Source: Sipunculus nudus (lineage: Eukaryota > Annelida > Sipuncula > Golfingiida > Sipunculidae). Taken from it: 64,000 nt of DNA. Below, piece after piece: positions 1 to 64,000 of the stretch. The stretch covers positions 57,979,676-58,043,675 of the forward strand of contig CM049316.1 in the NCBI GenBank assembly GCA_026874595.1, given 5' to 3'. The notes under the pieces are model-generated. The model was not told the origin of the DNA, did not search any database, and was given only the letters and a program-made list of their open reading frames with translations. Within the stretch, counting starts at the first letter, position 1, and every line of letters starts with the position of its first letter. The position numbers were made by a program, and so were the translations under genes.

Positions 1-322
1 TAAGGTTCATCTCCCTGTGGCAGAAACATCAAGCCGGGGGGGGGGGGGGGGGGGGGGTTATCCATCTAGCCCTTCAGTTTAATGTCAGGTGCTGTTCACA
101 GTATTGAACGCTGTCATAATTAAGCATGAATTATGTAATGTACCGACAACCGTAGGATCTCTTTTCGTTAAATTTCTGAGTTGCGTGCAGCGTGACCACT
201 ATGGCAACGGGGAGGGCGCCCTTTTGCAAGTAGTCACGTGACTGGTAGAGGGCATTACACTTGGCAACGAGGCTGCCAAACGATACAGGTTCTGCCAGAG
301 CGCGCAAAAGCTAGATATCATA
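1..322 (+). promoter_or_regulatory. Promoter/5' UTR region with E-box palindrome and RFX-like half sites
   Basis: This is the region upstream of the predicted start codon. It begins with a run of G (36-57). A 12-base palindrome, AGTCACGTGACT (232-243), contains a CACGTG E-box. GTGACC (192-197) and GGCAAC (203-208) resemble the two halves of an RFX X-box, but the 5-base spacer exceeds the usual 0-3. A second GGCAAC lies at 263-268. No clear TATA box is seen. The transcription start cannot be placed; it should fall between about 240 and 322. RFX control is known for many ciliary genes, so the motif fits a polycystin-like gene, but this is inference. Confidence 0.45.
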
Positions 323-329
323 ATGAAAG
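323..329 (+). CDS. First coding exon: start codon plus four bases
   Basis: ATG-AAA-G is followed directly by the strong donor GTAAGT at 330. Joined to the exon at 1136 it reads M-K-G-L-C-S-A-L-V-L-L-F-C-G-T-A-E, a textbook signal peptide with a basic n-region, hydrophobic core and small residues near the expected cleavage site. I chose this start because it supplies the missing methionine and lysine and leaves phase 1 exactly as the next exon needs. Only seven coding bases are present, so ORF finders miss it. Confidence 0.7.
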
Positions 330-782
330 GTAAGTCTAGAGAATAATTTGATTAAAAACATGATAAAAATTCTTATCGTAATACTTCAAGCAGAGATATC
401 TCCGAATGATAAACTCTGTCCCCTGTTAATCCAACCAACATGAATTGATCGAATGAATTCTCATAAGCCGATTATCGCTTTTGAACTGCCTGTGTGAAAG
501 ATTGATGTATGGCTTAACTGGACTTATTGATTTTCTTTGTCCTTGGTGTTTTCTTTATTTTGGGAACCCCAGCTTTGTTATATATGACAGAATGATGAAT
601 AAGTTCTATAGCTACACAATGTTATAAACTCATGTTTTTTTTTAAAGATTTCACTTTCTTGATCCCGCAAAACTTGTAAAATATTTTCTGAAGAATGTCT
701 AGCGCGTGTGTTTTCTCTTTTTATGCATGAATAATGCTATGGAATATTTATATTTTTCTTGGATTATATACTTGTTATATAA

Positions 783-816
<34 letters not shown>

Positions 817-2133
817 ATTGTTATTATTATAACCATTAGAATTATTAATAATAAAATGATAATAATAATAATATGTTGTAATAATAACATTATGTAGAAA
901 TAATTATGATAAAATTGTTTTATTAATAATGATTATAATAGTAATAATAATATTATTATTATTATCATTATTATTATTTTCATTATTATTATTATAATTA
1001 TTATTATTATAATTATTAAATTTAAGTTTTTTTTTTAGTTAAAATTAGAGAGCGCTGGTGAGTTAAATTATATCAAAGCGTCTTCACTCTTGTTATTATT
1101 TAGCTTGGGGTAATAGTATGACTTTGCTGTTTCAGGGTTGTGTTCAGCCTTAGTTCTGCTGTTTTGTGGAACGGCTGAGCTTATCATTGTAGAACCACCC
1201 ACCACCAACATGATGCCTGTCTGCCCAGCAGAAAAAGTAAGTAAAAACCCACTTTGTAACAAGAAAATCTGTATTGCAAGAAATGCAAGCCTCCTCAACG
1301 TTGTGTGTGTGGGGAGGGGGGGGGGGCGGGGGGGGGGGGGAGGGGGTTCCCTATTGGGGGATGCACGCAAAACCGTGTTTGCATTCACTTATTCGAGCCA
1401 TATTCCCAGGTTCATTCGTGCATAATGACATAAGTACATTTGTGTATTTTGCTTGATGACGTTACTGAATCTGGATCATATACCGGATCCACACCAAAAT
1501 AAAAGAGACTTCATAGACGAAATTTCATGAGGTTCCGATCAGGATTGTTTGAGTATGAACAAACACACAAATACACACACATACAAACACACGTACAACA
1601 CACACAAAAACACACACTCACGCATTACCTCATAAAGGAGGGAAAAAAACTGCTCAGTCCCACTTTTTATTGTCCGACATCATAATTCGACATGATATTT
1701 TGACATTGCATTTACCACATCTTCAGAGATAGTGGGTGTCTGTGATTTGCTTTCGACAATAACAATTTATCAGTAACATACATGGCAAAGAGAGTATTTC
1801 TAGAACGGATCACACAAAGGCACGTTCAGATCATTTTTATCTTAATATTGTGTCCAAAGAATTAGAAAATTCCATTCTAATACCAATCGTTTGAACTTTC
1901 AGCTGTTACACAACGATATACATATGATATTATATAAATAGTAGAATCTGGAATATCCGAATACATTGAGGGACTTAGAATTTGTTCGGATATTTGAGGT
2001 TACGTATATGCGAGGTACACCCTTTTTTGTCGTTGTCGGTTAAGATGGTTAAATTTCGGTTCCTCAATTTAAATTATGGAAAAACGAATTTTCGGAAAAG
2101 AGATAAGGAAATTCGAGATTCGAGGTTATACTG

Positions 2134-2187
<54 letters not shown>

Positions 2188-4140
2188 CTAAGTTCATGTG
2201 ATCAGTGTGACATACACAGGGAATATTTCAGCTCTACTCTGTTTGCCTGGAGCCATGCATGAGGTGGCTTCTCCAGTTTAATTAACTGTAATTAAGTGTT
2301 TTGTTCAGGAGCTGTTTTATACGCATTAGAGTTTGTCGCACATACCGGTCATCAGGACACGATGTCAACACCCCCCCCCCCCCCCCACACACACACACAC
2401 AGACACACCACCCGCCATTAAATGATGTAATCAGCAAATGTGTTGACTGTTACCTGCGTCAGGTTTATTGAGTTGCCGTTTCCATGGCGCTGGAGTTATC
2501 ACGGTTGCTTTGTACGTTTATTGATTGAGCCTCATCGGGACCGAAAGTGGTCGGCCATATCTACGTAGAGATTATAAATGATTGGCTACTCTGCTATTTT
2601 TCAGGTGCAGTCTTAAGTCTTAAATAATCCTCAAAAAGCAACTTTGAAGCCAAAGTAAAACCGATTGACTGGTTCAGCTAAATTGTACTTAATAAAACAT
2701 CTAGAAAACACGCCAGACACAATGAATTTCTGTCCGTCATGCGTGACTGGATCAAGGCCAAAACTTTATCGATCACAGTAAGTTCAGACCTGCGCGGCAT
2801 TGATTTTCTTGGCAGACGAACAAGCCATGAGCTACTGGTTTATTCTTCCACCTGACCTCTGTGCGGCCCGGCCCGAATTTATGTGGCATGCTGAGGTCGT
2901 ATAGAAAACTACCTGTCACGTGATTGTGTCATTCAGGTATAAATATTGATCAGTATCCTTTGAAACCAAGGTTAGTCATTAGTTGTACTGAACCCTCGGG
3001 ATCCCGAAAAACAAATGAAATACCATGGAATAAAAGAAATGTCTGGCACAGGGACATTGGTATATTGCTGTAAATAATGTTATATGTATCGGGATCCAAG
3101 TAAAACTGCCAGACAAACTGGAAAAAATGCACGGCAAGGCAGTTGTTGGGGAAAATTTCAAGATTTGTCAATGTTTCTGGATGATTTATTATTTATACAT
3201 GTGTATTCATTTTGATATGACTATACTTATCCGTATGATTATTGTAAGATATCTAAACTAGACACTAACCTCCTCCAAGACTTTTATTCTGAATTGAACC
3301 CCCCAATGCATCTTTATGTTTACCTTGATGACCTATTCAGTGATGATGTTTACATTTGCAAAACCGGAATAGGATGCGGGTATTCAGATTTTAGAAGTTC
3401 TTTGACTGGTTACATCTATTATTATTGATAGACGTATAGAGGATAAATTCATGTAAGGAAAATATGAAAGATGAATTAAATATATGTTTCAAGGCAAGGA
3501 AGCTCTTCCTGAAGAAAGAAACGGGAATATGCACACCTCGTTAGTCACAGAAGCGGAAAATTTTTTTCAGCCGCTGCAACCTTTGGACCTTGTTTTGAGG
3601 TTTTGTAGGGACTAAATATTGTATTTAAGGTGGGGGAAAAAACGTAAGGAATAATGTGTTGGTAGGGACTATAAATGATGCATTTGAAGTTGAATACCAC
3701 TAAAAGTAAGGAAACAGAGTTCCATTGATGAAATCTTGATGGAAGGGAGCCCTGTTTCCCCTGATTATCGGCCGGGTGATGTCCTTTTTGACTATATGTC
3801 ACATTTTCCACCCAGACGGCCTGTCTATGAATGTCAAGGATAAACCGTCCTGCCCAGAGCCAATCACACATGTAGGCCTAGCACGCGTTTACGTCGAAAA
3901 CTTGAGGGGTGTAAATTACAAAGATTAAGCAAATGTAGCAATTATAGAGTATGCATCGACAAAATCCATGCCAAATATAACAAACAGAAGGTATTAGTCC
4001 GTGAAACATATTTTATATATTGATAAACCTGTGGACCTGTTTTGCGGTCTTCAAGGAGGGGGGGGGGACTCACAGGGTTGGAGATAACTTACAAGGATGG
4101 GGAGAGGGATGACAGGCTTGGGAGGCTAAACAAAAGTAGG

Positions 4141-4185
<45 letters not shown>

Positions 4186-7100
4186 AAGCCCGCTTATTGT
4201 CATATCGGTGGTGCATGCATAAATTATGATAATAACCGGGATGTGACATTATCCGGGCTTCAACATCGATGTACTTTTGAGTCCTAGAAGAAGGGTTATG
4301 TCTCATATGATATTAAATAAGTCGTCAATAAACAGGTAACAGGAACGTTTATGAATATTTTTATTGCACAACGGCATATCAAATTACGTTTATGCACACG
4401 TGAAAATTTATTTCCTGTAAGTTTTATGCCGCATGCCGCAATAACTGACAAAAATCCGACTTGCAAACAGAATGAGACGTAGCGTCTGGGTCATGAGGTA
4501 AAATTTTTGGAAATATGCGGCACAGTTATAACGTTATTTGTAACAAACTATTTTACTAAATAATTCTTTGCCCGACTATTGCGCCTTATTTTCCGGATAT
4601 CTCATTAATGACTCAAACTTCTTTGGTCGTCTTTATGATAGGACTGTTCAGGGAGCGGACATCGTCATCCCAGTGTCAATTTTCTGAAGTTTAGCCGTGA
4701 TTGAGGTTTTTGACCGGGTATCTCCTCCAGTGCTCACAAATCCTCCATCTTTTCATTGACCCTTAAAGGATTTTTCCAGTCGTAAGCAACGTTTAGATCA
4801 TGTGCTTTATATCATCTCGGCGAAATGTCACTAAAGTTTAAACCGCGGCCTTTCAAAGGCCAGGAGTTAATTATGTATGATATGCGATCGTAAACATCGC
4901 CCTTGTTAATGTATGAAGAAAAGCAATGATCTGGATTACCGTGGTATCTTAAGATGTTAATTAGCTTAGTGACGAGGAGTGACTAGCATGCATCACTGCA
5001 CTTGCCTGCCTCACACAGGTGGGAGATCGTTTGATACGCCTGACCGATTACAGGCTCTTGGCCTCTTTGATCGCCGTGTCGGCGTTTGATGTGATATTAA
5101 CTGCGAACTGGTATCACTTTCAAGGGTTCCAAGCATGACAATGAACGGGATTATGACAATATTGCATGATATTAAACGGTCAGATTTACCATTGTTTATA
5201 TAGGAAATGGTTTGGGATTTCAGATTTATGTGAAAATAAGCGGGATTTTCTATTAACCGATATGACACAAAGTGGGCTTGGCTGTATATACTTTTTAATG
5301 TCTGTGCAACATATTTAAAATATATACCAATTGAGTATAATTTCTTAAAAAATAAAGTATATGTTTATTCTAAACCATAATAGATATAAAATATTTCATA
5401 GTAAACTTAGAAGGGGAACCAAAGTCTACTATTCTAATTATTAATATATTTCATTTCCAATATTTCGATATTATTCCCTCAATATCAGAAGGGTTGATTA
5501 CATTGGCCATCCCCTTTTGCTGAAAGTAGGGTGGATATATACCCCCACATCCCTGTATTGACGCCCCTGTAAACAGAAATGTATGCACGTGCTTCCTTGG
5601 ATAGTTTACGTGATATAACTGTTTCCAGAATTGTTGAAGATGTAAATACAAGATGAGTGTAGTGCAGGGACACTTGTTGTGGTCATTTCAACATTATGCA
5701 AAAGGATTACTTGGATGAATTGGGGGATTAACCATCGTTGCATGCTAACAGAAGAAACGGGTGTCATGCGATCTCGAGTCACATGTTTTTGTTTTTACAT
5801 TTACTGACCATGCACGTCGGTCAGTGGCTGGGTCAAATGTCAGGCCAAACATGCTTAAATCCGTCACTGACAGTAGGGGTTATTTATATGCACGAAAGTC
5901 CTTAATCCTGCACTGGAGGGAGTTCGGCTGCTTAAGGTGATAACCTCCACGCAGTTTAAAAAAACGCACATAAATCGGTCAAAATGATGTGTACATTAAA
6001 TATGGTTTATTCTGATATCGGCGAGGTCACTGCGGGAACAATTGCCCTTTAAAATGAGGTATGGCACAGTGTCATGCGCAATGCGGCTTCAGAGAACATC
6101 GAGGGCAAAAGTGAACCAACTTCCTTTTATTAGTCTTAGATACTGTTCATTACTGTACTGTACTATACTGTACCATACTATACTATACTACAGTATACCA
6201 TACTGCATTATACTATACTTCAATGTACTGTACTGTACCGTATGATATATCCCGGTCGATTGTTTCGATTGCTTGTTTGGGATGGCGGGTGACACTGGGT
6301 TTTGAGTGGTTGTTGGTTCCTTGTCTTTGCAGGTGGTGTTCAGTTAACTCTCTCCGGGTTACAATAACTCGTCGATGTTTAGAGTAGCACATGATTTCAC
6401 TAAGTTGTTACATCCTTCTATTTTTATTGAACTAGAATTGAAATCATGATGTTACAAAGTACTTGATTAATTGCCTAATTACAACTAATTTCCTTGCAAT
6501 ACCCAGACTGTATATATTTCTGACATAAATTGATTAATAATGCAGTTATGCAGTTTTGCAAAATACGCATATTATTAATTTGTTATCAACAATCTCGGTT
6601 ATATATATTTTTAAATGCTATTATGATTACTGATTCGTTTATCTAACATACCTGAAGTGATAAGTAACATATATTATATCCAATCGGTGATACACACGTA
6701 CGAAAATTTGGCCCCCTCCTCCACACACGGAATACTCCTCTAAAAGGTTCAATTGTAAATTATAATCATAATGGTATAATGAATTGATCTGATAATTATT
6801 TTAATGTTAAACTCAGACAAGCACGAAAAACGCGTCTCCTGCGAAAATATGTTGAGAATGCAACTGTTTTACATTTAAAAATCATAAAACTTAACCGGTT
6901 TCTGTCCCGTTTTCAATCCGCCAGAGGTTGTGACTCGTTTCGCCTAAAAATGCAGAGTAAATAAATATTCCAATATGTCTTCCGTTACAGAACAAATAAA
7001 CATCATGTATTTGTAATACACAAAACTAAGAATTACCACAATCAAACTGCACCATACCAGAACACCTTAAGCTTCTTAATTTTGTAAGTTAATTCTTTGC

Positions 7101-10100
7101 AGCGATATGAACCTTATGGAAATAATGTAATAAACCTTTTTCGGACCTTTCAAATGGTTGTCCTAACTATTGTCTGTCCTTTCAGCCATACAACTGTGAC
7201 GGTGTTTGCACCACTGACAAAGCAACATGTGACTCCATAATAAATTCTGGGCATACGCTTCATGGAGGCGGAGGCGTCATTTCTTGTCCGTCGGATGCAG
7301 TAAGTAGATTTTAACCTATAAAACAATGAGATAGGAAGGTCAAATAAATTGTTTTCTTCATACATTTGCAACTGTGTCCAGGGTCATGTTCTTTTTAAAA
7401 AAAGAACGGGAGTTTTATTTAAAATGAAAAAAAAAATATTTAAAAATTAAATATGACAGTAATATATAATTAATAAAACAAAATAATTACAGACGAAGCC
7501 GCTTAATTGCAAGAGGCTTTTGTCAAGCGAATTTGTTGCAATTAACCGAAATTGCATTTAGGCGAAGTTAACCGCCTACCATGTGCAAGGGAAAGCCGAA
7601 TGATCGATTGGACAGCCGATTATCTATTTAATTTAGCATTTGTTTTGTAACACTATTCGGAATTTGATAAAGAAAAAAACACCAGTATTAGATAACTTTT
7701 ATTAAAAATAAAATATATACAAGAGAACGCATTAAAAGCCAAGCCATAGAGAGTTATTAAATATCACATATATTAACAAAGGCAACATACTTCATATACC
7801 AAAAATATACAAAATATGCAAAATGTCCGATGTAATTTACATCATGTTAACACCTACCGAACTCTGTGATTTGCTTCTGTTTTGCTTGCCACTCATGATA
7901 TAATAGTGACATGGTTCGAAATTTGCAGGTCTTTTATAGAAGAGAGGTTTTGACAAGATATAATGAACATAAGGGGTTAACAATGTAAGTTTATATAAGA
8001 GCCTTTGACTATTCTATTATTAGTATCATTAAAGGAACAAACCATGGGACAGCTAGAACACAAAGTTTGTTTGAAAATCTAGCACACAAAGTTTGTTTGA
8101 CAAACAAACTCAAGCTAATTAAGAGTTGTTCTCGTGATCAAGGTGTTTAATATGCGTGACGTTTTTAACCTACCATTGTTAACCCACTTCAAAGAGATGT
8201 GTGCTGTGACCGTATCGAACTGCATCACCGAGCACAGGGTAATTAAGGTTCTTTTTTTACACAAATGCACCTGCAGTTATCACAGCGGCTACTTTTGAAG
8301 TTCCGGTCTATGATCATTATTGGGATAACACAAACACAACTCACCGACTCATTGAAGTACTTGCATTAAACGTGAGTTTTCTACCTTTCTGCCCATATTT
8401 TCCCTTGCGTTAATCGGAAGTTTGCGATTATGAGGCTTCCGATTATGCGGCGCGTTTTTAATGTTAACATATAGGAAATGGTTTTCAGAATTTCTTGCAA
8501 ATAAGCGGCATTTTCTGTTAACCGACTTGCAAATAAGTGGCGTCGTCTGTAATAGTAATAATTTATAAATATACTGACACATCTATCTAGGAGCAAACAA
8601 CATTATTACAATTTGAAAAAAATGACAATAGTTTTGTTGAAAATATTTTGTCACTGGGACACTTTTTAGTTGTAACGACAAAATATTTAAATATATAGAT
8701 TTTGAACATTTTAAAATATAATCATTAAATAAGGCATCAAGTTCTTGTATTTAATGAGATATGAACAAAATATATTGGAAAATTATGGCGATCCTATGTA
8801 CATTATCTCTTTTTGTGACTTCTTACAACAATGTGAACATTGTCAATGTGTTTTGTAGGTGTTCTGCTTTGAGACAATGTCTTGCATAAAGGTCCACTCA
8901 GACAGCTCTTGTGAACATGTTCAAAAGGGAACGTGCAACCTTTTCCAGGTTAGTCAAATATGCCGCTAGGAAGAAATCATCAGGTTTCCCTATGTAAAAC
9001 TGAGCAACTGCGGCAGCCACGGTGGTTATAATAACTGAGTATAGTAATAAATGTGGAAGCCTAGCCTTGCCACCATTTCCACCAGAGTACCATTATGTTA
9101 GACATTGTTTAACAGTCGATTTTATAAGCTTTAAACTCCACATACCTTTTAATACTGAAAAAAAACTAAAAAAGGAGAATATAGCACTCAAGCGCCCAAG
9201 TTGAGGAAGTCATGGACCCCCGGCCTATGTGCTCCTCCAGCTACGATAAGCGTGATAGCCAAGTAAAATGATTTAACATTAGGTCTAAAGATAAGGAGAC
9301 ATTCAGGGGAGATATAGTTCAATAGCTTAGATCTATACATTTCAATTGATGCGCTGCAAAATCCAGCACACTTAACAGATCTGCAAACATATTGAATGTG
9401 CTATTAATCTCATTCTACAAGGATTATGTCTATAAGGAGAAACGAGTTTTATTGGGCGCTGTTTGCTTGTGTTTATTTGTTAGGTTTGTATTGAGTTTAT
9501 GTTTTATTCTAATGTAAATGTTAGTAGTCTTCAACGGTCGGTGTGTTTGTGTGTGCTCTTCTGATGTTTAAATGATGCTACTATAATTCTTAAGGCTGCT
9601 CTATAGCGGCTCCGTTTAGGATGAACGTCTAATTTTTAGGTTTTATATAACTGATCCAACACACACAACACACACACACACACACACACATGCCTGTTGT
9701 TTGTAGATATGTAGCTTTCTCTAGTTTAGGTTCGTCCTTAAGGCACACAGGCATTAGGATATTGATGCTCCTACACATTCAATGGCTGGTATATATTCTA
9801 CGCGTGGGCGCCCAGTGTCTTTTGTAAAAAATAACAGCTAAGAATCTGTCAGAGTCAGATTCGTTTAAATCTTGCAATTTAACACAACCACTAGATGGCA
9901 GCACCTACCGCTAATTCAAGCTGTCACACAACCCAAAGCTAGAAATCTGCATTCTAATGAATGCCAGCCTCCGCCATTCACTTATTCGGCCCACATGCCC
10001 AGGTTCATTCGAGCATTTGTGAACGTACATTTGTTAATAATCCTTGATGACTTTCCTGGACACGGATCATGTCCCGGGTTCACAGATAATCTAATCGATC

Positions 10101-13100
10101 AATCGATTCTTCATTGGCCCATCCCGAAATGGCAAGAAAATTTCATGATATTCCGTTCTGGATTGAGTTATTGTGTGAACAAACACACGCAAACACACAC
10201 GGACTGGAATGAAAGCATGCGATCCTGGCGGAGGCAATAACCCAAATTACTCTGCCTGGATATCAGAAACCTGATGGGACAGTTGTTGTCGGTCAGTTGT
10301 CTACAAAGCAATAAATCAATCCTAAAAAGTTATTCATGTAGGCTAAGTAAGCATCCTAATTTTATGGCAGAAGTGATTTTGTTAAAATGAATAACAACTG
10401 TATACATATATACATTTTTAAATCATTATATTCAGAATTATGTTTACCTTGAAATGAAGCATGTATTCCCACTGTATATTTATAAATCAAATAAACATTT
10501 TCAGCCCTATCCATGTGACGGAGCCTGTGTAGAGAGCTCTGATGCCTGCGAGGAATACAGGAAACGTCAAACCGGAAGTGATGGCACATCGCCGGGCGTC
10601 TGTCCTTCAGATTCTGTGAGAGCTTAGAAAAGAATAAATAATTTTACATTTAATTAATGTACATTAAGGTATTAAGGTGAAGACCAGGAATAAAATTCAA
10701 GTATCTGTGCTACACTATATGGATTCGGGCACTTTCATTTCGGTTCGTGATTCGGTTCTGAATAGATTTTAAATATTATTGAATTGTTTAAAAAGAAAAA
10801 AAAGTTAAACGTGTTAAGTCCTGTATTATAAAGTTTTTTACCAAAGGATGGGAAGACGTTTACAATTATTTTTTTACAGGTGTTTTGTTTTGAGACGATG
10901 GGTTGCGTGAAGATGAAAGCTGATGGATCATGTGAACATGTAACGTCAGGACATGATCCAGGTCAAACGTGTCCAGCAGAAAAGGTAAATAAAAACACAT
11001 GAACTCACAGGTGTAGCAGGAGGGCTATTAATTAAACCTCTTCCATTATACTGAAACTGTTCTTGCATTTAATATGCATACCCTTTACTTAGTCGCAAAG
11101 CTATATTCGTTAAATAAAAACTTCAAATTAACAGGTGCTTTCAATAGTAGGGTTTCCTGCGTATCACCACCAGGAATTTGCGAAAGGGTCCAGAATGTTA
11201 TAACAAATGAGATAAAGCACGAATCCTACAATACCTTGATCTGATTCGTCGAATCTTCTAGCTGGACGAAAGAATTAGAAGTGCATTGAAAATGACGTCA
11301 TTAGTAATATTATAATAAGAGGAGACATCTGCTCCATACTTGGTCTTCCGTAGATGACACTTTATCTGCTTTTTCAGCCCTTTTCCTGTGACGGTACCTG
11401 CGTGGATAGTCAAGTTGCGTGTGACGAGCACAGGAGAACAAACGGAGCCATAAATGGCCGCTGTCCAGAAGATTCAGTTAGTATCGTTAATGCACCTGAA
11501 ATTATGGCGTTACATGGTTCAACAATGAAATCCGCCTAATCATGTATCAAGCTAAATTGTAGTAGTTACCTTTACTGCTGAATGGTAAATCGTGTACAAC
11601 GTGGATACTCTAATGAGTCATTTAAAATTGCGCACTGTGAATTCAAGCCCGTAATTTGATTTCACTTGTTTCTGTGACAGGTGTTCTGCTTTGAGACAAT
11701 GGGGTGTGTGAAGATACTTGACGACGGGTCATGTGTGCATGTGATGTCACAGCCTGAACCAGGCCCAGTCTGTCCAACAGACAAAGTAAGTAAAGCAGAA
11801 GCGGATCCAGGGGAGCGGTCAAGCCCCCCCCCCCCCTTCCCTTCTATTGCAGCCACCGTAACCTTTCAGACCAATTTTTACCGCTTGGATCCCTCCCCTT
11901 TTCTGGACCTTGGGACTTTTTTTCAGGTTTTGTCATTAGTCCTCCATGATTGGACCACTCCTTTTCCTAAATCTGGATCCGCCCCTGTATAGAGCAACAT
12001 TTTCAAAGATTATAGGCACGTTTATTTCCAAAAGCATTTCCCTTTACTAATTCGTCAAGGCAGATACCGTTCATTACATTCAAGATTACACTGACGCGTT
12101 CTAGCATATAAAGTAATCACTCTCCGTCAGAAGGCTAATAACAAGGCCAGCTGTTACTGAATCATGTACTTGACGCGAAATCTACGGAAAATCTGCATAT
12201 TTTACATACATAATATTTTAAGTTTACATTTTCAGCCCTACCCATGTGACGGAGCCTGTGTAGAGAGCTCTGATGCCTGTGAGGAATACAGGAAACGTCA
12301 AACCGGAAGTGATGGAATATCGCCGGGCGTCTGTCCTTCAGATTCAGTGAGTGCTGCGAAAACAATTCATAATTCTGCTGTTAATTAATGCACATAAAAA
12401 GTGCAGAGCAGGAAAATTCGTCCACGTTCCTGTGTGACTGTAGGCCTATTTTGGGTCGAGCCCTTTCGGTTCATGATTCATTTCTGAAATAGAGCCGAAA
12501 ATTATAATCAATTAAATTGTTACATGTGCATGACTATATTTGGACGTATATAAAAAGGCTTTTAAGAAAAATTAGGCCAAAGTATACATTTTTTTGTCAC
12601 AGATGTTTTGTTTTGAGACGATGGGTTGCGTGAAGATGAACGCTGATGGATCATGTGACCATGTAACGTCAAGACATGATCAAGATCCAGTGTGTCCAGC
12701 GGAAAAGGTAAATAATAATACATGAATACACAGGATTTGTTGGGTAGGTTTTATTATTCTTTGTGTTTAAGGCAATTAATATGACCTGATATAAGGAGTC
12801 TATGATTTACCTACTTTTATCTTGTCCTATGTAGATGTTTTGTTTTCTGCTTTTTCAGCCCTACCACTGTGACGATATCTGCGTGGACACGCAAGTTACA
12901 TGTGACGAGCACAGAAGAACAAGAGGAGCTATGAACGGCCACTGTCCCGAAGATTCAGTTAGTATCGTAAATGCTATTGATCTTGTGCTTTTATATGTTT
13001 CAGGCATGAAATCTACACAATCATTTATCATACTAAATTGTAGAAGCTACATTTATTGCTGAATGGTAATTCGTGTAAAAATGGAGATGCGCTTACGAAT

Positions 13101-16100
13101 GATTTTAAAGTGGCGCATTGCCATATTCCTTGTATCAGTTCATTAATTGGAGCACGTTATTTGATTACACTTATTTCAATCACAGGTATTCTGTTTTGAG
13201 ACAATGGGTTGTGTTAAGACACATGACGACGGGTCCTGTGAGCACGTAACTTTACAGCCGGATCCAGGCCGATTCTGTCCGACAGAAAAAGTAAGTGATG
13301 AGCAAAATTTGTGAAACCAAATATCAAAATTACACCTATAGTTGAAATATATGATATTTCTTTACTTTTTGCATCATGGCAGATAAAATAACTGCCCTTC
13401 AAGATAACACTGACATAGTCCATCTGTTGTCAGTTGATTTCACGGCCAACCGTTTTGCGACTGATTTACTGGACTCATAATACAAGGAAACACTGCATAT
13501 TTATTTTTCAAATGATTTTAATAAAAAATTTCAGCCCTATCCATGTGACGGAACGTGTGTAAACAGCTCAGAAGCCTGTGAGGAATACAGGAAACGTGAT
13601 ACCGGAAGTGATGGGACATCGCAGAGAACCTGTCCTTCAGATTCAGTGAGTAAAGAAAAACAATAACTTGAAAGTAAACGTTATGTACAATCAGGTTACG
13701 ACCTGGGGAAAATTGTTCGCAAGTATTTATGTGACTGTATAGGTTTCCATGCACTTTATTTTCATTCATGATTCAGTTCTGAAATAGATATAAAATCATA
13801 CTACCGGTCAGTTATTTTGTTTTTCACGTGACACTATTGTGACAATATTGATCCATATATCAAAAGGTTCATTAAAAAATTATAGGAAAGACTATACAAG
13901 ATTATTTTGTCATAGGTGTTTTGTTTTGAGACGATGAGTTGTGTGAAGATGAACGCTGATGGATCATGTGACCATGTAACATCAGGACATAATCCAGGTC
14001 CAACGTGTCCAGCGGACAAGGTAAATAAAAACACATGAACAAAAGCGGTATAGCAGGAGGGCTATTAATTAAACCTCTTCCATTTTACTGAATCTTTTCG
14101 TGCATTTAATAGGCGAACCCTTTACTTAGTCGCCAAGCTATACTCGTTAAATAAAAACTTCAACTTAACAGATGTTTTCAATAATGGGGTTTTCTGCGTA
14201 TAACCACCAGGGATATGCTAAAGGGTCCAGAATGTTATAACAAATGAGATAAAGCATTAAACCTGCAATATCTCTCTCTCATTGGTCGAAACACATTGGG
14301 GGACGAAAGAATTAGAAGTGTATTGAAAATGACGTGGTTAGTAAGATTATAATAAGAGGAGACATCCGTCCATGCTTGATCTTCCGTATAGACACGTTTT
14401 TTCTGACTTTTCAGCCCTTCTCCTGTGACGGTATCTGCGTGGACAGTCAAATTGTATGTGACGAGCACAGAAGAACAAACGGAGCCATGAATGGCCGTTG
14501 TCCAGAAGATTCAGTTAGTATCAAAACAGACCCGACATGATGTATTTCTGCTTCCCACATGACATTCAAATTTTCATGTATCATACTATAAAAAAGTTCG
14601 TTTCAGCACCCCTATCCACCTGTTTTTTTTTCGCGATTGTTTTTTTTTTCGAATCAAAGTACGCCAAAACTTTTTGATCTGAGGGCAGAAAGAGGTAAAA
14701 GCGTAATTTACTATTATGGAAATAATAGCCTACCTTATGTCATTTTCCTGTAAACAATTTAAAACCATTTTATGAGTAACTAGACTATTCTGTAGCGACA
14801 TCTTGCCAGCCACTAACCTGTGAAATGGGCATGTCAGGGAATAGTGATGACGTCATAATAGACGTGACGTACTAAAGAGGCACCAACATTCATATGACCA
14901 ATGATCAAGAGCTGCCGACCTCTGCTTACAGCGAGACTTGTATTCTTAGCACGCATGTGCTTCACTGTTACGTCACATTACTTTATATCCATATTCAAGG
15001 AGTATAAACAATGGCCAATTATTAGGGACGCCATGAACCACGGATAGATATGAGACATGTCAACCAGGCAGTAAAGTAAAAAATATTTATATCGTGAGTA
15101 GGTAAGGTACCAAAAATTACGCTTTTGTCTCTTTATGCCATTGGTGCAAATTTTGTTTGGCACGTTTGTCTTATGTAGAGTTAATCGCGGAAAATCAGGT
15201 GGGCAGGGGTTGTAGAACGGACTTTAAATTGTTGAAGCTACATTTACTGCTGAATGGTAAATCGTTTGACAACTAGGATGTTCTAACGAATCATTTAAGT
15301 TGTGCATTGCCAATATATCATTGTGTCTGTTAATTAATTCGAGTACATTATTTGATTTCACTTGTTTCTGTGACAGGTGTTCTGCTTTGAGACGATGAGT
15401 TGTGTTAAGATACTTGACGACGGGTCCTGTGTGCATGTGACCTCACAGCCTGATCCAGGCCGAGTCTGTCCAACAGACAAAGTGAGTATAGAGCAACATT
15501 TTCAAAGACTTTAGGCACGTTTATTGATTTCCAGCCAGCTTTTCCATTTATCAGTTCGTCAAGGCAGATACTGTACATTGCTTTCTAGATTACACTGACG
15601 CATTATATAGAGCATGACGTAAGAAGGTTTATAACAAGGCCAGCGAGTATGTCCATAAAAAAACCCGGTAACCGGGCTTTTTATCGGGATTGTTGGAATA
15701 TATTATATGAGATATAACATGTTGGCTCACTTTCTTTTTTTCTAACATTTGAAATAAAATATAAATTTTCCCTGGGATACTAAAAAAGATATGTACAGAT
15801 ATTTTTACAGTAATTTTGTGGCGCTGTGCTCGTGGCAAAGAATTCATATATCTTTGTTTTTTTTATGACCTGGCCAGTGATGATGTTTACATTAACAAAC
15901 CAAAATGGGACGCGGGGGCATTAAGATTTTCGAAGGTCTTTGACTGGGTACATATATCATTTTTGTTATACTTACTATGACTAGATTGATGTAAGGAGGA
16001 TATAAAAGATGATTAAAATGTATGTATTAAGGCTAGGAAGCTGTTCCTATGTAAGAAATGGGAATATGCATATCCCGTTATAGTACCAGAAGCAGATCCT

Positions 16101-19100
16101 AAGGCTCCCCCCCCCCCCCCCTTCTTTCAGCCGTCGCAAACTTTTTAATGGATTTCAGTCCATTACTAAAGTTAAGTAAATAGAGCAAATATAGAGTATG
16201 CATCGACAACATTCATGCCAAATATAAACAACAGAAGGTTATTTGTCCGTGAAACATATTTTATATATTAATATGTGGATCTTTCTTGCGTTGTAATATC
16301 TGTGACGCTTGAGTGTGAATATAAACAGGAACTTATGCAACTGCTTCCTTGGAGAGTTTACGTGGTACAACTGTTTCCGAAATGTTGAAGTTGAAATGCA
16401 AGGTGGTAGCGCAGCGACACGTGTTGTGGTTCTTTCAACATCATGCAAAAGCATTACCTGGATGAATTGGGGGATTAACCATTATTGCATGCTGACATAA
16501 GAAATGAGTGCGAAGGGATTCAGAGTCCTGTTGCTCACATTTACTGACCCTGCATTTGGGTCAGCGACAGGGTCAAATATCAGTTGAAACATGCTTATAT
16601 CCGTCACTGACAGCAGAGTTTTAATCATATACACAATAGGCCTAAATCCTGTGTAGAGAATAACATGCAACGCAGGCATTCCTTTACCGAAGGCAGTTCG
16701 GCTGTTCTCAGAGCATGATATCCTCAACGGAATTTAGAAACCAGGAAAAATCACTCAGAATGATGTGTACGTTACCAATTATCTTTTTTCATACCAGCGA
16801 GGTCACTGCAGGGACAATAGCCTATAAAAGAGGTATAGCAGAGTGTCATACACAACGCGGTCCCAGAGAACATTGATGACAAAGGTGGACAGGATTCCTT
16901 TCATAAGCATTAGATCGAAATATCTACATGACAAGAAAAATCTACAAGATTGCAAAGTTTATTAATATTTCAAATGAGAAAATATCAAGTTACCTTCCTT
17001 GTGTTTAACGAAGTTAGGAAAAAAATGCATTCGATCCGTAAAATATCTAGAACCAGTATAATAATATCAATATATCGATATAAAATATCTTCTTTAGTTC
17101 CTCTTCAGGAATAATCAAGTTACCTTTTGTGGAGCGTATCGAAATCAGGAAACCGGAGCATAACAGGCTAGACATATTTAAGATGAACAGCATTTCCAAT
17201 TTAATATTGTTTTCTATCTCACTGAACGTCATGCAGTTATTTAATTTTACGTGTCTTCTGCTTGTTTCAGCATTGGTGTCAGTTTGAAGGTGTATGCAAG
17301 TCCTGGAATGAATCTTGTAGCCCAACTACTTTACCATCAGGATGTCAACCAGGACAGGTACATTTTGCTCTTTTACTGATTTTATTCAATACTGATGATC
17401 GGGACTTATTTCTATCTTTCTATTAACCAATTCCTTCAAACTAGATACCTATAATTAAACAAACGATCTTTTTCTTTGAATGAGTTTTCAACTAAAACTT
17501 CAAATTCATTTTTCTTTTCCAGTATTACTGTTATATGCAGAGAAGGTGCATACCTGACGGACATCCCTGCGGAACACCAACACCTACTGGAACAGTGTGC
17601 CCTGACGGAATGGTAAGAGAATATTTTATTATAGTTTCAGGTTTACTTATGTCTTGTTCTTTCGGTATTTGAAATGTTCACCGTGAATATCTCTCGAGTA
17701 ATATAGACAGATTAATTCAGTTGGCCATGTTGATATAATCAATAATCAGCAGTTGTCTGTTGAAAGGAAAATCTTCTGTACATTAGTGTATGTTGCAGGA
17801 ATGTTGACGTTATTATTATGTGCTATCACGGATTCTGTCATTTCAGGTGTTTTGTTTTGAAAATATGACCTGTATACAGGCCTACGGCAACTGCTCTACT
17901 CATAATGCCTCTTACTGTCCGGATGGTCAGGTGAGTGATTTACATGTCGTTCTCCTAGCATTTCATATGCGGGATAAGTTATAGAACATTCCTTTGTTTA
18001 GTGAAATCAGAGACAGTATTGGAAACAAATTTTCATTCACGACTATCGAGTTATTTAGGCCGTCTCCTCTTTCCCTGGATACATATGTTGTACCCTAACT
18101 AATCAGAAGATTACAGAGTTTGTAAGGTATATACTTAAAGTTCCTGGTAAACTGAACCTAGGCATCAGAAGAAAATTAACCATCTGCTATTCTAACGGTT
18201 TATAATTTCCTATATACTTTCTCAAATAATATTTCATGAAAGGTTAACCTTAATAGAGGTATAATCCCTGGTTCATCGTTTATTTTGATAAACCCATAGA
18301 CCTTTTCGCTCCAGCAATTGATATGAATAGAACAATGGGCAGTGGTTTGAACAACTTTTCAGTAAGGCTACATAGTCCATTAAAGATTCATCTTTACCTT
18401 TCCCCTGAGAAGTGCCAATTTCCAATGTGAAATTTTAAGATTCCTTCAAGTTGGAGAAAATTAAATGCATATTTTGAACGCAGGATACATATGTATTAGG
18501 GCATGAAATATCTAGAATAAAAAGCATTCTCGACTATTTTCGTATCGGCTTCCTTTCTAATAGCGTATGTACCTGTTCTTTCAGTATTGGTGTCAGTCTG
18601 AAGGCTTGTGCAAGTGGTCATATGAATCCTGTGGCCCCACTGCATCTCCCTCAGCATGTCCACCAGGACAGGTAAATTTAATTCCTCGGTCACTTTATGT
18701 TCAGCTGACTGAAAGTCACGTCAGTTCTGGTGACCAGGGTTTGTCCTTCGTGCGTTCAGCCCTCAAGTCTTTCGTTAACAGGAAAAATCCTGTGGAATAT
18801 AATGGAAACATTGAAACTGATGTTCACAGAGGTCCTCGTGTAATCTCTATGGAGTCGAAATTAAATATCCCGGTGACTCATACTTTTGCAGCTCCAACTT
18901 CTTCAAGTCAAAATCATGATTATCTTCACACTAAACATGAAGTGTTTTAGCCTATTTCGTCTGAGTATATAATTCGCATTATCATGTTTTCTTTTAAATA
19001 ATATGCGTGACAGGATCAAATCTGTTAGATATCAAAGCGTGAACCTATTTGAAATGAGGACATATCAAGTTACCTTTTCTTGAGCTAATCGACATCAGGA

Positions 19101-22100
19101 ACCCAGAGCGTTAGAGGCTAGACGTATTTTGAATGAACAGTATTGCCAATTGTCATTTCAGGTGTTTCCCTTGTCATCTATCACATTGAACGTCATGCTG
19201 TTATTTAATTTTACGTGTCTTTTGCTTGTTTCAGCAATGGTGTCAGTTTGAAGGTGTATGCAAGTCCTGGAATGAATCTTGTGGCCCCACTACTGCACCA
19301 TCAGGATGTCAACCAGGACAGGTACATTTCGCTCTTTTTACTGATTTTATTCGTCACTGATGATCGGGACTTATTTCTATCTTTCTATTAACCAATTCCT
19401 TCATACTAGATACCTATAATTAAACAAACACCTATTTCTTTGAACGAGTTTTCCACTAAAACTACACATTCATATTTCTTTTCCAGCATTACTGTTATAT
19501 GCAGAGAAGGTGCATACCTGACGGAGATCCCTGCGGAACACCAACACCTACTGGAACCGTGTGCCCTGACGGAATGGTAAGAGAATATTTTTTTAATAGT
19601 TTCATGTTTACTTATGGCTTGTCCTTACGATCTTTAAATTGTTCACTGGGAATATCTTTCAAGTACTGTAGACGGACGCATAAATCAGTAAGCAGCAGTT
19701 CTCTCCTGAAAGCAGAATACTCTTTACATTTGATTATCTTGCAGCAATGTTGTCATTATTATTATGTGCTATCACGGACTCTGTCATTTCAGGTGTTTTG
19801 TTTTGATAATATGACCTGTATACAGGCCAGCGTCAACTGCTCTACTCACAATGCCTCTTCCTGTGGGACTGGTCAGGTAAGTGCTTTATAAGCCGTTCTG
19901 ATAGCGTCTCAAATTCATGATAAGTTAAAGAATACTTTTACTTTGTTAATTGAAAATCAGAGGCAGTATTGGAAACAAATTTATCGAGTTATTTAGGCCG
20001 TCTCCTCTTTCCCTTGATACATATGTTGTACCCTAACTAATCAGAAGATCACAGAGTTTGTAAGGTATATACTTAAATTTCCTGGTAAACTGAACCTAGG
20101 CATCAGAAGAAAATTAACCATCTGCTATTCTAACGGTTTATAATTTCCTTTATACTTTCTCAAATAATATTTCATGAAAGGTTTACCTTAATACAGGTAT
20201 AATTCCTGGTTCATCGTTCATTTTGATAAACTCGCAGACCTTTTCGCTCCAACAATTGATATGAAAAGAACAATGGGGCAGTGGTTTGAACAACTTTTAC
20301 AGTAAGGCTACATAGTCCATTTAAGATTCATCTTTACCTTTCCCCTGAGAAGTGACAATTTCCAATGTGAAATTTTAAGATTCCTTCAAGTTGGAGAAAA
20401 TTAAATGCATATATTGAACGCAGGACACATATGCTTTAAGGCATGAAATATCTAAAATAAAAAGCATTCTCGACTATTTTCGTATCGGCTTCCTTTCTAA
20501 TAGCGTATGTACCTGTTCTTTCAGTATTGGTGTCAGTCTGAAGGCTTGTGCAAGTGGTCATATGAATCCTGTGGCCCCACTGCATCTCCCTCAGCATGTC
20601 CACCAGGACAGGTAAATTTAATTCCTCGGTCACTAATGTTCAGCTGACTGAAAGTCACGTCAGCTCTTGTGACCGGGGTTTGTCCTTCGTTCTTTCAGCC
20701 CTTAAGACTTTCGTTAACAGGATAAATCCTGTGGAATATAATGGAAACATTGAAACTTATGTTCAGAGAGGTCCTCGTGTAATCTCCATAGAGTCGAAAT
20801 TAAATATCCCTGTGACTCATACTTTTGCAGCTCCAACTTCTTCAAGTCAAAATCATGATTATCTTCACACTAAACATGAAGTGTTTTAGCCTATTTCGTC
20901 TGAATATATAATTCGCATTATCATGTTTTTTTTAATAATATGCGTGACAGGATCAAATCTGGTAGATATCAAAGCGTGAACCTATTTGAAATGAGGACAT
21001 ATCAAGTTACCTTTTCTTGAGCTTATCGACATCAGGAGCCCAGAGCGTTAAAGGCTAGACGTATTTAGAATGAACAGTATTGCCAATTTAGTATTGTTTT
21101 CCGTGTCATCTCACATTGCACGTCATGCTGTTATTTAACTTTACGTGTCTTCTGCTTGTTTCAGCAATGGTGTCAGATTGAAGGTGTATGCAAGTCCTGG
21201 AATGAATCTTGTGGCCCCACTACTGCACCATCAGGATGTCATCCAGGACAGGTACATTTCGCTCTTTTTACTGATTATATTCGTCACTGATGATCGGGAC
21301 TTATTTCTATCCTTCTATTAACCAATTCCTTCATACTAGAAACTTATAATTAAACAAACACCTATTTCTTTGAAGGAGTTTTCCATTAAAACTACACATT
21401 CATATTTATTTTCCAGTATTACTGTTATATGCAAAGAAGGTGCATACCTGACGGAGATCCCTGCGGAACACCAACACCTACTGGAACCGTGTGCCCTGAC
21501 GGAATGGTAAGAGAATATTTTTTTTATAGTTTCATGTTTACTTATGGCTTGTCCTTACGATCTTTAAATTGTTCACTGGGAATATCTTTCAAGTAATGTA
21601 GACGGACGCATAAATCAGTAAGCAGCAGTTCTCTCCTGAAAGCAGAATACTCTGTACATTTGATTATCTTGTAGCAATGTTGTCATTATTATTATGTGCT
21701 ATCACGGACTCTGTCATTTCAGGTGTTTTGTTTTGATAATAGGACCTGTATACAGGCCAGCGTCAACTGCTCTACTCACAATGCCTCTTCCTGTGGGACT
21801 GGTCAGGTAAGTGCTTTATAAGCCGTTCTGATAGCGTCTCAAATTCATGATAAGTTAAAGAATACTTTTACTTTGTTAATTGAAAATCAGAGACAGTATT
21901 GGAAACAAATTTATCGAGTTATTTAGGCCGTCTCCTCTTTCCCTTGATACATATGTTGTACCCTTACTAATCAGAAGATCACAGAGTTTGTAAGGTATAT
22001 ACTTAAAGTTCCTGGTAAACTGAACCTAGGCATTAGAAGAAAATTAACCATCTGCTATTCTAACGGTTTATAATTTCCTTTATACTTTCTCAAATAATAT

Positions 22101-25100
22101 TTCATGAAAGGTTTACCTTAATAGAGGTATAATCCCTGGTTCATCGTTCATTTTGCTAAACTCGCAGACATTTTTGCCTCAGCAATTGATATGAAAAGAA
22201 CAATGGGGCAGTGGTTTGAACAACTTTTACAGTAAGGCTACATAGTCCATTAATGATTCATCTTTACCTTTCCCCTGAGAAGTGCCAATTTCCAATGTGA
22301 AACTTTAAGATTCCTTCAAGTTGGAGAAAATAAAATGCATATATTGAACGCAGGACACATATGTTTTAGGGCATGAAATATCTAGAATAAAAAGCATTCT
22401 CGTCTATTTTCGTATCGGCTTCCTTTCTAATAGAGTATGTACCTGTTCTTTCAGTATTGGTGTCAGTCTGAAGGCTTGTGCAAGTGGTCATATGAATCCT
22501 GTGGCCCCACTGCATCTCCCTCAGCATGTCCACCAGGACAGGTAAATTTAATTCCTCGGTCACTAATGTTCAGCTGACTGAAAGTCACGTCAGCTCTTGT
22601 GACCGGGGTTTGTCCTTCGTTCGTTCAGCCCTTAAAACTTTCGTTAACAGGATAAATCCTGTGGAATATAATGGAAACATTGAAACTTATGTTCAGAGAG
22701 GTCCTCGTGTAATCTCCATAGAGTCGAAATTAAATATCCCTGTGACTCATTCTTTTGCAGCTCCAACTTCTTCAAGTCAAAATCATGATTATCTTCACAC
22801 TAAACATGAAGTGTTTTAGCCTATTTCGTCTGAATATATAATTCGCATTATCAAGTTTTTTTTTAAATAATATGCGTAACAGGATCAAATCTGGTAGACA
22901 TCAAAGCGTGAACCTATTTGAAATGAGGACATATCAAGTTACCTTTTCTTGGGCTTATCGACATCAGGAGCCCAGAGCGTTAAAGGCTAGACGTATTTAG
23001 AATGAACAGTATTGCCAATTGTCATTTCAGGTGTTTTCCGTGTCATCTCACATTGAACGTCATGCTGTTATTTAACTTTACGTGTCTTCTGCTTGTTTCA
23101 GCAATGGTGTCAGTTTGAAGGTGTATGCAAGTCCTGGAATGAATCTTGTGGCCCCACTACTGCACCATCAGGATGTCAACCAGGACAGGTACATTTCGCT
23201 CTTTTTACTGATTATATTCGTCACTGATGATCGGGACTTATTTCTATCCTTCTATTAACCAATTCCTTCATACTAGAAACTTATAATTAAACAAACACCT
23301 ATTTCTTTGAAGGAGTTTTCCACTAAAACTACACATTCATATTTCTTTTCCAGTATTACTGTTATATGCAGAGAAGGTGCATACCTGACGGAGATCCCTG
23401 CGGAACACCAACACCTACTGGAACCGTGTGCCCTGACGGAATGGTAAGAGAATATTTTTTTTTATAGTTTCATGTTTACTTATGGCTTGTCCTTACGATC
23501 TTTAAATTGTTCACTGGGAATATCTTTCAAGTAATGTAGACGGACGCATAAATCAGTAAGCAGCAGTTCTCTCCTGAAAGCAGAATACTCTTTAAATTGG
23601 ATTATCTTGTAGCAATGTTGTCATTATTATTATGTGCTATCACGGACTCTGTCATTTCAGGTGTTTTGTTTTGATAAAATGACCTGTATACAGGCCAGCG
23701 TCAACTGCTCTACTCACAATGCCTCTTCCTGTGGGACTGGTCAGGTAAGTGCTTTATAAGCCGTTCTGATAGCGTCTCAAATTCATGATAAGTTTATTCA
23801 TGATAAGAATATTTTTACTTTGTTAATTGAAAATCAGAGACAGTATTGGAAACAAATTTATCGAGTTATTTAGGCCGTCTCCTCTTTCCCTTGATACATA
23901 TGTTGTACCCTTACTAATCAGAAGATCACAGAGTTTGTAAGGCATATACTTAAAGTTCCTGGTAAACTGAACCTAGGCATCAGAAGAAAATTAACCATCT
24001 GCTATTCTAACGGTTTATAATTTCCTTTATACTTTCTCAAATAATATATATATGAAAGGTTTACCTTAATAGAGGTATAATCCCTGGTTCATCGTTCATT
24101 TTGCTAAACTCGCAGACATTTTTGCCTCAGCAATTGATATGAAAATAACAATGGGGCAGTGGTTTGAACAACTTTTAAAGTAAGGCTACATAGTCCATTA
24201 AAGATTCATCCTTACCTTTCCCCTGAGAAGTTCCAATTTCCAATGTGAAATTTTAAGATTCCTTCAAGTTGGAGAAAATTAAATGCATATTTTGAACGCA
24301 GGATACATATGTTTTAGGGCATGAAATATCTAGAATAAAAAGCATTCTCGACTATTTTCGTATCGGCTTCCTTTCTAATAGCGTATGTACCTGTTCTTTC
24401 AGTATTGGTGTCAGTCTGAAGGCTTGTGCAAGTGGTCATATGAATCCTGTGGCCCCACTGCATCTCCCTCAGCATGTCCACCAGGACAGGTAAATTTAAT
24501 TCCTCGGTCACTAATGTTCAGCTGACTGAAAGTCACGTCAGTTCTGGTGACCAGGGTTTGTCCTTCGTGCGTTCAGCCCTCAAGTCTTTCGTTAACAGGA
24601 AAAATCCTGTGGAATATAATGGAAACATTGAAACTGATGTTCAGAGAGGTCCTCGTGTAATCTCTATGGAGTCGAAATTAAATATCCCGGTGACTCATAC
24701 TTTTGCAGCTCCAACTTCTTCAAGTCAAAATCATGATTATCTTCACACTAAACATGAAGTGTTTTAGCCTATTTCGTCTGATTATATAATTCGCATTATC
24801 ATGTTTTCTTTTAAATAATATGCGTGACAGGATCAAATCTGTTAGATATCAAAGCGTGAACCTATTTGAAATGAGGACATATCAAGTTACCTTTTCTTGA
24901 GCTAATCGACATCAGGAACCCAGAGCGTTAGAGGCTAGACGTATTTTGAATGAACAGTATTGCCAATTGTCATTTCAGGTGTTTCCCGTGTCATCTATCA
25001 CATTGAACGTCATGCTGTTATTTAATTTTACGTGTCTTCTGCTTGTTTCAGCAATGGTGTCAGTTTGAAGGTGTATGCAAGTCCTGGAATGAATCTTGTG

Positions 25101-28100
25101 GCCCCACTACTGCACCATCAGGATGTCAAGCAGGACAGGTACATTTCGCTCTTTTTACTGATTTTATTCGTCACTGATGATCGGGACTTATTTCTATCTT
25201 TCTATTAACCAATTCCTTCATACTAGATACCTATAATTAAACAAACACCTATTTCTTTGAACGAGTTTTCCACTTAAACTACACATTCATATTTCTTTTC
25301 CAGCATTACTGTTATATGCAGAGAAGGTGCATACCTGACGGAGATCCCTGCGGAACACCAACACCTACTGGAACCGTGTGCCCTGACGGAATGGTAAGAT
25401 AATATTTTTTTTATAGTTTCATGTTTACTTATGGCTTGTCCTTACGATCTTTAAATTGTTCACTGGGAATATCTTTCAAGTACTGTAGACGGACGCATAA
25501 ATCAGTAAGCAGCAGTTCTCTCCTGAAAGCAGAATACTCTTTACATTTGATTATCTTGCAGCAATGTTGTCATTATTATTATGTGCTATCACGGACTCTG
25601 TCATTTCAGGTGTTTTGTTTTGATAATATGACCTGTATACAGGCCAGCGTCAACTGCTCTACTCACAATGCCTCTTCCTGTGGGACTGGTCAGGTAAGTG
25701 CTTTATAAGCCGTTCTGATAGCGTCTCAAATTCAAGATAAGTTAAAGAATACTTTTACTTTGTTAATTGAAAATCAGAGGCAGTATTGGAAACAAATTTA
25801 TCGAGTTATTCAGGCCGTCTCCTCTTTCTCTTGATACATATGAGTGATTTACATGTCGTTCTCCTAGCATTTCATATGCGGGATAAGTTATAGAACATTC
25901 CTTTGTTTAGTGAAATCAGAGACAGTATTGGAAACAAATTTTCATTCACGACTATCGAGTTATTTAGGCCGTCTCCTCTTTCCCTGGATACATGTTGTAC
26001 CCTAACTAATCAGAAGATCACAGAGTTTGTAAGGTATATACTTAAAGTTCCTGGTAAACTGAACCTAGGCATCAGAAGAAAATTAACCATCTGCTATTCT
26101 AACGGTTTATAATTTCCTTTATACTTTCTCAAATAATATTTCATGAAAGGTTTACCTTAATAGAGGTATAATTCCTGGTTCATCGTTCATTTTGATAAAC
26201 TCGCAGACCTTTTCGCTCCAGCAATTGATATGAAAAGAACAATGGGGCAGTGGTTTGAAAAACTTTTACAGTTAGGCTACATAGTCCATTAAAGATTCAT
26301 CTTTACCTTTCCCCTGAGAAGTGCCAATTTCCAATGTGAAACTTTAAGATTCCTTCAAGTTGGAGAAAATAAAATGCATATATTGAACGCAGGACACATA
26401 TGTTTTAGGGCATGAAATATCTAAAATAAAAAGCATTCTCGTCTATTTTCGTATCGGCTTCCTTTCTAATAGAGTTTGTACCTGTTCTTTCAGTATTGGT
26501 GTCAGTCTGAAGGCTTGTGCAAGTGGTCATATGAATCCTGTGGCCCCACTGCATCTCCCTCAGCATGTCCACCAGGACAGGTAAATTTAATTCCTCGGTC
26601 ACTAATGTTCAGCTGACTGAAAGTCACGTCAGCTCTTGTGACCGGGGTTTGTCCTTCGTTCGTTCAGCCCTTAAGACTTTCGTTAACAGGATAAATCCTG
26701 TGGAATATAATGGAAACATTGAAACTTATGTTCAGAGAGGTCCTCGTGTAATCTCCATAGAGTCGAAATTAAATATCCCGGTGACTCATACTTTTGCAGC
26801 TCCAACTTCTTCAAGTCAAAATCATGATTATCTTCACACTAAACATGAAGTGTTTTAGCCTATTTCGTCTGAATATATAATTCGCATTATCTTTTTTTTA
26901 AATAATATGCGTTACAGGATCAAATCTGGTAGATATCATAGCGTGAACCTATTTGAAATGAGGACATATCAAGTTACATTTTCTTGAGCTTATCGACATC
27001 AGGAGCCCAGAGCGTTAAAGGCTAGACGTATTTAGAATGAACAGTATTGCCAATTGTCATTTCAGGTGTTTTCCGTGTCATCTCACATTGAACGTCATGC
27101 TGTTATTTAACTTTACGTGTCTTCTGCTTGTTTCAGCAATGGTGTCAGTTTGAAGGTGTATGCAAGTCCTGGAAGGAATCTTGTGGCCCCACTACTGCAG
27201 CATCAGGATGTCAACCAGGACAGGTACAATTCGCTCTTTTTAATGATTTTATTCGTCACTGATGATCGGGACTTATTTCTATCTTTCTATTAACCAATTC
27301 CTTCATACTAGATGCCTATAATTAAAGAAACACCTATTTCTTTAAACGAGTTTTCCACTAAAACTACACATTCATATTTCTTTTTCAGCATTACTGTTAT
27401 ATGCAGAGAAGGTGCATACCTGACGGAGATCCCTGCGGAACACCAACACCTAATGGAACCGTGTGGCCTGACGGAATGGTAAGAGAATATATTTTTATAG
27501 TTTCATGTTTACTTATGGCTTGTCCTTACGATCTTTAAATTGTTCACTGGGAATATCTTTCAAGTAATGTAGACGGACGCATAAATCAGTAAGCAGCAGT
27601 TCTCTCCTGAAAGCAGAATACTCTTTACATTTGATTATCTTGCAGCAATGTTGTCATTATTATTATGTGCTAACACAGACTCTGTCATTTCAGGTGTTTT
27701 GTTTTGATAAGTTGACCTCTATACAGGCCAGCGTCAACTGCTCTACTCACAATGCCTCTTCCTGTGGGACTGGTCAGGTAAGTGCTTTATAAGCCGTTCT
27801 GATAGCGTCTCAAATTCATGATAAGTTAAAGAATACTTTTACTTTGTTAATTGAAAATCAGAGGCAGTATTGGAAACAAATTTATCGAGTTATTTAGGCC
27901 GTCTCCTCTTTCCCTTGATACATATGTTGTACCCTAACTAATCAGAAGATCACAGAGTTTGTAAGGTATATACTTAAAGTTCCTGGTAAACTGAACCTAG
28001 GCATCAGAAGAAAATTAACCATCTGCTATTCTAACGGTTTATAATTTCCTTTATACTTTCTCAAATAATATTTCATGAAAGGTTTACCTTAATAGAGGTA

Positions 28101-31100
28101 TAATTCCTGGTTCATCGTTCATTTTGATAAACTCGCAGACCTTTTCGCTCCAGCAATTGATATGAAAAGAACAATGGGGCAGTGGTTTGAAAAACTTTTA
28201 CAGTAAGGCTACATAGTCATTTAAAGATTCATCTTTACCTTTCCCCTGAGAAGTGCCAATTTCCAATGTGAAACTATAAGATTCCTTCAAGTTGGAGAAA
28301 ATAAAATGCATATATTGAACGCAGGACACATATGTTTTAGGGCATGAAATATCTAGAATAAAAAGCATTCTCGTCTTTTTTCGTATCGGCTTCCTTTCTA
28401 ATAGAGTATGTACCTGTTCTTTCAGTATTGGTGTCAGTCTGAAGGCTTGTGCAAGTGGTCATATGAATCCTGTGGCCCCACTGCATCTCCCTCAGCATGT
28501 CCACCAGGACAGGTAAATTTAATTCCTCGGTCACTAATGTTCAGCTGACTGAAAGTCACGTCAGCTCTTGTGACCGGGGTTTGTCCTTCGTTCTTTCAGC
28601 CCTTAAGACTTTCGTTAACAGGATAAATCCTGTGGAATATAATGGAAACATTGAAACTTATGTTCAGAGAGGTCCTCGTGTAATCTCCATAGAGTCGAAA
28701 TTAAATATCCCGGTGACCCATACTTTTGCAGCTCCAACTTCTTCAAGTCATAATCATGATTATCTTCACACTAAACATGAAGTGTTTTAGCCTATTTCGT
28801 CTGAATATATAATTCGCATTATCATGTTTTTTTTTTTTAATAATATGCGTGACAGGATCAAATCTGGTAGATATCAAAGCGTGAACCTATTTGAAATGAG
28901 GACATATCAAGTTACATTTTCTTGAGCTTATCGACATCAGGAGCCCAGAGCGTTAAAGGCTAGACGTATTTAGAATGAACAGTATTGCCAATTGTCATTT
29001 CAGGTGTTTTCCGTGTCATCTCACATTGAACGTCATGCTGTTATTTAACTTTACGTGTCTTCTGCTTGTTTCAGCAATGGTGTCAGATTGAAGGTGTATG
29101 CAAGTCCTGGAATGAATCTTGTGGCCCCACTACTGCACCATCAGGATGTCAACCAGGACAGGTACATTTCGCTCTTTTTACTGATTATATTCGTCACTGA
29201 TGATCGGGACTTATTTCTATCCTTCTATTAACCAATTCCTTCATACTAGAAACTTATAATTAAACAAACACCTATTTCTTTGAAGGAGTTTTCCACTAAA
29301 ACTACACATTCATATTTCTTTTCCAGTATTACTGTTATATGCAGAGAAGATGCATACCTGACAGAGATCCCTGCGGAACACCAACACCTACTGGAACCGT
29401 GTGCCCTGACGGAATGGTAAGAGAATATTTTTTTTATAGTTTCATGTTTACTTATGGCTTGTCCTTACGATCTTTAAATTGTTCACTGGGAATATCTCTC
29501 AAGTAATGTAGACGGACGCATAAATCAGTAAGCAGCAGTTCTCTCCTGAAAGCAGAATACTCTTTACATTTGATTATCTTGCAGCAATGTGGTCATTATT
29601 ATTATGTGCTATCACGGACTCTGTCATTTCAGGTGTTTTGTTTTGATAATATGACCTGTATACAGGCCAGCGTCAACTGCTCTACTAACAATGCCTCTTC
29701 CTGTGGGACTGGTCAGGTAAGTGCTTTATAAGCCGTTCTGATAGCGTCTCAAATTCATGATAAGTTAAAGAATACTTTTACTTTGTTAATTGAAAATCAG
29801 AGACAGTATTGGAAACAAATTTATCGAGTTATTTAGGCCGTCTCCTCTTTCCCTTGATACATATGTTGTACCCTTACTAATCAGAAGATCACAGAGTTTG
29901 TAAGGTATATACTTAAAGTTCCTGGTAAACTGAACCTAGGCATCAGAAGAAAATTAACCATCTGCTATTCTAACGGTTTATAATTTCCTTTATACTTTCT
30001 CAAATAATATTTCATGTAAGGTTTACCTTAATAGAGGTATAATCCCTGGTTCATCGTTCATTTTGCTAAACTCGCAGACATTTTTGCCTCAGCAATTGAT
30101 ATGAAAAGAACAATGGGGCAGTGGTTTGAACAACTTTTACAGTAAGGCTACATAGTCCATTAAATATTCATCTTTACCTTTCCCCTGAGAAGTGCCAATT
30201 TCCAATGTGAAATTTTAAGATTCCTTCAAGTTGGAGAAAATTAAATGCATATATTGAACGCAGGACACATATACTTTAGGGCATGAAATATCTAGAATAA
30301 AAAGCATTCTCGACTATTTTCGTATCGGCTTCCTTTCTAATAGCGTATGTACCTGTTCTTTCAGTATTGGTGTCAGTCTGAAGGCTTGTGCAAGTGGTTA
30401 TATGAATCCTGTGGCCCCACTGCATCTCCCTCAGCATGTCCACCAGGACAGGTAAATTTAATTCCTCGGTCACTAATGTTCAGCTGACTGAAAGTCACGT
30501 CTGCTCTTGTGACCGGGGTTTGTCCTTCGTTCTTTCAGCCCTTAAGACTTTCGTTAACAGGATAAATCCTGTGGAATATAATGGAAACATTGAAACTTAT
30601 GTTCAGAGAGGTCCTCGTGTAATCTCCATAGAGTCGAAATTAAATATCCCGGTGACTCATACTTTTGCAGCTCCAACTTCTTCAAGTCAAAATCATGATT
30701 ATCTTCACACTAAACATGAAGTGTTTTAGCCTATTTCGTCTGAATATATAATTCGCATTATAATGTTTTTTTTTTAATAATATGCGTGACAGGATCAAAT
30801 CTGGTAGATATCAAAGCGTGAACCTATTTGAAATGAGGACATATCAAGTTACCTTTTCTTGAGCTTATCGACATCAGGAGCCCAGAGCGTTAAAGGCTAG
30901 ACGTATTTAGAATGAACAGTATTGCCAATTTAGTATTGTTTTCCGTGTCATCTCACATTGCACGTCATGCTGTTATTTAACTTTACGTGTTTTCTGCTTG
31001 TTTCAGCAATGGTGTCAGATTGAAGGTGTATGCAAGTCCTGGAATGAATCTTGTGGCCCCACTACTGCACTATCAGGATGTCAACCAGGACAGGTACATT

Positions 31101-34100
31101 TCGCTCTTTTTACTGATTATATTCGTCACTGATGATCGGGACTTATTTCTATACTTCTATTAACCAATTCCTTCATACTAGAAACTTATAATTAAACAAA
31201 CACCTATTTCTTTGAAGGAGTTTTCCACTAAAACTACACATTCATATTTCTTTTCCAGTATTACTGTTATATGCAGAGAAGGTGCATACCTGACGGAGAT
31301 CCCTGCGGAACACCAACACCTACTGGAACCGTGTGCCCTGACGGAATGGTAAGAGAATATTTTTTTTATAGTTTCATGTTTACTTATGGCTTGTCCTTAC
31401 GATCTTTAAATTGTTCACTGGGAATATCTTTCAAGTAATGTAGACGGACGCATAAATCAGTAAGCAGCAGTTCTCTCCTGAAAGCAGAATACTCTTTACA
31501 TTTGATTATCTTGCAGCAATGTTGTCATTATTATTATGTGCTATCACGGACTCTGTCATTTCAGGTGTTTTGTTTTGATAATATGACCTGTATACAGGCC
31601 AGCGTCAACTGCTCTACTCACAATGCCTCTTCCTGTGGGACTGGTCAGGTAAGTGCTTTATAAGCCTATCTGATAGCGTCTCAAATTCATGATAAGTTAA
31701 AGAATACTTTTACTTTGTTAATTGAAAATCACAGGCAGTATTGGAAACAAATTTATCGAGTTATTTAGGCCGTCTCCTCTTTCCCTTGATACATATGATG
31801 TACCCTTACTAATCAGAAGATCACAGAGTTTGTAAGGTATATACTTAAAGTTCCTGGTAAACTGAACCTAGGCATCAGAAGAAAATTAACCATCTGCTAT
31901 TCTAACGGTTTATAATTTCCTTTATACTTTCTCAAATAATATTTCATGAAAGGTTTACCTTAATAGAGGTATAATCCCTGGTTCATCGTTCATTTTGCTA
32001 AACTCGCAGACATTTTTGCCTCAGCAATTGATATGAAAATAACAATGGGGCAGTGGTTTGAACAACTTTTACAGTAAGGCTACATAGTCCATTAAAGATT
32101 CATCTTTACCTTTCCCCTGAGAAGTGCCAATTTCCAATGTGAAATTTTAAGATTCCTTCAAGTTGGAGAAAATTAAATGCATATATTGAACGCAGGACTC
32201 ATATGCTTTAGGGCATGAAATATCTAGAATAAAAAGCATTCTCGACTATTTTCGTATCGGCTTCCTTTCTAATAGCGTATGTACCTGTTCTTTCAGTATT
32301 GGTGTCAGTCTGAAGGCTTGTGCAAGTGGTCATATGAATCCTGTGGCCCCACTGCATCTCTCTCAGCATGTCCACCAGGACAGGTAAATTTAATTCCTCG
32401 GTCACTAATGTTCAGCTGACTGAAAGTCACGTCAGCTCTTGTGACCGGGGTTTGTCCTTCGTTCTTTCAGCCCTTAAGACTTTCGTTAACAGGATAAATC
32501 CTGTGGAATATAATGGAAACATTGAAACTTATGTTCAGAGAGGTCCTCGTGTAATCTCCATAGAGTCGAAATTAAATATCCCGGTGACTCATACTTTTGC
32601 AGCTCCAACTTCTTCAAGTCAAAATCATGATTATCTTTACACTAAACATGAAGTGTTTTAGCCTATTTTGTCTGAATATATAATTCGCATTATCATGTTT
32701 TTTTTTTTAATAATATGCGTGACAGGATCAAATCTGGTAGATATCAAAGCGTGAACCTATTTGAAATGAGGACATATCAAGTTACCTTTTCTTGAGCTTA
32801 TCGACATCAGGAGCCCAGAGCGTTAAAGGCTAGACGTATTTAGAATGAACAGTATTGCCAATTTAGTATTGTTTTCCGTGTCATCTCACATTGCTCGTCA
32901 TGCTGTTATTTAACTTTACGTGTCTTCTGCTTGTTTCAGCAATGGTGTCAGATTGAAGGTGTATGCAAGTCCTGGAATGAATCTTGTGGCCCCACTACTG
33001 CACCATCAGGATGTCAACCAGGACAGGTACATTTCGCTCTTTTTACTGATTATATTCGTCACTGATGATCGGGACTTATTTCTATCCTTCTATTAACCAA
33101 TTCCTTCATACTAGAAACTTATAATTAAACAAACACCTATTTCTTTGAAGGAGTTTTCCACTAAAACTACACATTCATATTTCTTTTCCAGCATTACTGT
33201 TATATGCAGAGAAGATGCATACCTGACGGAGATCCCTGCGGAACACCAACACCTACTGGAACCGTGTGCCCTGACGGAATGGTAAGAGAATATTTTTTTT
33301 ATAGTTTCATGTTTACTTATGGCTTGTCCTTACGATCTTTAAATTGTTCACTGGGAATATCTTTCAAGTAATGTAGACGGACGCATTATTCAGTAAGCAG
33401 CAGTTCTCTCCTGAAAGCAGAATACTCTTTACATTTGATTATCTTGCAGCAATGTTGTCATTATTATTAAGTGCTATCACGGACTCTGTCATTTCAGGTG
33501 TTTTGTTTTGATAATATGACCTGTATACAGGCCAGCGTCAACTGCTCTACTCACAATGCCTCTTCCTGTGGGACTGGTCAGGTAAGTGCTTTATAAGCCG
33601 TTCTGATAGCGTCTCAAATTCATGATAAGTTAAAGAATACTTTTACTTTGTTAATTGAAAATCAGAGGCAGTATTGGAAACAAATTTATCGAGCTATTTA
33701 GGCCGTCTCCTCTTTCCCTTGATACATATGTTGTACCCTTACTAATCAGAAGATCACAGAGTTTGTAAGGTATATACTTAAAGTTCCTGGTAAACTGAAC
33801 CTAGGGATCAGAAGAAAATTAACCATCTGCTATTCTAACGGTTTATAATTTCCTTTATACTTTCTCAAATAATATTTCATGAAAGGTTTACCTTAATAGA
33901 GGTATAATCCCTGGTTCATCGTTCATTTTGCTAAACTCGCAGACATTTTTGCCTCAGCAATTGATATAAAAATAACAATGGGGCAGTGGTTTGAACAACT
34001 TTTACAGTAAGGCTACATAGTCCATTAAAGATTCATCTTTACCTTTCCCCTGAGAAGTGCCAATTCCCAATGTGAAATTTTAAGATTCCTTCAAGTTGGA

Positions 34101-37100
34101 GAAAATTAAATGCATATATTGAACGCAGGACTCATATGCTTTAGGGCATGAAATATCTAGAATAAAAAGCATTCTCGACTATTTTCGTATCGGCTTCCTT
34201 TCTAATAGCGTATGTACCTGTTCTTTCAGTATTGGTGTCAGTCTGAAGGCTTGTGCAAGTGGTCATATGAATCCTGTGGCCCCACTGCATCTCCCTCAGC
34301 ATGTCCACCAGGACAGGTAAATTTAATTCCTCGGTCACTAATGTTCAGCTGACTGAAAGTCACGTCAGCTCTTGTGACCGGGGTTTGTCCTTCGTTCTTT
34401 CAGCCCTTAAGACTTTCGTTAACAGGATAAATCCTGTGGAATATAATGGAAACATTGAAACTTATGTTCAGAGAGGTCCTCGTGTAATCTCCATAGAGTC
34501 GAAATTAAATATCCCGGTGACTCATACTTTTGCAGCTCCAACTTCTTCAAGTCAAAATCATGATTATCTTTACACTAAACATGAAGTGTTTTAGCCTATT
34601 TTGTCTGAATATATAATTCGCATTATCATGTTTTTTTTTTAATAATATGCGTGACAGGATCAAATCTGGTAGATATCAAAGCGTGAACCTATTTGAAATG
34701 AGGACATATCAAGTTACCTTTTCTTGAGCTTATCGACATCAGGAGCCCAGAGCGTTAAAGGCTAGACGTATTTAGAATGAACAGTATTGCCAATTTAGTA
34801 TTGTTTTCCGTGTCATCTCACATTGCACGTCATGCTGTTATTTAACTTTACGTGTCTTCTGCTTGTTTCAGCAATGGTGTCAGATTGAAGGTGTATGCAA
34901 GTCCTGGAATGAATCTTGTGGCCCCACTACTGCACCATCAGGATGTCAACCAGGACAGGTACATTTCGCTCTTTTTACTGATTATATTCGTCACTGATGA
35001 TCGGGACTTATTTCTATCCTTCTATTAACCAATTCCTTCATACTAGAAACTTATAATTAAACAAACACCTATTTCTTTGAAGGAGTTTTCCACTAAAACT
35101 ACACATTCATATTTCTTTTCCAGCATTACTGTTATATGCAGAGAAGATGCATACCTGACGGAGATCCCTGCGGAACACCAACACCTACTGGAACCGTGTG
35201 CCCTGACGGAATGGTAAGAGAATATTTTTTTTTATAGTTTCATGTTTACTTATGGCTTGTCCTTACGATCTTTAAATTGTTCACTGGGAATATCTTTCAA
35301 GTAATGTAGACGGACGCATTATTCAGTAAGCAGCAGTTCTCTCCTGAAAGCAGAATACTCTTTACATTTGATTATCTTGCAGCAATGTTGTCATTATTAT
35401 TATGTGCTATCACGGACTCTGTCATTTCAGGTGTTTTGTTTTGATAATATGACCTGTATACAGGCCAGCGTCAACTGCTCTACTCACAATGCCTCTTCCT
35501 GTGGGACTGGTCAGGTAAGTGCTTTATAAGCCGTTCTGATAGCGTCTCAAATTCATGATAAGTTAAAGAATACTTTTACTTTGTTAATTGAAAATCAGAG
35601 GCAGTATTGGAAACAAATTTATCGAGCTATTTAGGCCGTCTCCTCTTTCCCTTGATACATATGTTGTACCCTTACTAATCAGAAGATCACAGAGTTTGTA
35701 AGGTATATACTTAAAGTTCCTGGTAAACTGAACCTAGGGATCAGAAGAAAATTAACCATCTGCTATTCTAACGGTTTATAATTTCCTTTATACTTTCTCA
35801 AATAATATTTCATGAAAGGTTTACCTTAATAGAGGTATAATCCCTGGTTCATCGTTCATTTTGCTAAACTCGCAGACATTTTTGCCTCAGCAATTGATAT
35901 AAAAATAACAATGGGGCAGTGGTTTGAACAACTTTTACAGTAAGGCTACATAGTCCATTAAAGATTCATCTTTACCTTTCCCCTGAGAAGTGCCAATTCC
36001 CAATGTGAAATTTTAAGATTCCTTCAAGTTGGAGAAAATTAAATGCATATATTGAACGCAGGACTCATATGCTTTAGGGCATGAAATATCTAGAATAAAA
36101 AGCATTCTCGACTATTTTCGTATCGGCTTCCTTTCTAATAGCGTATGTACCTGTTCTTTCAGTATTGGTGTCAGTCTGAAGGCTTGTGCAAGTGGTCATA
36201 TGAATCCTGTGGCCCCACTGCATCTCCCTCAGCATGTCAACCAGGACAGGTAAATTTAATTCCTCGGTCACTAATGTTCAGCTGACTGAAAGTCACGTCA
36301 GCTCTTGTGACCGGGGTTTGTCCTTCGTTCTTTCAGCCCTTAAGACTTTCGTTAACAGGATAAATCCTGTGGAATATAATGGAAACATTGAAACTTATGT
36401 TCAGAGAGGTCCTCGTGTAATCTCCATAGAGTCGAAATTAAATATCCCGGTGACTCATTCTTTTGCAGCTCCAACTTCTTCAAGTCAAAATCATGATTAT
36501 CTTCACACTAAACATGAAGTGTTTTAGCCTATTTCGTCTGAATATATAATTCGCATTATCATGTTTTTTTTTTAATAATATGCGTGACAGGATCAAATCT
36601 GGTAGATATCAAAGCGTGAACCTATTTGAAATGAGGACATATCAAGTTACCTTTTCTTGAGCTTATCGACATCAGGAGCCCAGAGCGTTAAAGGCTAGAC
36701 GTATTTAGAATGAACAGTATTGCCAATTTAGTATTGTTTTCCGTGTCATCTCACATTGCACGTCATGCTGTTATTTAACTTTACGTGTTTTCTGCTTGTT
36801 TCAGCAATGGTGTCAGATTGAAGGTGTATGCAAGTCCTGGAATGAATCTTGTGGCCCCACTACTGCACCATCAGGATGTCAACCAGGACAGGTACATTTC
36901 GCTCTTTTTACTGATTATATTCGTCACTGATGATCGGGACTTATTTCTATCCTTCTATTAACCAATTCCTTCATACTAGAAACTTATAATTAAACAAACA
37001 CCTATTTCTTTGAAGGAGTTTTCCACTAAAACTACACATTCATATTTCTTTTCCAGTATTACTGTTATATGCAGAGAAGGTGCATACCTGACGGAGATCC

Positions 37101-40100
37101 CTGCGGAACACCAACACCTACTGGAACCGTGTGCCCTGACGGAATGGTAAGAGAATATTTTTTTTATAGTTTCATGTTTACTTATGGCTTGTCCTTACGA
37201 TCTTTAAATTGTTCACTGGGAATATCTTTCAAGTAATGTAGACTGACGCATAAATCAGTAAGCAGCAGTTCTCTCCTGAAAGCAGAATACTCTTTACATT
37301 TGATTATCTTGCAGCAATGTTGTCATTATTATTATGTGCTATCACGGACTCTGTCATTTCAGGTGTTTTGTTTTGATAATATGACCTGTATACAGGCCAG
37401 CGTCAACTGCTCTACTCACAATGCCTCTTCCTGTGGGACTGGTCAGGTGAGTGCTTTATAAGCCGTTCTGATAGCGTCTCAAATTCATGATAAGTTAAAG
37501 AATACTTTTACTTTGTTAATTGAAAATCAGAGACAGTATTGGAAACAAATTTATCGAGTTATTTAGGCCGTCTCCTCTTTCCCTTGATACATATGTTGTA
37601 CCCTTACTAATCAGAAGATCACAGAGTTTGTAAGGTATATACTTAAAGTTCCTGGTAAACTGAACCTAGGCATCAGAAGAAAATTAACCATCTGCTATTC
37701 TAACGGTTTATAATTTCCTTTATACTTTCTCAAATAATATTTCATGAAAGGTTTACCTTAATAGAGGTATAATCCCTGGTTCATCGTTCATTTTGCCAAA
37801 CTCGCAGACATTTTTGCCTCAGCAATTGATATGAAAAGAACAATGGGGCAGTGGTTTGAACAACTTTTACAGTAAGGCTACATAGTCCATTAATGATTCA
37901 TCTTTACCTTTCCCCTGAGAAGTGCCAATTTCCAATGTGAAACTTTAAGATTCCTTCAAGTTGGAGAAAATAAAATGCATATATTGAACGCAGGACACAT
38001 ATGTTTTAGGGCATGAAATATCTAGAATAAAAAGCATTCTCGTCTATTTTCGTATCGGCTTCCTTTCTAATAGAGTATGTACCTGTTCTTTCAGTATTGG
38101 TGTCAGTCTGAAGGCTTGTGCAAGTGGTCATATGAATCCTGTGGCCCCACTGCATCTCCCTCAGCATGTCCACCAGGACAGGTAAATTTGATTCCTCGGT
38201 CACTAATGTTCAGCTGACTGAAAGTCACGTCAGCTCTTGTGACCGGGGTTTGTCCTTCGTTCGTTTAGCCCTTAAAACTTTCGTTAACAGGATAAATCCT
38301 GTGGAATATAATGGAAACATTGAAACTTATGTTCAGAGAGGTCCTCGTGTAATCTCCATAGAGTCGAAATTAAATATCCCTGTGACTCTCATACTTTTGC
38401 AGCTCCAACTTCTTCAAGTCAAAATCATGATTATCTTCACACTAAACATGAAGTGTTTTAGCCTATTTCGTCTGAATATATAATTCGCATTATCAAGTTT
38501 TTTTTAAAATAATATGCGTAACAGGATCAAATCTGGTAGATATCAAAGCGTGAACCTATTTGAAATGAAGACATATCAAGTTACCTTTTCTTGAGCTTAT
38601 CGACATCAGGAGCCCAGAGCGTTAAAGGCTAGACGTATTTAGAATGAACAGTATTGCCAATTTAGTATTGTTTTCCGTGTCATCTCACATTGAACGTCAT
38701 GCTGTTATTTAACTTTACGTGTCTTCTGCTTGTTTCAGCAATGGTGTCAGTTTGAAGGTGTATGCAAGTCCTGGAATGAATCTTGTGGCCCCACTACTGC
38801 ACCATCAGGATGTCAACCAGGACAGGTACATTTCGCTCTTTTTACTGATTATATTCGTCACTAATGATCGGGACTTATTTCTATCCTTCTATTAACCAAT
38901 TCCTTCATACTAGAAACTTATAATTAAACAAACACCTATTTCTTTGAAGGAGTTTTCCACTAAAACTACACATTCATATTTCTTTTCCAGTATTACTGTT
39001 ATATGCAGAGAAGGTGCATACCTGACGGAGATCCCTGCGGAACACCAACACCTACTGGAACCGTGTGCCCTGACGGAATGGTAAGAGAATATTTTTTTTT
39101 ATAGTTTCATGTGTACTTATGGCTTGTCCTTACGATCTTTAAATTGTTCACTGGGAATATCTTTCAAGTAATGTAGACGGACGCATAAATCAGTAAGCAG
39201 CAGTTCTCTCCTGAAAGCAGAATACTCTTTACATTTGATTATCTTGTAGCAATGTTGTCATTATTATTATGTGCTATCACGGACTCTGTGATTTCAGGTT
39301 TTTTGTTTTGATAATATGACCTGTATACAGGCCAGCGTCAACTGCTCTACTCACAATGCCTCTTCCTGTGGGACTGGTCAGGTAAGTGCTTCATAAGCCG
39401 TTCTGTTAGCGTCTCAACTTCATGATAAGTTAAAGAATACTTTTACTTTGTTAATTGAAAATCAGAGGCAGTATTGGAAACAAATTTATCGAGTTATTTA
39501 GGCCGTCTCCTCTTTCCCTTGATACATATGTTGTACCCTAACTAATCAGAAGATCACAGAGTTTGTAAGGTATATACTTAAAGTTCCTGGTAAACTGAAT
39601 CTAGGCATCAGAAGAAAATTAACCATCCGCTATTCTAACGGTTTATAATTTCCTTTATACTTTCTCAAATAATATTTCATGAAAGGTTTACCTTAATAGA
39701 GGTATAATCCCAGGTTCATCGTTCATTTTGATAAACTCGCAGACCTTTTCGCTCCAGCAATTGATATGAAAAGAACAATGTGGCAGTGGTTTGAACAACT
39801 TTTACAGTAAGGCTACATAGTCCATTAAAGATTCATCTTTACCTTTCCCCTGAGAAGTGCCAATTTCCAATGTGAAATTTTAAGATTCCTTCAAGTTGGA
39901 GAAAATTAAATGCATATATTGAACGCAGGACACATATGCTTTAGGGCATGAAATATCTAGAATAAAAAGCATTCTCGACTATTTTCGTATCGGCTTCCTT
40001 TCTAATAGCGTTTGTACCTGTTCTTTCAGTATTGGTGTCAGTCTGAAGGCTTGTGCAAGTGGTCATATGAATCCTGTGGCCCCACTGCATCTCCCTCAGC

Positions 40101-43100
40101 ATGTCCACCAGGACAGGTAAATTTAATTCCTCGGTCACTAATGTTCAGCTGACTGAAAGTCACGTCAGCTCTTGTGACCGGGGTTTGTCCTTCGTTCTTT
40201 CAGCTCTTAAGACTTCGTTAACAGGATAAATCCTGTGGAATATAATGGAAACATTGAAACTTATGTTCAGAGAGGTCCTCGTGTAATCCCCATAGAGTCG
40301 AAATTAAATATCCCGGTGACTCATACTTTTGAGCCTCCAACTTCTTCAAGTCAAAATCATGATTATCTTCACACTAAACATGAAGTGTTTAAGCCTATTT
40401 CGTCTGAATATATAATTCGCATTGTTATGTTTTTTCAAATAATATGCGTGACAGGATCAAATCTGGTAGATATCAAAGCGTGAACCTATTTGAAATGGGG
40501 ACATATCAAGTTACCTTTTCTTGAGCTTATCGACATCAGGAGCCCAGAGCGTTAAAGTCTAGACGTATTTAGAATAAACAGTATTGCCAAATTAGTATTG
40601 TTTTCCGTGTCATCTCACATTGAACGTCATGCTGTTATTTAACTTTACGTGTCTTCTGCTTGTTTCAGCAATGGTGTCAGTTTGAAGGTGTATGCAAGTC
40701 CTGGAATGAATCTTGTAGCCCAACTACTGCACCATCAAGATGTCAACCAGGACAGGTACATTTCGCTCTTTTTACTGATTTTATTCGTCACTGATGATCG
40801 GGACTTATTTCTATCTTTCTATTAACCAATTCCTTCATACTAGATCTCTATATTTAAACAAACACCTGTTTCTTTGAACGAGTTTTCCACTAAAACTACA
40901 CATTCATATTTCTTTTCCAGTATTACTGTTATATGCAGCGAAGGTGCATACCTGACGGACATCCCTGCGGAACACCAACACCTACTGGAACCGTGTGCCC
41001 TGACGGAATGGTAAGAGAATATTTTTTTATAAATTCATGTTTACTTATGGCTTGCCTTACCCCTTAAATTGTTTACTGGGAATATCTTTGAGTAATGTAG
41101 ACGGACGCATAAATCAGTAAGCAGCAGTACTCTCCTGAAAGCAGAATACTCTTTACATTTGATTATCTTGCAGCAATGTTGTCATTATTATGTGCTATCA
41201 CGGACTCTGTCATTTCAGGTGTTTTGTTTTGAAAATATGACCTGCATACAGGCCAGCGTCAACTGCTCTATTCACAATGCCTCTTCCTGTGGGACTAGTC
41301 AGGTTAGTGCTTTATAAACCGTTCTGCTAGCATCTCAAATTCATGATAAGTTAAAGAATACTTTTACTTTGTTAATTGAAAATCAGAGGCAGCATTGAAA
41401 ACAAATTGGCATTCGCAACTATCGCGTTATTTAGGCCGTCTCCTCTTTTCCTGGATACATGTGTTGTACTCTAACTGCTCAGAAGAAAATTGAGTTTGTT
41501 TGTGAGCTTTATACTTTAAAGTTCCTGGTAATCTGAACCTGGGCATCTGCAGAAAATTATCCGTCCGCTAATCAAACGTTTTTTTAATATCATATATACT
41601 TTTTCGAATGATATTTCATGACAGCGTCACCTATATAGAGATATAATCCTGCGGTTATCGTGCTTTTTGATTAACCCGGAGACTTTGTCGCTGAAGCAAA
41701 CGATATAAACATAACAATGGGGCAGTGGTTTGAACCATTTTTACAGTCAGACTAAATAGTTCATTTCAAAAATTCATTTTTACCTTTCCCCTGAGAACTT
41801 TTAATTGCAAATATGAAATTTTAAGATTCCTTCAGGTTGGGCACATACGTTAATGCACATATTGAGTTCAGGTCACATATGTTTTAGGGTTTGAAATATC
41901 TAGAATAAAAAACAAACTTTTTTCCGCTTCCTGTCTGATTACGTTTGTACCTGTTCTTTCAGTATTGGTGTGGATATGAAGGCTTGTGCAAGTGGTCATA
42001 TGAATCCTGTGGCCCCACTGCATCTCCTTCAGCATGTCCACCAGGACAGGTAAATTTTACTCTTTGGACACTATAAGATCAACTGACTGAAAGTCGTTTC
42101 AACTGGGGTGATAACCCTCTTTCCTTCAAGAGTTCGGCCCTTCGGTCGTTCGTTAACAGGATAAATTTTGTCGAATATATACTTGAAAATCGAAACTGAT
42201 GTTCAGAGAGGTATATCCCGGTGACTCAGTATTTTTGCAGCTCCAACTTCTCCAAGTTACAATCATAATTATCTTCACCCTGAACGTGAAATATGTTTAA
42301 GCCCATATCCTCTGAATATATGTTTCACAAAACTGATAGATATCAAAGTGTAATCCTGTTTCAAATGCGGAAGAATCAAATCTGTCAGGCTGCAAAATAT
42401 GAAGGTTTATCCTTCGTGAATTTTGCCCTTCGGTCTTTCGTTAACAGGATATATTCTGTAAAATATAGTCAAAATATTGCAAAGAGTGAACATATTTCAA
42501 ATTAGGAATTATCAAGTTACCTTTTCTGTTGCTTATCGAAATCAGGAAACCAGCGTGTTTCATGCTAGAAGTATTTAGAATGAACAGTATATCCACATTT
42601 GTTCCACTTTACGTGTCATCTATCTTACTGGACATCATGCTGCTTTTAATTAACTTTACATGCCTTCTGTTTGTTTCAGTATTGGTGTCAGTTTGAAGGT
42701 TTGTGCAAGTTCTCGAATGAATCTTGTGGCTCCACTGCTTCTCAATCAAGATGCCCATCGGGACAGGTAACGTGTACACTCGCTACTCAGTTTTGTGTCA
42801 CTAACGTTTGTGCATTGTTTCAACCCTTCCTTCAAATCTTTATCAACCGACACACAAATATTCAATATTTTCAGAAAAAGGAGGTGTTGAAGATTGGACG
42901 GGGTTTATAGTAGCGATCATCTGTCTTAGTGGGTTTGCATTTCGTTTGTATTGACTTAGCCCTTTTCGTTTTTGGTGTCACATTTAAAGAATGCAAAAGG
43001 TTACGCATGGATCACACAGCCCAAGGGAATTTTCCTAAACACGTGCAACTGGACAGATATTTTCTTACTTATGCTGCTGTATTGGGAATGTTCATGATTT

Positions 43101-46100
43101 CAGTTTGGGCTATGATTGGAGTCTACAAAACGGAAAATGATTAGCTTAATAGGACTTAAGCTTACATTGGCATATCAGATCGATGTGTTTTCAGTATTAT
43201 TGTGACATGGAGGACAGGTGCCAACTTATTTCTGACAGATTTTTATGTTGGTTAATGTTGTATTGACATACATTTTCTGTGAGGCAGGTCAAAACCAGCG
43301 GTTGAATTTTAATTATTGAAAGAACGAGGAATCCCGATGCCTACATTTCATTTTTTTGTTTGTTTTATATTATTTTCTTTTATACATATTTATTTATATA
43401 TTATTATTGATGTGTTATAACATTGTTCTTATTCTCACTGCAGGTCTGGTGTCACCTGGAAGGAACATGCAAATCTACAGATGAACATTGTGGAACAATA
43501 TGTCCAACAGGACACAGGATACCTTCGAATGGATCTTGTGGCCCAACGTTGCCCCCACCAACTTGCCCGACTGGACAGGTACGAATTATATATTTTGCAT
43601 GGAGATTTTTCGTGTTTTACTAAATCTGAGCTTTAAGTTAACCACTATTATTCAGTTAGATTCTGATGGGTATGCTAATACCATTATTCTTCATGCAGTA
43701 TCTGTTTGCAAGCACATGCAATTAATATTCAAACATATACTAGTATGGTCTTCTAGTAACACATTCACAAATTTAAACTTATGTGTAAAGTTTCTACTTC
43801 CTCGTGTTTGGCGTATTTTATTCCAGGCATTTTGCATGCAGGAATGGGCCTGCAAGCCCGTAGATGAACCATGTAGCATGACATTACCATCCCCAAAATG
43901 TACAACGGGTCAGGTATTTGTATTTCTCATTGATCATGTACCATAGGGGAATATATGTTGATCATGATATAACAACCTCCCACCGTGAATTACTATTGTT
44001 ATGAAAAAAAAATATTTTAAAATGGGGTTCACATTTGAGGAAAGCATATGAATAAGTGGAAATTATGAACGATGACATTCAGATAAGATCAAATGTTATA
44101 TTTGTTTACAGTCCCCATAGGATTTTAAAAATATAATAGAAAAGTAACTATCGCTATAAATCTATCGACACTGTTGTTCTTATAGTTTGGATTATGGTGA
44201 GTATTTAGTGCAGATATATAAACATGTTCTATTTTTTATAAATTAATTGGGTTAGACCTTCAAACTGGTAATGCCTCGGAAAACGAAACTTCATGAACTT
44301 TACATTTTCAGTATTATTGTAATATCGAGAATATATGCAAGCCTCACGGAGAGTCATGTGGGGTACCGGAGACCTCTTGCTCTCACGAACAGGCTAATAT
44401 ATTTACATTTAATCTTTTTCACTGCCGGCCGCTCGTTAACAGGGTACAAATCGTAATTGTTAACCTAGGAACTTGTAACTAAACGTTCAGGTAGGTCTGT
44501 AACTAATCTTAATACCAAAAATATGGTCACTGTCACCGTGTGCGAGTTACGAATGCTTCCCTGTTGTTTTTAACACTTTGAAAATCAGACATCCATGAGT
44601 GCAACACTCGTAAATACAGCATTTTTTCTATGAAGAAAGGAAGTAAAACAGCCAAGTCCGTTAACCAGATTTCTTGAAGACACAACTGCGAAATTTAAAC
44701 ATTTTGGGCTATTGTTGAATGAAATTCATTCTTAAGGTAAGATAGATCAGAAATAATTGCATGGATCTGTCCGAAATTTGGTAACACATTGAAAGAACAT
44801 GATAAATTTTCAGACATGTCTCTATCACCATAGAAATTTCCTTATTCAACAAGTTCTTAACAGCTATGCGAGCAAATTTGCAGCTGATTTATGCCTTAAA
44901 TTCATATTGTAAATGAGACATCTCAGTAATGGTTGCATGACATATTTAGACATTTAGTAAGCTTCATGACCACTGATAGTCCCAGCTGTGCAAAGCTGGT
45001 GATGCCATAAACATTTTCTCAATTTTTTGTTGTATGATATTTTACTCAGAAAAAAATCTAAATTATGGCTGGTAAGAAAGCTCAAATCTAAACAGACATA
45101 GAAACTTTTAACTTAATGGCCGGAGGGATCCTAGCTAAATCCGCTTGGAGAATTTAGTTCATAGTGACATATATTCTGCAAACTTCACATATTTTTGTGT
45201 GCTTTGAGCACTAAGAAAATCAGACTTGTGTTAGGGTTCAGATTCCAAATGAAAAATTTGGCATTATATTTTAAAATTTGAATCAGGATATGAATCATCA
45301 TTATGAGTCACTATGCAAACTTATGAGGAAAATTGGCCCAGCCATTTATTCAGAACTAATAAATTGAAATTCATACTTTAGATATCTCAGTGATGTTTGC
45401 ATGGATCTTTCTGAAACTCGGCCAGGTTTTTGATTATATACGGCCCTGTCAGCATTTTTAATAATATTTTTCAGACTTAATAGTTGACATGTCTCAATTT
45501 GAGCCCAGCAAACAAAATATTTCACTTTAATGCATAGGTTGGAAGAAATGAATCATGTGTTAATATGTTTCTTTTGTTTCTATCACCATTTGATAAATGT
45601 CATCATAACTTCTGCCGACACAATTGCAGATTTGTTAAAATGAAAGCAATCTAAGTTGATATATTCCTCTTTGTCACAGATCCCCTGAGCGTCATGAAAC
45701 CTTGGCCACTTGTTAATGAGATCAGTAGCTGTAAATCCACCTGGAGGTTGAAGTAATATTTCCCTGTGTTACGTTTAAAGAGTTACGTTTTTATATGTGA
45801 GAAGCCCAAGTCATATGTATATCATTATTTTGTGAATTAATTTTCTTTTAGATATTCTGCTTTGAAACAAGCACTTGCATCAATGCTGACAGCACCTGTC
45901 TCAGTCAGAATGTCTACTCCTGTGCTGAAGGTCAAGTAAGTGCCTAGTGAAAGGTCCTCAAGCTCTGCGCTGCATATAGTCCTTAAATATTTGTTAAATG
46001 CTTTATATAGGTTAAAGTCATGCAAAACACTTGAATAGAAATGTATACTGTCATAAATAAAGAAAAAGGAATATTGCTCAGTTGAGTGGTTGTATGTAAT

Positions 46101-49100
46101 GTTTTGTTATTGAGATAAGGTCGCTCTATAAAGATCAACATTCGGCTTTCACCTCGTTTGTAATTTTTCAGTTATGTCTTTATTTTAAATCTTGGTTTAT
46201 TTATTAAATAATAATGATGTTATTCAGCTGTTTTTATTCTGTAAACTTATTAATTGGTGGAACTTGGGTAATCAACAGCTCCCAACTTGTCTAGATATTT
46301 TCAGACATTGAAACTGCGTGATCTAATGACAGGAATACTTAAAATTAAAAATAGAACAAATTACCTGGATATATTTTCAGATCTACTGCAAAAATAGGTC
46401 AGAATGTGTTCCTGTCGGGCAATGTGCGGGTGAGTGAAATAATTATTTTTAAGTCGAAATACACATAAAGTTTTCCCAAACACGGTAACCAGATTTTATA
46501 CAGAAACACTGCAGGTACAAATGATTGGACCATGGACCAGATATTAATAAATGAACAATCCATTAATCAAATAAGGTGTTGAAAACTTACCATTCTTTAG
46601 ATTAAACTTGGGTTATATCTTTGCAAAATGAAAAAAAAAGAAAAAGTTGAATATTACATACGACATTAAAGGTACAGCTTATATGTATAGTATTTACGAT
46701 AATGACTTGAGTCAGAATATACGCTTCTTTAATTTACTTATTAACATCAAACTGTCTTTCTTTAAGATGATGGCTTAACATCTACACACGGATTCCAAAA
46801 AGAAATCACCACGATTTTGGACCAAAATACAAAAGGACAACTGCTGACAACATTAGATTTGTCATCCGAGGAACCCATGATAAAAACTGATATTGACGGA
46901 AAACTACGGGCAACATTGTCAACTGTCATTATAACTGGACTTCCCCAAACGACCTTTCCAATCACAAATCAGGAACCACAGACAACGGAGAAAGATGTCA
47001 CTACGCCATATGAGGGTACATTTTGGCATCCCAAGTCAACGACTGGATCCACACCTGAGGAATCTCAAACAACACCTGAGATATTTCAGACAGCACTCGA
47101 GGAATCTGTTATAACACCTGCGGGATCTCTTACAACACCTGAAGAATTTCAGACAAGACCTGAGGAACCTCACACAACACCGGAGGGATCTCAGACAACA
47201 CCTGAGAAATCTCAGACAGCAACCGAGGAATCTCCGACAACACTTGAGGAATTTCATACATCACTTGAGGAATCTCAGACAACACCTGAGGAATCTCAGA
47301 CAACACCTGAAAACAGGATGACATCAGATCACTCTACACGCTTATACGCCGAGGCACCAACGCCACATCTTACTACGTCACAAAATCGGCAGAGAACAAC
47401 TGAAGAAGCTACGTCACCAGTCTACTCGACAGCTAAAATTTCTCAGACGACGTTAACTCCTGAACGACCGGGATCCTGTCCTGTCCCGCCGCCAGATGGC
47501 ACTGGTTCCTGTGTTCAAGACTGCACTCTCGATGAGGACTGTAGTGTTCAAGACCATAAGTGCTGCACCAGAGGCTGCAGTAAAAAATGCCTCAAGCCAG
47601 ACCCTCTAGGTAAAAATCTAATTTCATACTTCTGTATTATTATTTATATTTATTTTTATATTTATATTATTAAACATTAAGGCTATGTCTTGTTGCTTAA
47701 TAGGCCAAAACGAAATATAGAAAGAGATTTACAAGGACCCTTGGCAAGACCTGATCACAATTATAAAATTAGAGACAGAACAGAGAAGAAACCATGGTCG
47801 GGGATTGTGCCAGTTATTTATTATGTAGCATATTCTTTTGAATTTTACATAAATATTATTCTGAAGTTTTAAATGTGTTCAAAGCATAATCTAATATAAT
47901 CCAATATTTATTATACAGAGTTATTTTGGAAAATCTTAATTTACAATTAAGCTGGTATACATATTTAAATTTTATATCATTAAGGATAAAAGGTGCTGAA
48001 GCCAGACGTAGTAATGCGACATCGCTTCATAGTGTCGCCTCTCTCTGAGTGATGTAAAATATATTTATCTACTACAGTGTATTGACCTTCGATTGATCAA
48101 TATATATGTGTCTGCAGATGGACGAGTACCCCTTATTATATTAGGCAAGAAATACAGTCTCGGGGTTCCAGACACGTTCAATACACTTCAGCTTCTGGAT
48201 GAGAGTTCTTTATTAGCTAATTTGTATGAAAACAGCCAGTTCCACATCGGCCTTACGGATGAGACAGCTCAGCTTCAAAAAGTGCACAGTCGGCAAAAGC
48301 GTGATAATTGTGAGTGTTTTTATGAAGAAATATTACGGATGGTAGTATGATTACTACTCAGTGACATGTGTTAGCACGTTTGTGGGTTTGTCCAACTTTC
48401 CGCCGATGCTTCCTGCTTTGAACTTGACCTACATCGATTTCTCTTTAGACAGAGTTATTAGGTTTTCTATAAATAAATAATAGTAAATAAAAATGTTTGA
48501 TATTGATGCAGTTGACAATCACAGAAAAATGATACTTTAAATCAAACCAGATTTCGTTACTCTCCTCACGGCTTTAGGTGTTGTCACAACAAGGTGGAGG
48601 AAGTTGTATGTGAAAGAAGACTTGTGTTCAACACATTCGAATGTAATAAAAGATCATGGGTTGTGCCACTCAGGAAAAGAATTAACTGCAAATATTTTAG
48701 TTATTTATACCATTCATTGAGTAAATTATAAGATTATATAAATATTTATATAAATATATATTAATATTATAATCATTATTATTATTATTACTATAATTTC
48801 GGCAATAAAACCTTTTACTTCAATAATTCTAAGTATGAAATATGACTTTAAATATACTATTATTTTGTTATTATTTTTGTTGCAGCAATATTTATACCAA
48901 ACCAGACCTTCGGCCTACGTGAGGAACTTGCAATCATCTGGCAGTCCCACGGATACTTGGGCGCCAATGTCTCAGCTTTGGGTCCAGACGGATCAGGTAG
49001 TTCTGAAAATTCCAAACGACACCGACTGATCATCAACATGTTTTTATTTCATGAAAGTCTGCACCATACAACCGTGAAAATTGTACTTGTATACGGATAC

Positions 49101-52100
49101 ATCTGACAATTTAATTTTTTTCTGATCATGTCACTCAAAACGTGCACACATAGCTTTAATATGACCAGAAGTATCAAGAATAACAAACATTTCAAAATTA
49201 AAGCATAACGTGTAGCCATGGCTACAAACTACTCTTGAAAAAAATTAGGGTTGAATTCAAAAATTAATTAACCGTTAGTCTGTATTCATTATTAATATAA
49301 TAACCCTTTAATATGTGATAATAACCTTGAAATGAAATGATCATTCACGAGATAACACGGTAGTATATGCTTTGTTGTAGTTCTGAAGACTTACCAAGCT
49401 GCAATAATGGTGGCCCCAGATATTAAACCACCGAAACTGTCCATGAAGCCAAACATAGCCAGGAACTATCAACTCGAGGAGGATAACGTGTCTCAAAAGC
49501 TCTCTATGGACCAGCTTTTCAATATAGAAGGAACAAATCCTGGCCCCGGAGGTGAGAAAATATTTAAGTACCGTTCCTGTTCTCGTCAATGACTGTATTC
49601 CTAATACTTTTATTTGACTATGTCCTTTTTGAATAGGGCTCCGTGGCAAAAATCAAAACTGAGGTATCAAAGTCATAGGTATGCGTGTTAAAAAAAGTGA
49701 CATCATAGAGTCTATAACTTCTTGTTAACAATGAAACAAAGATACATAATCAAATGCTTCAAAAGAGTTTCACTAAAAATCATTTCTCTTGGTTTATTAA
49801 TTTGATTTCATTTCTTATAATTAAAAAAAATAAACAAATTCACGTATGAGGTACCATTATTATAACTCGTGCATATACAAGCCGTTTTAATATACTCTTT
49901 TATGTAAACATCTTTTAATCTTTTACAGGTTTATTTTACATACATGAAAGCATACAAAGTTATTTGATAATGTAAAAAGGTACTGTATTACCTTCTTTAA
50001 CTTAAGGATTAAAATTTTACTAAACATTTTTATGAAAGGTAATTTGTAGGGCTTAGTAATTCATGTTTTATATACTTTAACCGATTTTCTGCAGTACCTG
50101 TGCCTGCTGACATTGAAACCGCATTGACTCAAAAGGGCGTCAAAATGAAGAACCAGTACCTACCGATAGCGGATGAGGTCCGCGAAACCGATGTTATTGT
50201 GTTTGCAGAAATTAAGAATCCATGGCCTAATGTAGTTGCCAAGATAAAAACTCGTTCAGGTATCAACGCAATTGGTGGCATTTTGTCTGATAGGGATACA
50301 TTCAACCTTAAACCTGTCCAGGACTTCACTGGAAATGTTGAAGTCGTCTTCCACGCCGTGTATGAAACGGAGCTGGACTTCTTCAGGGGCCTGCGGTTTC
50401 AACTGTTCGAGAAACAGCTGCAGCTGATCAGGGATTACTTTGAAGATTACAAGGCTTTCATACCGAGTGTGACCCTTACCTTTGAGGTATATTATTAAAA
50501 TTTCAAATACGACATTTATTTCAAACTTAATAATATACCCTTGCCGTATGCTTAGGAAATGCAAGTATGGATATGTGTGTAGGAAGACAAGAATGACAAT
50601 ATATAATTCCACACGTTACAGGTATCCTACAGAGAGTTCAAATATATAGAATGAGCAGACTATTTCATCGCGCTTGCGCAGAAACCCTCGAGGCTTATGT
50701 TTGTTTTCATGAAAACAAACAAATGAAGATAATGACCATTTTAAATACGTGTCTAATTAAAATAATCTTACTGCAATAACATATAGTTATTCCAAGGTTC
50801 TAAAGGTCTTGACCGGGGATTAAGATATCTACTGAGTATGAATAAATGTTTATTAGATGTCTGATGCCTTAATTTGCATATTGGTACGCATCACATGCAA
50901 ATATGTTTGTATATACATGTCTATTCACAGGTAATTGATGTTAATGATGCCCCGGCTTTGAATGATTTAGCCAGGAAGACAGTGTTGCAAAAACCCGAGC
51001 GGGTGATCAGGGAGCTCCTCCCCCGTGTTCCTTACGATCTGAGTCAAAACGACGGGTTTTCTACAGATGAACTGATTAACGAGCTGTACCGTGACCAAGA
51101 TGGCGATGCCCTGGGCATTGTGGTCTGTAGGGCTCAGGTGTCAGCATTAGGTAAGAGTACATGTGTTCGGTTTATTTATAGTATACTTGGTGTTTTATAT
51201 TAAGTATCCCTTTATTCAAATGAGTACAAGTGAGTACAGGTACAGGTTCAACTTATTTATTTTCGTTAACCTTTACCTTACACTCAATCCTTGCACTAGA
51301 TATTGGAATCCAGGGCCTTCAGAGTACAGTACCATGTAAATTATCTGCTTTTATGCTCGTTCAGTAAACGGACCCCTGTATATAGCTAGATGTTGTGAGC
51401 CTTATAACAAATACTTTCCTGGTAATTTGTGACTGTACATTAATTATAATTTTTGTAAACATATAACTTAAATACTTCTTAACGATGACATCAGTTTCTT
51501 TTAATACGCATGACAGTTCTGTGTCTGGATACAAAACTTCTACTGCAAGTGGAATGTACAGAATTATATTTGAACGTTCCACGCAATTGTACCATGCAAA
51601 CTACGTATGTAGCGGGACATTAATTGAAATCACTGATTTTTGTCATGCTATATGTGTAAGTGTACATATGCGCAGAATAATCTATACACATCAATCATGC
51701 ATCTGTGCGCTGGCTTAATTCATATGTCAGCTGAACTTCAGTTGCAGGAGGCAATATCTCATTCAGTCGGTTGGTTTATATTGCTGCCAAAAGGGATAAT
51801 ATCAATTATGTTTTTGCAGGGGTTTGGGAATATAAGCTGGATGGAGATTTCATATGGTCCAATTTAACTGTGCCAGATGAAATTAACATAGGAGCATATC
51901 AACTGAAAAGTATCAGTACAGGAAGGCCTAACCGCAGATTGTACAACAGGACTTGTCTAGCACTGCCACCTGGAAGCAAAATCCGATTCAATCCAGCCAC
52001 TGAGTAAGAACAGACTATTAATACATACATCAAATCTTATTATTATTTTAAAATCTTAATATCACAGTGTTACATTTAGGAGTGATACATTCTAGTCATA

Positions 52101-53829
52101 GAAGGTGAACCCACTCAGATATCAAGTATTATTTTTATAATATACATATCTCGCATATCACAGGGGTAAAAATTAGTTATAGTGACCTAGAAGAAGGGTT
52201 ATAAACTCGCTCAGACCATAGTTGTTTAATGTTTCAGTATCGTTACAGAAAACAGTTTAAATTACATTTGATTCTTTCAAGATTTTAAAAGTGTTTGATT
52301 CCAGGGTGTTTAATGATGAATTATTCCTTTTTATAAGAATTTCCTAGACGGACAATGAATATTGAGTTCCAATTTTACAGAAATACAATATGGGGCTTTG
52401 AGCGCGGAGGAGAGACAAATTTTATCTTCCTGGCAACAGATTTTTCTGACACACCAGGTAACCAGACGCTCAGATCTGTACCGATCACTTTCCCAGACTG
52501 CACCACGGTAAGTTGTAATGACCGACAAACAGGGAGATAAGCTTGTAAAGTGAACACATGTATACCTTTGCATATTCGAACGTCCATGGAGCAGATGTAC
52601 CCTTCCACTTCCCACTAATTTTAAACCTGATCTGATCAGCTTTGCTTTATATAAGATTAAACAAGCGTCATTCTCAAACAATAATCCCTTTATAATGTGC
52701 AGTTTAGACTGTTGTGAATTCCAGAAACGATTTAAGGATATATCATTCTACAACTACTTTGCTGTATGGCATGTTATTTACATTCTCATCCGATGAAATG
52801 CGGAAAATTTTCTCATAAAGCCGTAATACTACCAATGATTAAAATTTTTGATGAAACGAGATACTAGCCCGATTACTTAGATCCAGTATAAAAAGAAACC
52901 TTACATGCAATACTGGTAAACTGATATCCGAGAGAACATCATTTTACAGTACCGTTGACTGCGGGGGGTTCTGTTGACCATTGATCACTTGCACAAAGAT
53001 GTACGTGTCAGATCGGATGTAAATATTCTAAACCAGCAAATGGCACTTCATGATTACACTGCAAGCTGCAATGAAGTATCACATTGTACTTTTGTCATCA
53101 CACTTTCATCATATATCATATTTGGTTGATTCAATGAGTGCAGGATCTAAAGGTAAAAACGTATTAAACATATTAGAAAAAAATTCACCACATATATTCG
53201 TTGGCACTCCTTTTGCCGGTCTCATTAAGTTATATATCAAACTGTGAAAACGTTTAACAGATGAGAAATTATTTTTGTATACTTTAACATATTTAATTGA
53301 TATCCCTTCTTTCAGTGCGGAGGAAGAAACGCTTTGTCTAAACACGCTGTAGCGTCACAGATGTTCCGTACCGGTTGCAACGACCAGATCGGTGCTATTC
53401 CTGATGAATGTGGTGTATGTAACGGCCTCGGGGATTCCTGCAATAAGCCGGACTGTGCAAATGTCCGCGGGGGATGTGAGAAACTTTGTGTTTCCGTTTT
53501 GTCGCACTTCTGTTCATATTTATAAAGAAAAACACTGGTGTTTTAATTCCTAAAGAGAATGTTCATTGATGTGCAAAGTAAACAACCGAAAAAGTTCTAG
53601 CAAGCTTCAAGCCAGAACACCGGTAAGATCTAACTAAAAAGCTAGTTTTAAATAATTAATCCATGGTTTTATGTGAGATGATAAATGCTATATTAATAAA
53701 AAGAAAACTTGTAACTATATCTGTGAAATATAGGAACACCATAGTGAGCATTACACTTAGTGAGCGATTTACATGTTATGGTGAGTACAGTATTTAACTT
53801 GAATTCAAGAATGTCGATATGCAATTTAA

Positions 53830-53882
<53 letters not shown>

Positions 53883-56800
53883 ACTTAACTTAAGAACTGT
53901 GCATAATCATACTGTACAATATATATATAAAATATGTACAATACTTTTTTATTTCTTGAAGCCGCTACCATTGATGATTGTGGAGTGTGCGTTGGAGGAA
54001 CTACAGGCAGGAATGCTACAGTTCGTGACTGTGCTAGTAACTGTAACAAGAGATATCGCTATTATGATATCACGCACTACCAGACAGGGGCCCTTCTTGA
54101 AAGGGTTTGCCTACTGTAAGTAGAAAAGTATAGAGGACTTGTTAATCTTTAAAGTCTAATAAGAACCATTTTATTCAGATTTGGAGGCCTCCAAACCATT
54201 AAGACGGGGATTGAGTTTGCTGGCTGTAATTTACAAGGAAAGTCCAGTTTTGTAATATATCATTATACATATAGTATGATGATTTAGTTTAGAAAAATAT
54301 TCCTCTCATAGCCGATATTGGTTGTGCTTATACCGTCAACATTTTCTCCTACAACAACAATATTTGTCTTCCAGGTGAAATGATACATTACGTCCACCTG
54401 AGCTGCGTGGCATTTTCAACAAAAAAATTATATGAGTTTTTTGATTACTTGTAAAACATCTCAAAATGGCTGACAAAGACGTAGATTATCATGAAATTTT
54501 AATGTATCGTGCCTTTCGTTTCTTTAATATTTGCTGTAAATATTTCTGATTTTCTGTTCCAGCAATGGTACTGACTTGGATAATTTCATACGATATCAGA
54601 CTAAGTATTGTGATGGAAACGCAGGAAGCACAGCCCATATTAATGAGTGAGTCATTCTTACATTCAAATAATGTTCAAATGTTTAAAACAATTCTTTTGA
54701 CTTAATATCGCACCGGCGTTAATAGATTAGCGTTTGATTGTGCCTGGCATGTCGACGATAATACCATACTATAATACCTTAGTCCTTGCTTGAACCATAC
54801 TAATGCTTCACATTTTGCAGACAATAACTGATACGGTTTACCCATATTTATAATAAATCAAAACTGTTTTTTGTGATGTTAAAACATCAGAATCTTTTTT
54901 CTTTTGTATATAAAACTGATCCTGCTGTACAGGAATCACAATAAAAATGAGCTCTCAATCTTTTGATATAGTAATATCGTTCAAGGATGCTGCTTACTGT
55001 CAAACCTTATCGTTTATGTTTTGTTACGGTTGTGTTTCGTTCTTATCGTCTTAATACACAGGATACTCAGTCTGTCCTCCTTTTTCCGTTATCATGACTT
55101 AAATACTTTCTGTTGTGCTGTAACTTTTAGCTGTGGGATATGTGTAGAGGGCGCCAGTGGTAATCCAGCAACTGCTGGTATGGATGAGTGTGGTGTATGC
55201 TTTGGAGATGGCACTACATGCCGTGTTTATGAAGGTAAGAGATTTAATTAATTACAGTTCTGAAACGGGAATATGGAGCTATCCTACAGTTGTATGTCTT
55301 TTGATTTTGTCGTTGGTTATTTGAGGCATATAGGGAGCTTAATTGTGTCAATATTAGAGTCTATATCAGAGGCAATACTGATCCTTTTAAATGTGATATA
55401 TTTTTCTCAGATTCGGCATTTTGTCAATCGCCAGAATATTTCATCTCCATCTTATTCATCAATTTAAAACCATCTAGTAAAATCATTAAAATATATATTA
55501 TCTATTGCATCGTTCTGTAAAATTGATTACAGTGTTTATATTTCATGGTGATTTAACATTCCGTAATAAATACTATATTCGAAAATATTTCATTTATAAT
55601 GCATTTTATGTTAATTGTTAGACGTTGAGATAGTGAGAATGCGGCCTACATCCATGTCGGCTCGGTATGGTGGAGTAATAGAGGTCGATGTCAGTCATGT
55701 TGAAAACGTGGCACGACTCAACTTGTGTAAGCTCATGTCCGACGATGGTACCCAGGTAAGTTATTTTACTAGCTATGACCATGAAAGGTCACAAACTGTG
55801 ATTCTTATTAACAATATTAAATAATTTAATGTTTTCCTTAATAAGAATATATATTAGATGAAGTTCGTTTGAATTTCCATACTCTTGGTTCAGATCTGCC
55901 TTTACAATATTTTCCGGATTTATTAAAAAAACAGTCAATGATTATTCCCCTTTTTTTAAATCTACTTGCTTGTGTTTCGATCTAGACTCTAATGAAATTG
56001 ACACACATAAAGCCTGCAGTATTAGCTAAAGGATTATCTGAAATTAACGATAATAGTATATTTTTATTAATATACACTCTAGGAGATATCAGTTCCCCAG
56101 CCCACTATCACACATGAGATGGACTGGGATACCTTGGAGTACGTTGCTCGTATCATCCTCGACGTGGCACCACCAGCATCCGGCTCCCACAGCCCCGGGC
56201 AGTACAAGATCACGTGCACCTATACAGACACTTCTGGCGGTCAACAGACCAAGACGTCCGAGAGTTTCATCACGCTCATTGGAGAACCTACCGTGACGTC
56301 ACTGGTACCATCTACCGTCACCAAAGGAGCCGATGTTCAGGTTAGTTGGATTATACAAGAAAATATACGGTATGAACATGTAGAATATGAAATCTATAAT
56401 TTTAGGTCGGTATCTCGATTTTGTATACATACAAATGAAGTTTTGTACGAAATTTTAAAGATTTATACTGACAAAAGAAAAAAAAACCTGATCCCGAAAC
56501 ATAATACGGTCCCCACAGCTACATTTGCTTTCTTCACGAAAGATGGAAAATTTGAAACTCTGTGACAGTTGCTTTTTATAGGAATTTAACCAAGTTTTGT
56601 ATATATTCTCTGCAATTACTAAATTGGGCCTATTGCTTATCAGTTATTTATGAAAAGGTGGCCCTTCATTCAACTCTCTTTTCACAACTGGCTTTATTTC
56701 CAATTATTTTCACATGTATGCATTTCCCTAGATTAACAGGTTTATGTGTTTGTTCCCTAACTATGCTCTTTCACCTTTCGGGTCATGTGCAATCCGTATA

Positions 56801-59800
56801 ATCAAACTGAAGTACATCTTAATATATGTTATATGATATGTTACAGGTTACAATCACTGGGACCAATTTTGGCAATTCTTCAGTAGTTGGCCTAATATGC
56901 CCAACCGGGTTTGATGGATGGAAAGTGCTGCCACCTTGCTACAGGTCTGGGTTCTACAAGCGGGCAGGACGAACCGCAAAATTCTTATCATTGCCAGTCA
57001 CAGTGGACTCCAGTGAACAACTTACCGTTGGCCTCACTGATCTTCTAGGTTCAGTAGGTCAAGTGGGTACATTTGATGTCAAGGTCATGCAAACAGACGA
57101 GCCTTCCAAAAATCAACTCCTAGGGTAATTTCCAGATTTAACTAGTGAACGCTTTCGCAAGTTCTCCTTTTGATTAAAAGATTTGCCTAAATAAAATGAA
57201 AGATATCAACTTTTTACAATAAATATCAACTACACCTGAATACATTTTTATTTATATATATATTTTGTTAAGCATGATTCATCGGCGTTTATAGATTGTA
57301 ACCGTACATGCCAGAATGGATGTTCTGAGATGCACTATGTTAATGCCACGGGAAACGATTCAAAACATCCGATTTATTTTTTATTTCAGTTACTTTGAAA
57401 ATTTCGTAATGTAATCTTCAAATATGGAATTATGTTAATTAATATAATATCACTTTAAAATATCATCACTGCTTCGAATCAAGAATCAAATCCGGCCAGG
57501 GTATTATGTTCAATTTAAATCTTTCTATTTTTGAGTACTTATTTCATTTTCATGATTTAGTTTTATAATATAGATATGTTGATGGGATGCCTGGGGCTGA
57601 TAATTCATCCCGTGTTTATTCCTCACCAGGGCTGCTGGAGCTTCACTAGCGGTCCAGAGCAGACAACCAAGCATCACAAGAACCACGTTTAAAAGTGAGC
57701 TGTGCGTGATCATGATTCAGTTCAGTATGAACATCGAGGCGAGCGGTCAGTACAGCTGCCTGGCAGGACCAAGGTACAAAGATGACCAGATCACAAACTG
57801 CTGCGGACATATCTTTGAGTCTTCATCGGCCTCGAAACTGGGAACAAGTATGTTATATACTGAACTGCATGTTGAAATTCATGTCTTGAAATGGTAGCAA
57901 ATATCAGGTTATTGGTTATTAGTGACGCTAGCTTATCAGATCCCTTAAAAAGAATGACTCAACCACCTCCCTATATTTCCATATATGGATGATAATATTA
58001 GCAAGCTAAATCTAGCAGTCTCTAGCATAATGCGCATCACAGGGCGAACCCACGTTCAGATTCTAACTTTCTGTGTGCATGTCCGTTTATTCGTTTCATA
58101 TTATATATTCCAGTTTTTTAAATGACCAAATTTGTCATCAGTATTAAGCAGAGAATAAACATTTCCAACGTGATTACAAGGAATATACAGTCTAGACCCG
58201 ATTTAGGAGCTGTGACATTTCTAGGGGCAAGGTAGTCTCTCCTTATCACACAAACGCAGCGTAAAGATTTCACTTGCTCGAATGATTTTCTTTCAGATAC
58301 CATTTGCATCATATACGGTAAACTCTTGGCGATACGACTGGGGCTGAATGCTGCATTGACCTCTAGAGATCAGCTTAACTTGCAGACTGACAGGATCAAA
58401 GAAAGGAACACGCCCGATAATCTGGCCGCCTTCGCCAGTGGGCCGGCCACGCTGCCTTCGTTAGATGTAGGTATCATAATAGGTTTTCCATTTTGAGGTT
58501 CCAGAGTTGCATCACAAATTGAACAGCTTATCTCATATATTTTTGCTGGTATATCTGTTGGATTAGTGCAGCGGTAATAATGGAAGGACGCGCCCCCCCC
58601 CCCCCTAAAAAACTGATGCTTTACATTGCAATCGTTTTCTTAATGTACGGATGGGCTGGGAACAGTTGTCCAGCATGCATAGTGAAGATGTCTGACAGTG
58701 AAGCTAATTGTTTTGAAGAAAGTGTATTTTTTTTTCAAGTACAATTCTTCATGTGGCTTTAGAAAACATTTCCGTTACATTTGATTAAATGTATTATTTT
58801 TTTTAATTAAACACATTATTCAGTCCTTTTTCTCTTGACAACAACATCACAACAGGACATGGAGGTAAGGCACAGTATATGACCTTTGCGTGTAGAGCTG
58901 CACTTTTTTAGAAATGATGTTTTTAGAAGTAATACCTACCTGGTCGTTTGGCGATAAAAGCATGTATTCGACCTTTCCAAAAGGGAAAGCAAAAATTACC
59001 ATGACCTATATTAAAACATTCGACGTTAGTCTTTAATTATATGAGTATGGATCAACAGAATACGTCACTCTGGCCCAATTTTGCCATAAAAACAGATCAA
59101 AACATAACTTCAGAAATGTCGTTTGCTTCACAAATAAGAAACCAGATTTACACCAAACTATCCAGTCTTCATCAATGTGCATAACTGTTACAGTTTTAGT
59201 TATAACCTTGACCTCTGCACTCAACCCAAGTTTTCTTGTAATCATGATAGGCCCCAGGGTTTCCATCAGATTATGTTTAAACTAGGTTGAAAGTAGCGAC
59301 ATGTGATTCCCTCGAACTGATTATATTTCAAGTAACCCTGACTGTTATTTGCGGAAAACATGATCACTTTTCCATTTTGTTTTAACTGAAATGCTATCTT
59401 AGGCCAATGTTAACATGCAAGTCAATTGTTCTTTTACATCAATTTGCGCTGTAGTAAATTAACACCTTATTAAGAAATTTTCACTGAATTTTGCCTTAAT
59501 CAAATAAGGCCACAAATAAAGCGTAAATTTAAGACTGTCATTTGCTTTACTAATAACAAACCAGAACAACACCAAACTATCCATTTTTATGGATAGTTTA
59601 TTCATTTTTAAGTGTATTACTTAATTTTTTTTTCAAACAGATTGGTTTTTCAGCATCAATAGCTCGTTTGCGCGTGTTCGCGAGTTTTCATCCTATTTGG
59701 ATCATACTCCCTCGAACTGATTAACCCTTAGTGACCTGACATTTACTTGCTGAATTTAAAGGTTCTTTTCAATTATTGACCACTGACTTAATATCACTTT

Positions 59801-60622
59801 TAAATGCTATCTTAGGCATATCGTAGCATATCGTATAGTTTTAGTTTTTATTTTTTTTGTATTGCACTATATAGCTGGTCAACACCCATTTTCTGACATT
59901 ATGTCTCTGTGACCCAGTTCAGATAAGATTCTGAGATAACTTATGTGTATCATTCTAATTGTCCATATGCATATTTATCAGGATTAAACAAAACTGTGTA
60001 GTGTTCATTGCTGGGTATGTCCGTTACCACGGTCAATGTCGCCTTCACCTTTAGTCTCGTTACAGTAAATTTTAGTCCTTTCTTGCTCTCAATTGCAACT
60101 ACATGTGCAGTTTCTCTTAAATTTGCTTTTATGTATTTGCGAGTGCAAATGCAACTTCATCTTGTTTTAAATCCAACTTATGAACGAAAATGACACATTT
60201 TTCGCAGCAATATGTAAATAACAAATGTAATTGTAACATCATGTGTCACACCTTTGCTCAGGATCTCTACCCGGTAGTTGCTGTTACCGGAAGTACTGAG
60301 GTTGGATCGTGTGACCCCATTGAGCTGTTCGCTGAGAGCAGTGCTGACGGACTCTGTGGAAGTCCTCTGACGTACTCCTGGCAGGTCTACGAGGAGGGTT
60401 CAGGTAAGCAGTATACAAAGCTCCTCCATATGTCTGGAAGATATGCACACTATGGGACCTCTCGATAACAAACGCTGACAAAGCCGGTTTTTAATTGTAC
60501 ATAATAGAAGAAGCCGCATTGAAAAGGTTAAAGATTTCAGTAATTAATTCCTAATGGGGCCATCTCAGATGTGTCAATAATAGAGAGTTGCCTGTAATAG
60601 CGCGGTGCCCGCATTAATGGTT

Positions 60623-60669
<47 letters not shown>

Positions 60670-63600
60670 TTTGTTCTACCTTAAGTGTGATTATTTATTT
60701 GTGTCTATCCCCTGCAGATACAACTGATCTCACGAACTCAGGACGCTCAAAATTAATATTTTTTTGGAGTGATCCACACGTGTCTAAAACAGTTGACCTA
60801 CCTATATCTTTTGTTCACAGTGGCTATGGCAGGTGCTGATCAGGCATTGCTGGATGCCCTTCAAACCAGACTAAATTCTGAAAATGTCCAGTACTTACGG
60901 ATTGCCGGAGATAAGGTATATATTGTAGCTAGGTTTTCCCCGGGGTTGGTATTATAATTATGTTTTTATAAATTAAAACCATAATTAGTTACGGTATTTA
61001 ATAAGGTTCCTAGACAGCAGCTGCTTCAGCTGTTTATAACTATGGGAATTGGTCTCTTCTGAAATCTTTAGCACAATAATGTTTTTACCTTTTACTTGAC
61101 TTCTTGTTTTTATCTCCATAATAATGTGTGATTTATTTTCAAGATTTGTTTCTTATAGAATATCAAAAAGCTTTACTTCGTCCATTGAAAATAACAAATA
61201 TTTAGGTTCAGCCATTCACTTGTTCTGGGGTCATAAACTCTCTGTGAATTTAGAGGAAATGTTAAATAAATGTTTTCTACAGTTTATTCATTGCCTTTGA
61301 AAACAAAAAGAAAAACCTATAACAACGTTATGTAAATCGGTATCATTTCATAAAGTTATTTGGGGATATTAAAGTAAACCATCAGTAACTGATTTCGTAC
61401 TCTCGTGTGTGCGTTTTATTCTTTTTATTCTCACATTTTTATTTCTGATTTCAGTTGGCATCAGGATACACGTACGGATTTAACGTGACGGTAACAAACA
61501 CCTTTGGTAAATCGGTGACCGTCTCACATTCAGTAACGAAGAGCTCTGGCCTGAAGGAGGTCAGCGTGGATCTGCAGGGCCCGACCGGACTGGTCAACCC
61601 CGCCAGGAGAATTGTGTTCCAGACACGTGTCACTCAGTCTCCCTGTGTGTCAAACCTCAAGATTGCCAGTGTAGGTTTTAGCCAAACCCATTTTTATTCA
61701 AAGGCCAAAATCCTTATTATTTGGTAAAAAGGCTAGGCAGTCAGAATATCTCGACACAAATAAAAAAAGAGTCATATGGTAAAACTAGTATTTGTTCTTC
61801 AGATATTATATTATCAGATACATTATAATATACATACAATATGGGTATACATATGAAAATAGGTTTGTGATTTACGCAATACCGAAAAAGCACCATGGAA
61901 GGTTTGATTTTAATAGCGACTGTAAATGGTATAGTTCGAGAGGGAAAACATGGAACATTTTCATTCAAAAGCGTATATAAATAATGGTTATATAATAAAG
62001 CGAACAACTATATTATCTGAGTCTCCGCTTTAGAAACGGGGTAGCTTAAACAGTGCCTGTTTTTCCCCCTAAAATAATGTTTTTTTAAACATATTAGCCA
62101 GTATTCTTAGCCTCAATTTTGCAGTATCAGTACGCAATCCAAGGAACATCTGATGTCACTCTGGACGGTTTTACTGGACCGCTGTGTGTGATCAAACAGA
62201 ACGTTCTCCGGGGGAGTCGTAAATACCATATAAAAGTAACAGGTAGGTGATGACTGGACTTCATTTTCTATTGCAGCATATAATTAGGTTGGTGTTACGA
62301 CTATAAGAATTTCGAAAAAGAACAACCTTTATGGACTTCATATTCAGGATCCCTGCAACTTTGGATGTAAGAAAACATACAATTAACTACGTGACAAAAC
62401 ATAATAATGTTAATACCTGTCGCATTATTAGTACACGACTTAAATCAAAAGAATAACGGAAATATATAATAAATATAATAATATTGTAGGTCAGGTCTGA
62501 CTCTTAAATTAAATAAATGAATTGAAGAAACTTTGTTGCATGCGTTAGCTGGTGTCAGTTAATACTGATCGAAATAAATATAGAGGATGTGAACAGGGGT
62601 TATAAAACCTTATATTGACAGAATAATACTTTAATTTTATTACTACACGTCACTAACACAGACCACTATATAATTTTCCAGTGCGCGTTGAGACCGGTGC
62701 TGGGGAGATCAAGGAATTCGAGAGAACATTAATATTTGAAACCAAAAGTATGCCGCTGAAGTTACGTATTCGAGGAGGGTCGTTCAGAAAAATCGGAGCC
62801 ACCAAACCCCTGGTTCTTGATGCGTCACGGTCCTCTGATCCTGATCGAGAGGAAGTGACGTATACATGGACATGCGAGAAGGTAAAGGACGCTCATTCAA
62901 AGTCCATATTCATGGGGTAGTTAGGAATAGTGTTGCCAACAATTATTTTTTAACTTTTATATACTTCCATCCAGTAAAAAAAACAGATGTTAATGATTTC
63001 AGTGTTTCTTCAAGTATTACATACTCATTTGTTTTTAGGCACCAGGAAGAGATATTTCCTTTTTACACATTCTTCCAGAAGTACATATCTTCAGTTATGT
63101 AGATATTGGCAGTTTGATACATCTTTTGTACGTTTCACCTGTCAAAGTTCTTCCACGGTGGGTTATTATAAAGTTTGATATAATGTCCAAGAAAAATCAC
63201 CTGTATGTTGATCTGCATTTCTGTCATCAAGATATGTTCTAAAATGTGATATAATTGAAAACTAAATCCAGGAATTCTTCGAATTTTTATCCCTTTTAGA
63301 ATGATAACGAAGCCAGCGACAAGTCATGTTACGGTCGACAAGATGGAAAGACTGTTAATGTTAATGGCCTTCTGCAGGGTGTTGCCAAGGAAACCATCCC
63401 TGGATCTGTGTTACAACCTGGAAAGTAGGTGTTGTTAAAGTCTTTTTTTTTAGTGTTAAAATGGACAGCATATACAGGTCTATAGTATTTTCAAATGTAT
63501 GTCAGTTACGGTATAAATGGTGTCTGGAAAGTTTATGTATCTACTAAAGAGAGGGAATTATGCAATCTGTACCGCCATAAACATACCGGGCCATACCCAT

Positions 63601-64000
63601 GAACGAGTCTTGCATTGTGGACTTTCACGAGCTTTCAAAGGGTTTCCAGCAAAGAACTTAATTCTTACATAGTCTCTATTTATCAAACTTATCAAATTTT
63701 CGGTAAAACGTCGGGCCTATCTTAGAAATTTCACGATTACAAATATATTTACTATGTCGATACCTTCCGTAAAAGATTTGCAGTATTTAGCTTCATGACT
63801 CATGTCGTTCAATTTTCCTTGCACCATACCAATGCGATATAGAATAGTTTATTGTAGAGCGGTTATAACTTGTAGCTCGGTTACACTGCTAAAGGCGAAA
63901 CCTAATAATAAAATATCGATATTTTATCTAATACCCTCTTCCACTACTATTTCCTTTTATGGACACTTGATGGCCGTACGTTGATCGATAATTTCTATTG
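323..64000 (+). CDS. Giant polycystin-1/REJ-superfamily gene, partial at 3' end
   Basis: Gene-level entry; exons are listed separately. A chain of about 98 GT-AG exons from 323 to 63424 keeps one open frame, with each donor phase matching the next acceptor, over about 3,785 residues. Domain order: signal peptide, about 70 four-cysteine mini-modules, Ser/Thr/Glu-rich stalk, WAP domain, furin-like site, cadherin-like repeats, CGVC-type cysteine motifs, two IPT/TIG-like domains, REJ domain. The REJ signature (LDASRSSDPD followed by Y-T-W-T-C, 62682-62881) places the protein in the polycystin-1/receptor-for-egg-jelly superfamily. These are large surface receptors that usually continue into GPS, PLAT and membrane segments, which would lie beyond the window. 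Ciliary or gamete-recognition roles are known in the superfamily, but which applies here cannot be told. The cysteine arrays and the REJ part could in principle be two genes. I see no stop, poly(A) signal or new start between them that would argue for this. Confidence 0.82.
330..1135 (+). other. Intron 1 with ATT-rich microsatellite
   Basis: This 806-base intron separates the two halves of the signal peptide. It contains a long, imperfect ATT/TAA repeat tract (about 781-1018). Short ORFs on both strands here translate to poly-isoleucine and are repeat artefacts. It ends with the acceptor TTTCAG at 1130-1135. No gene is seen. Confidence 0.7.
781..1018. repeat. Imperfect (ATT)n microsatellite
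   Basis: Trinucleotide ATT/AAT repeats are interrupted by short AT-rich spacers. The purest part is about 783-815. The tract is intronic. Confidence 0.9.
1136..1236 (+). CDS. Exon 2: signal-peptide core and truncated cysteine module
   Basis: Phase 1 in, phase 0 out, donor GTAAGT at 1237. It encodes the hydrophobic core of the signal peptide (LCSALVLLF), then IIVEPPTTNMM and the end motif P-V-C-P-A-E-K. That ending matches the last cysteine and tail of the V-type modules downstream (T-C-P-A-E-K at 10967-10984). The first bases of the following intron also resemble those after a V exon (GTAAGTAAAAAC here, GTAAATAAAAAC at 10985). The exon therefore looks like a fusion of a signal peptide with the 3' remnant of a V-type exon. 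The frame is confirmed by the run to the donor without a stop. Moderately sure. Confidence 0.7.
1383..1620. repeat. Interspersed repeat copy 1, SINE- or MITE-like
   Basis: It shares a recognisable order of motifs with 9976-10200: ATTCACTTATTCG, then CCCAGGTTCATTCG, CTTGATGAC, GGATCAT, AATTTCATGA, and a tail of GAACAAACACAC running into a CA repeat. The two copies are diverged and sit in different introns. A CA-rich 3' tail is compatible with a SINE or other short non-autonomous element. No coding capacity. Confidence 0.6.
2137..2180. repeat. (TA)n microsatellite
   Basis: About 22 uninterrupted TA dinucleotides in intron 2. The short ORF that runs into it is an artefact. Confidence 0.9.
2371..2402. 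repeat. Poly-C followed by (CA)n
   Basis: Sixteen C residues are followed directly by CA dinucleotides in intron 2. Confidence 0.9.
3324..6150. repeat. Large repeated segment, copy 1 (interrupted)
   Basis: Three blocks match the intron before the second array in the same order and orientation. About 3324-4042 matches 15866-16290 (shared GTGATGATGTTTACATT, GTATGCATCGACAA, CCGTGAAACATATTTTATAT). About 5570-5880 matches 16320-16620 (shared GGATGAATTGGGGGATTAAC, CCGTCACTGACAG). About 5990-6150 matches 16764-16915 (shared GCGAGGTCACTGC). About 1.5 kb here (roughly 4043-5565, including a TA microsatellite) has no counterpart in copy 2, so one copy gained or lost sequence. It could be an old duplication or two copies of a large non-coding transposon. 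Confidence 0.65.
4145..4183. repeat. (TA)n microsatellite
   Basis: About 19 TA dinucleotides lie inside the part of the large repeat that copy 2 lacks. ORFs through it translate to Tyr-Ile repeats and are artefacts. Confidence 0.9.
6140..6242. repeat. Degenerate TACTG/TATAC pentamer tract
   Basis: Many tandem variants of TACTG, TACTA and TACCA with about five-base spacing, intronic. Confidence 0.7.
7186..7299 (+). CDS. Exon 3: P-type four-cysteine module
   Basis: Acceptor TTTCAG, donor GTAAGT, phase 0-0, 38 residues. It starts P-Y-N-C-D-G-V-C and ends C-P-S-D-A, with cysteines at module positions 4, 8, 15 and 34. A glycine run (G-G-G-G) sits before the last cysteine. This is the first and most diverged member of the P-type family. 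The module matches no domain I can name with confidence; secreted location is inferred from the upstream signal peptide and paired cysteines. Confidence 0.8.
7300..8858 (+). other. Intron 3, about 1.56 kb
   Basis: AT-rich. It contains a local direct repeat around 8060-8110 (CACAAAGTTTGTTTGA twice). Around 8450-8540 are AATAAGCGGCATTTTCTGTTAAC motifs that resemble 5210-5260 in intron 2 and probably mark a dispersed repeat. No module exon is seen. Confidence 0.55.
8859..8948 (+). CDS. Exon 4: V-type four-cysteine module
   Basis: Acceptor TTGTAG, donor GTTAGT, phase 0-0, 30 residues. It starts VFCFETMSC, has S-C-E-H-V in the middle and ends T-C-N-L-F-Q. The usual C-P-x-[ED]-K tail is replaced and the module is five residues shorter than other V modules, so this is the most diverged V copy. 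Confidence 0.8.
8949..10504 (+). other. Intron 4, about 1.56 kb
   Basis: Holds a CA repeat (about 9660-9690) and the second copy of the interspersed repeat (9976-10200). No module-like exon is seen. The ORF near 9872-10240 covers the repeat and is not considered coding. Confidence 0.6.
9976..10200. repeat. Interspersed repeat copy 2, SINE- or MITE-like
   Basis: Same motif order as 1383-1620 (ATTCACTTATTCG, CCCAGGTTCATTCG, CTTGATGAC, GGATCAT, AATTTCATGA, GTGAACAAACACAC) and the same CA-rich end. Confidence 0.6.
10505..10615 (+). CDS. Exon 5: P-type module, 37 residues (superunit 1)
   Basis: Acceptor TTTCAG, donor GTGAGA, phase 0-0. Begins P-Y-P-C-D-G-A-C-V and ends V-C-P-S-D-S, cysteines at 4, 8, 15 and 33. 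Between cysteines 3 and 4 is a basic-polar loop (EEYRKRQTGSDG). Nearly identical to the exon at 12236. Confidence 0.88.
10880..10984 (+). CDS. Exon 6: V-type module, 35 residues (superunit 1)
   Basis: Acceptor TTACAG, donor GTAAAT, phase 0-0. Begins VFCFETMGC and ends T-C-P-A-E-K, cysteines at 3, 9, 18 and 31. The A-D-G-S-C-E-H-V core marks the first V of each superunit. Confidence 0.88.
11378..11476 (+). CDS. Exon 7: P-type module, 33 residues (superunit 1)
   Basis: Acceptor TTTCAG, donor GTTAGT, phase 0-0. Begins P-F-S-C-D-G-T-C-V and ends R-C-P-E-D-S. The loop between cysteines 3 and 4 (DEHRRTNGAINGR) is four residues shorter than in the P37 type. Confidence 0.88.
11681..11785 (+). CDS. 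Exon 8: V-type module, 35 residues (superunit 1)
   Basis: Acceptor TGACAG, donor GTAAGT, phase 0-0. Begins VFCFETMGC with the L-D-D-G-S-C-V-H-V core typical of the second V of a superunit, and ends V-C-P-T-D-K. A MITE-like insertion sits seven bases into the next intron. Confidence 0.88.
11793..11989. mobile_element. Small non-autonomous DNA transposon (MITE) in an intron
   Basis: The ends are inverted: AGCGGATCCAGGGG near 11801 and CTGGATCCGCCCCTG at 11973-11987. The matching intron after exon 16 (15482 on) lacks this segment and reads GTGAGTATAGAGCAAC, whereas here the same sequence is split by the element, with GTA at both edges. This empty-site comparison gives a 2-3 base target duplication. 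A poly-C run lies inside. Related sequence occurs at about 3545-3640 and 16086-16150. No coding capacity. Confidence 0.75.
12236..12346 (+). CDS. Exon 9: P-type module, 37 residues (superunit 2)
   Basis: Acceptor TTTCAG, donor GTGAGT, phase 0-0. Differs from exon 5 by one residue (T to I in the D-G-T-S-P-G stretch). Same four-cysteine spacing. Confidence 0.88.
12603..12707 (+). CDS. Exon 10: V-type module, 35 residues (superunit 2)
   Basis: Acceptor TCACAG, donor GTAAAT, phase 0-0. Begins MFCFETMGC: the usual first valine is methionine because the first base is A. The core is N-A-D-G-S-C-D-H-V; it ends V-C-P-A-E-K. The internal ATG is not a real start, since the frame is open from upstream exons. 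Confidence 0.86.
12859..12957 (+). CDS. Exon 11: P-type module, 33 residues (superunit 2)
   Basis: Acceptor TTTCAG, donor GTTAGT, phase 0-0. Begins P-Y-H-C-D-D-I-C-V; the usual D-G after the first cysteine is D-D. Ends H-C-P-E-D-S. The intron before it is only 151 bases, much shorter than in superunits 1 and 3. Confidence 0.86.
13186..13290 (+). CDS. Exon 12: V-type module, 35 residues (superunit 2)
   Basis: Acceptor TCACAG, donor GTAAGT, phase 0-0. Begins VFCFETMGC, core H-D-D-G-S-C-E-H-V, ends F-C-P-T-E-K. Four cysteines at the family positions. Confidence 0.87.
13535..13645 (+). CDS. Exon 13: P-type module, 37 residues (superunit 3)
   Basis: Acceptor TTTCAG, donor GTGAGT, phase 0-0. Begins P-Y-P-C-D-G-T-C-V-N-S-S, which creates an N-S-S glycosylation sequon absent from its sister modules. 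Ends T-C-P-S-D-S. Confidence 0.87.
13916..14020 (+). CDS. Exon 14: V-type module, 35 residues (superunit 3)
   Basis: Acceptor TCATAG, donor GTAAAT, phase 0-0. Begins VFCFETMSC, core N-A-D-G-S-C-D-H-V, ends T-C-P-A-D-K. Confidence 0.87.
14415..14513 (+). CDS. Exon 15: P-type module, 33 residues (superunit 3)
   Basis: Acceptor TTTCAG, donor GTTAGT, phase 0-0. Begins P-F-S-C-D-G-I-C-V and ends R-C-P-E-D-S; close to exon 7. Confidence 0.87.
14604..15214. mobile_element. DNA-transposon-like insertion with terminal inverted repeats
   Basis: The intron between exons 15 and 16 is 863 bases against 204 and 228 in the two sister introns. The extra block starts CAGCACCCCTATCCACCTG (14604) and ends with CAGGTGGGCAGGGGTTGTA (15196-15214), its imperfect inverse. 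Complementarity extends inward: TTTTTCGCGATTG on the left against TTAATCGCGGAAAA on the right (about 15181), so the inverted repeat is about 30 bases. No transposase ORF is present; the target duplication is not clear by eye. Confidence 0.65.
15377..15481 (+). CDS. Exon 16: V-type module, 35 residues (superunit 3)
   Basis: Acceptor TGACAG, donor GTGAGT, phase 0-0. Begins VFCFETMSC, core L-D-D-G-S-C-V-H-V, ends V-C-P-T-D-K. Last module of the first array. Confidence 0.87.
15482..17270 (+). other. Intron between the two exon arrays, 1.79 kb
   Basis: Contains the second copy of the large repeated segment (about 15866-16920), including a poly-C tract near 16110-16123. No module exon is seen. It ends with the acceptor CTTGTTTCAG at 17261-17270. 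Confidence 0.6.
15866..16920. repeat. Large repeated segment, copy 2 (compact)
   Basis: Partner of 3324-6150, same order and orientation, without the roughly 1.5 kb extra block. Both copies sit in the intron just upstream of an exon array. An internal stretch near 16086-16150 (CAGAAGCAGATCC, a C run, TTCTTTCAGCCGTCGCAA) belongs to the same MITE family as 11793-11989. Confidence 0.65.
17271..18671 (+). CDS. Array unit 1 (B-C-D-A)
   Basis: Exons: B 17271-17357, C 17523-17612, D 17847-17930, A 18585-18671. The left edge unit is the most diverged: B starts H-W-C and has S-C-S-P, C has P-D-G-H-P-C, D has F-E-N-M and ends C-P-D-G-Q. Several of these residues recur only in unit 13. D uses donor GTGAGT. 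Exon A here is in frame with the following intron for 93 more codons, unlike later copies, because the intron has one extra base near 18693. Confidence 0.9.
19235..20611 (+). CDS. Array unit 2 (B-C-D-A)
   Basis: Exons: B 19235-19321, C 19487-19576, D 19793-19876, A 20525-20611. B starts Q-W-C-Q-F-E-G and C starts H-Y-C, the common inner type. The intron before B carries a decoy acceptor (GTCATTTCAG at 19152-19161). The intron upstream resembles the one after A4 (24490 on), including shared variants around 18720-18830. Confidence 0.92.
21165..22541 (+). CDS. Array unit 3 (B-C-D-A)
   Basis: Exons: B 21165-21251, C 21417-21506, D 21723-21806, A 22455-22541. B has Q-I-E-G and ends C-H-P-G-Q; C starts Y-Y-C; D has N-R-T instead of N-M-T, which keeps the sequon. 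Confidence 0.92.
23102..24489 (+). CDS. Array unit 4 (B-C-D-A)
   Basis: Exons: B 23102-23188, C 23354-23443, D 23661-23744, A 24403-24489. D has D-K-M-T, which removes the N-M-T sequon. The intron after D has a short local duplication (TTCATGATAAG twice near 23781-23808). A decoy acceptor lies at 23021-23030. Confidence 0.92.
25052..26580 (+). CDS. Array unit 5 (B-C-D-A) with chimeric intron
   Basis: Exons: B 25052-25138, C 25304-25393, D 25610-25693, A 26494-26580. B ends C-Q-A-G-Q. The D-A intron is about 150 bases longer than in other units. At about 25842 it switches from normal inner-unit intron to sequence otherwise seen only after D of unit 1 (17934 on), so GACAGTATTGGAAACAAATT and its neighbours occur twice. 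A decoy acceptor lies at 24969-24978. Confidence 0.92.
27137..28512 (+). CDS. Array unit 6 (B-C-D-A) with two lost cysteines
   Basis: Exons: B 27137-27223, C 27389-27478, D 27694-27777, A 28426-28512. B has W-K-E-S, removing its sequon. In C the fourth cysteine is tryptophan (TGG, 27464-27466), while P-N-G-T creates a new sequon. In D the second cysteine is serine (TCT, 27718-27720) in D-K-L-T-S. Frame and splice sites are intact, so the unit is probably still translated, but these two modules cannot make the usual two disulfides each. A decoy acceptor lies at 27056-27065. Confidence 0.9.
29075..30451 (+). CDS. Array unit 7 (B-C-D-A)
   Basis: Exons: B 29075-29161, C 29327-29416, D 29633-29716, A 30365-30451. 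B has Q-I-E-G; C has P-D-R-D-P-C; D has S-T-N-N-A-S-S; A has K-W-L-Y-E-S. All cysteines are kept. A decoy acceptor lies at 28994-29003. Confidence 0.92.
31007..32383 (+). CDS. Array unit 8 (B-C-D-A)
   Basis: Exons: B 31007-31093, C 31259-31348, D 31565-31648, A 32297-32383. B has T-A-L-S-G-C and A has A-S-L-S-A-C, both Pro to Leu changes. All cysteines are kept. The A-B intron upstream has no decoy acceptor. Confidence 0.92.
32940..34316 (+). CDS. Array unit 9 (B-C-D-A), near twin of unit 10
   Basis: Exons: B 32940-33026, C 33192-33281, D 33498-33581, A 34230-34316. It shares rare intron variants with unit 10 only: CGCATTATTCAG (33383), GAGCTATTTAGG (about 33692), CTAGGGATCAG (about 33803) and GATATAAAAATAAC (about 33964). 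Confidence 0.93.
34872..36249 (+). CDS. Array unit 10 (B-C-D-A), near twin of unit 9
   Basis: Exons: B 34872-34958, C 35124-35213, D 35431-35514, A 36163-36249. The offset from unit 9 is 1,932-1,933 bases and all the rare variants listed for unit 9 recur, so this is the most recent duplication visible. A ends A-C-Q-P-G-Q instead of A-C-P-P-G-Q. Confidence 0.93.
36805..38181 (+). CDS. Array unit 11 (B-C-D-A)
   Basis: Exons: B 36805-36891, C 37057-37146, D 37363-37446, A 38095-38181. D uses donor GTGAGT instead of GTAAGT. The intron upstream of A carries the TAGAGTATGT variant also seen before A of units 3 and 6. Confidence 0.92.
38739..40116 (+). CDS. Array unit 12 (B-C-D-A)
   Basis: Exons: B 38739-38825, C 38991-39080, D 39298-39381, A 40030-40116. 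D begins GTT instead of GTG (still valine). The intron after the previous A has a two-base insertion near 38387 and the one after this A a one-base deletion near 40212. Both break the intronic ORF found after other A exons. Confidence 0.92.
40669..42049 (+). CDS. Array unit 13 (B-C-D-A), right edge unit
   Basis: Exons: B 40669-40755, C 40921-41010, D 41219-41302, A 41963-42049. It shares S-C-S-P in B, P-D-G-H-P-C in C and F-E-N-M in D with unit 1 only. B has P-S-R-C, D has C-S-I-H-N and ends G-T-S-Q with donor GTTAGT, and A starts Y-W-C-G-Y-E-G. Introns are clearly more diverged than inside the array. Confidence 0.9.
42680..42766 (+). CDS. Four-cysteine module, A/B hybrid type
   Basis: Acceptor TTTCAG, donor GTAACG, phase 0-0, 29 residues. 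Starts Y-W-C-Q-F-E-G-L-C-K-F and ends R-C-P-S-G-Q, mixing features of the A (Y-W-C, G-L-C) and B (Q-F-E-G, N-E-S) exons. Its acceptor region (CTTCTGTTTGTTTCAG) resembles that of B exons. It is probably an old copy at the array edge. Confidence 0.85.
42767..43443 (+). other. Intron with a decayed C-type exon and an unexplained ORF
   Basis: Holds the pseudo-exon at 43195 and a 71-codon ORF at 42929-43144. The ORF contains a strongly hydrophobic stretch (YFLTYAAVLGMFMISVWAM) and ends in V-Y-K-T-E-N-D. It has no clean splice sites in phase with the gene, so it is not called as coding. Confidence 0.5.
43195..43263 (+). pseudogene. Decayed C-type module exon
   Basis: After a good acceptor (GTTTTCAG) the sequence reads Y-Y-C-D-M-E-D-R-C, matching the start of C exons (Y-Y-C-Y-M-Q-R-R-C). 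The rest loses the P-C-G-T-P part, has no donor at the expected place and meets a stop (TGA) at about 43264. It sits where a C exon would follow the B-like module at 42680. Most likely a dead cassette member that is now skipped. Confidence 0.65.
43444..43578 (+). CDS. Six-cysteine enlarged module
   Basis: Acceptor CTGCAG, donor GTACGA, phase 0-0, 45 residues. Starts V-W-C-H-L-E-G-T-C-K-S and ends T-C-P-T-G-Q. The second half appears duplicated: H-C-G-T-I-C-P-T-G-H is followed by S-C-G-P-T-L-P and T-C-P-T-G-Q. This gives six cysteines instead of four. Confidence 0.82.
43827..43913 (+). CDS. Four-cysteine module (unique)
   Basis: Acceptor TTCCAG, donor GTATTT, phase 0-0, 29 residues. Starts A-F-C-M-Q-E-W-A-C-K, then E-P-C-S-M, ends K-C-T-T-G-Q. 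Spacing C-x5-C-x6-C-x8-C as in A and B. Confidence 0.8.
44312..44392 (+). CDS. Four-cysteine module with non-canonical GC donor
   Basis: Acceptor TTTTCAG, phase 0-0, 27 residues. Starts Y-Y-C-N-I-E-N-I-C-K-P, then E-S-C-G-V-P, ends S-C-S-H-E-Q. The expected donor reads CAG/GCTAAT: GC instead of GT, with a weak remainder. It may be a GC-AG intron, or the exon may be skipped, which would keep the frame. Confidence 0.6.
44393..45851 (+). other. Intron with degenerate repeats
   Basis: Contains at least three diverged copies of a motif running AAATTCATnnTnTA...TCAG...TTGCATGGATCT (near 44722, 44895 and 45364). This suggests a decayed internally repetitive element. No exon is seen. Confidence 0.5.
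45852..45935 (+). CDS. Four-cysteine module (D-like)
   Basis: Acceptor TTTTAG, donor GTAAGT, phase 0-0, 28 residues. Starts I-F-C-F-E-T-S-T-C-I-N-A and ends S-C-A-E-G-Q. Length and spacing match the D exons, while the F-E-T matches the V type. This links the two module families. Confidence 0.85.
46381..46429 (+). CDS. Last, truncated cysteine module
   Basis: Acceptor TTTCAG, donor GTGAGT. Phase 0 in and phase 1 out, the first departure from 0-0. It encodes I-Y-C-K-N-R-S-E-C-V-P-V-G-Q-C-A, with three cysteines and no fourth. This half-module is the transition from the cysteine arrays to the stalk. Confidence 0.8.
46430..46766 (+). other. Intron, 337 bases
   Basis: AT-rich. It ends with the acceptor TTTAAG at 46761-46766, which is not a strong site. 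Nothing else is seen. Confidence 0.5.
46767..47609 (+). CDS. Ser/Thr/Glu-rich stalk plus WAP domain exon
   Basis: Phase 1 in, phase 1 out (donor GTAAAA), 843 bases, the longest exon in the window. Residues 1-95 or so are polar and Thr-rich. A 13-copy repeat of the 7-residue unit TPEESQT follows, then another Thr-rich stretch, then a WAP four-disulfide core near the C-terminal end. Thr/Ser/Pro content suggests dense O-glycosylation and an extended, acidic, mucin-like spacer. The minus-strand Cys-rich ORFs over this region are shadows of the 21-base repeat. Confidence 0.88.
47051..47323 (+). repeat. Coding minisatellite, 13 copies of 21 bases
   Basis: In-frame 21-base repeat encoding variants of T-P-E-E-S-Q-T. 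Copies 11 and 12 are the purest; middle copies are diverged (A-L-E-E-S-V-I, T-P-A-G-S-L-T). The repeat length is a multiple of three, so copy-number change would lengthen or shorten the stalk without a frameshift. Confidence 0.9.
47477..47602 (+). CDS. WAP four-disulfide core domain (within the stalk exon)
   Basis: Eight cysteines in WAP order: C-P-V-P-P-P, G-S-C-V-Q-D-C, D-E-D-C, K-C-C-T-R-G-C, K-K-C. The K-C-C-x2-G-C signature and the D-E-D-C before it are characteristic. WAP domains often inhibit serine proteases or act against microbes; the role here is not known. Sub-feature of 46767-47609. Confidence 0.9.
48118..48309 (+). CDS. Linker exon with furin-like site
   Basis: Acceptor CTGCAG, donor GTGAGT, phase 1-1. 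Encodes about 64 residues (starts D-G-R-V-P-L-I-I-L-G). Near its end is H-S-R-Q-K-R-D-N: R-Q-K-R (48291-48302) fits the furin consensus R-x-K-R. Cleavage here would separate the cysteine/stalk/WAP part from the receptor part. No named domain recognised. Confidence 0.8.
48886..48996 (+). CDS. Exon, ectodomain beta-rich segment
   Basis: Acceptor TTGCAG, donor GTAGTT, phase 1-1. Encodes S-I-F-I-P-N-Q-T-F-G through A-L-G-P-D-G-S. Contains an N-Q-T sequon. No domain can be named for this exon alone; it leads into the cadherin-like part. Confidence 0.75.
49381..49551 (+). CDS. Exon, start of cadherin-like region
   Basis: Acceptor TTGTAG, donor GTGAGA, phase 1-1. Encodes V-L-K-T-Y-Q-A-A-I-M-V-A-P through N-P-G-P-G. 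The stretch Q-L-E-E-D-N-V-S-Q-K-L-S resembles the E-D-based start of a bacterial-type cadherin-like repeat. Confidence 0.75.
50095..50486 (+). CDS. Cadherin-like repeat 1, main part
   Basis: Acceptor CTGCAG, donor GTATAT, phase 1 in and 0 out, about 131 residues. Ends S-V-T-L-T-F-E, which joins V-I-D-V-N-D-A-P in the next exon: the classic end of a cadherin-like repeat. The inner motif F-N-L-K-P-V-Q-D-F-T-G-N fits the F-x-P-x-x-x-F-x-G strand pattern of these repeats. Likely a beta-sandwich adhesion domain. Confidence 0.85.
50931..51150 (+). CDS. Cadherin-like repeat junction (V-N-D-A-P)
   Basis: Acceptor TCACAG, donor GTAAGA, phase 0 in and 1 out. Starts V-I-D-V-N-D-A-P and later reads Y-R-D-Q-D-G-D-A-L-G-I-V-V, the D-x-D-G-D-x-L-G-I-x-V signature of cadherin-like (tandem-95 type) repeats that bind calcium between domains. 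Confidence 0.85.
51820..52003 (+). CDS. Cadherin-like repeat 2, first half
   Basis: Acceptor TTGCAG, donor GTAAGA, phase 1 in and 2 out. Reads G-V-W-E-Y-K-L-D-G-D-F-I-W and, later, L-A-L-P-P-G-S-K-I-R-F-N-P. This matches the G-x-W-x-Y ... W ... L ... I-R-F-x-P pattern common in large bacterial adhesins and rare in animal proteins. Contains N-L-T and N-R-T sequons. Confidence 0.82.
52348..52507 (+). CDS. Cadherin-like repeat 2, second half
   Basis: Acceptor TCCTAG, donor GTAAGT, phase 2 in and 0 out. Starts by completing a Glu codon, then R-T-M-N-I-E-F-Q-F-Y-R; ends D-C-T-T. Contains F-L-A-T-D-F-S-D-T-P-G-N-Q-T, matching the F-x-A-x-D strand of cadherin-like repeats. Confidence 0.8.
52508..53315 (+). 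other. Intron, 808 bases
   Basis: AT-rich. Short ORFs near 53050-53250 lack splice context. Nothing of note seen. Confidence 0.5.
53316..53475 (+). CDS. CGVC-type cysteine exon 1
   Basis: Acceptor TTTCAG, donor GTGAGA, phase 0 in and 1 out. Contains D-E-C-G-V-C-N-G-L-G-D-S-C-N, the D-x-C-G-V-C-x-G-x-G-x-x-C motif seen in ADAMTS cysteine-rich regions and in many protist and marine-invertebrate surface proteins. Seven cysteines in about 53 residues. Confidence 0.82.
53830..53879. repeat. (TA)n microsatellite
   Basis: About 25 TA dinucleotides, about 80 bases before the next acceptor. Confidence 0.9.
53962..54115 (+). CDS. CGVC-type cysteine exon 2
   Basis: Acceptor TTGAAG, donor GTAAGT, phase 1 in and 2 out. 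Starts T-I-D-D-C-G-V-C-V-G-G-T-T-G-R-N-A-T, then D-C-A-S-N-C-N-K. Ends E-R-V-C-L-L. It is read here in the frame that keeps the CGVC motif; another frame is also open but does not fit the flanking phases. Confidence 0.8.
54563..54646 (+). CDS. Exon between CGVC motifs
   Basis: Acceptor TTCCAG, donor GTGAGT, phase 2-2, 84 bases. Encodes L-N-G-T-D-L-D-N-F-I-R-Y-Q-T-K-Y-C-D-G-N. One cysteine; N-G-T sequon. Too short to name. Confidence 0.75.
55131..55234 (+). CDS. CGVC-type cysteine exon 3 (two motifs)
   Basis: Acceptor TTTTAG, donor GTAAGA, phase 2 in and 1 out. Two motifs in tandem: D-C-G-I-C-V-E-G-A-S-G-N and D-E-C-G-V-C-F-G-D-G-T-T-C. Same motif as the exons at 53316 and 53962. Confidence 0.85.
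55622..55755 (+). CDS. IPT/TIG-like domain 1, first half
   Basis: Acceptor TGTTAG, donor GTAAGT, phase 1 in and 0 out. V-E-I-V-R-M-R-P-T-S-M-S-A-R-Y-G-G resembles an IPT/TIG start (P-x-S-x-x-x-x-G-G). Contains L-N-L-C-K-L. Confidence 0.72.
56083..56340 (+). CDS. IPT/TIG-like domain 1 end and domain 2 start
   Basis: Acceptor CTCTAG, donor GTTAGT, phase 0-0, 86 residues. Ends with P-T-V-T-S-L-V-P-S-T-V-T-K-G-A-D-V-Q, which continues in the next exon as V-T-I-T-G-T-N-F-G: together a clear IPT/TIG (immunoglobulin-like, plexin/transcription-factor type) start. Confidence 0.85.
56341..56846 (+). other. Intron, 506 bases
   Basis: Splits the IPT/TIG signature between strands. Open frames that read through from the upstream exon end within the intron. 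Nothing else seen. Confidence 0.5.
56847..57124 (+). CDS. IPT/TIG-like domain 2, main part
   Basis: Acceptor TTACAG, donor GTAATT, phase 0 in and 2 out, 92 residues. Starts V-T-I-T-G-T-N-F-G-N-S-S. Ends V-M-Q-T-D-E-P-S-K-N-Q-L-L. The last donor could be one base earlier in principle, but GG/GTAATT gives the phase the next exon needs. Confidence 0.83.
57630..57847 (+). CDS. Pre-REJ region exon 1
   Basis: Acceptor CACCAG, donor GTATGT, phase 2 in and 1 out. Starts G-A-A-G-A-S-L-A-V. Contains I-M-I-Q-F-S-M-N-I-E-A and C-C-G-H-I-F-E-S, the type of beta-strand and cysteine pattern that precedes REJ modules in polycystin-like proteins. Confidence 0.78.
58297..58466 (+). CDS. Pre-REJ region exon 2
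   Basis: Acceptor TTTCAG, donor GTAGGT, phase 1 in and 0 out. Reads N-T-I-C-I-I-Y-G-K-L-L-A-I-R-L-G-L-N-A-A-L-T and ends L-P-S-L-D. A GT four bases downstream (58471) is an alternative donor but gives the wrong phase. An early GT inside the exon (58317) is not used if the frame is kept. Confidence 0.78.
58856..58864 (+). CDS. Candidate 9-base micro-exon
   Basis: GACATGGAG lies between a good acceptor (CATCACAACAG) and a good donor (GTAAGG). Phase 0-0, adding D-M-E between L-P-S-L-D and D-L-Y-P-V-V. Including or skipping it keeps the frame, so it could be an optional exon. Chance occurrence cannot be excluded. Confidence 0.35.
59085..59818. repeat. Two direct copies of a dispersed non-coding repeat
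   Basis: About 320 bases each (59085-59405 and 59490-59818), diverged, same order of shared blocks. No coding capacity; origin unknown. Confidence 0.55.
60262..60403 (+). CDS. REJ domain exon 1
   Basis: Acceptor GCTCAG, donor GTAAGC, phase 0 in and 1 out. Reads V-V-A-V-T-G-S-T-E-V-G-S-C-D-P-I-E-L-F, then P-L-T-Y-S-W-Q-V-Y. The G-x-C-x-x-I-x-L ... L-T-Y-S-W pattern is the conserved opening of REJ domains. Confidence 0.88.
60624..60664. repeat. (TA)n microsatellite
   Basis: About 20 TA dinucleotides in the intron between REJ exons 1 and 2. Confidence 0.9.
60821..60915 (+). CDS. REJ domain exon 2
   Basis: Acceptor TCACAG, donor GTATAT, phase 1 in and 0 out. Encodes V-A-M-A-G-A-D-Q-A-L-L-D-A-L-Q-T, then Y-L-R-I-A-G-D-K; the helical part between the first REJ strands. 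Confidence 0.8.
61455..61670 (+). CDS. REJ domain exon 3
   Basis: Acceptor TTTCAG, donor GTAGGT, phase 0-0, 72 residues. Starts L-A-S-G-Y-T-Y-G-F-N-V-T-V-T-N-T-F-G, the L-x-x-G-x-x-Y-x-F-x-V-T-V-T-N signature of REJ domains, with N-V-T and N-T-F nearby. One cysteine near the end. Confidence 0.87.
62125..62242 (+). CDS. REJ domain exon 4
   Basis: Acceptor TTGCAG, donor GTAGGT, phase 0 in and 1 out. Encodes Y-Q-Y-A-I-Q-G-T-S-D-V-T-L-D-G, then R-G-S-R-K-Y-H-I-K-V-T. One cysteine (P-L-C-V-I). Confidence 0.82.
62682..62881 (+). CDS. REJ domain exon 5 (family signature)
   Basis: Acceptor TTCCAG, donor GTAAAG, phase 1 in and 0 out. Contains P-L-V-L-D-A-S-R-S-S-D-P-D, then V-T-Y-T-W-T-C: the most diagnostic REJ motif of polycystin-1-family proteins. 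Confidence 0.9.
63300..63424 (+). CDS. REJ domain exon 6, last exon in the window
   Basis: Acceptor TTTTAG, donor GTAGGT, phase 0 in and 2 out. Encodes N-D-N-E-A-S-D-K-S-C-Y-G-R through S-V-L-Q-P-G-K. The gene must continue beyond 64000, since the frame is open at the donor. Confidence 0.8.
63425..64000 (+). other. Start of an intron that runs off the window
   Basis: AT-rich, no acceptor followed by a credible coding stretch in the expected phase. Nothing else seen. Confidence 0.5.

Follow-up and report, generated by a model that had tools for sequence, protein, structure and literature searches.

We consider it probable, overall, that a 64,000-nucleotide stretch of the Sipunculus nudus genome (GenBank assembly GCA_026874595.1, contig CM049316.1; hereafter 'the window', whose numbering is used throughout) contains a REJ-family gene in which the copies of an in-frame array of four-module cassettes exchange sequence with one another. 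The gene would span approximately 80 kb and 110 exons, with about four fifths of that length lying within the window, and would encode a large, probably cell-surface protein of that family (the egg-jelly receptors, REJ).

The array was delimited by a self-BLAST search of one unit (30001-31932) against the window, which returned matches arranged head to tail, and its exons were then placed as follows.

17107 to 42769, forward strand: full extent of homology to the 1.93-kb unit (self-BLAST), approximately 13.3 unit lengths, with degenerate edges
17271 to 42049, forward strand: block of 52 small exons, comprising 12 complete units plus edge exons
17271 to 17930, forward strand: left edge (unit 0), with E2 at 17271-17357, E3 at 17523-17612 and E4 at 17847-17930
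18223 to 41602, forward strand: complete units U01-U12 (self-BLAST and unit comparison), starting at 18223, 20161, 22091, 24038, 26130 and 28062 (U01-U06) and at 30001, 31933, 33866, 35799, 37731 and 39666 (U07-U12)
27389 to 27777, forward strand: E3 and E4 of U05, with cysteine losses (fourth cysteine of E3 to tryptophan, second cysteine of E4 to serine)
30365 to 30451, forward strand: E1 of reference unit U07, 29 residues, four cysteines, phase 0-0
31007 to 31093, forward strand: E2 of U07, 29 residues
31259 to 31348, forward strand: E3 of U07, 30 residues
31565 to 31648, forward strand: E4 of U07, 28 residues
41963 to 42049, forward strand: right-edge E1 exon, the 52nd exon

The original prediction had described a 13-fold amplification of a cassette with a period of about 1.93 kb, in which every repeat carries four phase 0-0 exons and all introns. 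The tandem four-exon array and its 52 exons were borne out, but only 12 units are complete in the E1-E4 register, and a count of 13 is reached only in the rotated register E2-E3-E4-E1. The period likewise held, with units of 1930-1947 bp in 11 of 12 cases and a single exception (U04, 2092 bp) that carries a 152-bp intronic insert. In all 12 complete units the exons E1-E4 measure 87, 87, 90 and 84 nt (29+29+30+28 = 116 residues, as proposed) and are bordered by AG and GT in phase 0-0; across the full set of 52 exons, which display the same borders and phase, the array contributes 1508 stop-free codons with 206 cysteines, in agreement with an anticipated length of about 1,500 residues. Each unit supplies 16 cysteines and approximately four N-glycosylation motifs. 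Within a single unit, the E1 and E2 regions share 78% DNA identity, a likeness that reflects an older module duplication, and the edges of the array, which are approximately 86% (left) and 79% (right) identical to U07 by self-BLAST, are older than its core.

No Pfam family matched the typed module translations above its cut-off, and LDL-receptor class A was absent among module matches at E values up to 5 (a range in which filters remove most matches above about 0.1). A profile built from 12 modules matched complement C5a among solved structures (E 0.00012); that match was judged to be a coincidence of cysteine spacing, because the profile comprises only 30 positions and is matched to a part of C5a that is itself rich in cysteine. 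An F-box-like match (E 0.0012), which fell below its own cut-off, was likewise rejected.

The surrounding gene was modelled from a dynamic-programming chain of 121 exons, from which 11 exons that were repeat-derived or out of frame were dropped by hand, five were trimmed, and one (73665-73952) was added, while four over-long array exons (which gave an array of 1545 residues) were replaced by the hand-assembled list of 1508. The resulting model contains 111 exons and 4,433 residues (an estimated mass of approximately 500 kDa) and is phase-consistent save at its first exon; it is approximate, in that no start exon or cytoplasmic end is included and the Ser/Thr-rich exon is in large part absent. 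A phase-consistent exon chain runs through the array, which supports its placement inside one gene. Outside the array, comparison with a sister gene and whole-frame Pfam scans (window 42001-62000, forward strand) contributed to the following assignments.

1136 to 1236, forward strand: leftmost exon recognised, through comparison with the sister gene; hydrophobic and signal-peptide-like by eye
7186 to 15481, forward strand: 14 module exons lying upstream and belonging to two further types (PYPCDGAC..., VFCFETMGC...)
42680 to 46429, forward strand: six more exons of module type, all diverged, with starts at 42680, 43444 (six cysteines), 43827, 44312, 45852 and 46381
47328 to 47609, forward strand: exon carrying a WAP domain (E 3e-6, frame scan) and the last part of a Ser/Thr-rich stretch
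48118 to 58466, forward strand: exons conserved with the sister gene (sequence comparison)
60262 to 64000, forward strand: 5' portion of the exons that encode the REJ domain, which runs past the window to approximately 68 kb

An earlier exon bearing the start codon must lie further to the left of 1136. The upstream modules, of which the aligned copies are 76-91% identical, represent an older, decayed array. The exons at 44312 and 46381 are short and have uncertain borders, and the true start of the exon at 47328 may sit further left, the frame being open from 46766. No Pfam family exceeded its cut-off in the exons between 48118 and 58466, where a TIG match (0.0042) remained below it.

Assignment of the gene to the REJ family, as originally proposed, is favoured by a match of the spliced model to Pfam REJ (PF02010; E 6.6e-36, 124.3 bits against a cut-off of 25), the best stretch of which covers profile positions 55-417 of 452, and by the match of a single exon within the window (62666-62887; 44.6 bits). 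A GPS motif scored 16.1 bits against a cut-off of 22.5 (E 0.017), and the scan of the spliced model up to E 0.1 contained no GPS; matches to PKD_4 and K319L-like_PKD also fell below the Pfam cut-off, and Pfam scans of the parts up to 80032 yielded no PLAT/LH2 domain. The PLAT/LH2 domain and PKD repeats are frequent, and not universal, in the REJ / PKD1 family. One hydrophobic stretch was seen by eye at approximately 79.9 kb, with a similar stretch in the sister gene; the protein is probably anchored by a single membrane helix.

The sister gene lies in tandem downstream, at approximately 89-152 kb, and has many exons in common with the array gene, including matching C-terminal exons (the exon at 74301-74416, considered for the GPS motif, is 87.5% identical in the two), while the four-exon cassette is absent from it. 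A 131-residue exon typical of the pair has two matches in the assembly, corresponding to the array gene and its sister. The array gene resides on a 79-Mb contig; the same assembly also contains bacterial contigs, for one of which no close relative emerged from a scan of bacterial and archaeal genomes (best identity 58% among the 80 loci retained of 582).

Pairwise differences amount to 0.3-3.9% among U01-U11 and to 5.0-6.3% for U12, with the adjacent units U08 and U09 differing by only 0.26%. A four-gamete test found 639 of 2,485 site pairs to be incompatible (71 informative sites), the incompatible fraction being 6.5% for pairs less than 100 bp apart and 34-43% for those more than 700 bp apart, and the nearest relative switches between unit quarters in 11 of 12 units (ties broken by name). 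The units are thus mosaics. Difference also rises with distance along the array (Mantel r 0.36, p 0.0075), although this trend rests partly on U12 and is weak once that unit is removed (r 0.22, p 0.089). The unequal crossover that had been proposed for this array is supported in part: the mosaic units, the near identity of U08 and U09, and the more divergent edges are together consistent with unequal crossover plus gene conversion, while the distance trend leans on a single unit. Core copies here are more alike than edge copies and show signs of exchange with one another, as would be expected under concerted evolution of an internal repeat of the VERL kind.

Two other accounts of this likeness were weighed. 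If the array were instead a long, old and static repeat whose copies had been kept similar by protein-level selection and not by exchange, exons should be more conserved than introns, as they somewhat are; however, the introns are also alike between units (mean difference 3.3%), synonymous sites are conserved as much as nonsynonymous ones, and the units are mosaic, all of which renders that account extremely improbable. The other, that an assembly artefact multiplied a few real units or joined two haplotypes end to end, draws on the existence of the array in a single assembly, on the closeness of U08 and U09, and on two best-partner pairs, U02/U10 and U03/U11, that share an offset of eight. 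Haplotypes joined end to end should give a single constant offset, yet best partners occur at offsets of 1, 2, 3 and 8, and the pairs U01/U09 (3.5%) and U04/U12 (6.3%), which are also separated by eight units, are not close. Furthermore, no two of the 12 units are identical, the edges are older than the core, and searches with a 141-bp unit piece and with the E3 exon each gave at least 13 scored matches in the 1.43-Gb assembly, all at the array, with no copy on other contigs among the matches listed. An artefact is accordingly considered improbable. The longest exact repeat within the array is 835 bp, short enough for the copies to be placed by reads several kb long.

Within the 12 units, pN (0.018) was not below pS (0.016), and the 25 nonsynonymous and 6 synonymous codon variants corresponded to chance expectation (binomial p 0.83). 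Comparison with U07 gave dN/dS values of 1.60 for unit 0 (19 changes), 0.90 for U12 (12) and 0.86 for the right edge (23), and two of the 192 cysteines in the twelve complete units, both in U05, have been lost. On the basis of these three observations, recent amino-acid changes in the array look nearly neutral; the near equality of pN and pS argues neither for nor against array function. Older module pairs gave dN/dS values below 1 (0.46 for E1 versus E2, and 0.42 for the right-edge exon at 42680 versus E1; 87 nt each).

These values bear on a further alternative, in which the array is real and lies mostly outside the mature protein, its exons being skipped or alternatively chosen. Any exon could be removed without a frameshift, with pN close to pS individual copies seem weakly constrained, and the cysteine losses in U05 point in the same direction. 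Against this, splice-site pairs are intact in all 52 exons, the 48 exons of the 12 units contain no indel or stop although the introns aligned with them show gaps at 20 places, and variation is lower in exons than in introns, both among the 12 units (30 of 348 versus 212 of 1584 variable sites, Fisher p 0.015) and between unit 0 and U07 (19 of 261 versus 109 of 823 differences, the latter being 13.2%; p 0.008). Such skipping therefore seems unlikely, if still worth keeping in view.

The preferred reading, that of an exchanging array within a REJ-family gene, would involve the following: (i) the N-terminal half of the protein would consist of small modules, mostly with four cysteines and each encoded by one phase 0-0 exon; (ii) one four-module cassette, 1.93 kb in length including introns, would have been tandemly duplicated and now be present in 13 copies; and (iii) homologous exchange between misaligned copies, by unequal crossover and gene conversion, would homogenise them and could alter their number. 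Because each exon is phase-symmetric, a change by whole units would add or remove 116 residues without a frameshift, as had been predicted, and copy number may change between individuals. All 52 exons are presumably joined in the mRNA, and the likeliest product would be a long, disulfide-rich and glycosylated N-terminal stalk, or a multivalent binding arm, preceding the REJ region; the stalk form is our inference. A bolder proposal, which we think doubtful, is that of an LPA-like, length-variable array in a REJ-family receptor, such that a recognition protein would differ between individuals by blocks of 116 residues and 16 cysteines, and so in its reach or valency, with modules interlocked across exons; the interlocking is suggested by the two cysteines lost from U05, which resemble one inter-exon disulfide lost as a pair.

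Arrays of this kind are already known from LPA KIV-2 and abalone VERL, and what is new is their occurrence in a REJ-family gene and with a four-cysteine module. In the excerpted text of PMC11201333, KIV-2 is described as a unit of approximately 5.6 kb with one 160-bp and one 182-bp exon, which is repeated up to 40 times and may account for as much as 70% of the coding sequence; NEB (with a unit of more than 10 kb), DMBT1, FLG, SPDYE3 and UBC are treated there as further human coding VNTRs, and involve other proteins and repeat types than those considered here. Both KIV-2, as far as those excerpts describe it, and the present array consist of multi-exon units with their introns, placed in tandem within one gene with the frame kept, flanked by related units, and making up a large share of the coding sequence, and their increments are close (approximately 114 residues, or 342 nt, versus 116). 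They differ in that the array described here has four exons per 1.93-kb unit, each a phase 0-0 four-cysteine module, and comprises 13 copies in a REJ-family protein, known from one assembly. In abalone VERL, an example of concerted evolution, core repeats have been homogenised, and that gene shares with the present one the internal expansion of a domain repeat; it encodes an egg-coat ZP protein with a different domain, unlike the REJ-family array gene. It contains 23 ZP-N domains, according to the excerpts of PMC8830517. The sea urchin SpREJ / PKD1 family, to which excerpts of PMC1934368 ascribe 1-11 transmembrane segments, shares the REJ domain with the array gene and may also share a GPS-like motif, which here scored below cut-off; those excerpts contain no mention of an intragenic array. 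The parts of the array gene that were scanned here yielded no C-type lectin, EGF or PLAT match and instead contain four-cysteine modules, a WAP domain and a Ser/Thr-rich stretch. Among the matches listed from open PMC papers, none described an array in a REJ gene.

Human LPA is the foremost known case of an intragenic multi-exon array that changes length by whole units, and loci of this sort may easily be collapsed or wrongly joined when genomes are assembled and genes modelled. A REJ-family gene with an array of this size in another animal, beside an array-less sister, would represent a second natural system in which to ask whether protein length is itself selected, and would allow a direct test of variation between individuals in the ectodomain length of a REJ-family protein.

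The original prediction of a four-exon cassette array at 17271-42049 within one REJ-family gene was borne out by self-BLAST and exon inspection, and a BLAST search of the window with one 1,932-bp unit as query returned a head-to-tail series of matches spanning 17107-42769. The predicted count of 13 x 4 is exact in the register E2-E3-E4-E1 (E1 to E4 being the four phase 0-0 exons of the unit), but in the E1-E4 register there are only 12 complete units (U01-U12), and the array edges are older than these core units: the introns of the partial copy at the left edge (unit 0) differ by 13.2% (109/823 sites) from those of the reference unit U07, and one unit matches the right edge at approximately 79%. 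The complete units are 1930-1947 bp in length except for U04 (2092 bp), which carries a 152-bp insertion 3' of its last exon; exon sizes are 87, 87, 90 and 84 nt in all 12, with AG and GT intact and neither indels nor stops. Together with three left-edge exons and one right-edge exon, the array totals 52 exons, 4,524 nt and 1,508 codons, encoding 206 cysteines and 50 N-glycosylation motifs. When the 1.43-Gb assembly was searched with a 141-bp stretch of unit intron and with exon E3, each query gave at least 13 scored matches, every one inside the array, which as far as these searches go is a single locus; the longest exact repeat within it is 835 bp. The features of the surrounding region (numbering beyond 64,000 continues into the right flank) are as follows.

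5' of the array: 14 exons for modules of two further types, with 76-91% identity among aligned copies
18223-41602: complete units U01-U12, from BLAST and unit alignment
47051-47310: second coding tandem repeat, 21-bp unit, 12.4 copies
3' of the Ser/Thr-rich stretch: WAP domain, E 3e-6
3' of the conserved exons: REJ domain, E 6.6e-36 on the spliced model
~89-152 kb: sister gene, a tandem paralogue downstream of the array gene

Comparison with the sister gene recovered conserved exons of the array gene from 1136 to ~80032, and a chained model, cleaned by hand, comprises 111 exons and 4,433 residues, of which the array forms about one third; it is phase-consistent save for the first exon, which lacks its partner on the upstream side. 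Downstream of the array lie, in order, six diverged modules, a Ser/Thr-rich stretch, the WAP domain, conserved exons (in which a Pfam scan found no family above cut-off), the REJ domain, a GPS-like motif scoring below cut-off, and one hydrophobic stretch, identified by eye, near 79.9 kb. The 21-bp repeat encodes a Ser/Thr-rich, TPEESQT-like stretch and probably belongs to the array gene. The upstream module exons are an older, decayed array of two other four-cysteine types, seen at 10495-15501 with the same 76-91% copy identity and offsets of 1.3-3.0 kb, so distinct module cassettes have expanded in this gene on separate occasions. Presumably intronic tandem repeats of ~332 bp (locus L005, ~4850-6206; window numbering 68850-70206) and ~342 bp (locus L006, ~1911-3926; 75911-77926) were also observed, and repeats of similar period occur left of the window.

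The sister gene carries module exons of the other types, with 26-residue modules that share 41-46% identity with E1 or E3; sequence comparison found no 1.93-kb cassette within it. A 131-aa exon of the array gene matched the assembly at two places, the array gene itself and the sister gene, and further REJ-domain matches lie on contigs C2, C4, C5, C6, C9 and C13. One exon region (61449-61663 versus 129837-130051 in the sister gene, locus L011) shows 96.7% DNA identity, against 74-90% for other aligned exon regions, and likely reflects gene conversion between the paralogues. The assembly also contains bacterial contigs (C60, C61, C62, C66, C72, C74, C75, C89 and C123; loci L023 and L024), possibly symbionts or contaminants, with nine COX1 frames of 577-578 aa and near-equal scores across eight contigs; the one frame read, that of C60, is bacterial-type, with a best identity to the searched genomes of 58% among the matches listed. 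A run of genes on C123 resembles those for a cbb3-type oxidase.

Pairwise differences are 0.3-3.9% within U01-U11 and 5.0-6.3% for U12. In a four-gamete test on 71 two-state informative sites, all four combinations were present at 639 of 2,485 site pairs, and the incompatible share was 6.5% for pairs less than 100 bp apart, ~21% for 100-700 bp, 43% for 700-1200 bp and 34% for longer distances. With ties broken by name, the closest relative switches between unit quarters in 11 of the 12 units (for U11: U03, U02, U03, U01), and the adjacent U08 and U09 are nearly identical (0.26% different). This mosaic pattern and the U08/U09 likeness are the mark of exchange among units, via conversion and crossover. 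Intron difference rises with unit separation, from 2.65% between neighbours to ~5% ten units apart, a trend that depends in part on U12: the Mantel r is 0.36 (p 0.0075) when this unit is included and 0.22 (p 0.089) when it is left out.

Diversity within the array (pS 0.016, pN 0.018, introns 0.033) includes 25 nonsynonymous and 6 synonymous codon variants against 267 and 81 sites, which is consistent with chance (p 0.83). Relative to U07, dN/dS is 1.60 for unit 0 (16 nonsynonymous, 3 synonymous changes), 0.90 for U12 and 0.86 for the right edge. Exons are less variable than introns, both among units (30/348 versus 212/1584, p 0.015) and between unit 0 and U07 (19/261 versus 109/823, p 0.008), both p values being rough, as sites are non-independent; none of the 20 gap places in the 12-unit alignment falls within an exon. 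From these data, the young array is intact, but its recent amino-acid changes look nearly neutral. A hint of constraint among older module copies comes from E1 versus E2 (dN/dS 0.46 on 87 nt). Of the 192 cysteines in the 12 units, U05 alone has lost any: it lacks two, the fourth in E3 and the second in E4. These could be partners if modules extend from an exon's final cysteine into the following exon, a suggestion drawn from this single unit.

The array belongs to an already known class of intragenic repeat, although this case itself is new. Its closest working analogue is human LPA KIV-2, for which PMC11201333 describes a two-exon unit of ~5.6 kb, up to 40 copies and related kringles on the flanks; its closest reproductive analogue is the abalone egg-coat protein VERL, the subject of a review (PMC8830517) from whose main text the term REJ is absent. 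The REJ domain is common to the array gene and the sea urchin SpREJ proteins, according to PMC1934368; a coral skeletal protein also carries one (PMC4890752), so REJ-domain proteins are not confined to gametes and a recognition role is not to be assumed.

The anatomy of the array is demonstrated; that its exons are joined in mRNA, that it varies between individuals and what role it plays are inferred. Gain or loss of whole units is frame-neutral, thanks to the phase 0-0 exons, and the near-identical introns offer ample substrate for homologous exchange. The product would most likely be a glycosylated stalk, or a multivalent arm, rich in disulfides, its length changeable in 116-residue steps.
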